A stretch of DNA of 64,000 bases from contig JAPMTP010000095.1 of assembly GCA_026413225.1 (NCBI GenBank), forward strand, positions 1 to 64,000, read 5' to 3'. This document shows, in pieces, positions 1 to 64,000 of this stretch. The DNA comes from Otis tarda (taxonomy: Eukaryota; Chordata; Aves; Otidiformes; Otididae). Position numbers and translations under genes: made by a program. Numbering within the stretch: position 1 is the first letter of the stretch; each line of letters begins with the position of its first letter. The notes under the pieces were generated by a model. The model was not told the origin of the DNA, ran no database searches, and saw only the letters and a program-made list of their open reading frames with translations.

Positions 1-141
1 TTCAACAGCTCCTCCACGTGTTTCTGCCTCTGCAGCCCTGCTTGTATCCTTTCCTCCTGAGGGTGCTGCTTCAGAGACCGCGTTCCTGACAGCTCCTTCA
101 TCTTCACCAGGCTTGCCAGAGCACTAATGATGTCAACGTAC
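1..141 (-). CDS. FHAD1: FHAD1 copy 1 exon 26 (partial at window edge)
   Basis: Acceptor CCGCAG at 142-147. The exon opens with residues YVDIISALASLVKMKELSG, which align with the mammalian ELSEK/YLDM segment. An alternative acceptor 36 nt upstream (start 177) would also keep frame. The exon runs off the left edge. Confidence 0.7.
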
Positions 142-613
142 TGCGGAAAGCCCCGGGAATGCATTATTTCCTCGGCCTGACAATTCCTCTGCCACCTACC
201 ATCACCCTGCTCAGCCACCTGCTCTCATTCTGCTCCACTGAGGGAGACATACAACGCCGCGAGGAACCTGCTGCACTCCCCTTCCCACTTTGTCTACTTT
301 CCACGCGTGCTTTCCCTGGGTGAGCTTCCCACGGACCGTACCCTCTCCTCAAGGATCAGCCCCGACTCCCGGAGGGAAACAGCCCCAGAGAGCTGAGATG
401 GAAGGGGAGAAGGATGCGCCGTTGCGTTTTCAGGCATCCCGAGACGTCCCGGCAGACGCCTGGCGTGCCCTGGCACCTGCCATCCACACTTTGGCCTCAC
501 CCACATTCCCGCAAGGACCCTGACGCTCATCGCTCACTTCCGAAATGTGTTTGAAACCACTCTCCCCTCTACGAGCCCTGGGTACCGTTTCTACACGTCT
601 GTCGCTGACCTAC

Positions 614-1998
614 CATCTTCTCGCTGAGCTCCATCGCCTTAAACACCTCCGAGCTCGTTGCCCCATCGGCGGCCTCGTACGCAGCCCCGTGCGAAACGGC
701 GTCCGGAGCCTGCACAGACAGGGAAAGAGCAATGGAGCTGCCGCACTGCCCTGGCGCTGGGCCCGAGCTGCCTTGTGCGCCTGCCTTCCGCTGCACGGGA
801 CAGGCTGCCCCGGCAATGCCGCGGTCCGCAGCCTCCCACCCCGGCCAGCTCCAGGCATCCTGGCTTTCCCGCCGAGGCCGCAGGCACCATAAACCATGCC
901 CTGCCTTCTCACCTTGGCAGTCGCTGGTGCTGTTCCTGGTGCTGGTGCCGGCTCCTTCACAAGACCCCTTTTTTCAGCCAACGTTCCCCGGCAAGCCTTT
1001 CACCAGGACCACTCGCGGCTCCGAACCCTTCTTCTTGCCAGCTGGAGGCAAACAAACACCCACCGCCACGTGCCACTCTCCGTACGACACGCTGCGCCTT
1101 CCCAGCTCGGCCCCTTGGAGCCTCGCCGGGTGGCCTGGGCTCGGAGACGGGCACAGGCTACGGAGAACAGCCTGCACGCGCCCGCCCTGCAGATAGCGCT
1201 ACCCCAGCCTCTGGCCATGGCTTTCCCTACATATTTAGCATGCAACCCTACTTCCCTGGGGGACAATTCGGAGATTGCACCCCTCACTGCTCCCTCTACT
1301 TGGGAGCTTCTACCAGCGATGGCACCGCTTCTCCACACTGCTCTCCGTGCAGGGAGAGACCCAAGGGAGAGCGACCGAATGGGAATGGCCGAGGGCTGGC
1401 AGAGGACTCTCACACCGCACGCTAATCCCAAGGCTTTAGGAGACCCAGGGCTCCATTCCTTGAGGCGCTGGCTGCTCTCGCTTGCCTCGAGGAGCGCAGC
1501 AGCTGAGCGCGGGAGCCCTCACGCACAGCGCCGGGCGCCTGCTCGCTGCTGGCTCCCACTGCGCGGCAGCTCCTGCTGCCAAGCCCTTCGCCGGCCGCCT
1601 CCTGCCAACGCCACCTCCTCACACGGCACCAAGCACTTTTCTGAAGCCTGGCACTTTTTCTTCTGCAACGCTTTCCTATCACCTGCGCACACTACCATGC
1701 ACGGGAGAGCTGCCTTTGCATGGGAACAGCCTGAGCCCCATGCACGTGAGGAGCCTGTGCCCCTGGCATGGCCCATTGCCCCCTCCTCCGCGTTACGGGC
1801 TCCACCACGCCTGTCAGGCCCTAACGGATGCCTCTTCCCCCTACAGCCCTGACAGCCTCACTTACCTGAGGACTGACTCTCCTCCAGCATCTTCAGTCTC
1901 CCCCGGAGCTCGTCCATGCCTGCTTTTTGGCGCCGGATCGTTTCCTCGTGCCTCTGGTCTCGGCACCACATGCCCAGGTTGACCAAGGCCCACGCCGG
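614..1998 (-). CDS. FHAD1: FHAD1 copy 1 exons 23-25
   Basis: Exon 23 (1,866-1,998) encodes a charged helix with RDQRHEETIRRQKAGMDELR, close to the mammalian RHEEVIQRQKKALSELR segment. Exon 24 (1,004-1,041) is a 38-nt exon behind a strong pyrimidine tract, ending RVVL. Exon 25 (614-709) starts APDAV and ends MELSEKM. Phases are 0/1, 1/0 and 0/0, so the three join without a stop. Introns hold no other gene that I recognise. Confidence 0.75.
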
Positions 1999-3464
1999 CT
2001 GCAGGAAGAAGCAGCCCAGTCAGTTCTCGCCCAAATTGCCTCCGGGTCAACACGAGCTCAGCTTGACCCTGGCTTAGACACCGCCACGCTGAAAGACGCT
2101 GCTCCCTCAGCAGCTGCCAAGAGCCAAGCCCATGGGGCGTCTCTCCCCACAGCCTCCTGGCAGATTGGTGGGGTACAGCAGCGGCAGGAGAGACCCCTTA
2201 CGTGGTCCCCTGTGCCGGCATCAGCCCTGCAAACGCTCTGGAGAGCTGAGAGAGGGACGGCGCGTGGCTCTCAGTGGCTCCCTCAGCGTTTTTCTCTGGC
2301 ACTTGGCGCCACCGCAGAGGATTTTATTGCCTTGGACACAGGCACACTGATCCGCTCGGTGGCCTGCCTTTCTACGTGATCATAGAATGATAGAATGGTT
2401 TGGCTTGGAAGGGACCTTTAAAGCCCATCCAGTCCAACCCCCCTGCAAGGAGCAGGGACATCTCCAACCACACCAGGTTGCTCAGAGCCCTGGCCAACCT
2501 GGCCTGGAATGTTTCCAGGGATGGGGCATCCACCATCTCTCTGGGCAACCTGCACCAGTGCTCTACCCATGATGTTCTACTGATCGCATGTGGGATTCTC
2601 TTCTGCGCTACACCCGTGCACACAGACCCCCGCGCTTCCCTTGCTTGCTGCATGGCCCCAAACATCCAGACACTCAGGAGAAGGGAGGCCCTTCATCCCA
2701 CCCTGCCCACTGCTGCAAGCTCCCCGCTCGGCTCTGGCCGCTGTCGCCCCGCCATTTGCTCTCAAACAACAGCTTTGCCTGGGCTGCACCTCTGGCGCCT
2801 GGCGCTTCCCCTCCCCATCGCTACGTGCGCACCAGGGCAGGCGCTACCTCCCGCTCAGCGTCAGGCTCCGAGTCACCGCCTGCCACCCAGCCTTCCTCGC
2901 TGGCACGCCCTCTGCCACCCTTGCCGTACAGGATGTACGATGCCTACAGTCCCTCCAGCTGCTGCCGCAGTCACCTTGCAGTTCTTCCCTTTTCCCGTGC
3001 CAGGGAACTCAAAAGGGGATTCAGCGCGGAGGACAAAAGACCCTCCATTCCCGTCCGGTGCAACACGCTACCCCTGCTCCTGCTCGCTCAGCCCTGTCAC
3101 TGCTTTTGTGGCGCCAATACCACCAGCAAGGTTGGGAAAAGGAGCCAACGCTTGCACATCTTCCCCTCCATCGTCCCCGCCTCTGCTTGGCAATCAGCAC
3201 AGCCATCTGCACACACCACACCTCGCGCTTCCAAAGCGCTGCGCCCACATCCAGCTCCTCACCCGCTGGCAATGCCCGCGCAGGAGCACGGCTGATGCGG
3301 CTCGTGGGTGCCACGGGCAGCCCTGCTCCTGCCTTTGGCCAGCTCGCAGCACGCCTGAGGCGGGCTGGGGCACTGGCCACTCTCACCGGCACACTGACAA
3401 ACACCACGTGCGCCATCGATACCCTCAGCAAACCCAGAGCTCGGCAGCCTCCGCGCGGACTCAC
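1999..3464. other. FHAD1 copy 1 intron 22 with a CR1 fragment
   Basis: About 1.5 kb between exons 23 and 22. It carries a short CR1 tail (2,379-2,574); the rest is GC-rich intronic sequence in which I see no conserved coding segment or RNA gene. The copy 2 equivalent is 35,958-37,423. Confidence 0.5.
2379..2574 (-). mobile_element. CR1 LINE 3' tail (copy 1 intron)
   Basis: A plus-strand run of ATAGAATGATAGAATGG followed by the typical TTGGAAGGGACC and CAGGGATGGGGCATCCACC blocks is the reverse complement of the 3' end of an avian CR1. Only about 200 bp remain. The same fragment sits at 36,338-36,533, so the insertion predates the duplication. Confidence 0.85.
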
Positions 3465-4073
3465 CCTCCCAAAGGCTTCAGCCACCTTCGCCGGTATCCA
3501 GGGAGCCTGCTTCACCTTCAGCACCGCTTCACGCGAGGCGTCCCTCAGCGCCTGACACTCTGCTCGGGCTTGCCTGTGCCAAGAGACAAGACCCTTGAGG
3601 GACACCATGACGGACAACAGCTGCCCAAACAGCTTGTGGAGAGCAGCACCCCGGGCACCCGCCGGTGACTATCGCGGGGTGGGTGGGAACGTTCAGCTCA
3701 GTTCGTGGTGACTTCAACACACGGCCACTGGCACGTGTTCCACTAAACCCCTATCTCAGTTCACGTGGCGCTTGCATAGAACCCCCATCACTGAGCTCCG
3801 CTCCGCGGCTCTCGCACACACCTTTGGCTCCCGGGGAGATCCCGAAATGCCGCCAGCTGCTAGGAATCCACACAGCAGCTTTGGCCAAGGCCCCAGTTCA
3901 CGGCTGCGTGTACCTTAACTCATTAGCTGCTGCTTGCAGAGCTCTGTCCTTCTCCTTCATCACCATGGCCATCTCCAACAGCTCCTTTCTAAGCAGGTGC
4001 AGCTCCCGCTCTTGGTCTTTCACCTGGCACATGTTCTGCTCCACTTCTGACTTCAGCTGCTCACTCAACACTC
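3465..4073 (-). CDS. FHAD1: FHAD1 copy 1 exons 21-22
   Basis: Exon 21 (3,914-4,073) is a heptad-rich coil containing LSEQLKSEVEQN and MVMKEKDRALQ, matching the mammalian ELNEKQKMELEQN and VEKKDRELK stretch. Exon 22 (3,465-3,573) follows a textbook acceptor (TCTTGTCTCTTGGCACAG) and ends at a GTGAGT donor; phase 2 into 1 nt agrees. An internal GTGAAG donor at 3,515 could shorten exon 22 in frame. Confidence 0.75.
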
Positions 4074-4909
4074 CTAGGCACACCACAGCTCCATGGGTGT
4101 CTGGCTCCCCCATCACCCAAGCCCTGGGGGATCCGCACCTCCCAGTGATCCGACGCCCGCGGCCACGTCCCTTTTTCCCAAGGCATCATCGTGAGGGCCG
4201 TCAGCCATCATGGCGCTTGTCCCCACAAACCCTTGCCCTGCCCTCGCTCGCAGCCCTCGCCTCCTGGGTCCTGCCACCAGACCTTGCTTCCCTAAATCAC
4301 GGCGCAGGGCCGGTCTCTTTGTCAGGGCAGATGCCGCAGTCACTGCTCGCTACAGCCACTTGCCCTCTGCTTCGAGAAAAGCGGGGTCGCCAGCATTTCC
4401 TGGCCTGCCCGCTTTCACCCACCTGCCTTCCTCATTCGCTTCGCGCCGTTATGGCCAGCAAAAGCGGGCCACGCGCATCCCTTTATCTCACACCTCAGGC
4501 TCCTTTCTGCCCCATACAGCCTCCCCAAAGCAACGTCACTCCCACTGAGGGATCCCCGGACAGGCTCTCCCAATTTAAAGCCTCAGGCCACCTTCGGCTC
4601 CAAGGGAGCCCAAGCAGTGGCATCCTGGAGAAAGATGGGCTCCATTTGTGTGCGTGTCCCCATCTCCCTCGGGGCATCTGCTCACCCTCACTCACCAGCA
4701 CTGCTACCGCTTACACAAGGACAGCGAGGAATTCACCCACCCCCAGAGGGAACGGACCGCCTGCTTTGCCCCAAGCTGCCTACAGCTTCACTTTCGCATG
4801 GGGACATCGCTTTCCCGTAGCTGCCCTGTGTGTGCTTCATGCCTACTGCCCTCGTTACCGCTCCGTGGAAGGACAGGAAGACGGAGGCCATGCAGTATGC
4901 TTCACTAAC
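4074..4909. other. FHAD1 copy 1 intron 20
   Basis: 836 bp without a recognisable exon. Mammalian FHAD1 has roughly a hundred more coil residues at this point. The flanking exons join in phase without them, so the bird gene seems naturally shorter here rather than broken. Nothing else is visible. Confidence 0.45.
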
Positions 4910-6306
4910 CTGTCAAGTCCAACATCCTAGCTCTGGTTACCTTGAGCTCGTTGCTTAGCCTGGTGGTGGCCTACAAGAGAGGATTGGCAGCGACTGTTAC
5001 CAGGCTTGCAGGACTCCCCCTTTCTCGTGGCTGATGCGCATCCCTGTCTAGACGGGGGAGACCACCCGCTGGCCACCAATGGCCCCCTGACCAAACTGGA
5101 CCACCGTGCTGCAGAGCCCTTCCACATTTTGTTCTTCCAAGCGTGAGCACTTCTGCTTTGCCTCCTGCGCGTGCCACTCACCTCAGTTAGGCTTCTCAGC
5201 TGGCTCTCCAGGTCTTGGATCTTCTTCTGTCCTTCCTCCAATAGTTGCTTGCACTTGTCCTTCTCCTTGGCGATAGCACTCTCCAGCATCTGAGGAGCGA
5301 CAGCCCTCAGCAAAAAACCCAACCTATCCTTTCGGAACAGACTCTGGAATGCAATCGGGAAGGTCACCACTCTGGAGCAGGGGCATGTCATGGGGAAAAA
5401 AGCCAGACAGGACACGAGGCGACTCAGAGATGGAGGGGAGAAGAGCGCCTGGGGAACGGCACGGCACAGAGACTAAGCAGGAGCCGCTTACTCAGCTGCT
5501 CCTTACCTGCTTCCTTGGGAAAAACGAAGCTGGAAAAAGCCATTCCCAAAGCGACACACACAAGTGTGCTAGGAATTGCCTCGCCAGACCACCGCAATAG
5601 GCTGTCCCCATCACACTGCACAGACACGGCAAAACACTCACTCACGCCTTGACCGACAGCGTGTCCTGCACCAGCCCCATCACCTCCACGCCCCGGGCTT
5701 CCCCGGGACTGCAGCTGACCCAGCGAGAACCTGCCAGCCCGCCACCGCCCCCACCTTCTCCACAGCCACAACAGACCTCAACACACCTCAAAGGAGCTCA
5801 GCACGGGGAAGGGAGGGAGCACATGGCTTGCAAGGAGGCCGGCCTGCGCTGGCATTCCAGCTCCTACACACAATGCAACTTCCCCCTAAGCTCACGTTAT
5901 CTGGATGCTGCTCCTTGCTTCCCGCTTTCTCCCAGGGACGGACCGGCTGCAGCGCACCCTGCCATTACCTGCATGCTTTCTGGTTCCAGGGCGGACACTC
6001 TGGGGAGTTATGATCTCCCACATCACCATGGGAGGATGGCCCGGCTCTTGGGACGGCTCCTAGGCATGTCACAGCTAGGGACATGCCTCTCCCTAGGCAA
6101 CGCTACCACGGACACCTATTTCTCCTGCATACCAGTCCTCTTCCTCACAAACCACCACACCGCCATACCTCTTTGCTCTCCTTGTCCTTCTCCATTAGAA
6201 CTTCCTTCATTTTCCTCTCCAAGTCTTGCTGGTGTTTCGCTTCCAGCTCCTTCATGTGCTTCTGCAGCAATGCTGCCTGCGACTCCTGGAGCCCCTCTAA
6301 TTGGTA
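4910..6306 (-). CDS. FHAD1: FHAD1 copy 1 exons 18-20
   Basis: Exon 18 (6,169-6,306) is a 46-residue coil with KHMKELEAKHQQDLERKMKE. Exon 19 (5,182-5,289) is a 36-residue coil with KEKDKCKQLLEEGQKKIQDL, corresponding to one unit of a repeated coil in mammals; only one unit is seen here. Exon 20 (4,910-4,970) begins ATTRLSNELK. It uses the GTTAGT donor at 4,909, not the tempting GTAACC, because only the former gives the phase needed by exon 21. Confidence 0.75.
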
Positions 6307-6618
6307 CTACAGGAAACCAGCAGACACGGAGGACTTCCAGAAAGCGTGTCGGTGGAAGAGCAAGAAACAAGCATCCCGTGTGCATTCCCTACCACGCCTT
6401 TCACAAGAGCATCCTTGCTGCGTTAGAGATACAGCCGCTGGCACACTGACAGCACGAGCTCAGGCTTCTCCACCCCCTGCATTTACTGCCACCCCAGGGA
6501 CCACCGCTACTGCGCGTTCCCAGGCCGGGAGCCACACTGCCTTGCTTGACTCAACCACTGCATTTACCGACACAACGCTCCCCAGCACCGCGGCTCACAG
6601 ACACACGCGTTTCCATAC
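6307..6618. other. FHAD1 copy 1 intron 17
   Basis: About 310 bp of intron between exons 18 and 17. I see nothing conserved in it. Confidence 0.4.
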
Positions 6619-7756
6619 CTGTAGCATCTGATTCTTCCGCGCCGTTTCCTGACTGTTTTTCACCAGTTTCTGCAAAGTGGGCAGCAGCCCTGCAAAAGCC
6701 AAGGGAGCCTCGCTGCACGGGGTGCTCACACAGCCCATGTTCACCACCCGGAGCATCCTCAGCGGCCTGGGCACGCTGCTTGCCTCCTCGGCCGCTGATG
6801 ACCTTCAGCCCTGGCCCTCACCCCCTCGCCTGATGGCGGAGGTCATAGGCAGCAGGGAGGAGAGGGGACGGCCACTGACTCCCCACGCAGTCACCCCCTG
6901 CGCTCGTTACCCACAGCCACACTCGACGTGGGCTGCCCATCCTGGGGCAGCGGATGTGCAATTGTCGGGGGAAGGGGAGACCCATGGGCAACAGCTCTGC
7001 CTTTCTTCCAGAGACCCTCGCCATCCTGGAGACACTCATCAGCCTCTCACCACGGGATTCAGGCTCTGAGATCCTCTCCGAGGGTCTCCCAGAGGCCAGC
7101 CCCAGGCCTCCCCTCTGCATTTACTGGAACTGCGGCACATTCCCACCCCCAGGAAATGGCTGCTATGGTTGAGATGTCGCTGGAAGGGAGCCTGACCGCG
7201 CACGCAGTCCGCTGGCAGGCAATAAGAGTGCACACACTGCATGAGCACATCGACCCCAGAGGAAAGCCTCGCTCCACGAGTGTCACAGGACAAAGACCGG
7301 CAGCAAAGGCACCAGGCTCCTTGCCCGCCATCAGGGCTTGCTAAACCTGGGATGCAGGGAGGGACCTTGCAGCTCTTTGCAGCGTACACCTTCATCACGC
7401 TGGCAACCATTCCTACAAGCAGGAACCCCTCGACAAGAACCTCTTGCTCCTTGCCCACTGCCTTTGGTCTGGGGAAGGCTGCTGCCATGACTTGCAAGCC
7501 TTCCTCCCTGCTGGTCCCCCATCCCCTCCTCGCTCTCTGGACACCCAGCGGGACACAGACCTTTCCCAGAGGTCATCTGGTGCATCCCTGTGCTGGCCAG
7601 CAGCCGCTCCGCGCCCTCCAGCCAGGACAACAGCACACGTGCCATTTCCACCACCGCCGCCCCAATGGGCGAGATGGAGTGGTCCAGGCACACCGCCTCC
7701 AGCCTCCCCAGTTCCTCTCGCAGGCTGTTGCTGCTGCAGGGGCTCCTCAGGCATGC
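6619..7756 (-). CDS. FHAD1: FHAD1 copy 1 exons 15-17
   Basis: Exon 15 (7,561-7,756) contains ACLRSPCSSNSLREELGRL and VLLSWLEGAERLLASTG, close to the mammalian CCSNDLKKEV and LSWLEEVEQLLRDLG. Exon 16 (7,366-7,412) is assigned mainly on phase (1 to 0) and has a weak GTCCCT donor. Exon 17 (6,619-6,669) encodes KLVKNSQETARKNQMLQ, matching the mammalian VNSSQETQQ segment. Confidence 0.7.
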
Positions 7757-8135
7757 CTGGAGAAAACACAGCCGGTCCACACGCTAGCCTGCACAGTTTG
7801 CGGACTTCCATGCCTTGGCACAACAGACAACATCTCTGAGAAAGTCCTGGGGACAGCCTGGTGAAGGCTTCGGTACGACACTTGGCTTCTGGGGTCAGTA
7901 TCTGGGGTGGGAATGGCAGGCCCTGGGGAGGACACTTCCACCCCACCTCCCCCATTGCTTGCCAACCAACACTTTTTGGGGGCTACACTCCCCTCTCGCT
8001 GCTCTGCAGAGCTCCGCACTGCCTAGTGCGCATGCCCAAGCATCTCTTTTCCCTCTCCTCACCTCACGCCCAAAAACTGCCCCGTGCCACTTATCTCCCG
8101 GCTGCCAGTTGGCCAACGGCCTTTAAAGGACTGAC

Positions 8136-9316
8136 CTGGAGCTGGCCCAGGGATTTCTGGAACACCTCAACTTTTGTCGACACCTCCTTCTCCCTGAAGA
8201 GCCTGGAGTTTATTTCTTCTAGCAGAGACTTCACTCTCTTCTGACTCTGTTGCTTTTCTTGAGACGTCTCCCTGACCTTGTCTATCACCTGGCAAAAGCA
8301 CACGACAGAGAATAAAGCGCCATCTTACCATCCTTTTCCAGCTGAGGGAAACATCCGCTGCCACACGGCCTGTCTCTGTGGCCTATAATTAAAGCTCTGT
8401 GCAATGTAGCAGCCCCATCAGACTCCCGGACTTCTCCTGCTTGCAGCCCACGGACTCCATGCGAGCTTTGGCGGACACAGAGGATCGTGTCTTTCATGTC
8501 AGGTGGCAGCGCCACGAACCTGGGAGAGCTGCTGCCCAGCTTACAGCCTGGAGAGTCTTGGATGCTACCACTGCACGGAGCAGGCACCATGGCCGTTCCG
8601 TAGCGATCGACTCGAGCCGCTTCGGCTCAAGTCCTGCTCTCCGAACTCACCTGCTCCTCCATCAGAGCCTCCTCTGCACCACCCACTGCTCCTGGAGAAC
8701 AGACTTGAATCACTTGGATTTTGAAGGACTTCAGCTACAGCAGAAATCAACACGGGAAGACACAAATCACTGAAACCTGCTAGCAGCTCTGCTGCCCAAC
8801 CCAGCCCTCTACATACCAAGGCAAAGGCTGTCCTGGCACCTTCCTCCTCCGACACCGAGGTCTCTGCGCTCAGGCATGATGACCTTACCTTTGCCTTGGC
8901 AACACTCGTCCCGTAGCTGCCTCCAGCCCGGACCGTGGATCCTGCCGATCCTGCCCCATGCCCACAGACGCCCTACCTGCTCCTTGGCCTGCTCCAGGTT
9001 GGCTCTCAGCAGCTCCTCCTTGCGCCCCATGGCCTGCAGCCGCAGGGCTTGCTTGGCGCGGTGTTGCTTCAGCATCTTCTCAGCCTGCAAGCCAAGAGCA
9101 TTTGCACATCAAAGCCAGACCAGTCAAACATGCCAGAAGCGCTTCTGCCCAGACCATCTCGTGCCCATTCCTCCCTGCCCTCCGCCGCGTACCCCACAGC
9201 CAGATCCTTACCTTGGCTTTCTCAGCCAGCTGCCCTCGCGTGATCTCCTGCTCAGCGCAATACTTCTGCACCTCCCGCTGCAGCTGCTCCACGTCGCGTT
9301 CCAGCTCCTTGACACG
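8136..9316 (-). CDS. FHAD1: FHAD1 copy 1 exons 10-14
   Basis: Five coil exons: 10 (9,212-9,316; RVKELERDVEQLQREVQKY), 11 (8,977-9,084; MGRKEELLRANLEQAKEQ), 12 (8,889-8,916; 28 nt, LRDECCQGK), 13 (8,651-8,691; 41 nt, ending LMEEQ) and 14 (8,136-8,288; VIDKVRETSQEKQQSQKRV). Exons 12 and 13 are individually out of phase but sum to 69 nt, which restores frame. Order and residues follow mammalian FHAD1. Confidence 0.8.
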
Positions 9317-9711
9317 CTGCAAGAGTCCCGGGACAGCGCAGGCTCTCACCAGAGGAGCTCGGCACTGCCTCTCCAGAGGGTTTCTCCCACTAAGCCCTAC
9401 ATTTTCCCCATCTGGCCCATTTCCTTTAGCCCACAGCTTTCTCCTCTCAACGTTTACTGTGGTCAGATTGGTTTTCGAGTGGCTTGCACTCTTATTTCAG
9501 ACACCATTCTCCTGCATTGCAGCGCGGTGTTACGATTTCTACCGGAGCTTACATTTCTCCGGCTCCCTCTGCACATTAGGCACCTTCTATTACAGGAGTC
9601 GGAGGCAAAGCACCTCCCTCAAAATGCCCAGTCGCTTTTTCTCTCAACGATGCATTCCCACGCCCGCTGCTCGCCCGCGCACTCCATCGCCCCAAACGCC
9701 TTGCAACTCAC

Positions 9712-11223
9712 ATTTTGGCTCAGAGTCAATTCTCGCTCTCTGAGCTCCCGCTTCTCTTCCTGTCTAGAGCACTAGAATGAACGGCGCCCAAGGAAGAAAA
9801 CAAGACGTCAGAGCAGGCAGATACCGTCATTTCTGCAGCAACTGTCGGCCCGTACTTTGGTGCCCCAGCCCTGCTACGTGCTGCAATGATGGAGTGCCCG
9901 CCATGGGGCTGTCAAGGCACAGAGACCAGGAGAGTGCCCGCACCTGGAAATGCCCCTTTTTAAGGCATTGCCTGGCTGAGGGAAGGACAAACACCCGCAG
10001 GGAGTACCCAGTGACAGAGCTAAACTCCTCTGGCTTCGGAAAGACTTCGACAGGGATGGGGGGAAAGGATCCAAGGCAACAATCCCAATTACAAACATCG
10101 ATGGCCACCCGACCGTGATGGCAACAGACATCTCGTGTGCTTTTCAGCTCTGCGCTCCAGGGTATCGGGGATTCACAGTCCCACCCGAGCGCCTCACACC
10201 AGCTCCCGCCTCCCTCCGGCTCTTCCTGCATCCACGGAGCGGAGGAAACCCACCCAGGGATGCTCGGGGACGCACTCTCTGCCTTGAAATGAGTGCTGCG
10301 GGACAAGTGCCACCAGACACCCAGCAGGATGTGTCACTGGGATGCCTGGGCCCCCTGCCGCGTGTGGTGCCTCAAGCGCTTGTACAGATCAACACTTTCC
10401 CACCGGTTAACGGGCTGATTTGTGGCACAGCTCTTCTCCAGAGCGCTGCTCGGGGAGGATGCTCGGCCAGGTCCAGGCTGGCAGGTGCGGTGACCCCCAC
10501 CTGCAGCCCCCGGGCCCCAGGCAGCTTTTCCATTGCTTCAAATTCACAGCCATTCACTCCCTTCTCCTGGTACGCTGCCTACTCAGCCAGCCAACACGCT
10601 GCGCCCGCTCTGCGCTTACCATGCGGCTCTGCCAGTTAGGGAGGGAGCTGCTAATACGGAAAACAACAGCCGGCTGCACAGCCCGCTTCCTTTAGGAGAA
10701 AAACCAGGCTGGGCTGCAGGGAGCACCCACAAAGACGAGCTTTCCCATGGGACAGAATCTCAGCAGGAGCGCTTGGCACCTACAACCAGCTCTGCTCACC
10801 GAAATCCAGGGCACACAGCACCTGCCTGCCCAGCACGCAGCGGGATTCAGCTGGGGCAGGCCACGCGGCTCCGTGGGCATCGCACGGCCCCCAGACCCAC
10901 CCGCTGCCCCGTCGCCGCTCCGTCCCAGCGGTGGTGCGGCCAGGAGCCTCGGGTTACAAGGGGAACCCCGACACACCCAGCTGCTGGGCTTCTTTACAGA
11001 GAGAGACGCCAGGCCCTTCTTCCCCTCCTGGCTTCCCACCTCACTCCAGACACCAGACTGACATTTCCTGAGACCCCATCAGGGATCTTCACCTTGGCAG
11101 ACATGACTGCTAGCTCCTTGTCCTTCTCTCTGTTTTCCTTTTTCATGTACTCAACATCTTCTCTGAGTTGCAGCATTTTCTGGTCCTTCTCAGCCATCTC
11201 CCTTAGCAGCCTGCTCACTAGAC
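9712..11223 (-). CDS. FHAD1: FHAD1 copy 1 exons 8-9
   Basis: Exon 8 (11,093-11,223) encodes GLVSRLLREMAEKDQKML and continues through an acidic/basic coil to SAK, aligned with the mammalian MVSSLQKDILAKDEQ block. Exon 9 (9,712-9,759) is 48 nt, EEKRELRERELTLSQN. Both have good GT/AG borders. The 1.3 kb intron between them (9,760-11,092) shows no further exon. Confidence 0.78.
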
Positions 11224-11821
11224 CTGAGGAAAAAACCGCTCCGGTGACAGGCTACCCTAGGTCCCTGGCACAGGACCACCCTCCCTCTTTGACAACCGTT
11301 CCCCTTGGACAGTGGATTCAGCTTTCGGCACACCGTGCTGCCCATCGCTCCGTGACAGCATCGCTACCAAGCTCCTCGGAGCCTCGTGGCACACGCTCCC
11401 GGGAGGCTGAGCAGTTCTTACGGATCCGATTCGGCTGCCTTACTGCGTCAGATCCGCGGCTCCGATGCTGCCCTCCCTGCCGAGCGAGCTGTCCCCCACG
11501 GGGTGCACGGCCGCTCACTCAACAGCACCGCGTGCCAGCAGCTCAGAGCCCGCCCCACCATCGGCGCTTTTCTCCCCTAACACACTTCTCCATCCCAACA
11601 CTCTGCCTTCGGCGCCCGCATTGTCCCTCGCTCTGGGGGCCCTCGTCGTGTCAGACGCTGCCCTGCAGCCCCCGCAGAGCTTCAGGGCACAGATGCGGAG
11701 GATTTCTAGGAGCCCCTCCAAAACTTCTGTTGCTTGGACACTTTGGCCAAGGCTCCTTCCTTGCCAGGAGCCGGTCCCCACCCGCTTTGTGCCCCTCCAC
11801 AGAGCTCCAGGGATACCATAC

Positions 11822-11945
11822 CGCTAACCACAGCGTGGTCCCTCTTCCACTTCTCGCTTTCTTGCCGCAGCCTTACGATTTCCAGGTCTCTGCTGGAGGC
11901 GCAATGGGCTAAAACCTCGCTCACTTCTTTCTGCAGTTCGCTGAT
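11822..11945 (-). CDS. FHAD1: FHAD1 exon 7 (copy 1 only)
   Basis: Begins ISELQKEVSEVLAHCASSRD and ends in HAVVSG, aligned with the mammalian ISALQKGYSQVL and ITSG. Phase 0 in, 1 out. The copy 2 equivalent is deleted. Confidence 0.8.
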
Positions 11946-13401
11946 CTGCAAAACAGAGACTCGCTCGCGCTCCTCCCCAGAATCCTCTTTCCCTCCGTTA
12001 CAGCCCCCTTCAGAGAGGGAAATCTGGCGCTTCCCAGGTCATGCTCCGATGGGGTTACTCTTTAGCAGCGTGGACTGGCTCCCCGCAGTCCTCGCTTTGG
12101 ACAGGACCATCTCAGATTCCTTGGGACCCTTCCTGCTGCACCCCTCAGACAAGAGGCACACTGAGGCGTTGTCTCCCAGGCTGGCAACGTGTGGCTGGGG
12201 CCGGGTGACCCTGCTAACGCGGCAGCAGGCAGACACACCTGTACACCTAGCGCCTTGCCAGGGCACACGTATTTATTGCTACAAATGCCAATCCGGAGCC
12301 GCTAAGGGGAACTCCTGTTCCCGTTCCCACCGCAAACGCCGTTTTTACAGGCTCTGCTGGAAATGGAGAGTGGGAAATACCCTTTGCTACCCGCTTTCGC
12401 TACCATCGGCAGCGTGCGTAAAGCACAAAACCGCTTCCCGCTGCTCAAGCCACTGGTTTCACTAAGCAATTACTGGAGGGCATAGAAGAGCTGGAAGAGC
12501 CTTGGGCTGGGGAAAGGAAAGATGCTGCAAACACAGACACGCTCAGCGTTTCATCTCAGTGCTGTCACGGCAGCGATGCTGCCAGCACCTCGACGCTCTC
12601 TCACCTCCCCTCCACCAGGAACCTGCTTCTCACAGCCTCCTCTGCACCACAGTCAGGACGAGCCCAAAGCATTTCCCAGCGTCCGTCACACCCCAGATGC
12701 CGGGGCAAGGGCAGGACGCAACCAGGACGGGCTGGCCAAGATGCCTGGCTCCTGACCTGCGTGCCTCCATCGGACCCACACCTTGCATTGCGCCTTTTCC
12801 TGTGCCAGAGAGACGCGGCAGGACTCCCTCACTGTCTCTCCAGGCCATTTTCTGAGCTCTCATAAAACGCGAGTGTGTGCTATTACCGTACCCCTGGACA
12901 AGACAACTAGAAGCTCTCTCTCCTCTACTCAGCCACCTATTGCCACCAGGACGCCCAGGGACTGCGCTGCCTTTGCGATGGGTATTCTCCCCCAACCCCA
13001 GAAACGCACCCATGCAGACCCTTCCTGAGGTAAGAGGGGCGAGGGGAATGCGAGAGGGAAGCAAGGGCTCTGGCTGCCTGGCCCACCATGCCTGTGTGCG
13101 CCTCTTCTCTACCAAAGGCTCCTTCAGCTTCTGTTTCCCTCCCCACTGCAGCTCGACAGATCCCACCACACACACGCCACATTTCGGTACCAGCTTCTTT
13201 ACTGGAAACTTGCACAGAAAGCAAGCACCCAGGTAAAATACAAATAAGAAACACAACCACAACCATGCTGGAAAAAACACTTCTCCTTCCGTTCCCTTCT
13301 GTGCAGACCTGCTCCTCCTACAAACTGAGCATTACGCTACAAAACACATCTGCCGCGGAGAGGTCTTTTCCCTGCACGGTGCCCACGGAAGCCGTCAGTA
13401 C
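11946..13401. other. FHAD1 copy 1 intron 6
   Basis: 1.46 kb of intron present only in copy 1. I see no repeat or coding segment that I can name. Confidence 0.4.
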
Positions 13402-13614
13402 CTGCTGCCTCAAGGCTCTGGTCTCCTCCGTTTTGGCTCCCAGCTCTCGGTCAAAGGTGCGCTGCTTCTGGGACAGCTCTACCTTGGTCCTCGCCATCAC
13501 CTCAGCCAGCGCCCTCGTCATAGTTACGATCTCATCCTGCAGATCTCTTATCACTCCGTCTTTCTCCTTCAGTCGTATTTCCCAGCTCGACAAGTGATCC
13601 ACTTCCTTGTCCAC
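13402..13614 (-). CDS. FHAD1: FHAD1 exon 6 (copy 1 only)
   Basis: 71-codon coil exon starting VDKEVDHLSSWEIRLKEKDG, aligned with the mammalian GKEVSRLSDYEIESKYKD. Acceptor TTCCGCAG, donor GTACTG, phase 0/0. Deleted in copy 2. Confidence 0.82.
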
Positions 13615-13918
13615 CTGCGGAAGCCCTGCATCCTGTGGGCAGATTACGGGTGCCGGCTGTCACTCTCTGGCTACGGAGACACCGGGCCGCCCGCTCCGGG
13701 TGGTACCCGCTCGTGGCCATCAACCGCCTGGAACTTGCTCGCCCCGGCCTTCCACGAACCACCGCGCCCACCCCCATCACCAGGAGAACTCCCCTTCGCT
13801 GACGGTCCCTGCACCCTGCTGGGGTGGCTGTTCAGAGCCAAAATCATTTGGCGGGGCTCGCCTGCTCTGCCCAGGACGGGGACAGGGACGGTGTCCCTCA
13901 CACCTTCCCCCACCTCAC

Positions 13919-14007
13919 CTCCTGTGGGATGATATCCCCTTCCTGAATCCCCAGGAAAGCGGTTTCCTCCGCACCGGTTGCACCGCTGCCTGGGATGCCG
14001 GTCATGA
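13919..14007 (-). CDS. FHAD1: FHAD1 exon 5 (copy 1 only)
   Basis: 89-nt exon with MTGIPGSGATGAEE, matching the mammalian EGIPGAVPPAE linker before the coil. Phase 1 in, 0 out, so it joins exon 4 and exon 6 exactly. Deleted in copy 2. Confidence 0.72.
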
Positions 14008-14864
14008 CTGGAAAAAGCACACACCACAGCAGCAGACGTCAGCACGGGAACTGGCTGCACGCCATGTCCCGCTCACTCGCCTCAAACCTACTCCAAGGCA
14101 GCGGCTACTTTACAGACCACGAGCTCACCTCACAGCCACAACAGACACCAACTCCTCGGCACTAACAAGACACCAGTGCAAACAGTCGGCACACCAGAGA
14201 GAAACAACACACCTCTGGGACCCCAGCGAGCCTCAAGGGCAGCGGAGACACCGCAGACCAAGGCTCCGGTGATATTTCCCCATTGCGCCAGCTCTACTTT
14301 GCCACCTCACGGTTGACTTCGTACGGGTTCGGCCAGCTCCATCCACCCAAATCTCAAGGCAGGAAAAGCCCCAGACTGGGAGTCAGGCCGTACCAAGCTA
14401 CGTTCATGGCAACAGTCTTGTTTTCCAGCTGGACCATTCCTCCAAGCCCCTGCCTGCGCTTCATCGCTATGGCACGCAGAATTTCCAGAGGCGTGTTCAC
14501 TACAACCCTCGTTTCAGGATTCTGCACTCAAGGCAGCCAGTAACTGCGCTGCCAAGGAGGAAAAACCATCATTTCACCCTTCCCGATCACACACAGGGAA
14601 AAAGGAAGAGGAAACGTCCCTCTCGGCTACCAGGGCAACGGCATTCCCCTTGGGACATCCCAACCCATCTCTTAACTGACCCACGAGCCACCCAGGACCG
14701 CACACGACCTCCCGCCAGCTCCACTGGTCCAGGACTCACAGCCCACCGCTGCCGAGGGGCGGCCCTTCTCAAAACTGCCTCTGCTCGGATCCCCTCCGCT
14801 CGAGGCTAAGGCACTCACAGGGGACACCAGGCTACCAACCACCCGCTTTGGCATCGGGGAGTAC

Positions 14865-15120
14865 CTGGCCTCACGGCGGAGGTCCTGCTCAAAGCGTCCA
14901 GCGGGATGGAGCTGGTCATGCCCTTAGGCCGAGGACTCACGGATCGCTTCCGTGACAGCGGACGGGGCACGTGGCTGGTCATGCCGGGAGTCCGGCTGCT
15001 GGAAGAGGCGGGGGTGTGCTGCCCCCACAGCGAGGAGAGGGGCGGATGAGGCACAAACTTTGAGAGTTCGGCCTTTGAAGCCACCTGGAGCTGCCTGTTC
15101 CGTGCAGGGGTACAGGACAC
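14865..15120 (-). CDS. FHAD1: FHAD1 copy 1 exon 4 (linker)
   Basis: Low-complexity Ser/Pro/Arg linker after the FHA domain (SFVPHPPL-like start, RKRSVSPRPKGMTSS). It is 256 nt, 15 nt shorter than copy 2 (271 nt), an in-frame loss of five codons. Acceptor CTCACAG, donor GTACTC. Confidence 0.75.
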
Positions 15121-15746
15121 CTGTGAGGGGAAAAAAGACCCCAATAGCAGCAAGACTTCAGGCACCTCCTTAGCCCTTGGGCCGCGTGCGTTATGTCCTA
15201 CAAACCCCAGGCACAGACCTCAGCGGAGGCGCATTTTGAGTCCTCTCCCCTTTCCGTTCCCCAAGGATCGGACTTAAATCCAGACTCCCCCATCTTTTGC
15301 AAAATTAAAAAAAATCCTTGAGTTTTGATGCTTTTCCAGCTCTTCCCTCTCTCTCCATTCGACTGCCCTGTTTCTGCACGTCATCGGCACTATCCGAAAG
15401 CCCTCGTTTCACACCTCTCCCGGCTCCCACGCAGGTGGCCCCACCCTGTCACTTCTCCCGTGCAGCGAGCCGACCCAAAGCCTCTCACCGCACTCCTGCC
15501 TTGCCACAGCAATCACCACCCCCTACGCCGGGCCTGTCACACGCGTAATTTGGACACTCTCCGCTACCCTCCCGATAAGCAGAGTTTCCCCGGACGGCAG
15601 CGACGAGCCACCTTCATTGTCTCCTACATCAGCTGCCCCAGCCCCTTCACCTGCAAGGCTTACGTTACAAAGAACAACTAGTACCATTTAGTAAATCCCC
15701 CGACCGACGCACAGCAACCCAGCCACAAACGTGCTGACCAACTCAC
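15121..15746. other. Deletion scar: FHA exons absent in copy 1
   Basis: Intron between exon 4 and noncoding exon 1. Copy 2 has 1,063 extra bases here (47,138-48,200) holding exons 2 and 3. The scar is at about 15,637, in a shared CAGC. Confidence 0.85.
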
Positions 15747-16022
15747 GTGCTAGAGATGGTACAGCGTCGCTCCAAGGGCGGCTCTGCCCCGGCCGGCAGC
15801 GTGGCTGCCGCCTCGCTGTAGCCTCGGAAATCCCAGCCGCGTCAGCCCTCGCTGATGCCCTCCTCGGTGCTCCTCTCGCTGGGGTTTGTTTCGGTGTTTT
15901 CTTTTGTCGCTTCTCCTTTTGCCTGGCCACTGGCCCAGCAGCACGAGAAAGTTGAGTGCCAACAGCAGCTCTGCTCGACACCAACTGACACAGCCGGGCC
16001 GCGGAACAGAACCATGGCAACG
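15747..16022 (-). promoter_or_regulatory. FHAD1 copy 1 noncoding exon 1 and CpG-rich promoter
   Basis: A GTGAGT donor follows CTAGCAC at 15,741-15,746. Upstream (toward 16,160) is a CpG-rich block with RFX-type GGCAAC/GTTGCC half sites at about 16,008-16,021, 16,043-16,053 and 16,148-16,158. The transcription start is not determined. Confidence 0.5.
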
Positions 16023-16160
16023 CAGAGGTTCCGTTGCGGTTCTAGGTTGCCAGCGACGACCCGGGCCACTCCAATCGGATCAGCCGCTCTGAGCCCGGTC
16101 CCGCCTGGCACGGAATGTTTACACGGATGCGGAATCCACCGCCTCCCCGGCAACCAGTGC

Positions 16161-18669
16161 CAGTGTTCCGCCACACGCAATGCAGAGGCAAGGGGCAGAG
16201 AGGGGAGGCGCGAGCCTTGTGGGCCTTGCAGGCCTCACCCTCTGGCCTCCCGCCGGGCGGCCGACTGGGCCCGACTCGGCCCGGCCCGGCTGCGAGAAGT
16301 GGAGAGGAGATGAGATGTGAAGAGTCTCAGGCAGTGGAGAAGGAGGGGAAGGGGTAATGGCAGAGATTCCCCTGCAGCCCATGCTGAGGCAGCCTGTCCC
16401 CCTGCAGCCCGGGAAGGACCCCACCTCGGGGCAGGGGAGGAACGTGAGGAGTTCTCCCCCAGATGAGGAAGGAGCAGGGTAAAGCGACAAGTGATGAACT
16501 GACCGTAACCCCCACTGCCATTCGCCCCTGTGCCGCGCGGGGCCGGTAAGGAGGTAGAGATATTTTAGCTGAAGTTAAGCCTGGGAAGAGGGAGGGGTTA
16601 GGTTCTCCCTCGCCCGCCCTGCCGTGCCATACCTGACACCCCTATAATCCTTTGATTAGGCACCCCAGGCCTGCTGGAAACAAGCCTAACCCTTGCATTT
16701 CTCTTAACAGCAAACCCCAAGATCGCTTCTTGGCCCAGTCCCCGCTCCCACGGTTGACAAATTCCCACATCATCCGGCTGAAAGATGTAGGAGGCGGAGC
16801 ACAAATTCAGCCTTTGGCCAAACTCCCAGGCACACAGACAGCAGGAGCGGCCGGGCTGAAAGTCACCAGCACACCAGCTCAGACGCACACACGCAAAACC
16901 ACATCGCTTCCCTCCAAACATACGTGGCCAATCTACAAATGTCCTGCAAGCACAGGATTCCCGCTATTCCCAGGCCTGCTCTGGTGCTCGGCAGGACCTG
17001 AACGTCAACGTCCGCACAAAGGGGCCGCTCTGCTGAGCGGGAGCACGGTCAGCTGTGCTGTGGTCCTTTGGCACCGCCGGCGCCTGCCACCACACCTGCA
17101 AACCACACTCTTGCAGGACAACAGCTAGCACATCCTGCAAGCTTTTGTCAGGCTTCACTTGGAGACTGAAGCAGTACATTTTACAGAGGAGCGCTCCCTC
17201 GGCAAACCCTAGAGCGGTTCTTCAGCACATGCCTCAGCGCCAGCCTCCCTCGCTGGCGTTTTCATCCCCTGCTTTCCTCACAACATCAGACTTCCTCGGT
17301 TGTACAGAGGAACACCAGATCTGCACATCTCGTGCGTTTCCGCTGACCGTAAGTTACCCTCCAGAGAGGCTGGGATATACGTGCACTCTTACAAACTGCC
17401 TAGGAAAACCATATCCTTATTTCTCACCTACCAGCACGTCTTACCTGGCAAAGCCATCTCCATCACGCTCACCTCCAGGAATACCTGCTCTCTTACAACA
17501 TATTCCAGTGCCTCCAGTGTACCTCATTCTCACACAGGGGCAAGCTGTCCTAGGACAGCGATGGTCACAGGTTTGGGAGCACTGGTGTTCCTCAACATCC
17601 CACGTCTTCCTTGGCTTTCCAGCATACCATCAGCAGACAAGTACGCAGGCAGCCAGCGAGGCTCTTTTGCCGTTCAGCCATCTGGGACATAATTCCTACT
17701 TTAGTCACAGCCCCTTTCCCCACGGTCACTGCACTTCCCGCCATTTCTCCAGCTCTTTTCCTACTTGAGCCATTGCGAAAGACGCTGCTATCGCCCGTCT
17801 GTTCCATTACACGGGACTTCCTGGCAAAGACGCTCCATGAACCTTCAGGTCCCAACTGCTCACACAGGATGCCTCGCTTTATTCACCCCGATTTTCTAGG
17901 ACCCCCGATCGGGTTGGCTTTCTTCACCAGGCAGACAGACCTTCGTGCCTGGCCTCCCGCTGCGGGTGGGCTCCTACAGGCACACACGCCTGCGTGACAC
18001 CTTCCAAGGAGCCGCACCACCTTCCCAACCCCTCGACAACAAGAACCACCCCTCATGGCACCCCCCAGCCCAACTCCCTCATTCTGGGGTATATTCTTCT
18101 ACTTTTCTCCCCTTCTCTGGAATAAAGGAGTCCCTAACGTCCTGGCGTTACTTTGCCCACCTGGCACCATGCCTTGGGGCACAGCAAAGTGAAATTGCTG
18201 CAATACACCACCAGAACTCACAGGATGCACTAAGAAACAATAACCAACAAGAGCAACTGGGACATGGGTCTGGACCAGCACCTCCTCTCGGCTTGGGCTT
18301 TGGCTATTTGTGCTCCTTTTGTATCTTTGGTTGCAGGGACTGTAACTACATCGACATCAGGCTCCAACCAACCCAAACACATCCCTACCAGCAGCCCAGA
18401 GTGGCTGGGAGTCATCTACACTCGCTCCAGCTTCCGGAGAGATGCTGCTCTCTACCCACACCTCCCAGATCCACCCCGTTTGAGGGAGCCTGGGGCTGAA
18501 CAGGGAGAAGCCTTTGTCGTCAACCGCTTGGCTGGAAGTCTGGGAGGCGGCGCGTGGCCCAGATTGCTCGCGCAGCGGCATCTGCCCTAAACCAGCCGGC
18601 TGCTTTCACACCGCTCCGGCTCGCAGACCTTGGGACAGGACAACCACGCATGAGTGCGCACACACGCAC
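16161..18669. other. 5' flank between FHAD1 copy 1 and the next unit's 3' end
   Basis: 2.5 kb, duplicated at 48,730-51,241. It has CpG-rich sequence up to about 16,300, then mixed sequence. One minus-strand segment at about 17,092-17,160 (KPDKSLQDVLAVVLQECGLQ, GT donor) resembles an exon of an unknown gene. Otherwise I see nothing I can name. Confidence 0.4.
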
Positions 18670-20494
18670 AAACACACCGTGCAAAATATTTATTCAAAAG
18701 AGGTCTGCACGCACCGCGTACTCGGCTGCCGTTTCACCCTGCACACCTGGCAGCGGTGCACTCCGACAGCTCCCAAGCCCCCGCATTGATCCATGTGCCT
18801 CAAACGGACCGTCCCCTTCGCATCTGAGCGCAAACCACAACGGAGAAAGCAACCCAGGAAAGAGATCTGTCCTCTCCCTGAGCAGCGTGGGGCTCATTTC
18901 TGCCCACTGCCCACCAGCAAGCCCAGATGTTGGCAGGAGTCAGGCCTGGCCCGGGGCCACTGTCCCAGGCCCTGAACGGAGCAGGGGAAAGCTGCAGCGC
19001 TGCTCTGGCAACGCCGTTTCCCTTACTCAGAAAGAAGGGGCACTAACAAAAGGAGCTTTGCCCCTTTCCACTTGGAAAACACTCACATTTGGCATCAATT
19101 TGGTGGCTCAGAAAAGTCTGGCTGGCACGACAGGGAGAGGGGGTGAGAAGATACATGGGGTGGTCCTTCTGGAAAACACCACAAATTACACTTTTGCTGT
19201 TTCCAGTCTCCATTTACTTCAGCGCACCAGACCCAGCGGCATTCAGGTTTCTTTCCCCACGCTCTTTTGAAAAATCCTGTTCTGGGGAATGTTTGGCTAG
19301 TCCTTGTGCCGCAGCGCTACGCACCCATCGTGTCCTCCACGGCGCAGCTTCCAGGGAGCCCTGACCGCTTCTGCGCCCACAGACCGAGCCCCTCTTAGTG
19401 TAGGTTTGCTTTTTTTTAAAAAAAAAAAACAAACAAAAAAAACCAGTACACTCCAGCAGCATCACAGAGCCTCTTTTTAGGTCATTTGCTGGCTCCCTGG
19501 TGCTTTCTCCTGGATCTCCTCGTACTTGGGCGGAGGGGTCAGCGGCTCTATCGTGACAGGAGCCGTGCAGGTTCTGCCGTGGGCTCTCTGGCCTTCTGCT
19601 TGCCCATGCAGACAGGCTGCTGGGCTTGCAGGGACTCTTCTTTCAGCCTGCACAAAACAGGAGGGGGAAAGCGTCCGTCACCGCGTCAACCCCCCAAAAC
19701 ACAGCTGGCCTCCGCACTTGCACCCCTCCTAGGACCCTCCCCACACCATGGGGTGATGCTGAAGGACATGGGAGCAGCAAGCGCCTTGCTTGGACTGGCA
19801 AAAACTTCAGCAGGCACTTTCCCTGTGCCCATTCCTTGTGCCCTGGACAGCCCTTCCCATCGGCTCCCACGCCTGGCTCTGTCCCGCTGACACCGGCCCT
19901 CCACCCCAGCCAATTCCGCCGCTCTCCCTGCGTCCGGCCCGTCCGCACCAGGGAATTTGCCAAGGGTCCCCCGACTCTGCCACTGCCTGACTGCGCTGGG
20001 CCCTGCGAGGCACCCAGAGGACGTCTCTCTGCTTCTCCTCACCATTCTGCTTTGGACCATACCAACACGGGACCAGTCCTGGCCAGCGGCACAACCAGGC
20101 GTGTATCGCTGCCGCGAGGCTGCACCACTCCTTCCCACGAGTTTCCCGTCGCTTTGCAGCCCAGGACCTTGCCTCACTCGGACCCGCGGCCACCCACAGC
20201 CACCCGGCCTCTGGTACCTCTCGCTCTCATGAAGCTTCATCATTTCTTCTTTCTTCTCCAGGCAGCTCTGGAGGTTCTTGAGCTTTTCCAACAGCTCCTC
20301 CATGTGTTTCTGCCTCTGCAGCCCTGCTTGTTCCCTTTCCTCCTAAGGGAGCTGCTTCAGAGACCGCGTTCCTGACAGCTCCTTCATCTTCACCAGGCTT
20401 GCCAGAGCACTAATGATGTCAACGTACTGCGGAAAGCCCCGGGAATGCATTATTTCCTCGGCCTGACAATTCCTCTGCCACCTACCATCACCCC
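18670..20494 (-). pseudogene. FHAD1: FHAD1 3'-end fragment of a further unit, cut by ERVL
   Basis: Holds exon 26 (20,218-20,426), exon 27 (19,548-19,647) and a 3' UTR ending at a minus-strand AATAAA (18,689-18,694). Everything upstream of exon 26 is replaced by retroelements from 20,495. Exon 26 carries a TAG (seen as CTA at about 20,344) where the other copies read CAG (CTG), so this fragment is also broken in frame. It lies head-to-tail behind copy 1, proof of a tandem unit of about 20.3 kb. Confidence 0.85.
18689..18694 (-). terminator. Polyadenylation signal AATAAA of the FHAD1 fragment
   Basis: TTTATT on the plus strand is AATAAA in the direction of FHAD1, about 850 bp after the stop codon at 19,548. 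The duplicate is at 51,261-51,266. Confidence 0.55.
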
Positions 20495-20943
20495 TGTCGC
20501 AGTTCAGCCCCGATTGGGACCACACTACGCAGTCTCTCTCTCACTCCCCCCCCACCCTCCAGTGGGACAGAAGGGAGAACTGGTAAACAAAAAAAAACCA
20601 GCAAAAACATGTGGGCTGTGATGGAACAAAAAAAAAAAAAAATTAACAGTGGAAAACAAAACAGTGATGGAAAACAAATACATTATAATGGCTTACAACA
20701 AATCCCCACACCTGGTTTCTTCCAAGTAGCAGGAGGCTCCCCTCAGCACCCTCCTCACTGATACCCTGAGCACCATGTCAGATGGGATGGAACAGCCCTT
20801 GGGTTCACTTGGGTAAATTAACCCCAGCTGTTAGCTCATTAGTTAACTATCCCAGCTGCCTGCCCCAGCCATAGGGGCCACCAGCTCCAGTTCTCTGCCC
20901 AGCTCAGGTGAATATTAACTCTGTCCTAGCCAGAACCAGGACA
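20495..20943 (-). repeat. ERVL 3' LTR (block 1)
   Basis: About 449 bp. Read on the minus strand it starts TGTCCTGGTTCTGGCTAGG and ends GCGACA, with TGTC/GACA termini. A purine-rich tract (TAAGGGGTGGATAA) precedes it. It is inserted in the intron about 70 bp upstream of FHAD1 exon 26. Confidence 0.8.
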
Positions 20944-21456
20944 TTATCCACCCCTTAGTCCACACCATCTACAGCATGCCCAGACCCTACACTTTCCGAT
21001 TAATCATCAACTTTTTCTTTCTTTGATCTGCTTGTATGCAGACACACAGATGTAACTCCCCTAGTCCATGGCCCATCCCTCCAAAAGCTCTTTTGAGTTT
21101 ATCCAGTCCATAACTTTGGGCTCCATCTGTCATAACAGTCTCTCAGCACAGGACAGACAATGCCATGTTTGCTCAGGCAGTGTATCTGCTGCGAGTGATT
21201 TAGCATGTTCATGGTCTGCAGACTGAAGATCTATTGCTAGGTGCTAGTGGCAAGAGCCAGTTCTGGTTCCATCACTGCTGCCTTTTTTTCTGTTTTATCC
21301 AAGTTCATTCTTTGTTGGTCTAGGTGATTTTACTGTAATACTTTTGACACAACACAAGTCTCTCAGGGTGTGGAGCAGGAGGAAGCAAAGAGGCACACAG
21401 AACGGCTGGATAATGACATCCAGTACTATACAGTAATCAGCATCAAGCACTTCAAA

Positions 21457-22226
21457 TTATTGGCTCTTTTCACCTAAAATTAGATCTCCTTGAGGTACAC
21501 ATCGGACTTCCCCATCCTCCTGCATTACCCACCAAGTACACCCAGGTCCTTGAGCAAAAGCAATCTCATGCACGGGTTTGCCTTTGCCCAGGGGAGAAAT
21601 GACCCAGACTGTCTTCCCCAGTATATTCCTCACATGCACCACAGGGACTTTATCCCCTTCAACAGTACGCAGCCGTTCAGATTGGGCAGGGCCAGCTCGA
21701 TTGGTGGACCACCCGAGTGTTGACTAGCCAAGCGGCTTTTGCTAAATGTTTGTCCCAGTTTTTGAAGGTTCCACCACCCATTGCTTTCAGTGTCGTTTTC
21801 AGCAGCCCATTGTACCTTTCAATTCTTCCACAGGCTGGTGCGTGATAGGGGATGTGGTATACCCACTCGATGCCGTGCTCTTTGGCCCAGGTGTCTGTGA
21901 GGTTGTTTCGGAAGCGGGTACCATTGTCTGATTCAATTCTTTCTGGAGTGCCATGTCGCCATAAGACTTGTTTCTCAAGGACCAGGATGGTGTTCCGGGC
22001 AGCGGCATGGGGCACAGGATATGTTTCCAGCCATCCGGTGGTTGCTTCTACCATTGTAAGCACATAGCGCTTGCCTTGGCGGGTTTGTGGGAATGGGATG
22101 TAATCAACTGGCCAGGCCTCTCCATATTTACACTGCAGCCATTGTCCTCCATAGCACAGAGGCTTTAACCGCTTGGCTTGCTTGATTGCAGCACACATTT
22201 CCCATTCGTGGATAACCTGTTGTAAG
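21457..22226 (-). pseudogene. ERVL integrase (frameshifted)
   Basis: Core domain frame 21,677-22,198, with catalytic D in the TMVEATTGWLETYPVPHA region context, the DNGTRF aspartate and the GRIERYNG glutamate; C-terminal domain in another frame (21,457-21,642). Not functional because of the frame break and loss of the rest of pol. Confidence 0.8.
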
Positions 22227-22391
22227 GGTCGGTCAGAAAATCAGTATTGTCTCAGCCTTGTCATCGAGGACTTCCAGGTGGACTGTGGACTTGATCTGGC
22301 CTAAAAGTTAGGCTCACAACTGGACATGAGTTGCTGCCAGCAGCCTGCCTGAGATGCAGTTGTTTTTTCCGGGGAACAGAACGGAACTGTT

Positions 22392-23033
22392 ATGGACAAG
22401 GCCGACTCTGGCCTAACAACAAAATGTACAACACCCTTGAGATGGCGGACAGAGTGGCGCGGAGGTGCCACGGCTCAGCCCTGTTGTCAAAAACTGCCAG
22501 AGAGAACCGTGCAGCTGCTATCGAGGAGGATGGAAAATATTGAAAACAAAACTATTGATGCTCTACAAGGGCTGCAAACTGAAGTATCCAGCTTGTCAAA
22601 AGTAGTTTTACAGAATCGGATGGCCCTGGACCTATTTTTGGCCTCGCAAGGGGGGGTTGGCACAGTCATTAACACAAGCTGTTGTATGTATCTAGATCAG
22701 AGTGGTAGGATCTCCACAGATCTAAAAGAGATTCGGGAGCAGACTAAAAGCTTACGTGAGGTCACCAAGGATGATACTTCACGGGGCTTTGAAGATGTGT
22801 GGAACAAACTTACTTCTCGGCTTCCCAGTCTCACACGGGTGAAACAATTATTTACGGCTGCTACGTTGCTTGGTTTGCTCATTTTCCTTACTTGCAGTCT
22901 AATTCAATGTGCTTCCTGGTGCTGTGAAAGGGCCACAGGGAGTTACGAAGAACGGAAATCACATAAACTTAAATATCGAGTAGAATCAGGCAAGGATTTT
23001 AAAAGGACCATCAAAACCAATGGGATTCTCTAA
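22392..23033 (+). CDS. ERV A Env transmembrane-subunit remnant
   Basis: A 213-residue open frame. It has a heptad region, the conserved LQNRMALDLF segment of the immunosuppressive-type loop, then a CC pair. In the usual CX6CC motif the first Cys is Gly here, so the covalent link to a surface subunit is not expected. A hydrophobic span (FTAATLLGLLIFLTCSLIQC) is followed by a Cys-rich and basic tail. The surface subunit and any signal peptide are missing. It is open in both blocks (226 residues in block 2), but the N-terminal 40 or so residues are probably not Env. Confidence 0.65.
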   Translation: MDKADSGLTTKCTTPLRWRTEWRGGATAQPCCQKLPERTVQLLSRRMENIENKTIDALQGLQTEVSSLSKVVLQNRMALDLFLASQGGVGTVINTSCCMYLDQSGRISTDLKEIREQTKSLREVTKDDTSRGFEDVWNKLTSRLPSLTRVKQLFTAATLLGLLIFLTCSLIQCASWCCERATGSYEERKSHKLKYRVESGKDFKRTIKTNGIL

Positions 23034-23076
23034 ATTTTGCAAAAGAATTTGCAATGATCTTTAAGAAGGGGGGAGT

Positions 23077-23853
23077 TGAAGAGGAGATCTAGAAGAATAA
23101 AGGACTAATCAGAATAATAATAAAATTATTAAGCAATAAAACAAGTAGCTTTATAATAAACCAGTAGGTTTTGGATAGCCTAGCAGGAACCCTGCAGAAC
23201 AATTTAATTCTTGTGCGAAAGTACAAACCACTTTCCTCGAGAGAAAGAACAGCAGAGTCAGAAATTTACCATAACAAGGTACTTTCAGAATGCCCCAGCA
23301 GGTGCTGGGATGAGTCCGACGGGAACATCCTGAGGGAGCACAGACACACGAGTGAAACCAAGAGAAGGGGGCTTCAGGGGTTTAGAAGCAACTGCTGGGG
23401 TGGAACAACCAAGGACACTGGGAACCAACACAGACAAGTCGCTAAGAAGCTTCCTTGGCAGCAAGAAGAAAAGAAAAACAAAAGTCTGAGTTCACGCAGC
23501 GCACACGGTGATGAAGAGGAGGAAACAACCACCGGCTGAAGTAAACGACCAGCAGAGGGACTGCGACTCCTGAGAACAGACACGGGAGGACGCAGAGACT
23601 GGGGAAGAACCTGTCTCAGCTGGGTGGAAACTTACGAGAATGATTTCTCGAAAAACTAACGACTATGTCACCAAATCCTCGGGAATTCTACGAATCTGTG
23701 TGTCTGCGATGCACAAATCTTGTACCTGTCGCTCATCACGGCGCAGGCGTTTGGAGGAGCGATCCCCCGCGTGCCCGGCGCTGTAATAAAGAATACCTGC
23801 TTAATAGTTACCTGGACTACGAAGTTTCTTTTCTCAGAGCTTTTTCGGCTTCA
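23077..23853 (+). repeat. ERV A 3' LTR (block 1)
   Basis: About 777 bp between TGAAG and CTTCA termini, just after a purine tract. An AATAAA at about 23,783 marks R. The R/U5 stretch (GGAGCGATCCCCCGCGTGCC) resembles the one in the ERV B LTR. Confidence 0.7.
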
Positions 23854-24685
23854 GCAGCGTGGCCCTGCCGCCCCGTCCCGTGCAAGCCTTCCCCCGGCTG
23901 CAGCGCGCTTCCTCGCTCTCGCTCCCCTCCTCTCCGATTTGCCGTGCGCATCCGTCCCTCTGCCTCTCCCCGGGAAGCTCCCAAAGGGGAACATCACCCC
24001 CGCAGGGACCAAAAGCCCTCCCGGGCCCTGCTGTACCCGGCACAGCCGCATCGGCGCGTCGAGGCGCAACCTGCGCGTCTCGCTGCCGCGCCCAGGGCCG
24101 GGGTGCCAGCCTCCGGGAAGAAGCGGGAGAACAGGGGGACTCCTCGCCCTGGGGAGGGCACGCTGGCACCCCAAAAGCCCCCCAGCCTCGGGCTGCGGGC
24201 CTCGCCGCGCCCAGCTCGGCCCTGCAGGGACTTTCCCGGCCGGAGCGAGGGGCTGCAGCAGACCGCGGCCGTGCCTTCGCCGGCGGGAGCTGCCCGCACA
24301 AAGCGCCCGACGGGCTCTGCGGGGACGCTCCGGGTCACCCCGCTCGCCCGCGGCTACTCACGCGCATCCCGGCGTGACCGTGGCCGAAGCCACCCCGCTT
24401 TCGCTCTCCCGCCCAGAAATTTCCAGGGCTCGATGCTTGCCCGGGGCCGGGCTGCCGGAGTCACGCTCCGCCGTGCGCGGCGGCGCGCAGCGCGGTCGGG
24501 TGCCTGGGACACGCCGCAGCCCCGGGGGGCTGCACCGCGGGCGGAAAAATGGGGGCCCCCTCGGCGCAGCGGCAACGCGGGGGTCCCTTGCCATCTCCAC
24601 CGGCGCCAGCGCAAGGGGCCAGGGCCCCCCGTCCCACGAGATGGGCGGGGGGTCCGTTCTGCGGGGGTGCAGAGGGGACCCTGCT
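23854..24685. other. CpG-rich host segment (block 1)
   Basis: 830 bp of very GC- and CpG-rich DNA with no supported exon on either strand; the long open frames come from base composition. From the order of pieces I infer it was part of EFHD2 intron 1. The duplicate is at 56,421-57,252. Confidence 0.5.
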
Positions 24686-25411
24686 GTAAGGGGCTGGGGG
24701 ACGGCGTCCCCTGCAAGGTGCCGGGGAGGGGGAAAATCCCGGGGATCCCTCCCGCAAGGAGCGCGGGTGGGGGGTGTCCCAGCCATCCCTCTGCAAAAGG
24801 CTGGGGTGGTGGGGAAGCCTCCTGCAAGGAGCTGGGGGGGATGTTAGGGGGTCCCCCTGCACGGAATGGCGGGGGGGGGGCCCTGTAAGGAGCCTGGGGG
24901 GGATCCCTCCAGCAAAGATTTAGGGGGGTCCCCCTTGCAAGGAGCTGGAGAGATCCCGGGGGTCCTTCCTACAAAGAATGGGGGGTGCCTCCTGCTAGAC
25001 ATGGGGGGTCCCTCCTGCAAGGAGCCTCGGGGGATCTGGGGGTCCTTCTGTAAAATATGGGGGAGTCTCTCCTGCAAGGAGCTAGGGGGTCCTGCAGGTC
25101 CTTTCTGCAAGGAGTAGGGGGATTCTTCCTGCTAGGAATGCGGGGGAGGACCTCCTGCAAGGAGCTGGGGAAGTGCTGGGGGTCCTTCCTGCAAAAAATG
25201 AGGGGGTCCCTCCTGCAAGGAGCTGTGGGGGATCCTCCAGGTCGTTCCTGCAAGGAATGAGGGGGGATCTCTCCTGCAAGGAACTGGGGAGGACCTCGGG
25301 GTCGTCCTGCAAGAAACAGCGGGGTCCCTTCAGCGAGGAGCTGGAGGGGTCCTGGGGGTTCCTCCTGCAAAAAGTGCGGGGTCTTTTCTACAAGAAGCCT
25401 GGGGGTCCTTC
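24686..25411. repeat. G-rich minisatellite (block 1)
   Basis: Degenerate tandem units of about 25-36 bp around CTGCAAGGAGCTGGGG with GGGGG runs. Related arrays lie at 31,261-31,690 and 57,253-57,980. It has many runs of four or more G, so it could form quadruplexes. Spurious open frames run through it. Confidence 0.85.
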
Positions 25412-26167
25412 TGTTACAAGTATTACGAGTTAAAGCGAGCTGATTATTAGTTTGCTGCTCCGCCCCTCCTATCTCGATCTGGGTATCGAGGACTTTAATC
25501 AGTAGAATTATAATCAATCCTATTATCAACCAATGACTGATAATAGCAAAATACTTAATCAATATGACTCCGGAATATCAATATGGGGTGATTCTTGCTA
25601 ACTCTAGAACTCTAGTCACATGGGTTAAATTTTACATGAAATATCCTTAGAGGGAATGGGGAGTCTTAGAACTGTTACACCACCTCGTTTATTGGAAGTT
25701 AGCCTAACGTGTCTGGGGTAGTTAGGAGAGTGGCAGAACCAGGCACCAACTGTGCAGCTTGGGCCTTGAGCCATCACTTTCAAGCCAGAAGATTCAAGGG
25801 CAGGGCGACCTTGTTCTCAAGACTATCTAAGGAAGATTTAAGGGGGAGTTCGACCAGCGAATTCGAGGAGGGGGCGCTCTGACGACCCCCAAGACCACCA
25901 GAAGACCCTCGACTCAAAAGACTGAGCATGCGCGAGTGGGTGGGGAAATATTATAATGATTTATCAGCAATTTATTGTTTATGTATAACATTTCTCGTAA
26001 ATCTAGTGAATATGTGTATCGAATGTGTATTTAACTGCGCTGTTGGATCAGACAGGTGCGCACGCTGGGTGGAGCGATCCCCCGTGTGCCCAGCGCTGCA
26101 ACAAAGAAGTGCCTGCTTCTGAACTTCACATTGCTGTTAAGGAGTTTTATTCCGGATTTCGGTAACA
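25412..26167 (+). repeat. ERV B 5' LTR (block 1)
   Basis: 756 bp, TGTTAC...GTAACA termini (inverted repeat), directly followed by a PBS-like site. The block 2 copy has the same length (57,981-58,736). Confidence 0.85.
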
Positions 26168-26171
26168 GTTT

Positions 26172-26189
26172 TGGCGACCCAGGTGGGAC
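26172..26189 (+). other. ERV B primer binding site
   Basis: TGGCGACCCAGGTGGGAC, four bases after the LTR, has the TGG start of a PBS. I cannot assign the tRNA with confidence. Confidence 0.6.
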
Positions 26190-27429
26190 CTTGCGAATGA
26201 GACTGGACGAGATCGAGTGTCGATCGAACTCCGGCCGGCACCGAGGCATTCTCGGGGAGACCCATCGCTTTCGACTCACAAAGCTCCTCGCAACGTTCCC
26301 TGGAGAAAAGGGTAAGGCTCTTCTTCTTTGAAATCTGTCTGCTCTGGATAGCCTGCCCGTAAGGCGCGGCGAAAGCTTCGCAGGGTTGGGGCTCAGGGGG
26401 TACCTGTTTGGTTTGGGAGCCTAGGCCTCTGCCTGCAAGTCATAAGCGAAAGCTATTGCTGGGTTGGACATCTGTGTATTTGGGACCATTGTCATTTGCA
26501 TTTGTTTGGTTTGTGTATTTGGACAACTGTCATTTGCATTTATCTGGTATTTGGCATTTGGTCTAAACTGTTTAAGAGTAAGAGTACGGGAAGTATTGGT
26601 AAGATTTGTACATAGCTTGGAAAGGGGCCCCAGGGTGTTTTAGAAGTGATTTCCAAGCTGGTAATTGTTGCTTCAACGCATTTGGGGTTTTAAACTTTTC
26701 TTGGTGACGGGATTGACTTTGTCTGTAGAACAGTGTTATTGTCTTTTTGGTATCAAAAACTCTTTTGTAAAGTATGGGAAAACACGTACCTTCTATGTCT
26801 ACCTCAATGGGAGGGGAAATATGAATGAAGTCTCCACTGGGATGTGTTCTTAAACATTGGGAGGATATAAGGGGAGACCCAATGACTAGGAAAAAAAAAT
26901 TGATACAATATTTTACAGTTGATGTTATCTTGTAGAAGGGAAGGAAAGTGAGATGTGGTCCCCTATGTTGATTTGTTCTTTACTTTGAGAAATCAAGGAT
27001 CTGATGGTTTTGGAATAAAAAAAAAAAAAAGGAAAAAGGTTGAAAAGATCTTGTTTGGCTTGTAGTGTAGAAAGTGGTGTTTAAAATGTGGAACTGAAGA
27101 GGAAGACAGAATTCATGTGTTAAATTTCTGTGTTATCTTTATGTGTTGTCTGTAAGTGTTGATGCAGGTTTAACAAATGAAACAGTAGAAAAAGGGGGCA
27201 GAACACCGAAGCCCTGGTGGGAGCTGTAGAGTGGGACAGTTGAATGATGAGGGATTCAGTCCTGTCGCAGGGAGAACTGGAAGCCGACAAGACCAGACAG
27301 AACAAGGAGCGGCTCAAGCCCTGCCCCCCACTTGGACAAGCAGTAGGGGAACAAACCGGGGATGAGGTCGGGGTGTGGTAGAGGAATGGATAAAATAACC
27401 GCAATAGGAGTGAGATTGGGAAAATCAGT

Positions 27430-27816
27430 GTGCAAAGCGTGAAGAATGGTGGCATTGGAAAAATGAATGTCCTTATTCTGAAAAAGAAACAAAAACCTGG
27501 CAGCAGAGCAGATGCCTTTGTCAGAGGTGCAAAGAGAACTGGGGGAGAATTCCCCAGCAGAACCCCTGGTTACAATCCAGCTGGGGACCCAAACCATGGG
27601 ATTTTTTTGGTTGATAGTGGAGCTATCTATTCAGTTTTAAGTACTTGTAGAAGAAAATTGAGTAAAAAGCATGTAGACCAAATTGGTGCCACAGGGAAAG
27701 CTGAAAAGAAATTTTTCTTTCAATCCTTAACTTTAAGGTGGGTAAACAATGGGGAATTGGCCAATTTTTCTATATACCAGAGTGTCCTGTTGCCTTATTG
27801 GGGAGAGATTTATTGA
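27430..27816 (+). pseudogene. ERV B protease remnant
   Basis: Open frame with the aspartic-protease signature FLVDSGAIYSVL (D-S-G at about 27,616) and a downstream CPV..LLGRDLL-like end read with a frame break. Retroviral PR is a homodimer; this copy is decayed. Confidence 0.65.
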
Positions 27817-28099
27817 GCAAATTGAAAGCACAAATTAGTTTTTAAAACTGTGAAATTCAATTAAATATACCCTAATCAAAAGCCAGAGAGGCAAGAATTT
27901 TTATGTTACAGACAACTTCAGAGCCATGTGAAATCCCTCAAGAAGTGGACAATGCAGTAACTCCTTTGGTGTGGGCTGGCGAAGTTCCCGGACATTCAAA
28001 AGCAGCAGAACCGGTAAAGATTTTTCTAAAGGAAAGTACCAAACGGCTAAGACAAAAGCAGTACCCTTTAAAATTAGAAGCTGGAAGAGGCCTTGAGAA

Positions 28100-29210
28100 A
28101 ATAATTGAATTTTTTTTTTTTAAATATTGACTGTTAGTCAAATGTGAATCAGTATTCAATACTCCCATTTTACCTGCGAAAAAGCCAGAAAGTGGAGAAT
28201 ATAGGTTAGTACAAGATTTTAATAGCAATAAATTTAATAGTTCAAGATATTCACCCCTTAGTGGCAAACCCGTATACCTTGTTGAGAGCTTTAAAAGAAA
28301 ATCACAAGTGGTTCACAGTATTGGACTTATAGAATGCCTTTTTCTGTATTTCCCGTGACAAAAACAGTCAGGCATATTTTGCCTTTGAACTGGAAAATCC
28401 CACAACTGGGCAGAAGACTCAGCTCACCTGGGTAGTGCTACCTCAAGGATTTAAAAATAGCCCAACGATCTTTGGAAATCAATTGGCTAAGGAATTAGAA
28501 ACACGCAAAATAATTTATCCTGAAAGACTGGTGTTGCAATACGTAGATGACATTTTAATAGCCACAGAGAAGAATATTTCAACTTGACTACTAACCTGCT
28601 AAATTTCTTGGGCCAAAGTGCTAACAGATTTTCCAAGAAGCAAGCAGAGATTGGAAAAGAGACTGTCATGTATTTGGGATTTGAAATCACACAGGGACAA
28701 AGACGACTTGGAAATGAGAGAAAAGAGGCAATTTGCTAAATGCCGGAGCCAAAAGGAGCTGCAAACATTTCTGGGAATGGCTGGCTGGTGTCACCTGTGG
28801 ATTAAAGGAATCAAAGGAGGGACCCCTTGTGTGGGGACCTAAAGTTCGAAAGGCATTCCAGAATGTGAAGGCAGCTCTGATGTCCACTCCTGCTCTAGGG
28901 TTGCCTGATTTAACCAAACCCTTTGAACTGTTTGTTCATGAAAGACAACACTCGGCTCTCAGCAAAATCCTTTCTCAGAAAAATGGAGCATGAAGAAGAC
29001 CGGTTGGTTATTTCTCCACACAATTGGACAATGTTAGCCAAGGATGACCAGGTTGTCTATGAGCTGTAGCAGCAACTGTCCTTCTGATTTAAGAAGCTCG
29101 TAAGCTGACAACGGGACAGCCAAGAACAGTTTATGTACCGCATATGGTACTTTCTGTTCTGGAACAGAGAGGAGGACACTGGTTATCCCCAAGCAGGATG
29201 CTCAAACATC
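28100..29210 (+). pseudogene. ERV B reverse transcriptase remnant
   Basis: Several frames carry RT pieces: YRLVQDFN, a TQLTWVVLPQGFKNSP-like stretch, the catalytic YVDD at 28,540-28,551, and the connection segment [16 protein letters not shown] (28,897 on). Stops between the pieces make it nonfunctional. Confidence 0.75.
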
Positions 29211-30128
29211 ATAGAATCATAGAATCATAGAATGGTTAGAGTTGGAAGGGACCTTCAAAGGTCATCTAGTCCAACCCCCTGCAAGAGCAGGGACATCCCT
29301 GACTAGATCAGGTTGCTCAGAGCCTCATCCAGCCTGGCCTTGAACATTTCCAGGGATGGGGCATCCACCACCTCTCTGGGCAACCTGTTCCAGTGCTCTA
29401 CAACTCTCATTGTAAAAAATTTTTTTCTAATATCTAATCTAAACCTACCTCCTTCTAATTTAAACCCATTACCCCTTGTCCTATCACAACAGGCCCTACT
29501 GAACAGCTTCTCCCCATCTTTCCTGTAGGCCCCCTTGAGGTATTGGAAGACCGCTATCAGGTCTCCCCGGAGCCTCCTCTTCTCCAGGCTGAACAGCCCC
29601 AACTCTCTCAGCCTGTCCTCATAGGAGAGGTGCTCCAGCCCTCTGATCATCTTGGTGGCCCTTCTCTGGACCCTTTCCAACTGGTCCATGTCCTTCTTGT
29701 GTTGGGGACTCCAGAACTGGACGCAGTACTCCAGGTGGGGTCTCACCAGGGCAGAGTAGAGGGGCAGAATCACCTCCCTCGACCTGCTGGCCACGCTCCT
29801 CTTGATGCAGCCCAGGATGCCGTTGGCCTTCTGGGCTGCAAGGGCGCATTGCCCGCTCATGTTGAGCCTCTCGTCTACCAGCACTCCCAAGTCTTTCTCC
29901 TCAGGGCTGCTCTCAATCCATTCTCCGCCCAGCCTGTATTTGTGCCTGGGATTGCCACGACCCAGGTGCAGGACCTTGCACTTGGCCTGGTTGAACTTCA
30001 TGAGGTTGGCACGGGCCCACCTCTCCAGCCTGTCAAGGTCCCTCTGGATGGCATCCCTCCCTTCCAGCGAGTCGACGGCACCACACAGCTTGGTGTCATC
30101 GGCGAACTTGCTGAGGGTGCACTCTATC
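29211..30128 (-). mobile_element. CR1 LINE, 5'-truncated, inserted in ERV B (block 1 only)
   Basis: 918 bp ending in three ATAGAATC-type repeats (its 3' end, at 29,211). The frame 29,303-30,148 is nearly intact CR1 reverse-transcriptase C-terminus with the SKFADDTKL catalytic motif and the [21 protein letters not shown] blocks. The empty site is present in block 2 at about 61,789, flanked by a shared ATC. So this insertion is younger than the block duplication. Confidence 0.92.
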
Positions 30129-31192
30129 AAATTGTCCTGTTGGAACAAGATGATGTCAAATTGAAAACAACTACAACAATAAATCCTGCCATCTTTTTAA
30201 GTTCAACAGAACAGGAAGTTCTAAGTCACGACTGTCTACAGACCATCAAACAAGTTTATTCCAGCAGAAGTAACAGAAGAGTGAACATATTCCTGACCCA
30301 GAATTCGAGATACGTACTGATGGAAGCAGCTTCGTGAGAAACGGAACAAGATTGGCTGGATATGCAATAACAACAACAAACTCTGTTAAAAGAAATAATA
30401 TCATGGTTTGGAATCCCCAAAAGAATGTCATCAAATAGAGGTCCTCATTTTGTAGCTGAAATTATTCAAATATTGAGCAACATTCTGGGAATTAAATTGA
30501 ATTTACACACTCCTTGAAGGCCACAATCTACTAGATAAGTAAAATTTGTCAGAAAATATCTTTAAAATGGCCTCATGCTCTTCCTTAAGCACTTCTGAGA
30601 ATCAAGATTCAATCCAGATCTAAGACTAAAATTAGTCCATATGTTAATGTATGGAAAATCTTATCAGACTCCAGCCCTTGTTCAAAATGGGACTGTTCCT
30701 GGGGATAATGAAATGGAATTGTATTTGATACCCCTTGGAAGAACTCTGAATGCTTTAAAAGGATATGGAACTGCCACAGAGCCTCTTTCTTTAGATTCCC
30801 CAGTTCACCATTTTCAACCAGATCATGTGTACCTGAAAATCTGGGAATCAGAATCTCTTCAATAAAAATGGAAAGAACCATATCAGGTGCTTCTAGCAAC
30901 ATATACAGCCCCTAAATTTGAAAATATTGATCCTTGGATTCATTATTTGAGAGTCAAGAAGCACTGCCTCCAAAACAGAAACAATGGATTTCTAAAGAAA
31001 CGTGTCATTTAAAGTTAACAGTCTCTCATTTTTAATGAATTAGACAAAATCATACCAAAATAATGAAATCTATGCAAGGGAATTTTAGTAGTAATGTTAA
31101 TAATACTTTTTGTTTTACTGATTATGGAGATTACTTAGAAGTAAATGAGACTTACTGAAAAAAATTAAAGAAATCTCAAAGCGGGGAAATGA
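30129..31192 (+). pseudogene. ERV B RNase H and integrase remnant
   Basis: RNase H segment with RTDGSSF near 30,310, then a jump to an integrase core where the catalytic-loop D of the usual S-D-R-G is N (SNRGPHF, near 30,432), and the C-terminal PYQVLLATYTAP...WIHY block (30,872-30,960). Stops throughout. Env is absent. Confidence 0.65.
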
Positions 31193-31260
31193 AATAAAGA
31201 AGTGCCTGCTTCTTACCTTCTCATTGCTGTTAAGGAGTTTTATTCCGGATTTCGGTAACA
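31193..31260 (+). repeat. ERV B 3' LTR remnant
   Basis: Only the last 66 or so bases of the LTR (AAGAAGTGCCTGCTTCT to GGTAACA) survive, joined directly to minisatellite. Confidence 0.75.
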
Positions 31261-31690
31261 TAAGGGGCTGGGGGACGGCATCCCCTGCAAGGTGCCCGGG
31301 AGGGGGAAAATCCCGGGGATCCCTCCCGCAAGGAGCGCGGGTGGGGGGTGTCCCAGCCATCCCTCTGCAAAAGGCTGGGGTGGTGGGGAAGCCTCCTGCA
31401 AGGAGCTGGGGGGTCCCCCTGCACGGAATGGGGGGAGGGGGCTGCAAGGAGCCTGGGGGGGATCCCTCCTGCAAAGATTTAGGGGGTCCTTCCTGCAAGG
31501 AGCTGGGGACGTCCTGGGGGTCATCTTGCAAAAAAAGAGGGGGTCCTTTCCGCAAAGACCTGGGCGGTTCCCGCAGGTTCTTCCTGTGAGGAATCGGGGG
31601 GGGGTCCCTTCAGCCAGGAGCCTGGGATCTCTCCTGCTAGGAGCTGGGAGGGGACTGGGGTCCTTCCCCTAAGGTCTGGGGGTCCCGGGG
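31261..31690. repeat. G-rich minisatellite next to EFHD2 exon 1
   Basis: Starts with the same bases as 24,686 and runs into the exon 1 splice donor. By position it would be intron 1 of EFHD2. Confidence 0.8.
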
Positions 31691-31718
31691 ACCCGTCCCC
31701 CGCAATCCCCCCCCGCAC

Positions 31719-31988
31719 TCACTGTCGGGAGAGCCGCTCCACGGCGCGCAGCTGCCGCCGGCTGCACTCCCGCAACTCCCCGGCGGGGCTGAACACCCGC
31801 CGGCCGCCCCCCGGCCGAGCCCTCGCCCCCCAGCCGGCCCACCGGGCTCCCCGCTCCCCGCTCCGGGTTCCGCCGCCCCGACAGCTCCTCCGCCGCCGCC
31901 GCTGTTCGGGTGCCCCCCGCCCCGCCTGCGCCCACCCGCTGCGCCTCCCCCCGCAGCCCCGGGGCTCTCCCAGGGATGCTGCTGCCAC
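31719..31988 (-). pseudogene. EFHD2: EFHD2 (swiprosin-1)-like exon 1
   Basis: The end of the frame, RRVFSPAGELRECSRRQLRA then VERLSRQ, aligns with the RRVFNPYTEF, FSRKQIKDMEKMFKQ end of EFHD1/EFHD2 exon 1, just before the first EF hand. Upstream residues are Arg/Gly/Ala-rich and a better match (EELSGRR) lies in another frame, so a frameshift is possible. The exon ends CAGTGAGTG where CAG then GTGAGT is expected, so a base may be lost at the donor. No EF-hand exon is found in the window. The FHAD1-EFHD2 order and strand agree with other vertebrates. EFHD2 is a calcium-binding, actin-associated protein. Confidence 0.6.
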
Positions 31989-33222
31989 CCCTTGGGATCA
32001 CGGCCTTCTCCAGCCCCCTCTCAACGCATCCACAGACCCCGGCCCCCCTCCCAGCTCCATCCCTCGGCTACGGGGCGGGGGGCCCAGGGTGGGAGGCAGG
32101 CAGCGCCCACCCCAAACCCATCCCTTGCACCCCCAGATGATGCCCGCAGCACAAGGGTCAACCTATGTGGGCACACAAGGATGCACCTTGTCCCCAAAAT
32201 CAGCCCAGTCCTGCCCATGGAGGGGAGCCCTCGCCAGATTTAAGGGGGAAACATGGGATGCATCCATAACCAGAGCCCTGCGGCACGGCCGCTCGCCCCC
32301 TGCTCAAAACTGGCATCGGGCACCGGCCGTCGCACACCCCGGGGTGCCCCTGGGGAGGCCCTGCCAGAAAACGTGCCCACGGACGTTTCTGCGTCAGCAA
32401 GCCACAGCCCCTCTGTGCTGCTTTTAGGCTTTTTCATCCCATTAAAAAAGAAAAAAATAAATATAACAAACCCTCAAAACCCCCCGCCGGGGCTGCGCTC
32501 ACATCCACATTAGCCTCGGCTGAAAGGAGCTGCAGAGGCCTCGGCACAGCCTGCTCCGCGCGATGCGAGGGCAGAGCGGCTGCAGGGGCCACGTGCGCTC
32601 GAGCTGCCCGCTCCCTGCACAGACCCCCACCCCAAAACGCCGCTGCTCCCCAGAAACCAGGCTCTGCTCTCGCCCTCGGGAACGCAAACGGTGGCGGCAG
32701 GGCTGCATCTGATCGTGACGGCGGGCGAGCGAGCCCGCGTCAGTGCCGCATCCCCGCTGACCGGGACTTGGCTCTCCTCTCACCCGGCCGCTGTAACACA
32801 TGGGCACGGCCGACGTGGCTCTTCTTCCTCCCTGCCCAATACCACATGGCAGCTCGTTCCAGCGTTCTTGGCATCCCACGTCCCACGTTTCCCAGGCTCC
32901 AGCTTCCCTGGGACGCGGTGGGGACGGGGGTCACGGGATTTGCACTCGTATGGGGACAATTCCGTACATACACGCACACAGGAAAAAAAAAATAAAACAC
33001 CAGGCTACAGTAACTCAACTTTTTCTAACAACAAAAACCGCACTATTACAGAAAACAAAGGTCCTACACACACCAGAGTCACGCCAACGGGCCCAAAAAT
33101 CTACGAGTCTCCTCAAAACAAACCCACACCTCGTTCGGCATCCAAAACTAGAGAGTCCACAGCGCAATGATCCATGCCTGCTGTAGGCCTTCACCTTCCA
33201 AAGGCCCACATGCGGCCCCCTC
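31989..33222. other. EFHD2 promoter region and FHAD1 copy 2 3' flank
   Basis: 1.2 kb, CpG-rich up to about 32,400 and again 32,500-32,800, with A-rich stretches at 32,440-32,465 and 32,985-33,000. No AATAAA in the FHAD1 direction is visible. This segment occurs once in the window. Confidence 0.45.
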
Positions 33223-33322
33223 CTACGCGCCTCGTCTCTTGGCAGGTTCTACCGTGGGCTCTCTGGTCTTCTGCTTGCCCACGCAGACAGGCTGCTGGGC
33301 TTGCAGGGACTCTTCTTTCAGC
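33223..33322 (-). CDS. FHAD1: FHAD1 copy 2 exon 27 (C-terminus)
   Basis: LKEESLQAQQPVCVGKQK then ...EPAKRRGA and TAG (33,223-33,225). The 3'-end fragments at 19,548 and 52,119 share the exon but end EPARLLSR: the sequences diverge at about 33,240. Confidence 0.75.
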
Positions 33323-36300
33323 CTGCACAAAACGGGAGGGGGAAGGCGTCCGTCACCGCGTCAACCCCCCAAAACACAGCTGGCCTCCGCACTTGCACCC
33401 CTCCTAGGACCCTCCCCACACCATGGGGTGATGCTGAAGGACATGGGAGCAGCAAGCGCCTTGCTCGGACCGGCGAAAACTTCAGCAGTCACTTTCCCTG
33501 TGCCCATTCCTCGTGCCCTGGACAGCCCTTCCCATCGGCTCCCACGCCTGGCTCTGTCCCGCTGACACCGGGCCTCCACCCCAGCCGATGCCGCCGCTCT
33601 CCCTGGGTCCGGCCCGTCCGCACCAGGGAATTTGCCAAGGGTCCCCCGACTCTGCCACTGCCTGACTGCGCTGGGCCCTGCGAGGCACCCAGAGGACGTC
33701 TCGCTGCTTCTCCTCACCATTCTGCTTTGGACCATACCAACACGGGACCAGTCCTGGCCAGCGGCACAACCAGGCGTGTATCGCTGCCGCGAGGCTGCAC
33801 CACTCCTTCCCCCGAGTTTCCCGTCGCTTTGCAGCCCAGGACCTTGCCTCACTCGGACCCGCGGCCACCCACAGCCACCCGGCCTCTGGTACCTCTTGCT
33901 CTCATGAAGCTTCATCATTTCTTCTTTCTTCTCCAGGCAGCTCTGGAGGTTCTTGAGCTTTTCCAACAGCTCCTCCACGTGTTTCTGCCTCTGCAGCCCT
34001 GCTTGTTCCCTTTCCTCCTGAGGGAGCTGCTTCAGAGACGGCGTTCCTGACAGCTCCTTCATCTTCACCAGGCTTGCCAGAGCACTAATGATGTCAACGT
34101 ACTGCGGAAAGCCCCGGGAATGCATTATTTCCTCGGCCTGACAATTCCTCTGCCACCTACCATCACCCTGCTCAGCCACCTGCTCTCATTCTGCTCCACT
34201 GAGGGAGACAGACAACGCCGCGAGGAACCTGCTGCACTCCCCTTCCCACTTTGTCTACTTTCCACGCGTGCTTTCCCTGGGTGAGCTTCCCACGGACCGT
34301 ACCCTCTCCTCAAGGATCAGCCCCGACTCCCGGAGGGAAACAGCCCCAGAGAGCTGAGATGGGAAGGGGAGAAGGATGCGCCGTTGCGTTTCCAGGCATC
34401 CTGAGACGTCCCGGCAGACGCCTGGCGTGCCCTGGCACCTGCCATCCACACTTTGGCCTCACCCACATTCCCGCAAGGACCCTGACACTCATCGCTCACT
34501 TCCGAAACATGTTTGAAACCACTCTCCCCTCTACGAGCGCTGGGTACCGTTTCTACACGTCTGTCGCTGACCTACCATCTTCTCGCTGAGCTCCATCGCC
34601 TTAAACACCTCCGAGCTCGTTGCCCCATCGGCGGCCTCGTACGCAGCCCCGTGCGAAACGGCGTCCGGAGCCTGCACAGACAGGGAAAGAGCAATGGAGC
34701 TGCCGCACTGCCTGGCGCTGGGCCGAGCTGCCTTGTGCGCCTGCCTTCCGCTGCACGGGACAGGCTGCCCCGGCAATGCCGCGGTCCGCAGCCTCCCACC
34801 CCGGCCAGCTCCAGGCATCCTGGCTTTCCCACTGAGGCCGCAGGCACCATAAACCATGCCCTGCCTTCTCACCTTGGCAGTCGCTGGTGCTGTTCCTGGT
34901 GCTGGTGCCGGCTCCTTCACAAGACCCCTTTTTTCAGCCGACGTTCCCCGGCAAGCCTTTCACCAGGACCACTCGCGGCTCCGAACCCTTCTTCTTGCCA
35001 GCTGGAGGAAAACAAACACGCACCGCCATGTGCCACTCTCCGTACGACACGCTGCGCCTTCCCAGCTCGGCCCCTTGGAGCCTCGCCGGGTGGCCTGGGC
35101 TCGGAGACGGGCACAGGCTACGGAGAACAGCCTGCACGCGCCCGCCCTGCAGATAGCGCTACCCCAGCCTCTGGCCATGGCTTTCCCTACATATTTAGCA
35201 TGCAACCCTACTTCCCTGGGGGACAATTCGGAGATTGCACCCCTCACTGCTCCTCTACTTGGGAGCTTCTACCAGCGATGGCACCGCTTCTCCACACTGC
35301 TCTCCATGCAGGGAGAGACCCAAGGGAGAGCGACCGAATGGGAATGGCCGAGGGCTAGCAGAGGACTCTCACACTGCACGCTAATCCCAAGGCTTTAGGA
35401 GACCCAGGGCTCCATTCCTTGAGGCGCTGGCTGCTCTCGCTTGCCTCGAGGAGCGCAGCAGCTGAGCGCGGGAGCCCTCACGCACAGCGCCGGGCGCCTG
35501 CTCGCTGCTGGCTCCCACTGCGCGGCAGCTCCTGCTGCCAAGCCCTTCGCTGGCCGCCTCCTGCCAACGCCACCTCCTCACACGGCACCAAGCGCTTTCC
35601 TGAAGCCTGGCACTTTTTCTTCTGCAACGCTTTCCTATCACCTGCGCACACTACCATGCACGGGAGAGCTGCCTTTGCATGGGAACAGCCTGAGCCCCAT
35701 GCACGTGAGGAGCCTGTGCCCCTGGCATGGCCCATTGCCCCCTCCTCCGCGTTACGGGCTCCACCACGCCTGTCAGGCCCTAACGGATGCCTCTTCCCCC
35801 TACAGCCCTGACAGCCTCACTTACCTGAGGACTGACTCTCCTCCAGCATCTTCAGTCTCCCCCGGAGCTCGTCCATGCCTGCTTTTTGGCGCCGGATCGT
35901 TTCCTCATGCCTCTGGTCTCGGCACCACATGCCCAGGTTGACCAAGGCCCACGCCGGCTGCAGGAAGAAGCAGCCCAGTCAGTTCTCGCCCAAATTGCCT
36001 CCGGGTCAACACGAGCTCAGCTTGACCCCGGCGTAGACACCGCCACGCTGAAAGACGCTGCTCCCTCAGCAGCTGCCAAGAGCCAAGCCCATGGGGCGTC
36101 TCTCCCCACAGCCTCCTGGCAGATTGGTGGGGTACAGCAGCGGCAGGAGAGACCCCTTACGTGGTCCCCTGTGCCGGCATCAGCCCTGCAAACGCTCTGG
36201 AGAGCTGGGAGAGGGACGGCGCGTGGCTCTCAGTGGCTCCCTCAGCGTTTTTCTCTGGCACTTGGCGCCACCGCAGAGGATTTTATTGCCTTGGACACAG

Positions 36301-39300
36301 GCACACCGATCCGCTCGGTGGCCTGCCTTTCTACGTGATCATAGAATGATAGAATGGTTTGGCTTGGAAGGGACCTTTAAACCCCATCCAGTCCAACCCC
36401 CCTGCAAGGAGCAGGGACATCTCCAACCACACCAGGTTGCTCAGAGCCCTGGCCAACCTGACCTGGAATGTTTCCAGGGATGGGGCATCCACCATCTCTC
36501 TGGGCAACCTGTGCCAGTGCTCTACCCATGATGTTCTACTGATCGCATGCGGGATTCTCTTCTGCGCTACACCCGTGCACACAGACCCCCGCGGTTCCCT
36601 TGCTTGCTGCATGGCCCCAAACATCCAGACACTCAGGAGAAGGGAGGCCCTTCATCCCACCCTGCCCACTGCTGCAAGCTCCCCGCTCGGCTCTGGCCGC
36701 TGTCGCCCCGCCATTTGCTCTCAAACAACAGCTTTGCCTGGGCTGCACCTCTGGCGCCCGGCGCTTCCCCTCCCCATCGCTACGTGCGCACCAGGGCAGG
36801 CGCTACCTCCCGCTCAGCGTCAGGCTCCGAGTCACCGCCTGCCACCCAGCCTTCCTCGCTGGCACGCCCTCTGCCACCCTTGCCGTACAGGATGTATGAT
36901 GCCTACAGTCCCTCCAGCTGCTGCCACAGTCACCTTGCAGTTCATCCCATTTCCCGTGCCAGGGAACTCAAAAGGGGATTCAGCGTGGAGGACAAAAGAC
37001 CCTCCATTCCCATCCGGTGCAACACGCTAACCCTGCTCCTGCTCGCTCAGCCCTGTCACTGCTTTTGTGGCGCCAATACCACCAGCAAGGTTGGGAAAAG
37101 GAGCCAACGCTTGCAGATCTTCCCCTCCATCGTCCCCGCCTCTGCTTGGCAATCAGCACAGCCATCTGCACACACCACACCTCGTGCTTCCAAAGTACTG
37201 CGCCTACATCCAGCTCCTCACCCGCTGGCAATGCCCGCGCAGGAGCACGGCTGATGCGGCTCGTGGGTGCCACGGGCAGCCCTGCTCCTGCCTTTGGCCA
37301 GCTCGCAGCACGCCTGAGGCGGGCTGGGGCACTGGCCACTCTCACCGGCACACTGACAAACACCACGTGCGCCATCGATACCCTCAGCAAACCCAGAGCT
37401 CGGCAGCCTCCGCGCGGACTCACCCTCCCAAAGGCTTCAGCCACCTTCGCCGGTATCCAGGGAGCCTGCTTCACCTTCAGCACCGCTTCACGCGAGGCGT
37501 CCCTCAGCGCCTGACACTCTGCTCGGGCTTGCCTGTGCCAAGAGACAAGACCCTTGAGGGACACCATGACGGACAACAGCTGCCCAAACAGCTTGTGGAG
37601 AGCAGCACCCCGGGCACCCGCCGGTGACTATCGCGGGGTGGGTGGGAACGTTCAGCTCAGTTCGTGGTGACTTCAACACACGGCCACTGGCACGTGTTCC
37701 ACTAAACCCCTATCTCAGTTCACGTGGCGCTTGCATAGAACCCCCATCACTGAGCTCCGCTCCGCGGCTCTCGCACACACCTTTGGCTCCCGGGGAGATC
37801 CCGAAATGCCGCCAGCTGCTAGGAATCCACACAGCAGCTTTGGCCAAGGCCCCAGTTCACGGCTGCGTGTACCTTAACTCATTAGCTGCTGCTTGCAGAG
37901 CTCTGTCCTTCTCCTTCATCACCATGGCCATCTCCAACAGCTCCTTTCTAAGCAGGTGCAGCTCCCGCTCTTGGTCTTTCACCTGGCACATGTTCTGCTC
38001 CACTTCTGACTTCAGCTGCTCACTCAACACTCCTAGGCACACCACAGCTCCATGGGTGTCTGGCTCCCCCATCACCCAAGCCCTGGGGGATCTGCACCTC
38101 CCAGTGATCCGACGCCCGCGGCCACGTCCCTTTTTCCCAAGGCATCATCGTGAGGGCCGTCAGCCATCATGGCGCTTGTCCCCACAAACCCTCGCCCTGC
38201 CCTCGCTCGCAGCCCTCGCCTCCTGGGTCCTGCCACCAGACCTTGCTTCCCTAAATCACGGCGCAGGGCCGGTCTCTTTGTCAGGGCAGATGCCGCAGTC
38301 ACTGCTCGCTACAGCCACTTGCCCTCTGCTTCGAGAAAAGCGGGGTCGCCAGCATTTCCTGGCCTGCCCGCTTTCACCCACCTGCCTTCCTCATTCGCTT
38401 CGCGCCGTTATGGCCAGCAAAAGCGGGCCACGTGCATCCCTTCGTCTCACACCTCAGGCTCCTTTCTGCCCCATACAGCCTCCCCAAAGCAACGTCACTC
38501 CCACTGAGGGATCCCCGGACAGGCTCTCCCAATTTAAAGCCTCAGGCCACCTTCGGCTCCAAGGGAGCCCAAGCAGTGGCATCCTGGAGAAAGATGGGCT
38601 CCATTTGTGTGCGTGTCCCCATCTCCCTCGGGGCATCTGCTCACCCTCACTCACCAGCACTGCTACCGCTTACACAAGGACAGCGAGGAATTCACCCACC
38701 CCCAGAGGGAACGGACCGCCTGCTTTGCCCCAAGCTGCCCTACAGCTTCACTTTCGCATGGGGACATCGCTTTCCCGTAGCTGCCCTGTGTGTGCTTCAT
38801 GCCTACTGCCCTCGTTACCGCTCCGTGGAAGGACAGGAAGACGGAGGCCATGCAGTATGCTTCACTAACCTGTCAAGTCCAACATCCTAGCTCTGGTTAC
38901 CTTGAGCTCGTTGCTTAGCCTGGTGGTGGCCTACAAGAGAGGATTGGCAGCGACTGTTACCAGGCTTGCAGGACTCCCCCTTTCTCGTGGCTGATGCGCA
39001 TCCCTGTCTAGACGGGGAGACCACCCACTGGCCACCAATGGCCCCCTGACCAAACTGGACCACCGTGCTGCAGAGCCCTTCCACATTTTGTTCTTCCAAG
39101 CGTGAGCACTTCTGCTTTGCCTCCTGCGTGTGCCACTCACCTCAGTTAGGCTTCTCAGCTGGCTCTCCAGGTCTTGGATCTTCTTCTGTCCTTCCTCCAA
39201 TAGTTGCTTGCACTTGTCCTTCTCCTTGGCGATAGCACTCTCCAGCATCTGAGGAGCGACAGCCCTCGGTACAGCAAAAAACCCAACCTATCCTTTCGGA

Positions 39301-42300
39301 ACAGACTCTGGAATGCAATCGGGAAGGTCACCACTCTGGAGCAGGGGCATGTCATGGGGAAAAAAGCCAGACAGGACACGAGGCGACTCAGAGATGGAGG
39401 GGAGAAGAGCGCCTGGGGAACGGCACGGCACAGAGACTAAGCAGGAGCCGCTTACTCAGCTGCTCCTTACCTGCTTCCTTGGGAAAAACGAAGCTGGAAA
39501 AAGCCATTCCCAAAGCGACACACACAAGTGTGCTAGGAATTGCCTCGCCAGACCACCGCAATAGGCTGTCCCCATCACACTGCACAGACACGGCAAAACA
39601 CTCACTCACGCCTTGACCGACAGCGTGTCCTGCACCAGCCCCATCACCTCCACGCCCCGGGCTTCCCCGGGACTGCAGCTGACCCAGCGAGAACCTGCCA
39701 GCCCGCCACCGCCCCCACCTTCTCCACAGCCACAACAGACCTCAACACACCTCAAAGGAGCTCAGCACGGGGAAGGGAGGGAGCACATGGCTTGCAAGGA
39801 GGCCGGCCTGCGCTGGCATTCCAGCTCCTACACACAATGCAACTTCCCCCTAAGCTCACGTTATCTGGATGCTGCTCCTTGCTTCCCGCTTTCTCCCAGG
39901 GACGGACCGGCTGCAGCGCACCCTGCCATTACCTGCATGCTTTCTGGTTCCAGGGCGGACACTCTGGGGAGTTATGATCTCCCACATCACCATGGGAGGA
40001 TGGCCCGGCTCTTGGGACGGCTCCTAGGCATGTCACAGCTAGGGACATGCCTCTCCCTAGGCAACGCTACCACGGACACCTATTTCTCCTGCATACCAGT
40101 CCTCTTCCTCACAAACCACCATACCTCTTTGCTCTCCTTGTCCTTCTCCATTAGAACTTCCTTCATTTTCCTCTCCAAGTCTTGCTGGTGTTTCGCTTCC
40201 AGCTCCTTCATGTGCTTCTGCAGCAACGCTGCCTGCGACTCCTGGAGCCCCTCTAATTGGTACTACAGGAAACCAGCAGACACGGAGGACTTCCAGAAAG
40301 CGTGTCGGTGGAAGAGCAAGAAACAAGCATCCCGTGTGCATTCCCTACCACGCCTTTCACAAGAGCATCCTTGCTGCGTTAGAGATACAGCCGCTGGCAC
40401 ACTGACAGCACGAGCTCAGGCTTCTCCACCCCCCTGCATTTACTGCCACCCCAGGGACCACCGCTACTGCGCGTTCCCAGGCCGGGAGCCACACTGCCTT
40501 GCTTGACTCAACCACTGCATTTACCGACACAACGCTCCCCAGCACCGCGGCTCACAGACACACGCGTTTCCATACCTGTAGCATCTGATTCTTCCGCGCC
40601 GTTTCCTGACTGTTTTTCACCAGTTTCTGCAAAGTGGGCAGCAGCCCTGCAAAAGCCAAGGGAGCCTCGCTGCACGGGGTGCTCACACAGCCCATGTTCA
40701 CCACCCGGAGCATCCTCAGCGGCCTGGGCACGCTGCTTGCCTCCTCGGCCGCTGATGACCTTCAGCCCTGGCCCTCACCCCCCTCGCCTGATGGCGGAGG
40801 TCATAGGCAGCAGGGAGGAGAGGGGACGGCCACTGACTCCCCACGCAGTCACCCCCTGCGCTCGTTACCCACAGCCACACTCGACGTGGGCTGCCCATCC
40901 TGGGGCAGCGGATGTGCAATTGTCGGGGAAGGGGAGACCCATGGGCAACAGCTCTGCCTTTCTTCCAGAGACCCTCGCCATCCTGGAGACACTCATCAGC
41001 CTCTCACCACGGGATTCAGGCTCTGAGATCCTCTCCGAGGGTCTCCCAGAGGCCAGCCCCAGGCCTCCCCTCTGCATTTACTGGAACTGTGGCACATTCC
41101 CACCCCCAGGAAATGGCTGCTATGGTTGAGATGTCGCTGGAAGGGGAGCCTGACCGCGCACGCAGTCCGCTGGCAGGCAATAAGAGTGCACACACTGCAT
41201 GAGCACATCGACCCCAGAGGAAAGCCTCGCTCCACGAGTGTCACAGGACAAAGACCGGCAGCAAAGGCACCAGGCTCCTTGCCCGCCATCAGGGCTTGCT
41301 AAACCTGGGATGCAGGGAGGGACCTTGCAGCTCTTTGCAGCGTACACCTTCATCACGCTGGCAACCATTCCTACAAGCAGGAACCCCTCGACAAGAACCT
41401 CTTGCTCCTTGCCCACTGCCTTTGGTCTGGGGAAGGCTGCTGCCATGACTTGCAAGCCTTCCTCCCTGCTGGTCCCCCATCCCCTCCTCGCTCTCTCTCC
41501 TAAGGTTTCTTACTTGCCCAAACCGCCTCAGATTCACACCAGCGCAGGGGCCCAACGTCCCCAGGCTCAGGCTCACGCCAGCCCTTCTCCTCTACAGCTG
41601 GCTAGCTAGGACATGCCACCTGGAGCAGGTGAGCTCACCCGGACACCCAGCGGGACACAGACCTTTCCCAGAGGTCATCTGGTGCATCCCTGTGCTGGCC
41701 AGCAGCCGCTCCGCGCCCTCCAGCCAGGACAACAGCACACGTGCCATTTCCACCACCGCCGCCCCAATGGGCGAGATGGAGTGGTCCAGGCACACCGCCT
41801 CCAGCCTCCCCAGTTCCTCTCGCAGGCTGTTGCTGCTGCAGGGGCTCCTCAGGCATGCCTGGAGAAAACACAGCCGGTCCACACGCTAGCTTGCACAGTT
41901 TGCGGACTTCCATGCCTTGGCACAACAGACAACATCTCTGAGAAAGTCCTGGGGACAGCCTGGTGAAGGCTTCGGTACGACACTTGGCTTCTGGGGTCAG
42001 TATCTGGGGTGGGAATGGCAGGCCCTGGGGAGGACACTTCCACCCCACCTCCCCCATTGCTTGCCAACCAACACTTTTTGGGGGCTACACTCCCCTCTCG
42101 CTGCTCTGCAGAGCTCCGCACTGCCTAGTGCGCATGCCCAAGCATCTCTTTTTCCCTCTCCTCACCTCACGCCCAAAAACTGCCCCGTGCCACTTATCTC
42201 CCGGCTGCCAGTTGGCCAACGGCCTTTAAAGGACTGACCTGGAGCTGGCCCAGGGATTTCTGGAACACCTCAACTTTTGTCGACACCTCCTTCTCCCTGA

Positions 42301-45300
42301 AGAGCCTGGAGTTTATTTCTTCTAGCAGAGACTTCACTCTCTTCTGACTCTGTTGCTTTTCTTGAGACGTCTCCCTGACCTTGTCTATCACCTGGCAAAA
42401 GCACACGACAGAGAATAAAGCGCCATCTTACCATCCTTTTCCAGCTGAGGGAAACATCCGCTGCCACACGGCCTGTCTCTGTGGCCTATAATTAAAGCTC
42501 TGTGCAATGTAGCAGCCCCATCAGACTCCCGGACTTCTCCTGCTTGCAGCCCACGGACTCCATGCGAGCTTTGGCGGACACAGAGGATCGTGTCTTTCAT
42601 GTCAGGTGGCAGCGCCACGAACCTGGGAGAGCTGCTGCCCAGCTTACAGCCTGGAGAGTCTTGGATGCTACCACTGCACGGAGCAGGCACCATGGCCGTT
42701 CCGTAGCGATCGACTCGAGCCGCTTCGGCTCAAGTCCTGCTCTCCGAACTCACCTGCTCCTCCGTCAGAGCCTCCTCTGCACCACCCACTGCTCCTGGAG
42801 AACAGACTTGAATCACTTGGATTTTGAAGGACTTCAGCTACAGCAGAAATCAACACGGGAAGACACAAATCACTGAAACCTGCTAGCAGCTCTGCAGCTC
42901 TGCCCAACCCAGCCCTCTACATACCAAGGCAAAGGCTGTCCTGGCACCTTCCTCCTCCGACACCGAGGTCTCTGCGCTCAGGCACGATGACCTTACCTTT
43001 GCCTTGGCAACACTCGTCCTGTAGCTGCCTCCAGCCCGGACCGTGGATCCTGCCGATCCTGCCCCATGCCCACAGACGCCCTACCTGCTCCTTGGCCTGC
43101 TCCAGGTTGGCTCTCAGCAGCTCCTCCTTGCGCCCCATGGCCTGCAGCCGCAGGGCTTGCTTGGCGCGGTGTTGCTTCAGCATCTTCTCAGCCTGCAAGC
43201 CAAGAGCATTTGCACATCAAAGCCAGACCAGTCAAACATGCCAGAAGCGCTTCTGCCCAGACCATCTCGTGCCCATTCCTCCCTGCCCTCCGCCGTGTAC
43301 CCCACAGCCAGATCCTTACCTTGGCTTTCTCAGCCAGCTGCCCTCGCGTGATCTCCTGCTCAGCGCAATACTTCTGCACCTCCCGCTGCAGCTGCTCCAC
43401 GTCGCGTTCCAGCTCCTTGACACGCTGCAAGAGTCCCGGGACAGCGCAGGCTCTCACCAGAGGAGCTCGGCACTGCCTCTCCAGAGGGTTTCTCCCACTA
43501 AGCCCTGCATTTTCCCCATCTGGCCCATTTCCTTTAGCCCACAGCTTTCTCCTATCAACGTTTACTGTGGTCAGATTGGTTTTCGAGTGGCTTGCACTCT
43601 TATTTCAGACACCATTCTCCTGCATTGCAGCGCGGTGTTACGATTTCTACCGGAGCTTACATTTCTCCGGCTCCCTCTGCACATTAGGCACCTTCTATTA
43701 CAGGAGTCGGAGGCAAAGCACCTCCCTCAAAATGCCCAGTCGCTTTTTCTCTCAACGATGCATTCCCACGCCCGCTGCTCGCCCGCGCACTCCATCGCCC
43801 CAAACGCCTTGCAACTCACATTTCGGCTCAGAGTCAATTCTCGCTCTCTGAGCTCCCGCTTCTCTTCCTGTCTAGAGCACTAGAATGAACGGCGCCCAAG
43901 GAAGAAAAAAAAACAAGACGTCAGAGCAGGCAGATACCGTCATTTCTGCAGCAACTGTCGGCCCGTACTTCGGTGCCCCAGCCCTGCTACGTGCTGCGAT
44001 GATGGAGTGCCCGCCATGGGGCTGTCAAGGCACAGAGACCAGGAGAGTGCCCGCACCTGGAAATGCCCCTTTTTAAGGCATTGCCTGGCTGAGGGAAGGA
44101 CAAACATCCGCAGGGAGTACCCAGTGACAGAGCTAAACTCCTCTGGCTTCGGAAAGACTTCGACAGGGATGGGGGGAAAGGATCCAAGGCAACAATCCCA
44201 ATTACAAACATCGATGGCCACCCGACCGTGATGGCAACAGACATCTCCAGGCTACTCGTCGTTGTATCACACTGTGCCTTTCAGCTCTGCGCTCCAGGAT
44301 ATCGGGGATTCACAGTCCCACCCGAGCGCCTCACACCAGCTCCTGCCTCCCTCCGGCTCTTCCTGCATCCACGGAGCGGAGGAAACCCACCCAGGGATGC
44401 TCGGGGACGCACTCTCTGCCTTGAAATGAGTGCTGCGGGACAAGTGCCACCAGACACCCAGCAGGATGTGTCACTGCGATGCCTGGTCCCCCCTGCCTCA
44501 AGTGCGTGCAGTTTCTCAAGCACTCGTATAGATCAACCCTTTCCCACTGGGCTGATTTGCGGCACAGCTCTTCTCCAGAGCGCTGCTCGGGGAGGATGCT
44601 CGGCCAGGTCCAGGCTGGCAGGTGCGGTGACCCCCACCTGCAGCCCCCGGGCCCCAGGCAGCTTTTCCATTGCTTCAAATTCACAGCCATTCACTCCCTT
44701 CTCCTGGTACGCTGCCTACTCAGCCAGCCAACACGCTGCGCCCGCTCTGCGCTTACCATGCGGCTCTGCCAGTTAGGGAGGGAGCTGCTAATACGGAAAA
44801 CAACAGCCGGCTGCACAGCCCGCTTCCTTTAGGAGAAAAACCAGGCTGGGCTGCAGGGAGCACCCACAAAGACGAGCTTTCCATGGGAAAGAATCTCAGC
44901 AGGAGCGCTTGGCACCTACAACCAGCTCTGCTCACCGAAATCCAGGGCACACAGCACCTGCCTGCCCAGCACGCAGCGGGATTCAGCTGGGGCAGGCCAC
45001 GCGGCTCCGTGGGCATCGCACGGCCCCCAGACCCACCCGCTGCCCCGTCGCCGCTCCGTCCCAGCGGTGGTGCGGCCAGGAGCCTCGGGTTACAAGGGGA
45101 ACCCCGACACACCCAGCTGCTGGGCTTCTTTACAGAGAGAGACGCCAGGCCCTTCTTCCCCTCCTGGCTTCCCACCTCACTCCAGACACCAGACTGACAT
45201 TTCCTGAGACCCCATCAGGGATCTTCACCTTGGCAGACATGACTGCTAGCTCCTTGTCCTTCTCTCTGTTTTGCTTTTTCATGTACTCAACATCTTCTCT

Positions 45301-48300
45301 GAGTTGCAGCATTTTCTGGTCCTTCTCAGCCATCTCCCTTAGCAGCCTGCTCACTAGACCTGAGGAAAAACCGCTCCGGTGACAGGCTACCCTAGATCCC
45401 TGGCACAGGACCACCCTCCCTCTTTGACAACCGTTCCCCTTGGACAGCGGATTCAGCTTTCGGCACACCGTGCTGCCCATCGCTCCGTGACAGCATCGCT
45501 ACCAAGCTCCTCGGAGCCTCGTGGCACACGCTCCCGGGAGGCTGAGCAACTCTTACGGATCCGATTCGGCTGCCTTACTGCGTCAGATCCGCGGCTCCGA
45601 TGCTGCCCTCCCTGCCGAGCGAGCTGTCCCCCACGGGGTGCACGGCCGCTCACTCAACAGCACCGCGTGCCAGCAGCTCAGAGCCCGCCCCACCATCGGC
45701 GCTTTTCTCCCCTAACACACTTCTCCATCCCAACACTCTGCCTTCGGCGCCCGCATTGTCCCTCGCTCTGGGGGCCCTCGTCGTGTCAGACGCTGCCCTG
45801 CAGCCCCCGCAGAGCTTCAGGGCACAGATGCGGAGGATTTCTAGGAGCCCCTCCAAAACTTCTGTTTCTTGGACACTTTGGCCAAGGCGCCCTCCTTGCC
45901 AGGAGCCGGTCCCCGCCCTCCAAGCCCCTGCCTGCGCTTCATCGCTGTGGCACGCAGAATTTCCAGAGGCGTGTTCACTACAACCCTCGTTTCAGGTTTC
46001 TGCACTCAAGGCAGCCAGTAACTGTGCTGCCAAGGAGGAAAAACCATCATTTCACCCTTCCCGATCACACACAGGGAAAAAGGAAGAGGAAACGTCCCTC
46101 TCGGCTACCAGGGCAACGGCATTCCCCTTGGGACATCCCAACCCATTTCTTAACTGACCCACGAGCCACCCAGGACCGCACACGACCTCCCGCCAGCTCC
46201 ACTGGTCCAGGACTCACAGCCCACTGCTGCCGAGGGGCGGCCCTTCTCAAAACTGCCTCTGCTCGGATCCCTTCTGCTCGAGGCTAAGGCACTCACAGGG
46301 GACACCAGGCTACCAACCACCCGCTTTGGCATCGGGGAGTACCTGGCCTCATGGCGGAGGTCCTGCTCAAAGCGTCCAGCGGGATGGAGCTGGTCATGCC
46401 CTTAGGCCGAGGACTCACGGATCGCTTCCGTGACGGCGGACGGGGCACGTGGCTGGTCATGCCAGGAGTCTGGCTGCTGGAAGAGGCGGGGGCGTGCTGC
46501 CCCCACAGCGAGGAGAGGGGCGGATGAGGCACAAACTTTGAGAGTTCGGCCTTTGAAGCCACCTGGAGCTGCCTGTTCCATGCCGTGCGACGTCCCACGG
46601 GGGTACAGGACACCTGTGAGGGGAAAAAAGACCCCAATAGCAGCAAGACTTCAGGCACCTCCTTAGCCCTTGGGCCACGTGCGTTATGTCCTACAAACCC
46701 CAGGCACAGACCTCAGCGGAGTGTCTGAGTCCTCTCCCCTTTCCGTTCCCCAAGGATCGGACTTAAATCCAGACTCCCCCATCTTTTGCAAAATTAAAAA
46801 AAAAAAATCCTTGGGTTTTGATGCTTTTCCAGCTCCTCCCTCTCTCTCTCCAGTCGACTGCCCTGTTTCTGCACGTCATCGGCACTATCCGAAAGCCCTC
46901 GTTTCACGCCTCTCCCGGCTCCCACGCAGGTGGCCCCACCCTGTCACTTCTCCCGTGCAGCGAGCCGACCCAAAGCCTCTCACCGCACTCCTGCCTTGCC
47001 ACGGCAATCACCACCCCCTACGCCGGGCCTGTCACACGCGTAATTCGGACACTCTCCGCTATGCTCCCGATAAGCAGAGCTTCCCCGGACGGCAGCGACG
47101 AGCCACCTTCATGGTCTCCTACATCAGCTGCTCCAGCTTCATGGTGCAACTGGGCTTTTTTTTTTTTCTTCTCCTCCCCTTGGTCATGGCTTTCTAGACA
47201 ACTTTGGACTCCCCAGCTCAGCTTGCGACACCAGCAATCTTGCTGAGACCACTAAACCCAGTATCTGGGTGCACAAACTGTCTGACTCCAACAAAGTTCT
47301 CTTCGTACACAGGCTCTGCTAAGAGACCAGGCTCTGCACCTCCTGCCACACACACGTTTCCAGGACTCTGCCTCTGCATCTATTCCCTAGGATTCCTCAG
47401 GAGCCACAATAATACAAAGAACACTGCACTTATCAATCCACGCGCATCGAGGAAAAGGACATTTCCCACCCCTACCTTGCTCACCGCCTCCAACTTGCTC
47501 TTGGGAAACCTGCCCCGGGCTTCTCCTTTTCCCTACGGACCTGCTCCACTTTCCTCAGCAGAGGGAGCTCAAGCTTTCCAGTCTCCCCACCTCGCCTTGC
47601 CCCAGGATCACCCACACCAGCTTGGCCCCAGAGCACAGCGTGGCTGCCCCGCGTAGCCCACCCTTCCCCGGGGAGCCCCATCTCACCCTTCCCTGGGGAG
47701 CAGCACTCACCACCAGCTCGAAGGACGTGCCCACTGCTCCGAAGCGCAGGATATCACCTGCATTAACTGTCACGGACGTGTTTTGGATCTGGCAGCCGTT
47801 GACAAAGGTACCATAGTGCGAGTTGAAGTCCGTAAGGATGAAGCCGTTGATGGAGGCGGTGAATTCAAGGGCTGCGTGATGGTCTGCTACACCTGCAGTC
47901 TGGCACGGGCAATCAGCGGGCAGGTCAGGTTTGGGGAGTGATTTGCCAAGCCCTCCCGCCCCTCTCTCCCCTTGCCGCACGTCTCCGCGTAAGCAAGCTG
48001 GCAGCCCCTATGCTTTGCACGAAGGACCCCAGCGCATTCTCCTCCCTGCACCCAAACCGCCACCCGTTTGACCACGGTTGGCTTCCCCATCCCTACCTGC
48101 AGGACGATGTCACACCCTTCGTGCCTGCCTATCGTCGTCCTGGGCGCTTTCAGCTGATAACACGCCTCCGAACTCTTTAGAAAGGCCGGCATCCTTCAGC
48201 CCCTTCACCTGCAAGGCTTACGTTACAAAGAACAACTAGTACCATTTAGTAAATCCCCCGACCGACGCACAGCAACCCAGCCACAAACGTGCTGACCAAC

Positions 48301-48570
48301 TCACGTGCTAGAGATGGTACAGCGTCGCTCCAAGGGCGGCTCTGCCCCGGCCGGCAGCGTGGCTGCCGCCTCGCTGTAGCCTCGGAAATCCCAGCCGCGT
48401 CAGCCCTCGCTGATGCCCTCCTCGGTGCTCCTCTCGCTGGGGTTTGTTTCGGTGTTTTGTTTTTTCGCTTCTCCTTTTGCCTGGCCACTGGCCCAGCAGC
48501 ACGAGAAAGTTGAGTGCCAACAGCAGCTCTGCTCGACACCAACTGACACAGCCGGGCCGCGGAACAGAAC
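33223..48570 (-). CDS. FHAD1: FHAD1 copy 2: FHA domain intact, internal coil exons deleted
   Basis: Complete, phase-consistent chain: 2 48,097-48,192; 3 47,711-47,899; 4 46,343-46,613; 8 45,229-45,359; 9 43,820-43,867; 10 43,320-43,424; 11 43,085-43,192; 12 42,997-43,024; 13 42,754-42,794; 14 42,239-42,391; 15 41,663-41,858; 16 41,324-41,370; 17 40,576-40,626; 18 40,125-40,262; 19 39,141-39,248; 20 38,870-38,930; 21 37,873-38,032; 22 37,424-37,532; 23 35,825-35,957; 24 34,964-35,001; 25 34,576-34,671; 26 33,893-34,101; 27 33,223-33,322. Total 2,616 nt, 871 codons plus stop, no internal stop seen. Exons 5-7 (426 nt) are deleted, yet exon 4 (phase 1) joins exon 8 (phase 1) in frame. Domains: FHA at residues about 15-90, Pro/Ser/Arg linker, then coiled coil. 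FHA domains bind phosphothreonine; FHAD1 is poorly characterised and testis/cilia-enriched in mammals. It could be functional; expression is unknown. Confidence 0.82.
33893..34101 (-). CDS. FHAD1: FHAD1 copy 2 exon 26
   Basis: Coil with LVKMKELSGTPSLKQLPQEE and CLEKKEEMMKLHESK, aligned with the mammalian MSGHVSMKYLSRQEREK. Donor GTACCA, phase 2. An upstream acceptor (start 34,137) would add 12 residues in frame. Confidence 0.8.
34576..35957 (-). CDS. FHAD1: FHAD1 copy 2 exons 23-25
   Basis: Exons 25 (34,576-34,671), 24 (34,964-35,001) and 23 (35,825-35,957), nearly identical to copy 1 and open. Confidence 0.75.
36338..36533 (-). mobile_element. CR1 LINE 3' tail (copy 2 intron)
   Basis: Duplicate of the fragment at 2,379-2,574. 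Confidence 0.85.
37424..38032 (-). CDS. FHAD1: FHAD1 copy 2 exons 21-22
   Basis: Exon 21 37,873-38,032, exon 22 37,424-37,532; the same residues as copy 1. The intron that follows (38,033-38,869) has no visible exon. Confidence 0.75.
38870..40626 (-). CDS. FHAD1: FHAD1 copy 2 exons 17-20
   Basis: Exon 20 38,870-38,930, exon 19 39,141-39,248, exon 18 40,125-40,262, exon 17 40,576-40,626. Near the exon 18 donor, copy 2 lacks 8 intronic bases present in copy 1; the GTATGG donor is kept. Confidence 0.75.
41324..42391 (-). CDS. FHAD1: FHAD1 copy 2 exons 14-16
   Basis: Exon 16 41,324-41,370 (weak donor, assigned by phase), exon 15 41,663-41,858, exon 14 42,239-42,391. The intron between 15 and 16 has about 144 bases (41,496-41,640) that copy 1 lacks. 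Confidence 0.72.
42754..43424 (-). CDS. FHAD1: FHAD1 copy 2 exons 10-13
   Basis: Exon 13 42,754-42,794, exon 12 42,997-43,024 (first residues LQDECC; copy 1 has LRDECC), exon 11 43,085-43,192, exon 10 43,320-43,424. All open. Confidence 0.8.
43820..45359 (-). CDS. FHAD1: FHAD1 copy 2 exons 8-9
   Basis: Exon 9 43,820-43,867 and exon 8 45,229-45,359. Exon 8 starts with the two bases GT that complete a Gly codon with exon 4, giving a neat in-frame bypass of exons 5-7. Confidence 0.78.
45900..45935. other. Deletion scar for FHAD1 exons 5-7 in copy 2
   Basis: Sequence matching copy 1 up to 11,783 is joined at about 45,917 to sequence matching copy 1 from 14,441. This removes 2,657 bp with exons 5, 6 and 7. 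Confidence 0.88.
46343..46613 (-). CDS. FHAD1: FHAD1 copy 2 exon 4 (linker)
   Basis: Acceptor CTCACAG, donor GTACTC, phase 0 in and 1 out. Encodes VSCTPVGRRTAWNRQLQVAS and a Ser/Pro/Arg-rich linker; 5 residues longer than copy 1. Confidence 0.78.
47711..47899 (-). CDS. FHAD1: FHAD1 exon 3: FHA domain, second half
   Basis: 63 codons. Shows the FHA hallmarks VADHHAAL (the His turn), then TDFNSHYGTFVNG and GDILRFG. Aligns closely with mammalian IDNHHALIEY and DFNSRNGTFVN. Acceptor TGCCAG, donor GTGAGT. Absent from copies 1 and 3. Confidence 0.92.
48097..48192 (-). CDS. FHAD1: FHAD1 exon 2: start codon and FHA first half
   Basis: ATG at 48,190-48,192 then PAFLKSSEACYQLKAP and TTIGRHEGCDIVLQ. 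The GRH loop and start match mammalian MKAYLKSAEGFFVL / TTIGRHENSDLVLQ. Donor CAG/GTAGGG. The acceptor CTTGCAG lies 16 bases before the ATG. Deleted in copies 1 and 3. Confidence 0.92.
48305..48570 (-). promoter_or_regulatory. FHAD1 copy 2 noncoding exon 1 and RFX-like promoter sites
   Basis: GTGAGT donor at 48,304. Just upstream are three RFX-like half sites, CCATGGCAAC (48,570-48,579), GGTTGCC (48,603-48,609) and GGCAACC (48,708-48,714), in a CpG-rich block. RFX factors drive ciliary genes. Confidence 0.5.
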
Positions 48571-48729
48571 CATGGCAACGCAGAGGTTCCGTTGCGGTTC
48601 TAGGTTGCCAGCGACGACCCGGGCCACTCCAATCGGATCAGCCGCTCTGAGCCCGGTCCCGCCTGGCACGGAATGTTTACACGGATGCGGAATCCACCGC
48701 CTCCCCGGCAACCAGTGCCAGTGTTCCGC

Positions 48730-51241
48730 CACACGCAATGCAGAGGCAAGGGGCAGAGAGGGGGAGGCGCGAGCCTTGTGGGCCTTGCAGGCCTCACCCT
48801 CTGGCCTCCCGCCGGGCGGCCAACTGGGCCCGACTCGGCCCGGCCCGGCTGCGAGAAGTGGAGAGGAGATGAGATGTGAAGAGTCTCAGGCAGTGGAGAA
48901 GGAGGGGAAGGGGTAATGGCAGAGATTCCCCTGCAGCCCATGCTGAGGCAGCCTGTCCCCCTGCAGCCCGGGAAGGACCCCACCTCGGGGCAGGGGAGGA
49001 ACGTGAGGAGTTCTCCCCCCAGATGAGGAAGGAGCAGGGTAAAGCGACAAGTGATGAACTGACCGTAACCCCCACTGCCATTCGCCCCTGTGCCGCTCGG
49101 GGCGGGTAAGGAGGTAGAGATATTTTAGCTGAAGTTAAGCCTGGGAAGAGGGAGGGGTTAGGTTCTCCCTCGCCTGCCCTGCCGTGCCATACCTGACACC
49201 CCTATAATCCTTTGATTAGGCACCCCAGGCCTGCTGGAAACAAGCCTAACCCTTGCATTTCTCTTAACAGCAAACCCCAAGATCGCTTCTTGGCCCAGTC
49301 CCCGCTCCCACGGTTGACAAATTCCCACATCATCCGGCTGAAAGATGTAGGGGGCGGAGCACAAATTCAGCCTTCGGCCAAACTCCCAGGCACACAGACA
49401 GCAGGAGCGGCCGGGCTGAAAGTCACCAGCACACCAGCTCAGACGCACACACGCAAAACCACATCGCTTCCCTCCAGACATACATGGCCAATCTACAAAT
49501 GTCCTGCAAGCACAGGATTCCCGCTATTCCCAGGCCTGCTCTGGTGCTCGGCAGGACCTGAACGTCAACGTCCGCACAAAGGGGCCGCTCTGCTGAGCGG
49601 GAGCACGGTCAGCTGTGCTGTGGTCCTTTGGCACCGCCGGCGCCTGCCACCACACCTGCAAACCACACTCTTGCAGGAGAACAGCTAGCACATCCTGCAA
49701 GCTTTTGTCAGGCTTCACTTGGAGACTGAAGCAGTACATTTTACAGAGGAGCGCTCCTCGGCAAACCCTAGAGCGGTTCTTCAGCACATGCCTCAGCACC
49801 AGCCTCCCTTGCTGGCGTTTTCATCCCCTGCTTTCCTCACAACATCAGACTTCCTCGGTTGTACAGAGGAACACCAGATCTGCACACCAGATCTGCACAT
49901 CTTGTGCGTTTCCGCTGACCGTAAGTTACCCTCCAGAGAGGCTGGGATATACGTGCACTCTTACAAACTGCCTAGGAAAACCATATCCTTATTTCTCACC
50001 TACCAGCACGTCTTACCTGGCAAAGCCATCTCCATCACACTCACCTCCAGGAATACCTGCTCTCTTACAACATATTCCAGTGCCTCCAGTGTACCTCATT
50101 CTCACACAGGGGCAAGCTGTCCTAGGACAGCGATGGTCACAGGTTTGGGAGCACTGGTGTTCCTCAACATCCCACGTCTTCCTTGGCTTTCCAGCATACC
50201 ATCAGCAGACAAGTACGCAGGCAGCCAGCGAGGCTCTTTTGCCGTTCAGCCATCTGGGACATAATTCCTACTTTAGTCACAGCCCCTTTCCCCACGGTCA
50301 CTGCACTTCCCGCCATTTCTCCAGCTCTTTTCCTACTTGAGCCATTGCGAAAGACGCTGCTATCGCCCGTCTGTTCCATTACACGGGACTTCCTGGCAAA
50401 GACGCTCCATGAACCTTCAGGTCCCAACTGCTCACAGAGGATGCCTCGCTTTATTCACCCCGATTTTCTAGGACCCCCGATCGGGTTGGCTTTCTTCACC
50501 AGGCAGACAGACCTTCGTGCCTGACCTCCCGCTGCGGGTGGGCTCCTACAGGCACACACACCTGCGCGACACCTTCCAAGGAGCCGCACCACCTTCCCAA
50601 CCCCTCGACAACAAGAGCCACCCCTCATGGCACCCCCCAGCCCAACTCCCTCATTCTGGGGTATATTCTTCTACTTTTCTCCCCTTCTCTGGAATAAAGG
50701 AGTCCCTAACGTCCTGGCGTTACTTTGCCCACCTGGCACCGTGCCTTGGGGCACAGCAAAGTGAAATTGCTGCAATACACCACCAGAACTCACAGGATGC
50801 ACTAAGAAACAATAACCAACAAGAGCAACTGGGACATGGGTCTGGACCAGCACCTCCTCTCGGCTTGGGCTTTGGCTATTTGTGCTCCTTTTGTATCTTT
50901 GGTTGCAGGGACCGCAACTACATCAACACCAGCCTCCAACCAACCCAAACACATCCCTACCAGCAGCCCAGAGTGGCTGGGAGTCATCTACACTCGCTCC
51001 AGCTTCCGGAGAGATGCTGCTCTCTACCCACACCTCCCAGATCCACCCCGTTTGAGGGAGCCCGGGGCTGAACAGGCAGAAGCCTTTGTCGTCGACCGCT
51101 TGGCTGGAAGTCCGGGAGGCGGCGCGTGGCCCAGATTGCTCGCGCAGCGGCATCCGCCCTAAACCAGCCGGCTGCTTTCACATCGCTCCGGCTCGCAGAC
51201 CTTGGGACAGGACAACCATGCACGAGTGCGCGCACACGAAC
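48730..51241. other. 5' flank of FHAD1 copy 2
   Basis: Duplicate of 16,161-18,669. The candidate exon of an unknown gene is at about 49,652-49,720, minus strand. A small tandem repeat CACCAGATCTGCA occurs near 49,871-49,898 and not in copy 1. Confidence 0.4.
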
Positions 51242-53065
51242 AAACACACCGTGCAAAATATTTATTCAAAAGAGGTCTGCACGCACCGCGTGCTCGGCTG
51301 CCGTTTCACCCTGCACACCTGGCAGCGGTGCACTCCGACAGCTCCCAAGCCCCCGCATTGATCCATGTGCCTCAAACGGACCGTCCCCTTCGCATCTGAG
51401 CGCAAACCACAACGGAGAAAGCAACCCAGGAAAGAGATCTGTCCTCTCCCCGAGTAGCGTGGGGCTCATTTCTGCCCGCTGCCCACCAGCAAGCCCAGAT
51501 GTTGGCAGGAGTCAGGCCTGGCCCGGGGCCACCGTCCCAGGCCCTGAACGGAGCAGGGGAAAGCTGCAGCGCTGCTCTGGCAACGCCGTTTCCCTTACTC
51601 AGAAAGAAGGGGCACTAACAAAAGGAGCTTTGCCCTTTTCCATTTGGAATACACTCACATTTGGCATCAATTGGGTGGCTCAGAAAAGTCTGGCTGGCAC
51701 GACAGGGAGAGGGGGTGAGAAGATACACGGGGTGGTCCTTCTGGAAAACACCACAAATTACACTTTTGCTGTTTCCAGTCTCCATTTACTTCAGCGCACC
51801 AGACCCAGCGGCATTCAGGTTTCTTTCCCCACGCTCTTTTGAAAAACCCTGTTCTGGGGAAAGTTTGGCTAGTCCTTGTGCCGCAGCGCTACGCACCCAT
51901 CGTGTCCTCCACGGCGCAGCTTCCAGGGAGCCCTGACCGCTTCTGCGCCCACAGACCGAGCCCCTCTTAGTGTAGGTTTGCTTTTTTTTTAAAGAAAAAA
52001 AAAAAACAAAAGAACAGTAAACTCCAGCAGCATCACAGAGCCTCTTTTTAGGTCATTTTCTGGCTCCCTGGTGCTTTCTCCTGGATCTCCTCGTACTTGG
52101 GCGGAGGGGTCAGCGGCTCTATCGTGACAGGAGCCGTGCAGGTTCTGCCGTGGGCTCTCTGGCCTTCTGCTTGCCCATGCAGACAGGCTGCTGGGCTTGC
52201 AGGGACTCTTCTTTCAGCCTGCACAAAACGGGAGGGGGAAAGCGTCCGTCACCGCGTCAACCCCCCAAAACACAGCTGGCCTCCGCACTTGAACCCCTCC
52301 TAGGACCCTCCCCACACCATGGGGTGATGCTGAAGGACATGGGAGCAGCAAGCGCCTTGCTTGGACTGGCAAAAACTTCAGCAGGCACTTTCCCTGTGCC
52401 CATTCCTTGTGCCCTGGACAGCCCTTCCCATCGGCTCCCACGCCTGGCTCTGTCCCGCTGACACCGGCCCTCCACCCCAGCCAATGCCGCCGCTCTCCCT
52501 GCGTCCGGCCCGTCCGCACCAGGGAATTTGCCAAGGGTCCCCCGACTCTGCCACTGCCTGACTGCGCTGGGCCCTGCGAGGCACCCAGAGGACGTCTCTC
52601 TGCTTCTCCTCACCATTCTGCTTTGGACCATACCAACACGGGACCAGTCCTGGCCAGCGGCACAACCAGGCGTGTATCGCTGCCGCGAGGCTGCACCACT
52701 CCTTCCCCCGAGTTTCCCGTCGCTTTGCAGCCCAGGACCTTGTCTCACTCGGACCCGCGGCCACCCACAGCCACCCGGCCTCTGGTACCTCTTGCTCTCA
52801 TGAAGCTTCATCATTTCTTCTTTCTTCTCCAGGCAGCTCTGGAGGTTCTTGAGCTTTTCCAACAGCTCCTCCAGGTGTTTCTGCCTCTGCAGCCCTGCTT
52901 GTTCCCTTTCCTCCTGAGGGAGCTGCTTCAGAGACCGCGTTCCTGACAGCTCCTTCATCTTCACCAGGCTTGCCAGAGCACTAATGATGTCAACGTACTG
53001 CGGAAAGCCCCGGGAATGCATTATTTCCTCGGCCTGACAATTCCTCTGCCACCTACCATCACCCC
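51242..53065 (-). pseudogene. FHAD1: FHAD1 3'-end fragment behind copy 2, cut by ERVL
   Basis: Exon 26 52,789-52,997, exon 27 52,119-52,218 (ends EPARLLSR), 3' UTR and AATAAA at 51,261-51,266. Unlike the fragment at 18,670-20,494, its exon 26 has no stop. The 5' portion is missing. Confidence 0.85.
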
Positions 53066-54797
53066 TGTCGCAGTTCAGCCCCGATTGGGACCACACTACG
53101 CAGTCTCTCTCTCACTCCCCCCACCCTCCAGTGGGACAGAAGGGAGAACTGGTAAACCTAAAAAAAAACCAGCAAAAACATGTGGGCTGTGATGGAACAA
53201 AAAAAAAAATTAACAGTGGAAAACAAAACAGTGATGGAAAACAAATACATTATAATGGCTTACAACAAATCCCCACACCTGGTTTCTTCCAAGTAGCAGG
53301 AGGCTCCCCTCAGCACCCTCCTCACTGATACCCTGAGCACCATGTCAGATGGGATGGAACAGCCCTTGGGCTCACTTGGGTAAATTAACCCCAGCTGTTA
53401 GCTCATTAGTTAACTATCCCAGCTGCCTGCCCCAGCCATAGGGGCCACCAGCTCCAGTTCTCTGCCCAGCTCAGGTGAATATTAACTCTGTCCTAGCCAG
53501 AACCAGGACATTATCCACCCCTTAGTCCACACCATCTACAGCATGCCCAGACCCTACACTTTCCGATTAATCATCAACTTTTTCTTTCTTTGATCTGCTT
53601 GTATGCAGACACACAGATGTAACTCCCCTAGTCCATGGCCCATCCCTCCAAAAGCTCTTTTGAGTTTATCCAGTCCATAACTTTGGGCTCCATCTGTCAT
53701 AACAGTCTCTCAGCGCAGGACAGACAATGCCATGTTTGCTCAGGCAGTGTATCTGCTGCGAGTGATTTAGCATGTTCATGGTCTGCAGACTGAAGATCTA
53801 TTGCTAGGTGCTAGTGGCAAGAGCCAGTTCTGGTTCCATCACTGCTGCCTTTTTTTCTGTTTTATCCAAGTTCATTCTTTGTTGGTCTAGCTGATTTTAC
53901 TGTAATACTTTTGACACAACACAAGTCTCTCAGGGTGTGGAGCAGGAGGAAGCAAAGAGGCACACAGAACGGCTGGATAATGACATCCAGTACTATACAG
54001 TAATCAGCATCAAGCACTTCAAATTATTGGCTCTTTTCACCTAAAATTAGATCTCCTTGAGGTACACATCGGACTTCCCCATCCTCCTGCATTACCCACC
54101 AAGTACACCCAGGTCCTTGAGCAAAAGCAATCCCATGCACGGGTTTGCCTTTGCCCAGGGGAGAAATGACCCAGACTGTCTTCCCCAGTATATTCCTCAC
54201 ATGCACCACAGGGACTTTATCCCCTTCAACAGTACGCAGCTGTTCAGATTGGGCAGGGCCAGCTCGATTGGTGGACTACCCGAGTGTTGACTAGCCAAGC
54301 GGCTTTTGCTAAATGTTTGTCCCAGTTTTTGAAGGTTCCACCACCCATTGCTTTCAGTGTCGTTTTCAGCAGCCCATTGTACCTTTCAATTCTTCCACAG
54401 GCTGGTGCGTGATAGGGGATGTGGTATACCCACTCGATGCCGTGCTCTTTGGCCCAGGTGTCTGTGAGGTTGTTTCGGAAGCGGGTACCATTGTCTGATT
54501 CAATTCTTTCTGGAGTGCCATGTCGCCATAAGACTTGTTTCTCAAGGCCCAGGATGGTGTTCCGGGCAGCGGCATGGGGCACAGGATATGTTTCCAGCCA
54601 TCCGGTGGTTGCTTCTACCATTGTAAGCACATAGCGCTTGCCTTGGCGGGTTTGTGGGAGTGGGATGTAATCAACTGGCCAGGCCTCTCCATATTTACAC
54701 TGCAGCCATTGTCCTCCATAGCACAGAGGCTTTAACCGCTTGGCTTGCTTGATTGCAGCACACATTTCCCATTCGTGGATAACCTGTTGTAAGGGTC
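53066..54797 (-). mobile_element. ERVL-type endogenous retrovirus, 3' half (block 2)
   Basis: Duplicate of 20,495-22,229: LTR 53,066-53,510, integrase core 54,244-54,765 and C-terminal domain 54,024-54,209 in separate frames. Confidence 0.85.
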
Positions 54798-56420
54798 GGT
54801 CAGAAAATCAGTATTGTCTCAGCCTTGTCATCGAGGACTTCCAGGTGGACTGTGGACTTGATCTGGCCTAAAAGGTAGGCTCACAACTGGACATGAGTTG
54901 CTGCCAGCAGCCTGCCTGAGATGCAGTTGTTTTTTTCCGGGGAACAGAACGGAACTGTTATGGACAAGGCCGACTCTGGCCTAACAACAAAATGTACAAC
55001 ACCCTTGAGATGGCGGACAGAGTGGCGCGGAGGTGCCACGGCTCAGCCCTGTTGTCAAAAACTGCCAGAGATAACCGTGCAGCTGCTATCGAGGAGGATG
55101 GAAAATATTGAAAACAAAACTATTGATGCTCTACAAGGGCTGCAAACTGAAGTATCCAGCTTGTCAAAAGTAGTTTTACAGAATCGGATGGCCCTGGACC
55201 TATTTTTGGCCTCGCAAGGGGGGGTTGGCACAGTCATTAACACAAGCTGTTGTATCCATCTAGATCAGAGTGGTAGGATCTCCACAGATCTAAAAGAGAT
55301 TCGGGAGCAGACTAAAAGCTTACGTGAGGTCACCAAGGATGATACTTCACGGGGCTTTGAAGATGTGTGGAACAAACTTACTTCTCGGCTTCCCAGTCTC
55401 ACACAGCTGAAACAATTATTTACGGCTGCTACGTTGCTTGGTTTGCTCATTTTCCTTACTTGCAGTCTAATTCAATGTGCTTCCTGGTGCTGTGAAAGGG
55501 CCACAGGGAGTTACGAAGAACGGAAATCACATAAACTTAAATATCGAGTAGAATCAGGCAAGGATTTTAAAAGGACCATCAAAACCAATGGGATTCTCTA
55601 AATTTTGCAAAAGAATTTGCAATGATCTTTAAAAAGGGGGCAGTTGAAGAGGAGAGCTAGAAGAATAAAGGACTAATCAGAATAATAATAAAATTATTAA
55701 GCAATAAAACAAGTAGCTTTATAATAAAACAGTAGTTTTTGTATAGCCTAGCAGGACCCCTGCAGAACAATTTAATTCTTGTGCAAAAGTACAAACCACT
55801 AACCTCGAGAGAAAGAACAGCAGAGTCAGAAATTTACCATAACAAGGTACTTTCAGAATGCCCCAGCAGGTGCTGGGATGAGTCCCATGGGAACATCCTG
55901 AGGGAGCACAGACACACGAGTGAAACCAAGAGAAGGGGGCTTCAGGGGTTTAGAAGCAACTGCTGGGGTGGAACAACCAAGGACACTGGGAACCAACACA
56001 GACAAGTCGCTAAGAAGCTGCCTTGGCAGCAAGAAGAAAGAAGAACAAAAGTCTGAGTTCGCGCAGCGCACACGGTGATGAAGAGGAGGAAACAACCACC
56101 GGCTGAAGTAAACGACCAGCAGAGGGACTGCGACTCCTGAGAACAGACACGGGAGGACGCAGAGACTGGGGAAGAACCTGTCTCAGCTGGGTGGAAACTT
56201 ACGAGAATGATTTCTCGAAAAACTAACGACTATGTCACCAAATCCTCGGGAATTCTACGAATCTGTGTGTCTGCGATGCACAAATCTTGTACCTGTCGCT
56301 CATCACGGCGCAGGCGTTTGGAGGAGCGATCCCCCGCGTGCCCGGCGCTGTAATAAAGAATACCTGCTTAATAGTTACCTGGACTACGAAGTTTCTTTTC
56401 TCAGAGCTTTTTCGGCTTCA
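54798..56420 (+). mobile_element. ERV A: env transmembrane end plus 3' LTR (block 2)
   Basis: Duplicate of 22,230-23,853. LTR 55,645-56,420. The purine tract is AAAAAGGGGGCAG here. Confidence 0.75.
54921..55601 (+). CDS. ERV A Env transmembrane-subunit remnant (block 2)
   Basis: 226-residue open frame, the same motifs as 22,392-23,033, including loss of the first Cys of CX6CC. It is open upstream to 54,921 because of an extra T in the homopolymer. Confidence 0.65.
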   Translation: MQLFFSGEQNGTVMDKADSGLTTKCTTPLRWRTEWRGGATAQPCCQKLPEITVQLLSRRMENIENKTIDALQGLQTEVSSLSKVVLQNRMALDLFLASQGGVGTVINTSCCIHLDQSGRISTDLKEIREQTKSLREVTKDDTSRGFEDVWNKLTSRLPSLTQLKQLFTAATLLGLLIFLTCSLIQCASWCCERATGSYEERKSHKLKYRVESGKDFKRTIKTNGIL

Positions 56421-57252
56421 GCAGCGTGGCCCTGCCGCCCCGTCCCGTGCAAGCCTTCCCCCGGCTGCAGCGCGCTTCCTCGCTCTCGCTCCCCTCCTCT
56501 CCGATTTGCCGTGCGCATCCGTCCCTCTGCCTCTCCCCGGGAAGCTCCCAAAGGGGAACATCACCCCCGCAGGGACCAAAAGCCCTCCCGGGCCCTGCTG
56601 TACCCGGCACAGCCGCATCGGCGCGTCGAGGCGCAACCTGCGCGTCTCGCTGCCGCGTCCAGGGCCGGGGTGCCAGCCTCCGGGAAGAAGCGGGAGAACA
56701 GGGGGGCTCCTCGCCCTGGGGAGGGCACGCTGGCACCCCAACAGCCCCCCAGCCTCGGGCTTCGGGCCTCGCCGCGCCCAGCTCGGCCCTGCAGGGACTT
56801 TCCCGGCCGGAGCGAGGGGCTGCAGCAGACCGCGGCCGTGCCTTCGCCGGCGGGAGCTGCCCGCACAAAGCGCCCGACGGGCTCTGCGGGGACGCTCCGG
56901 GTCACCCCGCTCGCCCCCGGCTACTCACGCGCATCCCGGCGTGACCGTGGCCGAAGCCACCCCGCTTTCGCTCTCCCGCCCAGAAATTTCCAGGGCTCGA
57001 TGCTTGCCCGGGGCCGGGCTGCCGGAGTCACGCTCCGCCGTGCGCGGCGGCGCGCAGCGCGGTCGGGTGCCTGGGACACGCCGCAGCCCCGGGGGCTGCA
57101 CCGCGGGCAGAAAAATGGGGGCGCCCTCGGCGCAGCGGCAACGCGGGGGTCCCTTGCCATCTCCACCGGCCCCAGCGCAAGGGGCCAGGGTCCCCCGTCC
57201 CCCGAGATGGGCGGGGGGTCCGTTCTGCGGGGGTGCAGAGGGGACCCTGCTG
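56421..57252. other. CpG-rich host segment (block 2)
   Basis: Duplicate of 23,854-24,685, with no supported exon. Confidence 0.5.
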
Positions 57253-57980
57253 TAAGGGGCTGGGGGACGGCATCCCCTGCAAGGTGCCCGGGAGGGGGAA
57301 AATCCCGGGGATCCCTCCCGCAAGGAGAGCGGGTGGGGGGTGTCCCAGCCATCCCTCTGCAAAAGGCTGGGGTGGTGGGGAAGCCTCCTGCAAGGAGCTG
57401 GGGGGGATGTTAGGGGGTCCCCCTGCACGGAATGGCGGGGGGGGTGGGGCCCTGTAAGGAGCCTGGGGGGGATCCCTCCTGCAAAGATTTAGGGGGTCCC
57501 CCTTGCAAGGAGCTGGAGAGATCCCGGGGGTCCTTCCTACAAAGAATGGGGGGTGCCTCCTGCTAGACATAGGGGGTCCCTCCTGCAAGGAGCCTCGGGG
57601 GGATCTGGGGGTCCTTCTGTAAAATATGGGGGAGTCTCTCCTGCAAGGAGCTAGGGGGTCCTGCAGGTCCTTTCTGCAAGGAGTAGGGGGATTCTTCCTG
57701 CTAGGAATGCGGGGGAGGACCTCCTGCAAGGAGCTGGGGAAGTGCTGGGGGTCCTTCCTGCAAAAAATGAGGGGGTCCCTCCTGCAAGGAGCTGTGGGGG
57801 ATCCTCCAGGTCGTTCCTGCAAGGAATGAGGGGGGATCTCTCCTGCAAGGAACTGGGGAGGACCTCGGGGTCGTCCTGCAAGAAACAGCGGGGTCCCTTC
57901 AGCGAGGAGCTGGAGGGGTCCTGGGGGTTCCTCCTGCAAAAAGTGCGGGGTCTTTTCTACAAGAAGCCTGGGGGTCCTTC
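57253..57980. repeat. G-rich minisatellite (block 2)
   Basis: Duplicate of 24,686-25,411 with small unit differences. Confidence 0.85.
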
Positions 57981-58736
57981 TGTTACAAGTATTACGAGTT
58001 AAAGCGAGCTGATTATTAGTTTGCTGCTGCACTCCTCCTATCTCGATCTGGGTATCGAGGACTTTAATCAGTAGAATTATAATCAATCCTATTATCAACC
58101 AATGATTGATAATAGCAAAATACTTAATCAGTACGACTCCGGAATATCAATATGGGGTGATTCTTGCTAACTCTAGAACTCTAGTCACATGGGTTAAATT
58201 TTATATGAAATATCCTTAGAGGGAATGGGGAGTCTTAGAACTGTTACACCACCTCGTTTATTGGAAGTTAGCCTAACGTGTCTGGGGTAGTTAGGAGAGT
58301 GGCAGAACCAGGCACCAACTGTGCAGCTTGGGCCTTGAGCCATCACTTTCAAGCCAGAAGATTCAAGGGCAGGGCGACCTTGTTCTCAAGACTATCTAAG
58401 GAAGATTTAAGGGGGAGTTCGACCAGCGAATTCGAGGAGGGGGCGCTCTGACGACCCCCAAGACCACCAGAAGACCCTCGACTCAAAAGACTGAGCATGC
58501 GCAAGTGGGTGGGGAAATATTATAATGATTTATCAGAAATTTAATGTTTATGTATAACATTTCTCGTAAATCTAGTGAATATGTATCTCGAATGTGTATT
58601 TAACTGCGCTGTTGGATCAGACAGGTGCGCACGCTGGGTGGAGCGATCCCCTGTGTGCCCAGCGCTGCAACAAAGAAGTGCCTGCTTCTGAACTTCACAT
58701 TGCTGTTAAGGAGTTTTATTCCGGATTTCGGTAACA
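57981..58736 (+). repeat. ERV B 5' LTR (block 2)
   Basis: 756 bp, the same TGTTAC/GTAACA ends as block 1. Confidence 0.85.
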
Positions 58737-59999
58737 GTTTTGGCGACCCAGGTGGGACCTTGCGAGTGAGACTGGATGAGATCGAGTGTCGATGGAACTC
58801 TGGCCGGCACCGAGGCATTCTCGGGGAGACCCATCGCTTTCGACTCACAAAGCTCCTCGCAACGTTCCCTGGAGAAAAGGGTAAGGCTCTTCTTCTTTGA
58901 AATCTGTCTGCTCTGGATAGCCTGCCCGTAAGGCGCGGCGAAAGCTTCGCAGGGTTGGGGCTCAGGGGGTACCTGTTTGGTTTGGGAGCCTAGGCCTCTG
59001 CCTGCAAGTCATAAGCGAAAGCTATTGCTGGGTTGGACATCTGTGTATTTGGGACCATTGTCATTTGCATTTGTTTGGTTTGTGTATTTGGACAACTGTC
59101 ATTTGCATTTATCTGGTATTTGGCATTTGGTCTAAACTGTTTAAGAGTAAGAGTATGGGAAGTATTGGTAAGATTTGTACATAGCTTGGAAAGGGGCCCC
59201 AGGGTGTTTTAGAAGTGATTTCCAAGCTGGTAATTGTTGCTTCAACGCATTTGGGGTTTTAAACTTTTCTTGGTGACGGGATTGACTTTGTCTGTAGAAC
59301 AGTGTTATTGTCTTTTTGGTACCAAAAACTCTTTTGTAAAGTATGGGAAAACACGTACCTTCTATGTCTACCTCAATGGGAGGGGAAATATGAATGAAGT
59401 CTCCACTGGGATGTGTTCTTAAACATTGGGAGGATATAAGGGGAGACCCAATGACTAGGAAAAAAAAATTGATACAATATTTTACAGTTGATGTTATCTT
59501 GTAGAAGGGAAGGAAAGTGAGATGTGGTCCCCTATGTTGATTTGTTCTTTACTTTGAGAAATCAAGGATCTGATGGTTTTGGAATAAAAAAAAAAAAAAA
59601 GGAAAAAGGTTGAAAAGATCTTGTTTGGCTTGTAGTGTAGAAAGTGGTGTTTAAAATGTGGAACTGAAGAGGAAGACAGAATTCATGTGTTAAATTTCTG
59701 TGTTATCTTTATGTGTTGTCTGTAAGTGTTGATGCAGGTTTAACAAATGAAACAGTAGAAAAAGGGGGCAGAACACCGAAGCCCTGGTGGGAGCTGTAGA
59801 GTGGGACAGTTGAATGATGAGGGATTCAGTCCTGTCGCAGGGAGAACTGGAAGCCGACAAGACCAGACAGAACAAGGAGCGGCTCAAGCCCTGCCCCCCA
59901 CTTGGACAAGCAGTAGGGGAACAAACCAGGGATGAGGTCGGGGTGTGGTAGAGGAATGGATAAAATAACCGCAATAGGAGTGAGATTGGGAAAATCAGT

Positions 60000-60386
60000 G
60001 TGCAAAGCGTGAAGAATGGTGGCATTGGAAAAATGAATGTCCTTATTCTGAAAAAGAAACAAAAACCTGGCAGCAGAGCAGATGCCTTTGTCAGAGGTGC
60101 AAAGAGAACTGGGGGAGAATTCCCCAGCAGAACCCCTGGTTACAATCCAGCTGGGGACCCAAACCATGGGATTTTTTTGGTTGATAGTGGAGCTATCTAT
60201 TCAGTTTTAAGTACTTGTAGAAGAAAATTGAGTAAAAAGCATGTAGACCAAATTGGTGCCACAGGGAAAGCTGAAAAGAAATTTTTCTTTCAATCCTTAA
60301 CTTTAAGGTGGGTAAACAATGGGGAATTGGCCAATTTTTCTATATACCAGAGTGTCCTGTTGCCTTATTGGGGAGAGATTTATTGA
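60000..60386 (+). pseudogene. ERV B protease remnant (block 2)
   Basis: Same FLVDSGAIYSVL signature as block 1; decayed. Confidence 0.65.
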
Positions 60387-60699
60387 GCAAATTGAAAGCA
60401 CAAATTAGTTTTTAAAACTGTGAAATTCAATTGAATATACCCTAATCAAAAGCCAGAGAGGCAAGAATTTTTATGTTACAGACAACTTCAGAGCCATGTG
60501 AAATCCCTCAAGAAGTGGACAATGCAGTAACTCCTTTGGTGTGGGCTGGCGAAGTTCCCGGACATTCAAAAGCAGCAGAACCGGTAAAGATTTTTCTAAA
60601 GGAAAGTACCAAACGGCTAAGACAAAAGCAGTACCCTTTAAAATTAGAAGCTGGAAGAGGCCTTGAGAAAATAATTGAATTTTTTTTTTTAAATATTGA

Positions 60700-62022
60700 C
60701 TGTTAGTCAAATGTGAATCAGTATTCAATACTCCCATTTTACCTGTGAAGAAGCCAGAAAGTGAAGAATATAGGTTAGTACAAGATTTTAATAGCAATAA
60801 ATTTAATAGTTCAAGATATTCACCCCTTAGTGGCAAACCCGTATACCTTGTTGAGAGCTTTAAAAGAAAATCACAAGTGGTTCACAGTACTGGACTTATA
60901 GAATGCCTTTTTCTGTATTTCCCTTGATAAAAACAGTCAGGCATATTTTGCCTTTGAACTGGAAAATCCCACAACTGGGCAGAAGACTCAGCTCACCTGG
61001 GTAGTGCTACCTCAAGGATTTAAAAATAGCCCAACGATCTTTGGAAATCAATTGGCTAAGGAATTAGAAACACGCAAAATAATTTATCCTGAAAGACTGG
61101 TGTTGCAATATGTAGATGACATTTTAGTAGCCACAGAGAAGAATATTTCAACTTGACTACTAACCTGCTAAATTTCTTGGGCCAAAGTGCTAACAGATTT
61201 TCCAAGAAGCAAGCGCTGATTGGAAAAGAGACTGTCATGTATTTGGGATTTGAAGTTACACAGGGACAAAGACGACTTGGAAATGAGAGAAAAGAGGCAA
61301 TTGGCCAAATGCCGGAGCCAAAAGGAGCTAAGGAGCTGCGAACATTTCTGGGAATGGCTGGCTGGTGTCACCTGTGGATTAAAGGAATCAAAGGAGGGAC
61401 CCCTTGTGTGGGGACCTGAAGTTCGAAAGGCATTCCAGAATGTGAAGGCAGCTCTGATGTCCACTCCTGCTCTAGGGTTGCCTGATTTAACCAAACCCTT
61501 TGAACTGTTTGTTCATGAAAGACAACACTCGGCTCTCAGCAAAATCCTTTCTCAGAAAAATGGAGCATGAAGAAGACCGGTTGGTTATTTCTCCACACAA
61601 TTGGACAATGTTAGCCAAGGATGACCAGGTTGTCTATGAGCTGTAGCAGCAACTGTCCTTCTGATTTAAGAAGCTCGTAAGCTGACAACGGGACAGCCAA
61701 GAACAGTTTATGTACCGCATATGGTACTTTCTGTTCTGGAACAGAGAGGAGGACACTGGTTATCCCCAAGCAGGACGCTCAAACATCAAATTGTCCTGTT
61801 GGAACAAGATGATGTCAAATTGAAAACAACTACAACAATAAATCCTGCCATCTTTTTAAGTTCAACAGAACAGGAAGTTCTAAGTCACGACTGTCTACAG
61901 ACCATCAAACAAGTTTATTCCAGCAGAAGTAACAGAAGAGTGAACATATTCCTGACCCAGAATTCGAGATACGTACTGATGGAAGCAGCTTCGTGAGAAA
62001 CGGAAGAAGATTGGCTGGATAT
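60700..62022 (+). pseudogene. ERV B RT/RNase H remnant (block 2)
   Basis: RT pieces with YVDD and the connection segment, then RNase H pieces as far as TDGSSF, then the break. Stops and frame changes throughout. Confidence 0.7.
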
Positions 62023-64000
62023 GGTCCTGCCGAGCACCAGAGCAGGCCTGGGAATAGCGGGAATCCTGTGCTTGCAGGACATTTGTAGATTGGCCATGTA
62101 TGTTTGGAGGGAAGCGGCGTGGTTTTGCGTGTGTGCGTCTGAGCTGGTGTGCTGGTGACTTTCAGCCCGGCCGCTCCTGCTGTCTGTGTGCCTGGGAGTT
62201 TGGCCGAAGGCTGAATTTGTGCTCCGCCTCCTACATCTTTCAGCCGGAGGATGTGGGAATTTGTCAACCGTGGGAGCGGGGACTGGGCCAAGAAGCGATC
62301 TTGGGGTTTGCTGTTAAGAGAAATGCAAGGGTTAGGCTTGTTTCCAGCAGGCCTGGGGTGCCTAATCAAAGGATTATAGGGGTGTCAGGTATGGCACGGC
62401 AGGGCGGGCGAGGGAGAACCTAACCCCTCCCTCTTCCCAGGCTTAACTTCAGCTAAAATATCTCTACCTCCTTACCCACCCCGAGCAGCACAGGGGCGAA
62501 TGGCAGTGGGGGTTACGGTCAGTTCATCACTTGTCGCTTTACCCTGCTCCTTCCTCATCTGGGGGGAGAACTCCTCACGTTCCTCCCCTGCCCCGAGGTG
62601 GGGTCCTTCCCGGGCTGCAGGGGGACAGGCTGCCTCAGCATGGGCTGCAGGGGAATCTCTGCCATTACCCCTTCCCCTCCTTCTCCACTGCCTGAGACTC
62701 TTCACATCTCATCTCCTCTCCACTTCTCGCAGCCGGGCCGGGCCGAGTCGGGCCCAGTCGGCCGCCCGGCGGGAGGCCAGAGGGTGAGGCCTGCAAGGCC
62801 CACAAGGCTTGCGCCTCCCCCTCTCTGCCCCTTGCCTCTGCATTGCGTGTGGCGGAACACTGGCACTGGTTGCCGGGGAGGCGGTGGATTCCGCATCCGT
62901 GTAAACATTCCGTGCCAGGCGGGACCGGGCTCAGAGCGGCTGATCCGATTGGAGTGGCCCGGGTCGTCGCTGGCAACCTAGAACCGCAACGGAACCTCTG
63001 CGTTGCCATGGTTCTGTTCCGCGGCCCGGCTGTGTCAGTTGGTGTCGAGCAGAGCTGCTGTTGGCACTCAACTTTCTCGTGCTGCTGGGCCAGTGGCCAG
63101 GCAAAAGGAGAAGCGAAAAAACAAAACGCCAAAACAAACCCCAGCGAGAGGAGCACCGAGGAGGGCATCAGCGAGGGCTGACGCGGCTGGGATTTCCGAG
63201 GCTACAGCGAGGCGGCAGCCACGCTGCCGGCCGGGGCAGAGCCGCCCTTGGAGCGACGCTGTACCATCTCTAGCACGTGAGTTGGTCAGCACGTTTGTGG
63301 CTGGGTTGCTGTGCGTCGGTCGGGGGATTTACTAAACGGTAGTAGTTGTTCTTTGTAACGTAAGCCTTGCGGGTGAAGGGGCTGGGGCAGCTGATGTAGG
63401 AGACAATGAAGGTGGCTCGTCGCTGCCGTCCGGGGATGCTCTGCTTATCGGGAGGGTAGCAGAGAGTGTCCGAATTACGCGTGTGACAGGCCCGGCGTAG
63501 GGGGTGGTGATTGCCGTGGCAAGGCAGGAGTGCGGTGAGAGGCTTTGGGTCGGCTCGCTGCACGGGAGAAGTGACAGGGTGGGGCCACCTGCGTGGGAGC
63601 CAGGAGAGGCGTGAAAGGAGGGCTTTCGGATAGTGCCGATGACGTGCAGAAACAGGGCAGTCGAATGGAGAGAGAGGGAAGAGCTGGCAAAGCATCAAAA
63701 CTCAAGGATTTTTTTTTAATTTTGCAAAAGATGGGGGAGTCTGGTTTTAAGTCCGATCCTTGGGGAACGGAAAGGGGAGAGGACTCAAAATGCGCCTCCG
63801 CTGAGGTCTGTGCCTGGGGTTTGTAGGACATAACGCACGCGGCCCAAGGGCTAAGGAGGTGCCTGAAGTCTTGCTGCTATTGGGGTCTTTTTTCCCCTCA
63901 CAGGTGTCCTGTATCCCCGCACGGAACAGGCAGCTCTAGGTGGCTTCAAAGGCCGAACTCTCAAAGTTTGTGCCTCATCCGCCCCTCTCCTCGCTGTGGG
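62023..64000 (+). pseudogene. FHAD1: FHAD1 copy 3: inverted 5' end without FHA exons
   Basis: Reverse complement of about 15,020-16,997. It contains the 5' flank, promoter half sites (CGTTGCCATGG at about 63,001), noncoding exon 1 with donor after 63,276, the same 1,063-bp FHA deletion scar as copy 1 (near 63,385), and the start of exon 4 from 63,904. Exon 4 has a TAG at 63,937-63,939 where copy 1 has CAG. It continues beyond the window. Confidence 0.88.

What the first reader, a model, noticed from the sequence alone, without database searches (positions are those of the whole stretch)
1..64000. Nested amplification of FHAD1 in a bird genome
Two FHAD1 bodies, two extra 3' ends and one inverted 5' end lie in 64 kb. 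Each body is followed head-to-tail by the 3' end of a further unit, giving a tandem unit of about 20.3 kb. A larger block with the retroelement tract repeats again. I know of no described FHAD1 array in birds; if it sits on the W, a germline-restricted chromosome or an ampliconic microchromosome, it may relate to sperm or cilia function.
Basis: partly seen in the sequence, partly recalled or inferred. Interest (0 to 1): 0.8.

Follow-up and report, generated by a model that had tools for sequence, protein, structure and literature searches.

The report
Decaying FHAD1-like gene amplicon, bustard-like
The window holds repeated, incomplete copies of a fast-evolving version of a gene linked to sperm movement, most like one annotated in a bustard; the amplification looks real, but no copy seen here is whole.

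Summary
The amplification is in the sequence. Two ~28-kb blocks (A 3-29211, B 33964-61788; mean substitution difference 1.03%) each carry an FHAD1-like gene body on the minus strand, a detached 927-bp FHAD1 3' end and a retroelement tract. An inverted 5' end (62023-64000) runs off the window. The "tandem unit of 20.3 kb" is only a spacing: the repeated piece is 927 bp. The closest protein found is "FHAD1-like" of the bustard Chlamydotis macqueenii (82.8% identity; the other 44 proteins aligned reach at most 62.2%); both share a C-terminal deletion and a long branch. No copy in the window is complete: A lacks the FHA exons, B lacks exons 4-6, both lack central coiled-coil exons and share a frameshift in exon 20. 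B still has 17 exons with standard splice sites and a 726-codon open frame. One 4.2-kb stretch shows 6 A/B differences where 43 are expected, as gene conversion would give. Best reading: a segmental-duplication amplicon of a rapidly evolving FHAD1 copy, homogenised in patches while decaying. Chromosome, genome copy number and expression were not testable: the genome search was unanswered in 9 of 9 attempts.

The parts
3..15642 (-). FHAD1-like body A: exons 3-22 of my numbering (central coiled-coil exons missing); FHA exons 1-2 absent; exon 20 frameshifted; the end of the gene lies beyond the left window edge
   Evidence: self-BLAST; exon map
11784..14438 (-). 2655 bp of A holding exons 4-6, absent from B
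4500..8700 (-). Near-identical tract between A and B (6 differences in 4191 bases, 43 expected)
19567..20493 (-). Detached 927-bp FHAD1 3' end (exons 22-23), with an in-frame stop in exon 22
20494..29211 (.). Retroelement tract of block A: integrase on minus, env part on plus, reverse transcriptase and RNase H pieces on plus, G+C-rich minisatellite; rearranged remnants
   Evidence: Pfam; tandem repeats; copy in B
29212..30125 (-). 914-bp insertion in A absent from B at the matching site, CR1-like (8-bp end repeat, RVT_1 match below Pfam's cut-off)
   Evidence: junction sequences
30126..30364 (+). 239 bp shared with 61785-62023 (99.6%); end of the A/B homology
33242..34168 (-). 3' end of body B (exons 22-23); the terminal exon's frame ends in a stop just left of 33242
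33964..48192 (-). FHAD1-like body B from ATG 48192: exons 1-3 and 7-22 (exon 23 at 33223-33322); exons 4-6 missing at 45917/45918
34873..48192 (-). Span of the conceptual 726-codon open frame of copy B (17 exons, then a stop in exon 20)
   Evidence: spliced translation
34873..35001 (-). Exon 20 of B with a one-base length change and an immediate stop; same lesion in A at 913-1041
41497..41640 (-). 144 bp between exons 12 and 13, absent from A
47138..48196 (-). 1059 bp of B holding exons 1-2, absent from A and from the inverted copy
47711..48192 (-). Exons 1-2 with start codon and FHA domain (only copy in the window)
   Evidence: Pfam FHA 43.8 bits, cut-off 20.7
52138..53064 (-). Second detached 927-bp FHAD1 3' end (exons 22-23), no stop in exon 22
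53065..61788 (.). Retroelement tract of block B, copy of 20494-29211
62023..64000 (+). Inverted copy of the 5' flank and start of the body, with A's FHA-exon deletion junction; runs off the window end

Best explanation
This is a segmental-duplication amplicon of a divergent FHAD1 copy (called FHAD1L here) in a bird close to bustards. Shown: two body copies, four copies of the 3' end (one cut by the window edge) and a third, inverted 5' end; the copies are patchwork-similar and differ by separate exon-removing deletions. Inferred: smaller duplications made the detached 3' ends, a ~34-kb block including the retroelement tract then duplicated head to tail, and an inverted duplication placed a third copy head-on; gene conversion or unequal exchange keeps patches alike. 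Inferred: the gene stayed coding for much of the time since it split from the Chlamydotis copy, then lost its C-terminus by a frameshift shared by A and B, while single copies lost exons. In this window it makes no full FHAD1; at most copy B could make a shortened FHA plus coiled-coil protein.
For: Repeat structure. Best protein hit P0001, 716 bits against 520 for the next; 82.8% identity against at most 62.2% for the other 44 proteins aligned. Window and P0001 form a clade with 100% support on a stem of 0.436; their path lengths from the turtle are the longest of the 40-row tree (1.30 and 1.32; next Falco 1.23). Both have the shortened C-terminus that P0002, P0003 and P0037 lack. Uneven A/B divergence: 6 differences in 4191 bases, 43 expected, binomial p 1.6e-12, region chosen. 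A-type deletion junction in the inverted copy. Copy B: 17 exons, 726 codons open, AG and GT at every internal junction. No stop and one frameshift in that model, against 3.7 stops in simulation (P of none 0.02) and about 9-15 frameshifts expected if neutral.
Against: No depth, chromosome or expression data. The frame-retention test rests on a protein-tree branch length; with 40 instead of 68 events the chance of no stop is 0.105, and small A/B indels may include sequencing errors. P0001 residues 997-1048, which in the window fall between exons 16 and 17, match it at 81-83%, no worse than the 82.8% mean of the exons, which speaks against constraint. A/B exon changes are 7 nonsynonymous and 4 synonymous (pN 0.0047, pS 0.0093), too few to show selection. 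The 1% difference could in principle be two haplotypes.
Confidence: 0.72

Rival explanations
1. Blocks A and B are the two haplotypes of one locus joined by an assembly error.
For: One head-to-tail repeat of about 34 kb at 1% difference is the usual look of a false duplication; no depth data were available.
Against: Multiplicity exists inside one block (body plus a detached 3' end), and an inverted third copy has A's deletion. Mean divergence 1.03% with 1-kb bins up to 2.4% is above the 0.14% heterozygosity of the great bustard, given as the lowest of four Otidiformes (PMC10354230, passages); the window's own species is unknown. A 914-bp insertion and two exon-removing differences separate A and B.
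Confidence: 0.15
2. FHAD1L is not an extra paralog but the only FHAD1 of this bird lineage, moved and sped up.
For: No second Chlamydotis FHAD1 and no bustard FHAD1 of the ordinary type is named among the listed hits of three protein searches (120 of 157 listed; 18 of 18; 120 of 131; each scored only about 7,990 candidates). A placement with cuckoos is not rejected (AU p 0.157).
Against: Absence from capped lists of 90% clusters named by one member is weak, and many bird species are missing from them. P0001 is on a 292,585-base contig, whereas ordinary FHAD1 in many listed birds is on contigs of about 8-12 Mb. Placement as sister to the other Neoaves is not rejected either (p 0.206).
Confidence: 0.3
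3. All copies are dead pseudogene debris in repeat-rich DNA, without coding constraint for a long time.
For: No copy in the window is complete; shared frameshift in exon 20; fast protein evolution; an apparently intronic stretch of P0001 is as similar to the window as the exons are; retroelements around each body.
Against: Open frame over 17 exons in B with both large deletions phase-preserving, and fewer lesions than the neutral expectation.
Confidence: 0.3
4. W-linked or germline-restricted ampliconic gene.
For: Inverted and direct copies, patchy homogenisation and retroelement load are a usual look of ampliconic sex-linked DNA (general knowledge).
Against: Not tested. The germline-restricted chromosome is known from songbirds only (recalled), and the nearest relative found is a bustard. 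G+C of 56.4% fits a microchromosome origin at least as well (inference).
Confidence: 0.12

Closest known systems
FHAD1-like protein of Chlamydotis macqueenii (P0001, 1358 aa)
   Same: 82.8% identical over 1005 aligned residues; shared C-terminal deletion; clade with 100% support
   Different: The P0001 model keeps the central coiled-coil stretch (about residues 806-979) and an open exon 20; the window copies do not
Ordinary avian FHAD1 (for example Calonectris borealis P0002)
   Same: N-terminal FHA domain, colinear coiled-coil exons
   Different: 60.8% identical to the window, while most other birds aligned are 70-92% identical to Calonectris; has the longer C-terminal coiled coil
Ampliconic gene families and segmental duplications in vertebrate genomes (general knowledge)
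   Same: Direct and inverted copies at about 99% identity, patchy homogenisation, partial copies
   Different: Sex-linkage and testis expression, typical of the best-known cases, were not testable

Membership tests
FHAD1 gene family | N-terminal FHA domain | tested here: met
   PF00498 43.8 bits, cut-off 20.7, in copy B 47555-48007; that stretch is absent from A
FHAD1 gene family | Colinear coiled-coil exons matching FHAD1 | tested here: met
   tblastn and splice map
FHAD1 gene family | Complete open reading frame | tested here: not met
   Missing exons and exon 20 frameshift in A and B
Segmental duplication | Copies over 1 kb at over 90% identity | tested here: met
   13.6 kb at 98.6%, 7.5 kb at 99.0%
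Segmental duplication | Real in the genome, shown by reads or depth | not testable with these tools
   No reads; the genome search unanswered
Ampliconic gene family | Several copies with homogenisation | tested here: met
   Copies; near-identical tract
Ampliconic gene family | Sex-chromosome location or germline expression | not testable with these tools
   The genome search unanswered; no expression data
Avian germline-restricted chromosome | Present in germline, absent from soma | not testable with these tools
   No reads

The most novel reading that the evidence does not exclude
Bustards carry a rapidly evolving, amplified FHAD1 family, still coding in some copies and homogenised by gene conversion, that may have taken over from ordinary FHAD1 in sperm or motile cilia, perhaps on a sex-linked or tiny chromosome.
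Probability: 0.17. Interest if true: 0.65.

Novelty: new member of a known kind. Interest (0 to 1): 0.42.

Why it matters
A fast-evolving, amplified copy of a gene whose loss lowers sperm motility in mice, though fertility stayed normal (PMC10984166, abstract), would be a candidate for sperm competition or sex-linked conflict in birds. Five full-text searches for FHAD1 with bird, with germline-restricted chromosome, with sperm and cilia, with avian and copy number, and with chicken listed 6, 0, 8, 2 and 8 papers; going by titles and abstract openings none reports an avian FHAD1 amplification. In the great bustard genome paper 'forkhead' and 'FHAD' do not occur in the main text; its supplementary list of expanded families was not seen.

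Tried and rejected
Home-made exon prediction with splice scores was too weak for a gene model; protein-guided mapping replaced it. Rfam found nothing at gathering thresholds. Pfam on 10 further open frames matched in 2 (reverse transcriptase, RNase H), 8 had no match, among them spacer frames; not all frames of the window were scanned, so other host genes are not excluded. The first splice model of B had boundary errors and was replaced; the ends of exons 5 and 6 of copy A were set wrongly, so the spliced A translation printed there is not used and the frame of A was not re-tested. The label 'FHAD1-like' does not mark one paralog: the Aquila '-like' protein groups with Accipiter and Harpia. 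The 45 proteins aligned with the window were my choice from 138 held; before the tree I dropped 6 of the 46 rows (Apaloderma, Ficedula, Anomalospiza, a second Mycteria, Neopsephotus, Corvus). Placement inside Neoaves is weakly supported (59-74%) and next to the long Falco branch, so it is not relied on; of four constrained placements, outside Neognathae (AU p 9.7e-5) and with Gruiformes (p 0.028) are rejected, with cuckoos (0.157) and sister to the other Neoaves (0.206) are not (fast searches).

Full report
Structure. Self-BLAST gives two large blocks in the same orientation: A 3-7538, 7539-11783, 14439-15642 and 15639-29211 match B 33964-41496, 41641-45918, 45917-47137 and 48197-61788 at 95.6-99.0% identity, and 30126-30364 matches 61785-62023 at 99.6%. 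Over 26,516 aligned bases there are 273 substitutions, 1.03%. A third, inverted copy of 15024-16998 lies at 62023-64000 and is cut by the window end. A 927-bp piece with the last two FHAD1 exons occurs at 19567-20493, 33242-34168 and 52138-53064, and 205 bp of it at 3-207. Pairwise identities of the three full copies are 97.84% (first against second), 98.17% (second against third) and 99.14% (first against third); over the 205 bp shared by all four the counts of differences are only 2 to 5 and do not resolve the order. The two detached fragments being the closest pair suggests that they are older than the A/B block duplication (inference; gene conversion could mislead). The spacing of 3' ends is 20,286 bp in A and 18,896 bp in B, but only 927 bp of a 'next unit' is present.

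What the gene is. The FHAD1 exons lie on the minus strand, except that the inverted copy is on the plus strand. The search with typed window exons found 157 proteins with E <= 0.001 among 7,989 scored; [quoted passage not shown] Pfam finds the FHA domain in copy B. tblastn of P0001 with inspection of splice sites gives the exon pieces that I number 1 to 23. Over 1005 shared columns the composite window protein is 82.8% identical to P0001 and at most 62.2% to the other 44 proteins aligned. In a tree of 40 rows the window and P0001 form a clade with 100% support after a stem of 0.436 substitutions per site. Both lack a stretch of the C-terminal coiled coil present in the ordinary FHAD1s read.

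Damage. A lacks B's 47138-48196, which holds the start codon and FHA exons; the inverted copy has the same deletion junction. B lacks A's 11784-14438, which holds exons 4-6. Both lack the exons for about P0001 residues 806-979, and both have the same one-base length change in exon 20 followed at once by a stop. The fragment at 19567-20493 has a further stop in exon 22. So no complete FHAD1 is encoded in the window.

Signs of past constraint. Copy B reads open from ATG 48192 through exons 1-3, 7-19 and into exon 20: 726 codons, with AG and GT at every internal junction, including those bridging the two deletions. If the window branch (0.094 amino-acid changes per site, about 68 over 726 codons) had been neutral, simulation gives 3.7 stops on average and none in about 2% of runs; with 40 events, none in 10.5% (1500 runs per setting). 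Noncoding A/B DNA shows 38 frame-breaking indels among 40 indel events for 261 substitutions, which predicts 8.7 to 14.6 frameshifts for 60 to 100 substitutions; one is seen in the B model. The only A/B indel inside the exons compared is 15 bp, in frame. Against this: P0001 residues 997-1048, which fall between exons 16 and 17 in the window and look intronic, match it at 81-83%, as well as the exons do. A/B exon changes are 7 nonsynonymous and 4 synonymous over 1917 sites, and 11 of 1928 exon bases against 89 of 9916 other gene-body bases differ (not tested for significance). Past constraint is therefore likely but not shown.

Homogenisation. In A 4500-8700 there are 6 differences in 4191 aligned bases where the average predicts 43 (binomial p 1.6e-12; region chosen), while other 1-kb bins reach 24 per 1000. 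The inverted copy is nearer to A in its first 400 alignment columns (5 differences, against 12 to B) and about equally near to both elsewhere. Gene conversion or unequal exchange between copies explains this best (inference).

Retroelements. Each block carries remnants: integrase core on minus and an env part on plus in both blocks (Pfam rve and TLV_coat), reverse transcriptase and RNase H pieces on plus, scanned in block A only. Their orientations conflict, so the tract is rearranged or composite. Block A has a 914-bp insertion with 8-bp end repeats and a sub-threshold RVT_1 match that B lacks at the same site; I call it CR1-like from recalled features.

Not settled. Genome copy number, chromosome, sex linkage, germline restriction and expression were not testable; the genome search did not answer in 9 of 9 attempts. 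The great bustard assembly and the Asian houbara reference assembly of the 2026 paper were both made from males and hold no W (PMC10354230 and PMC12852100, passages); I do not know which assembly P0001 comes from. Fhad1-null mice have reduced sperm motility but normal fertility (PMC10984166, abstract), and human FHAD1 staining is described as confined to motile cilia of the fallopian tube epithelium (PMC13096173, passages); these concern ordinary FHAD1, not these copies.

Noticed in passing
29212-30125: Insertion present in block A and absent from block B at the matching site, CR1-like with 8-bp end repeats and largely covered by a 297-aa open frame; if it postdates the block duplication it hints at recent CR1 activity.
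   Followed up: partly
20494-29211 and 53065-61788: Endogenous retrovirus remnants with integrase and env/RT pieces in conflicting orientations, duplicated together with the FHAD1 block.
   Followed up: partly
24917-25412, 31261-31627, 57467-57981: G+C-rich minisatellite with a unit near GGGGGTCCCTCCTGCAAGGAGCT in three places.
   Followed up: no
38870-38930 and 4910-4970: Exon 16 appears to use an acceptor at the edge of an old deletion that removed the central coiled-coil exons, keeping the frame.
   Followed up: partly
protein P0028 (Mycteria americana): This FHAD1 model contains a stretch that by eye resembles the CR1-like open frame at 29306-30196, probably an annotation error.
   Followed up: no
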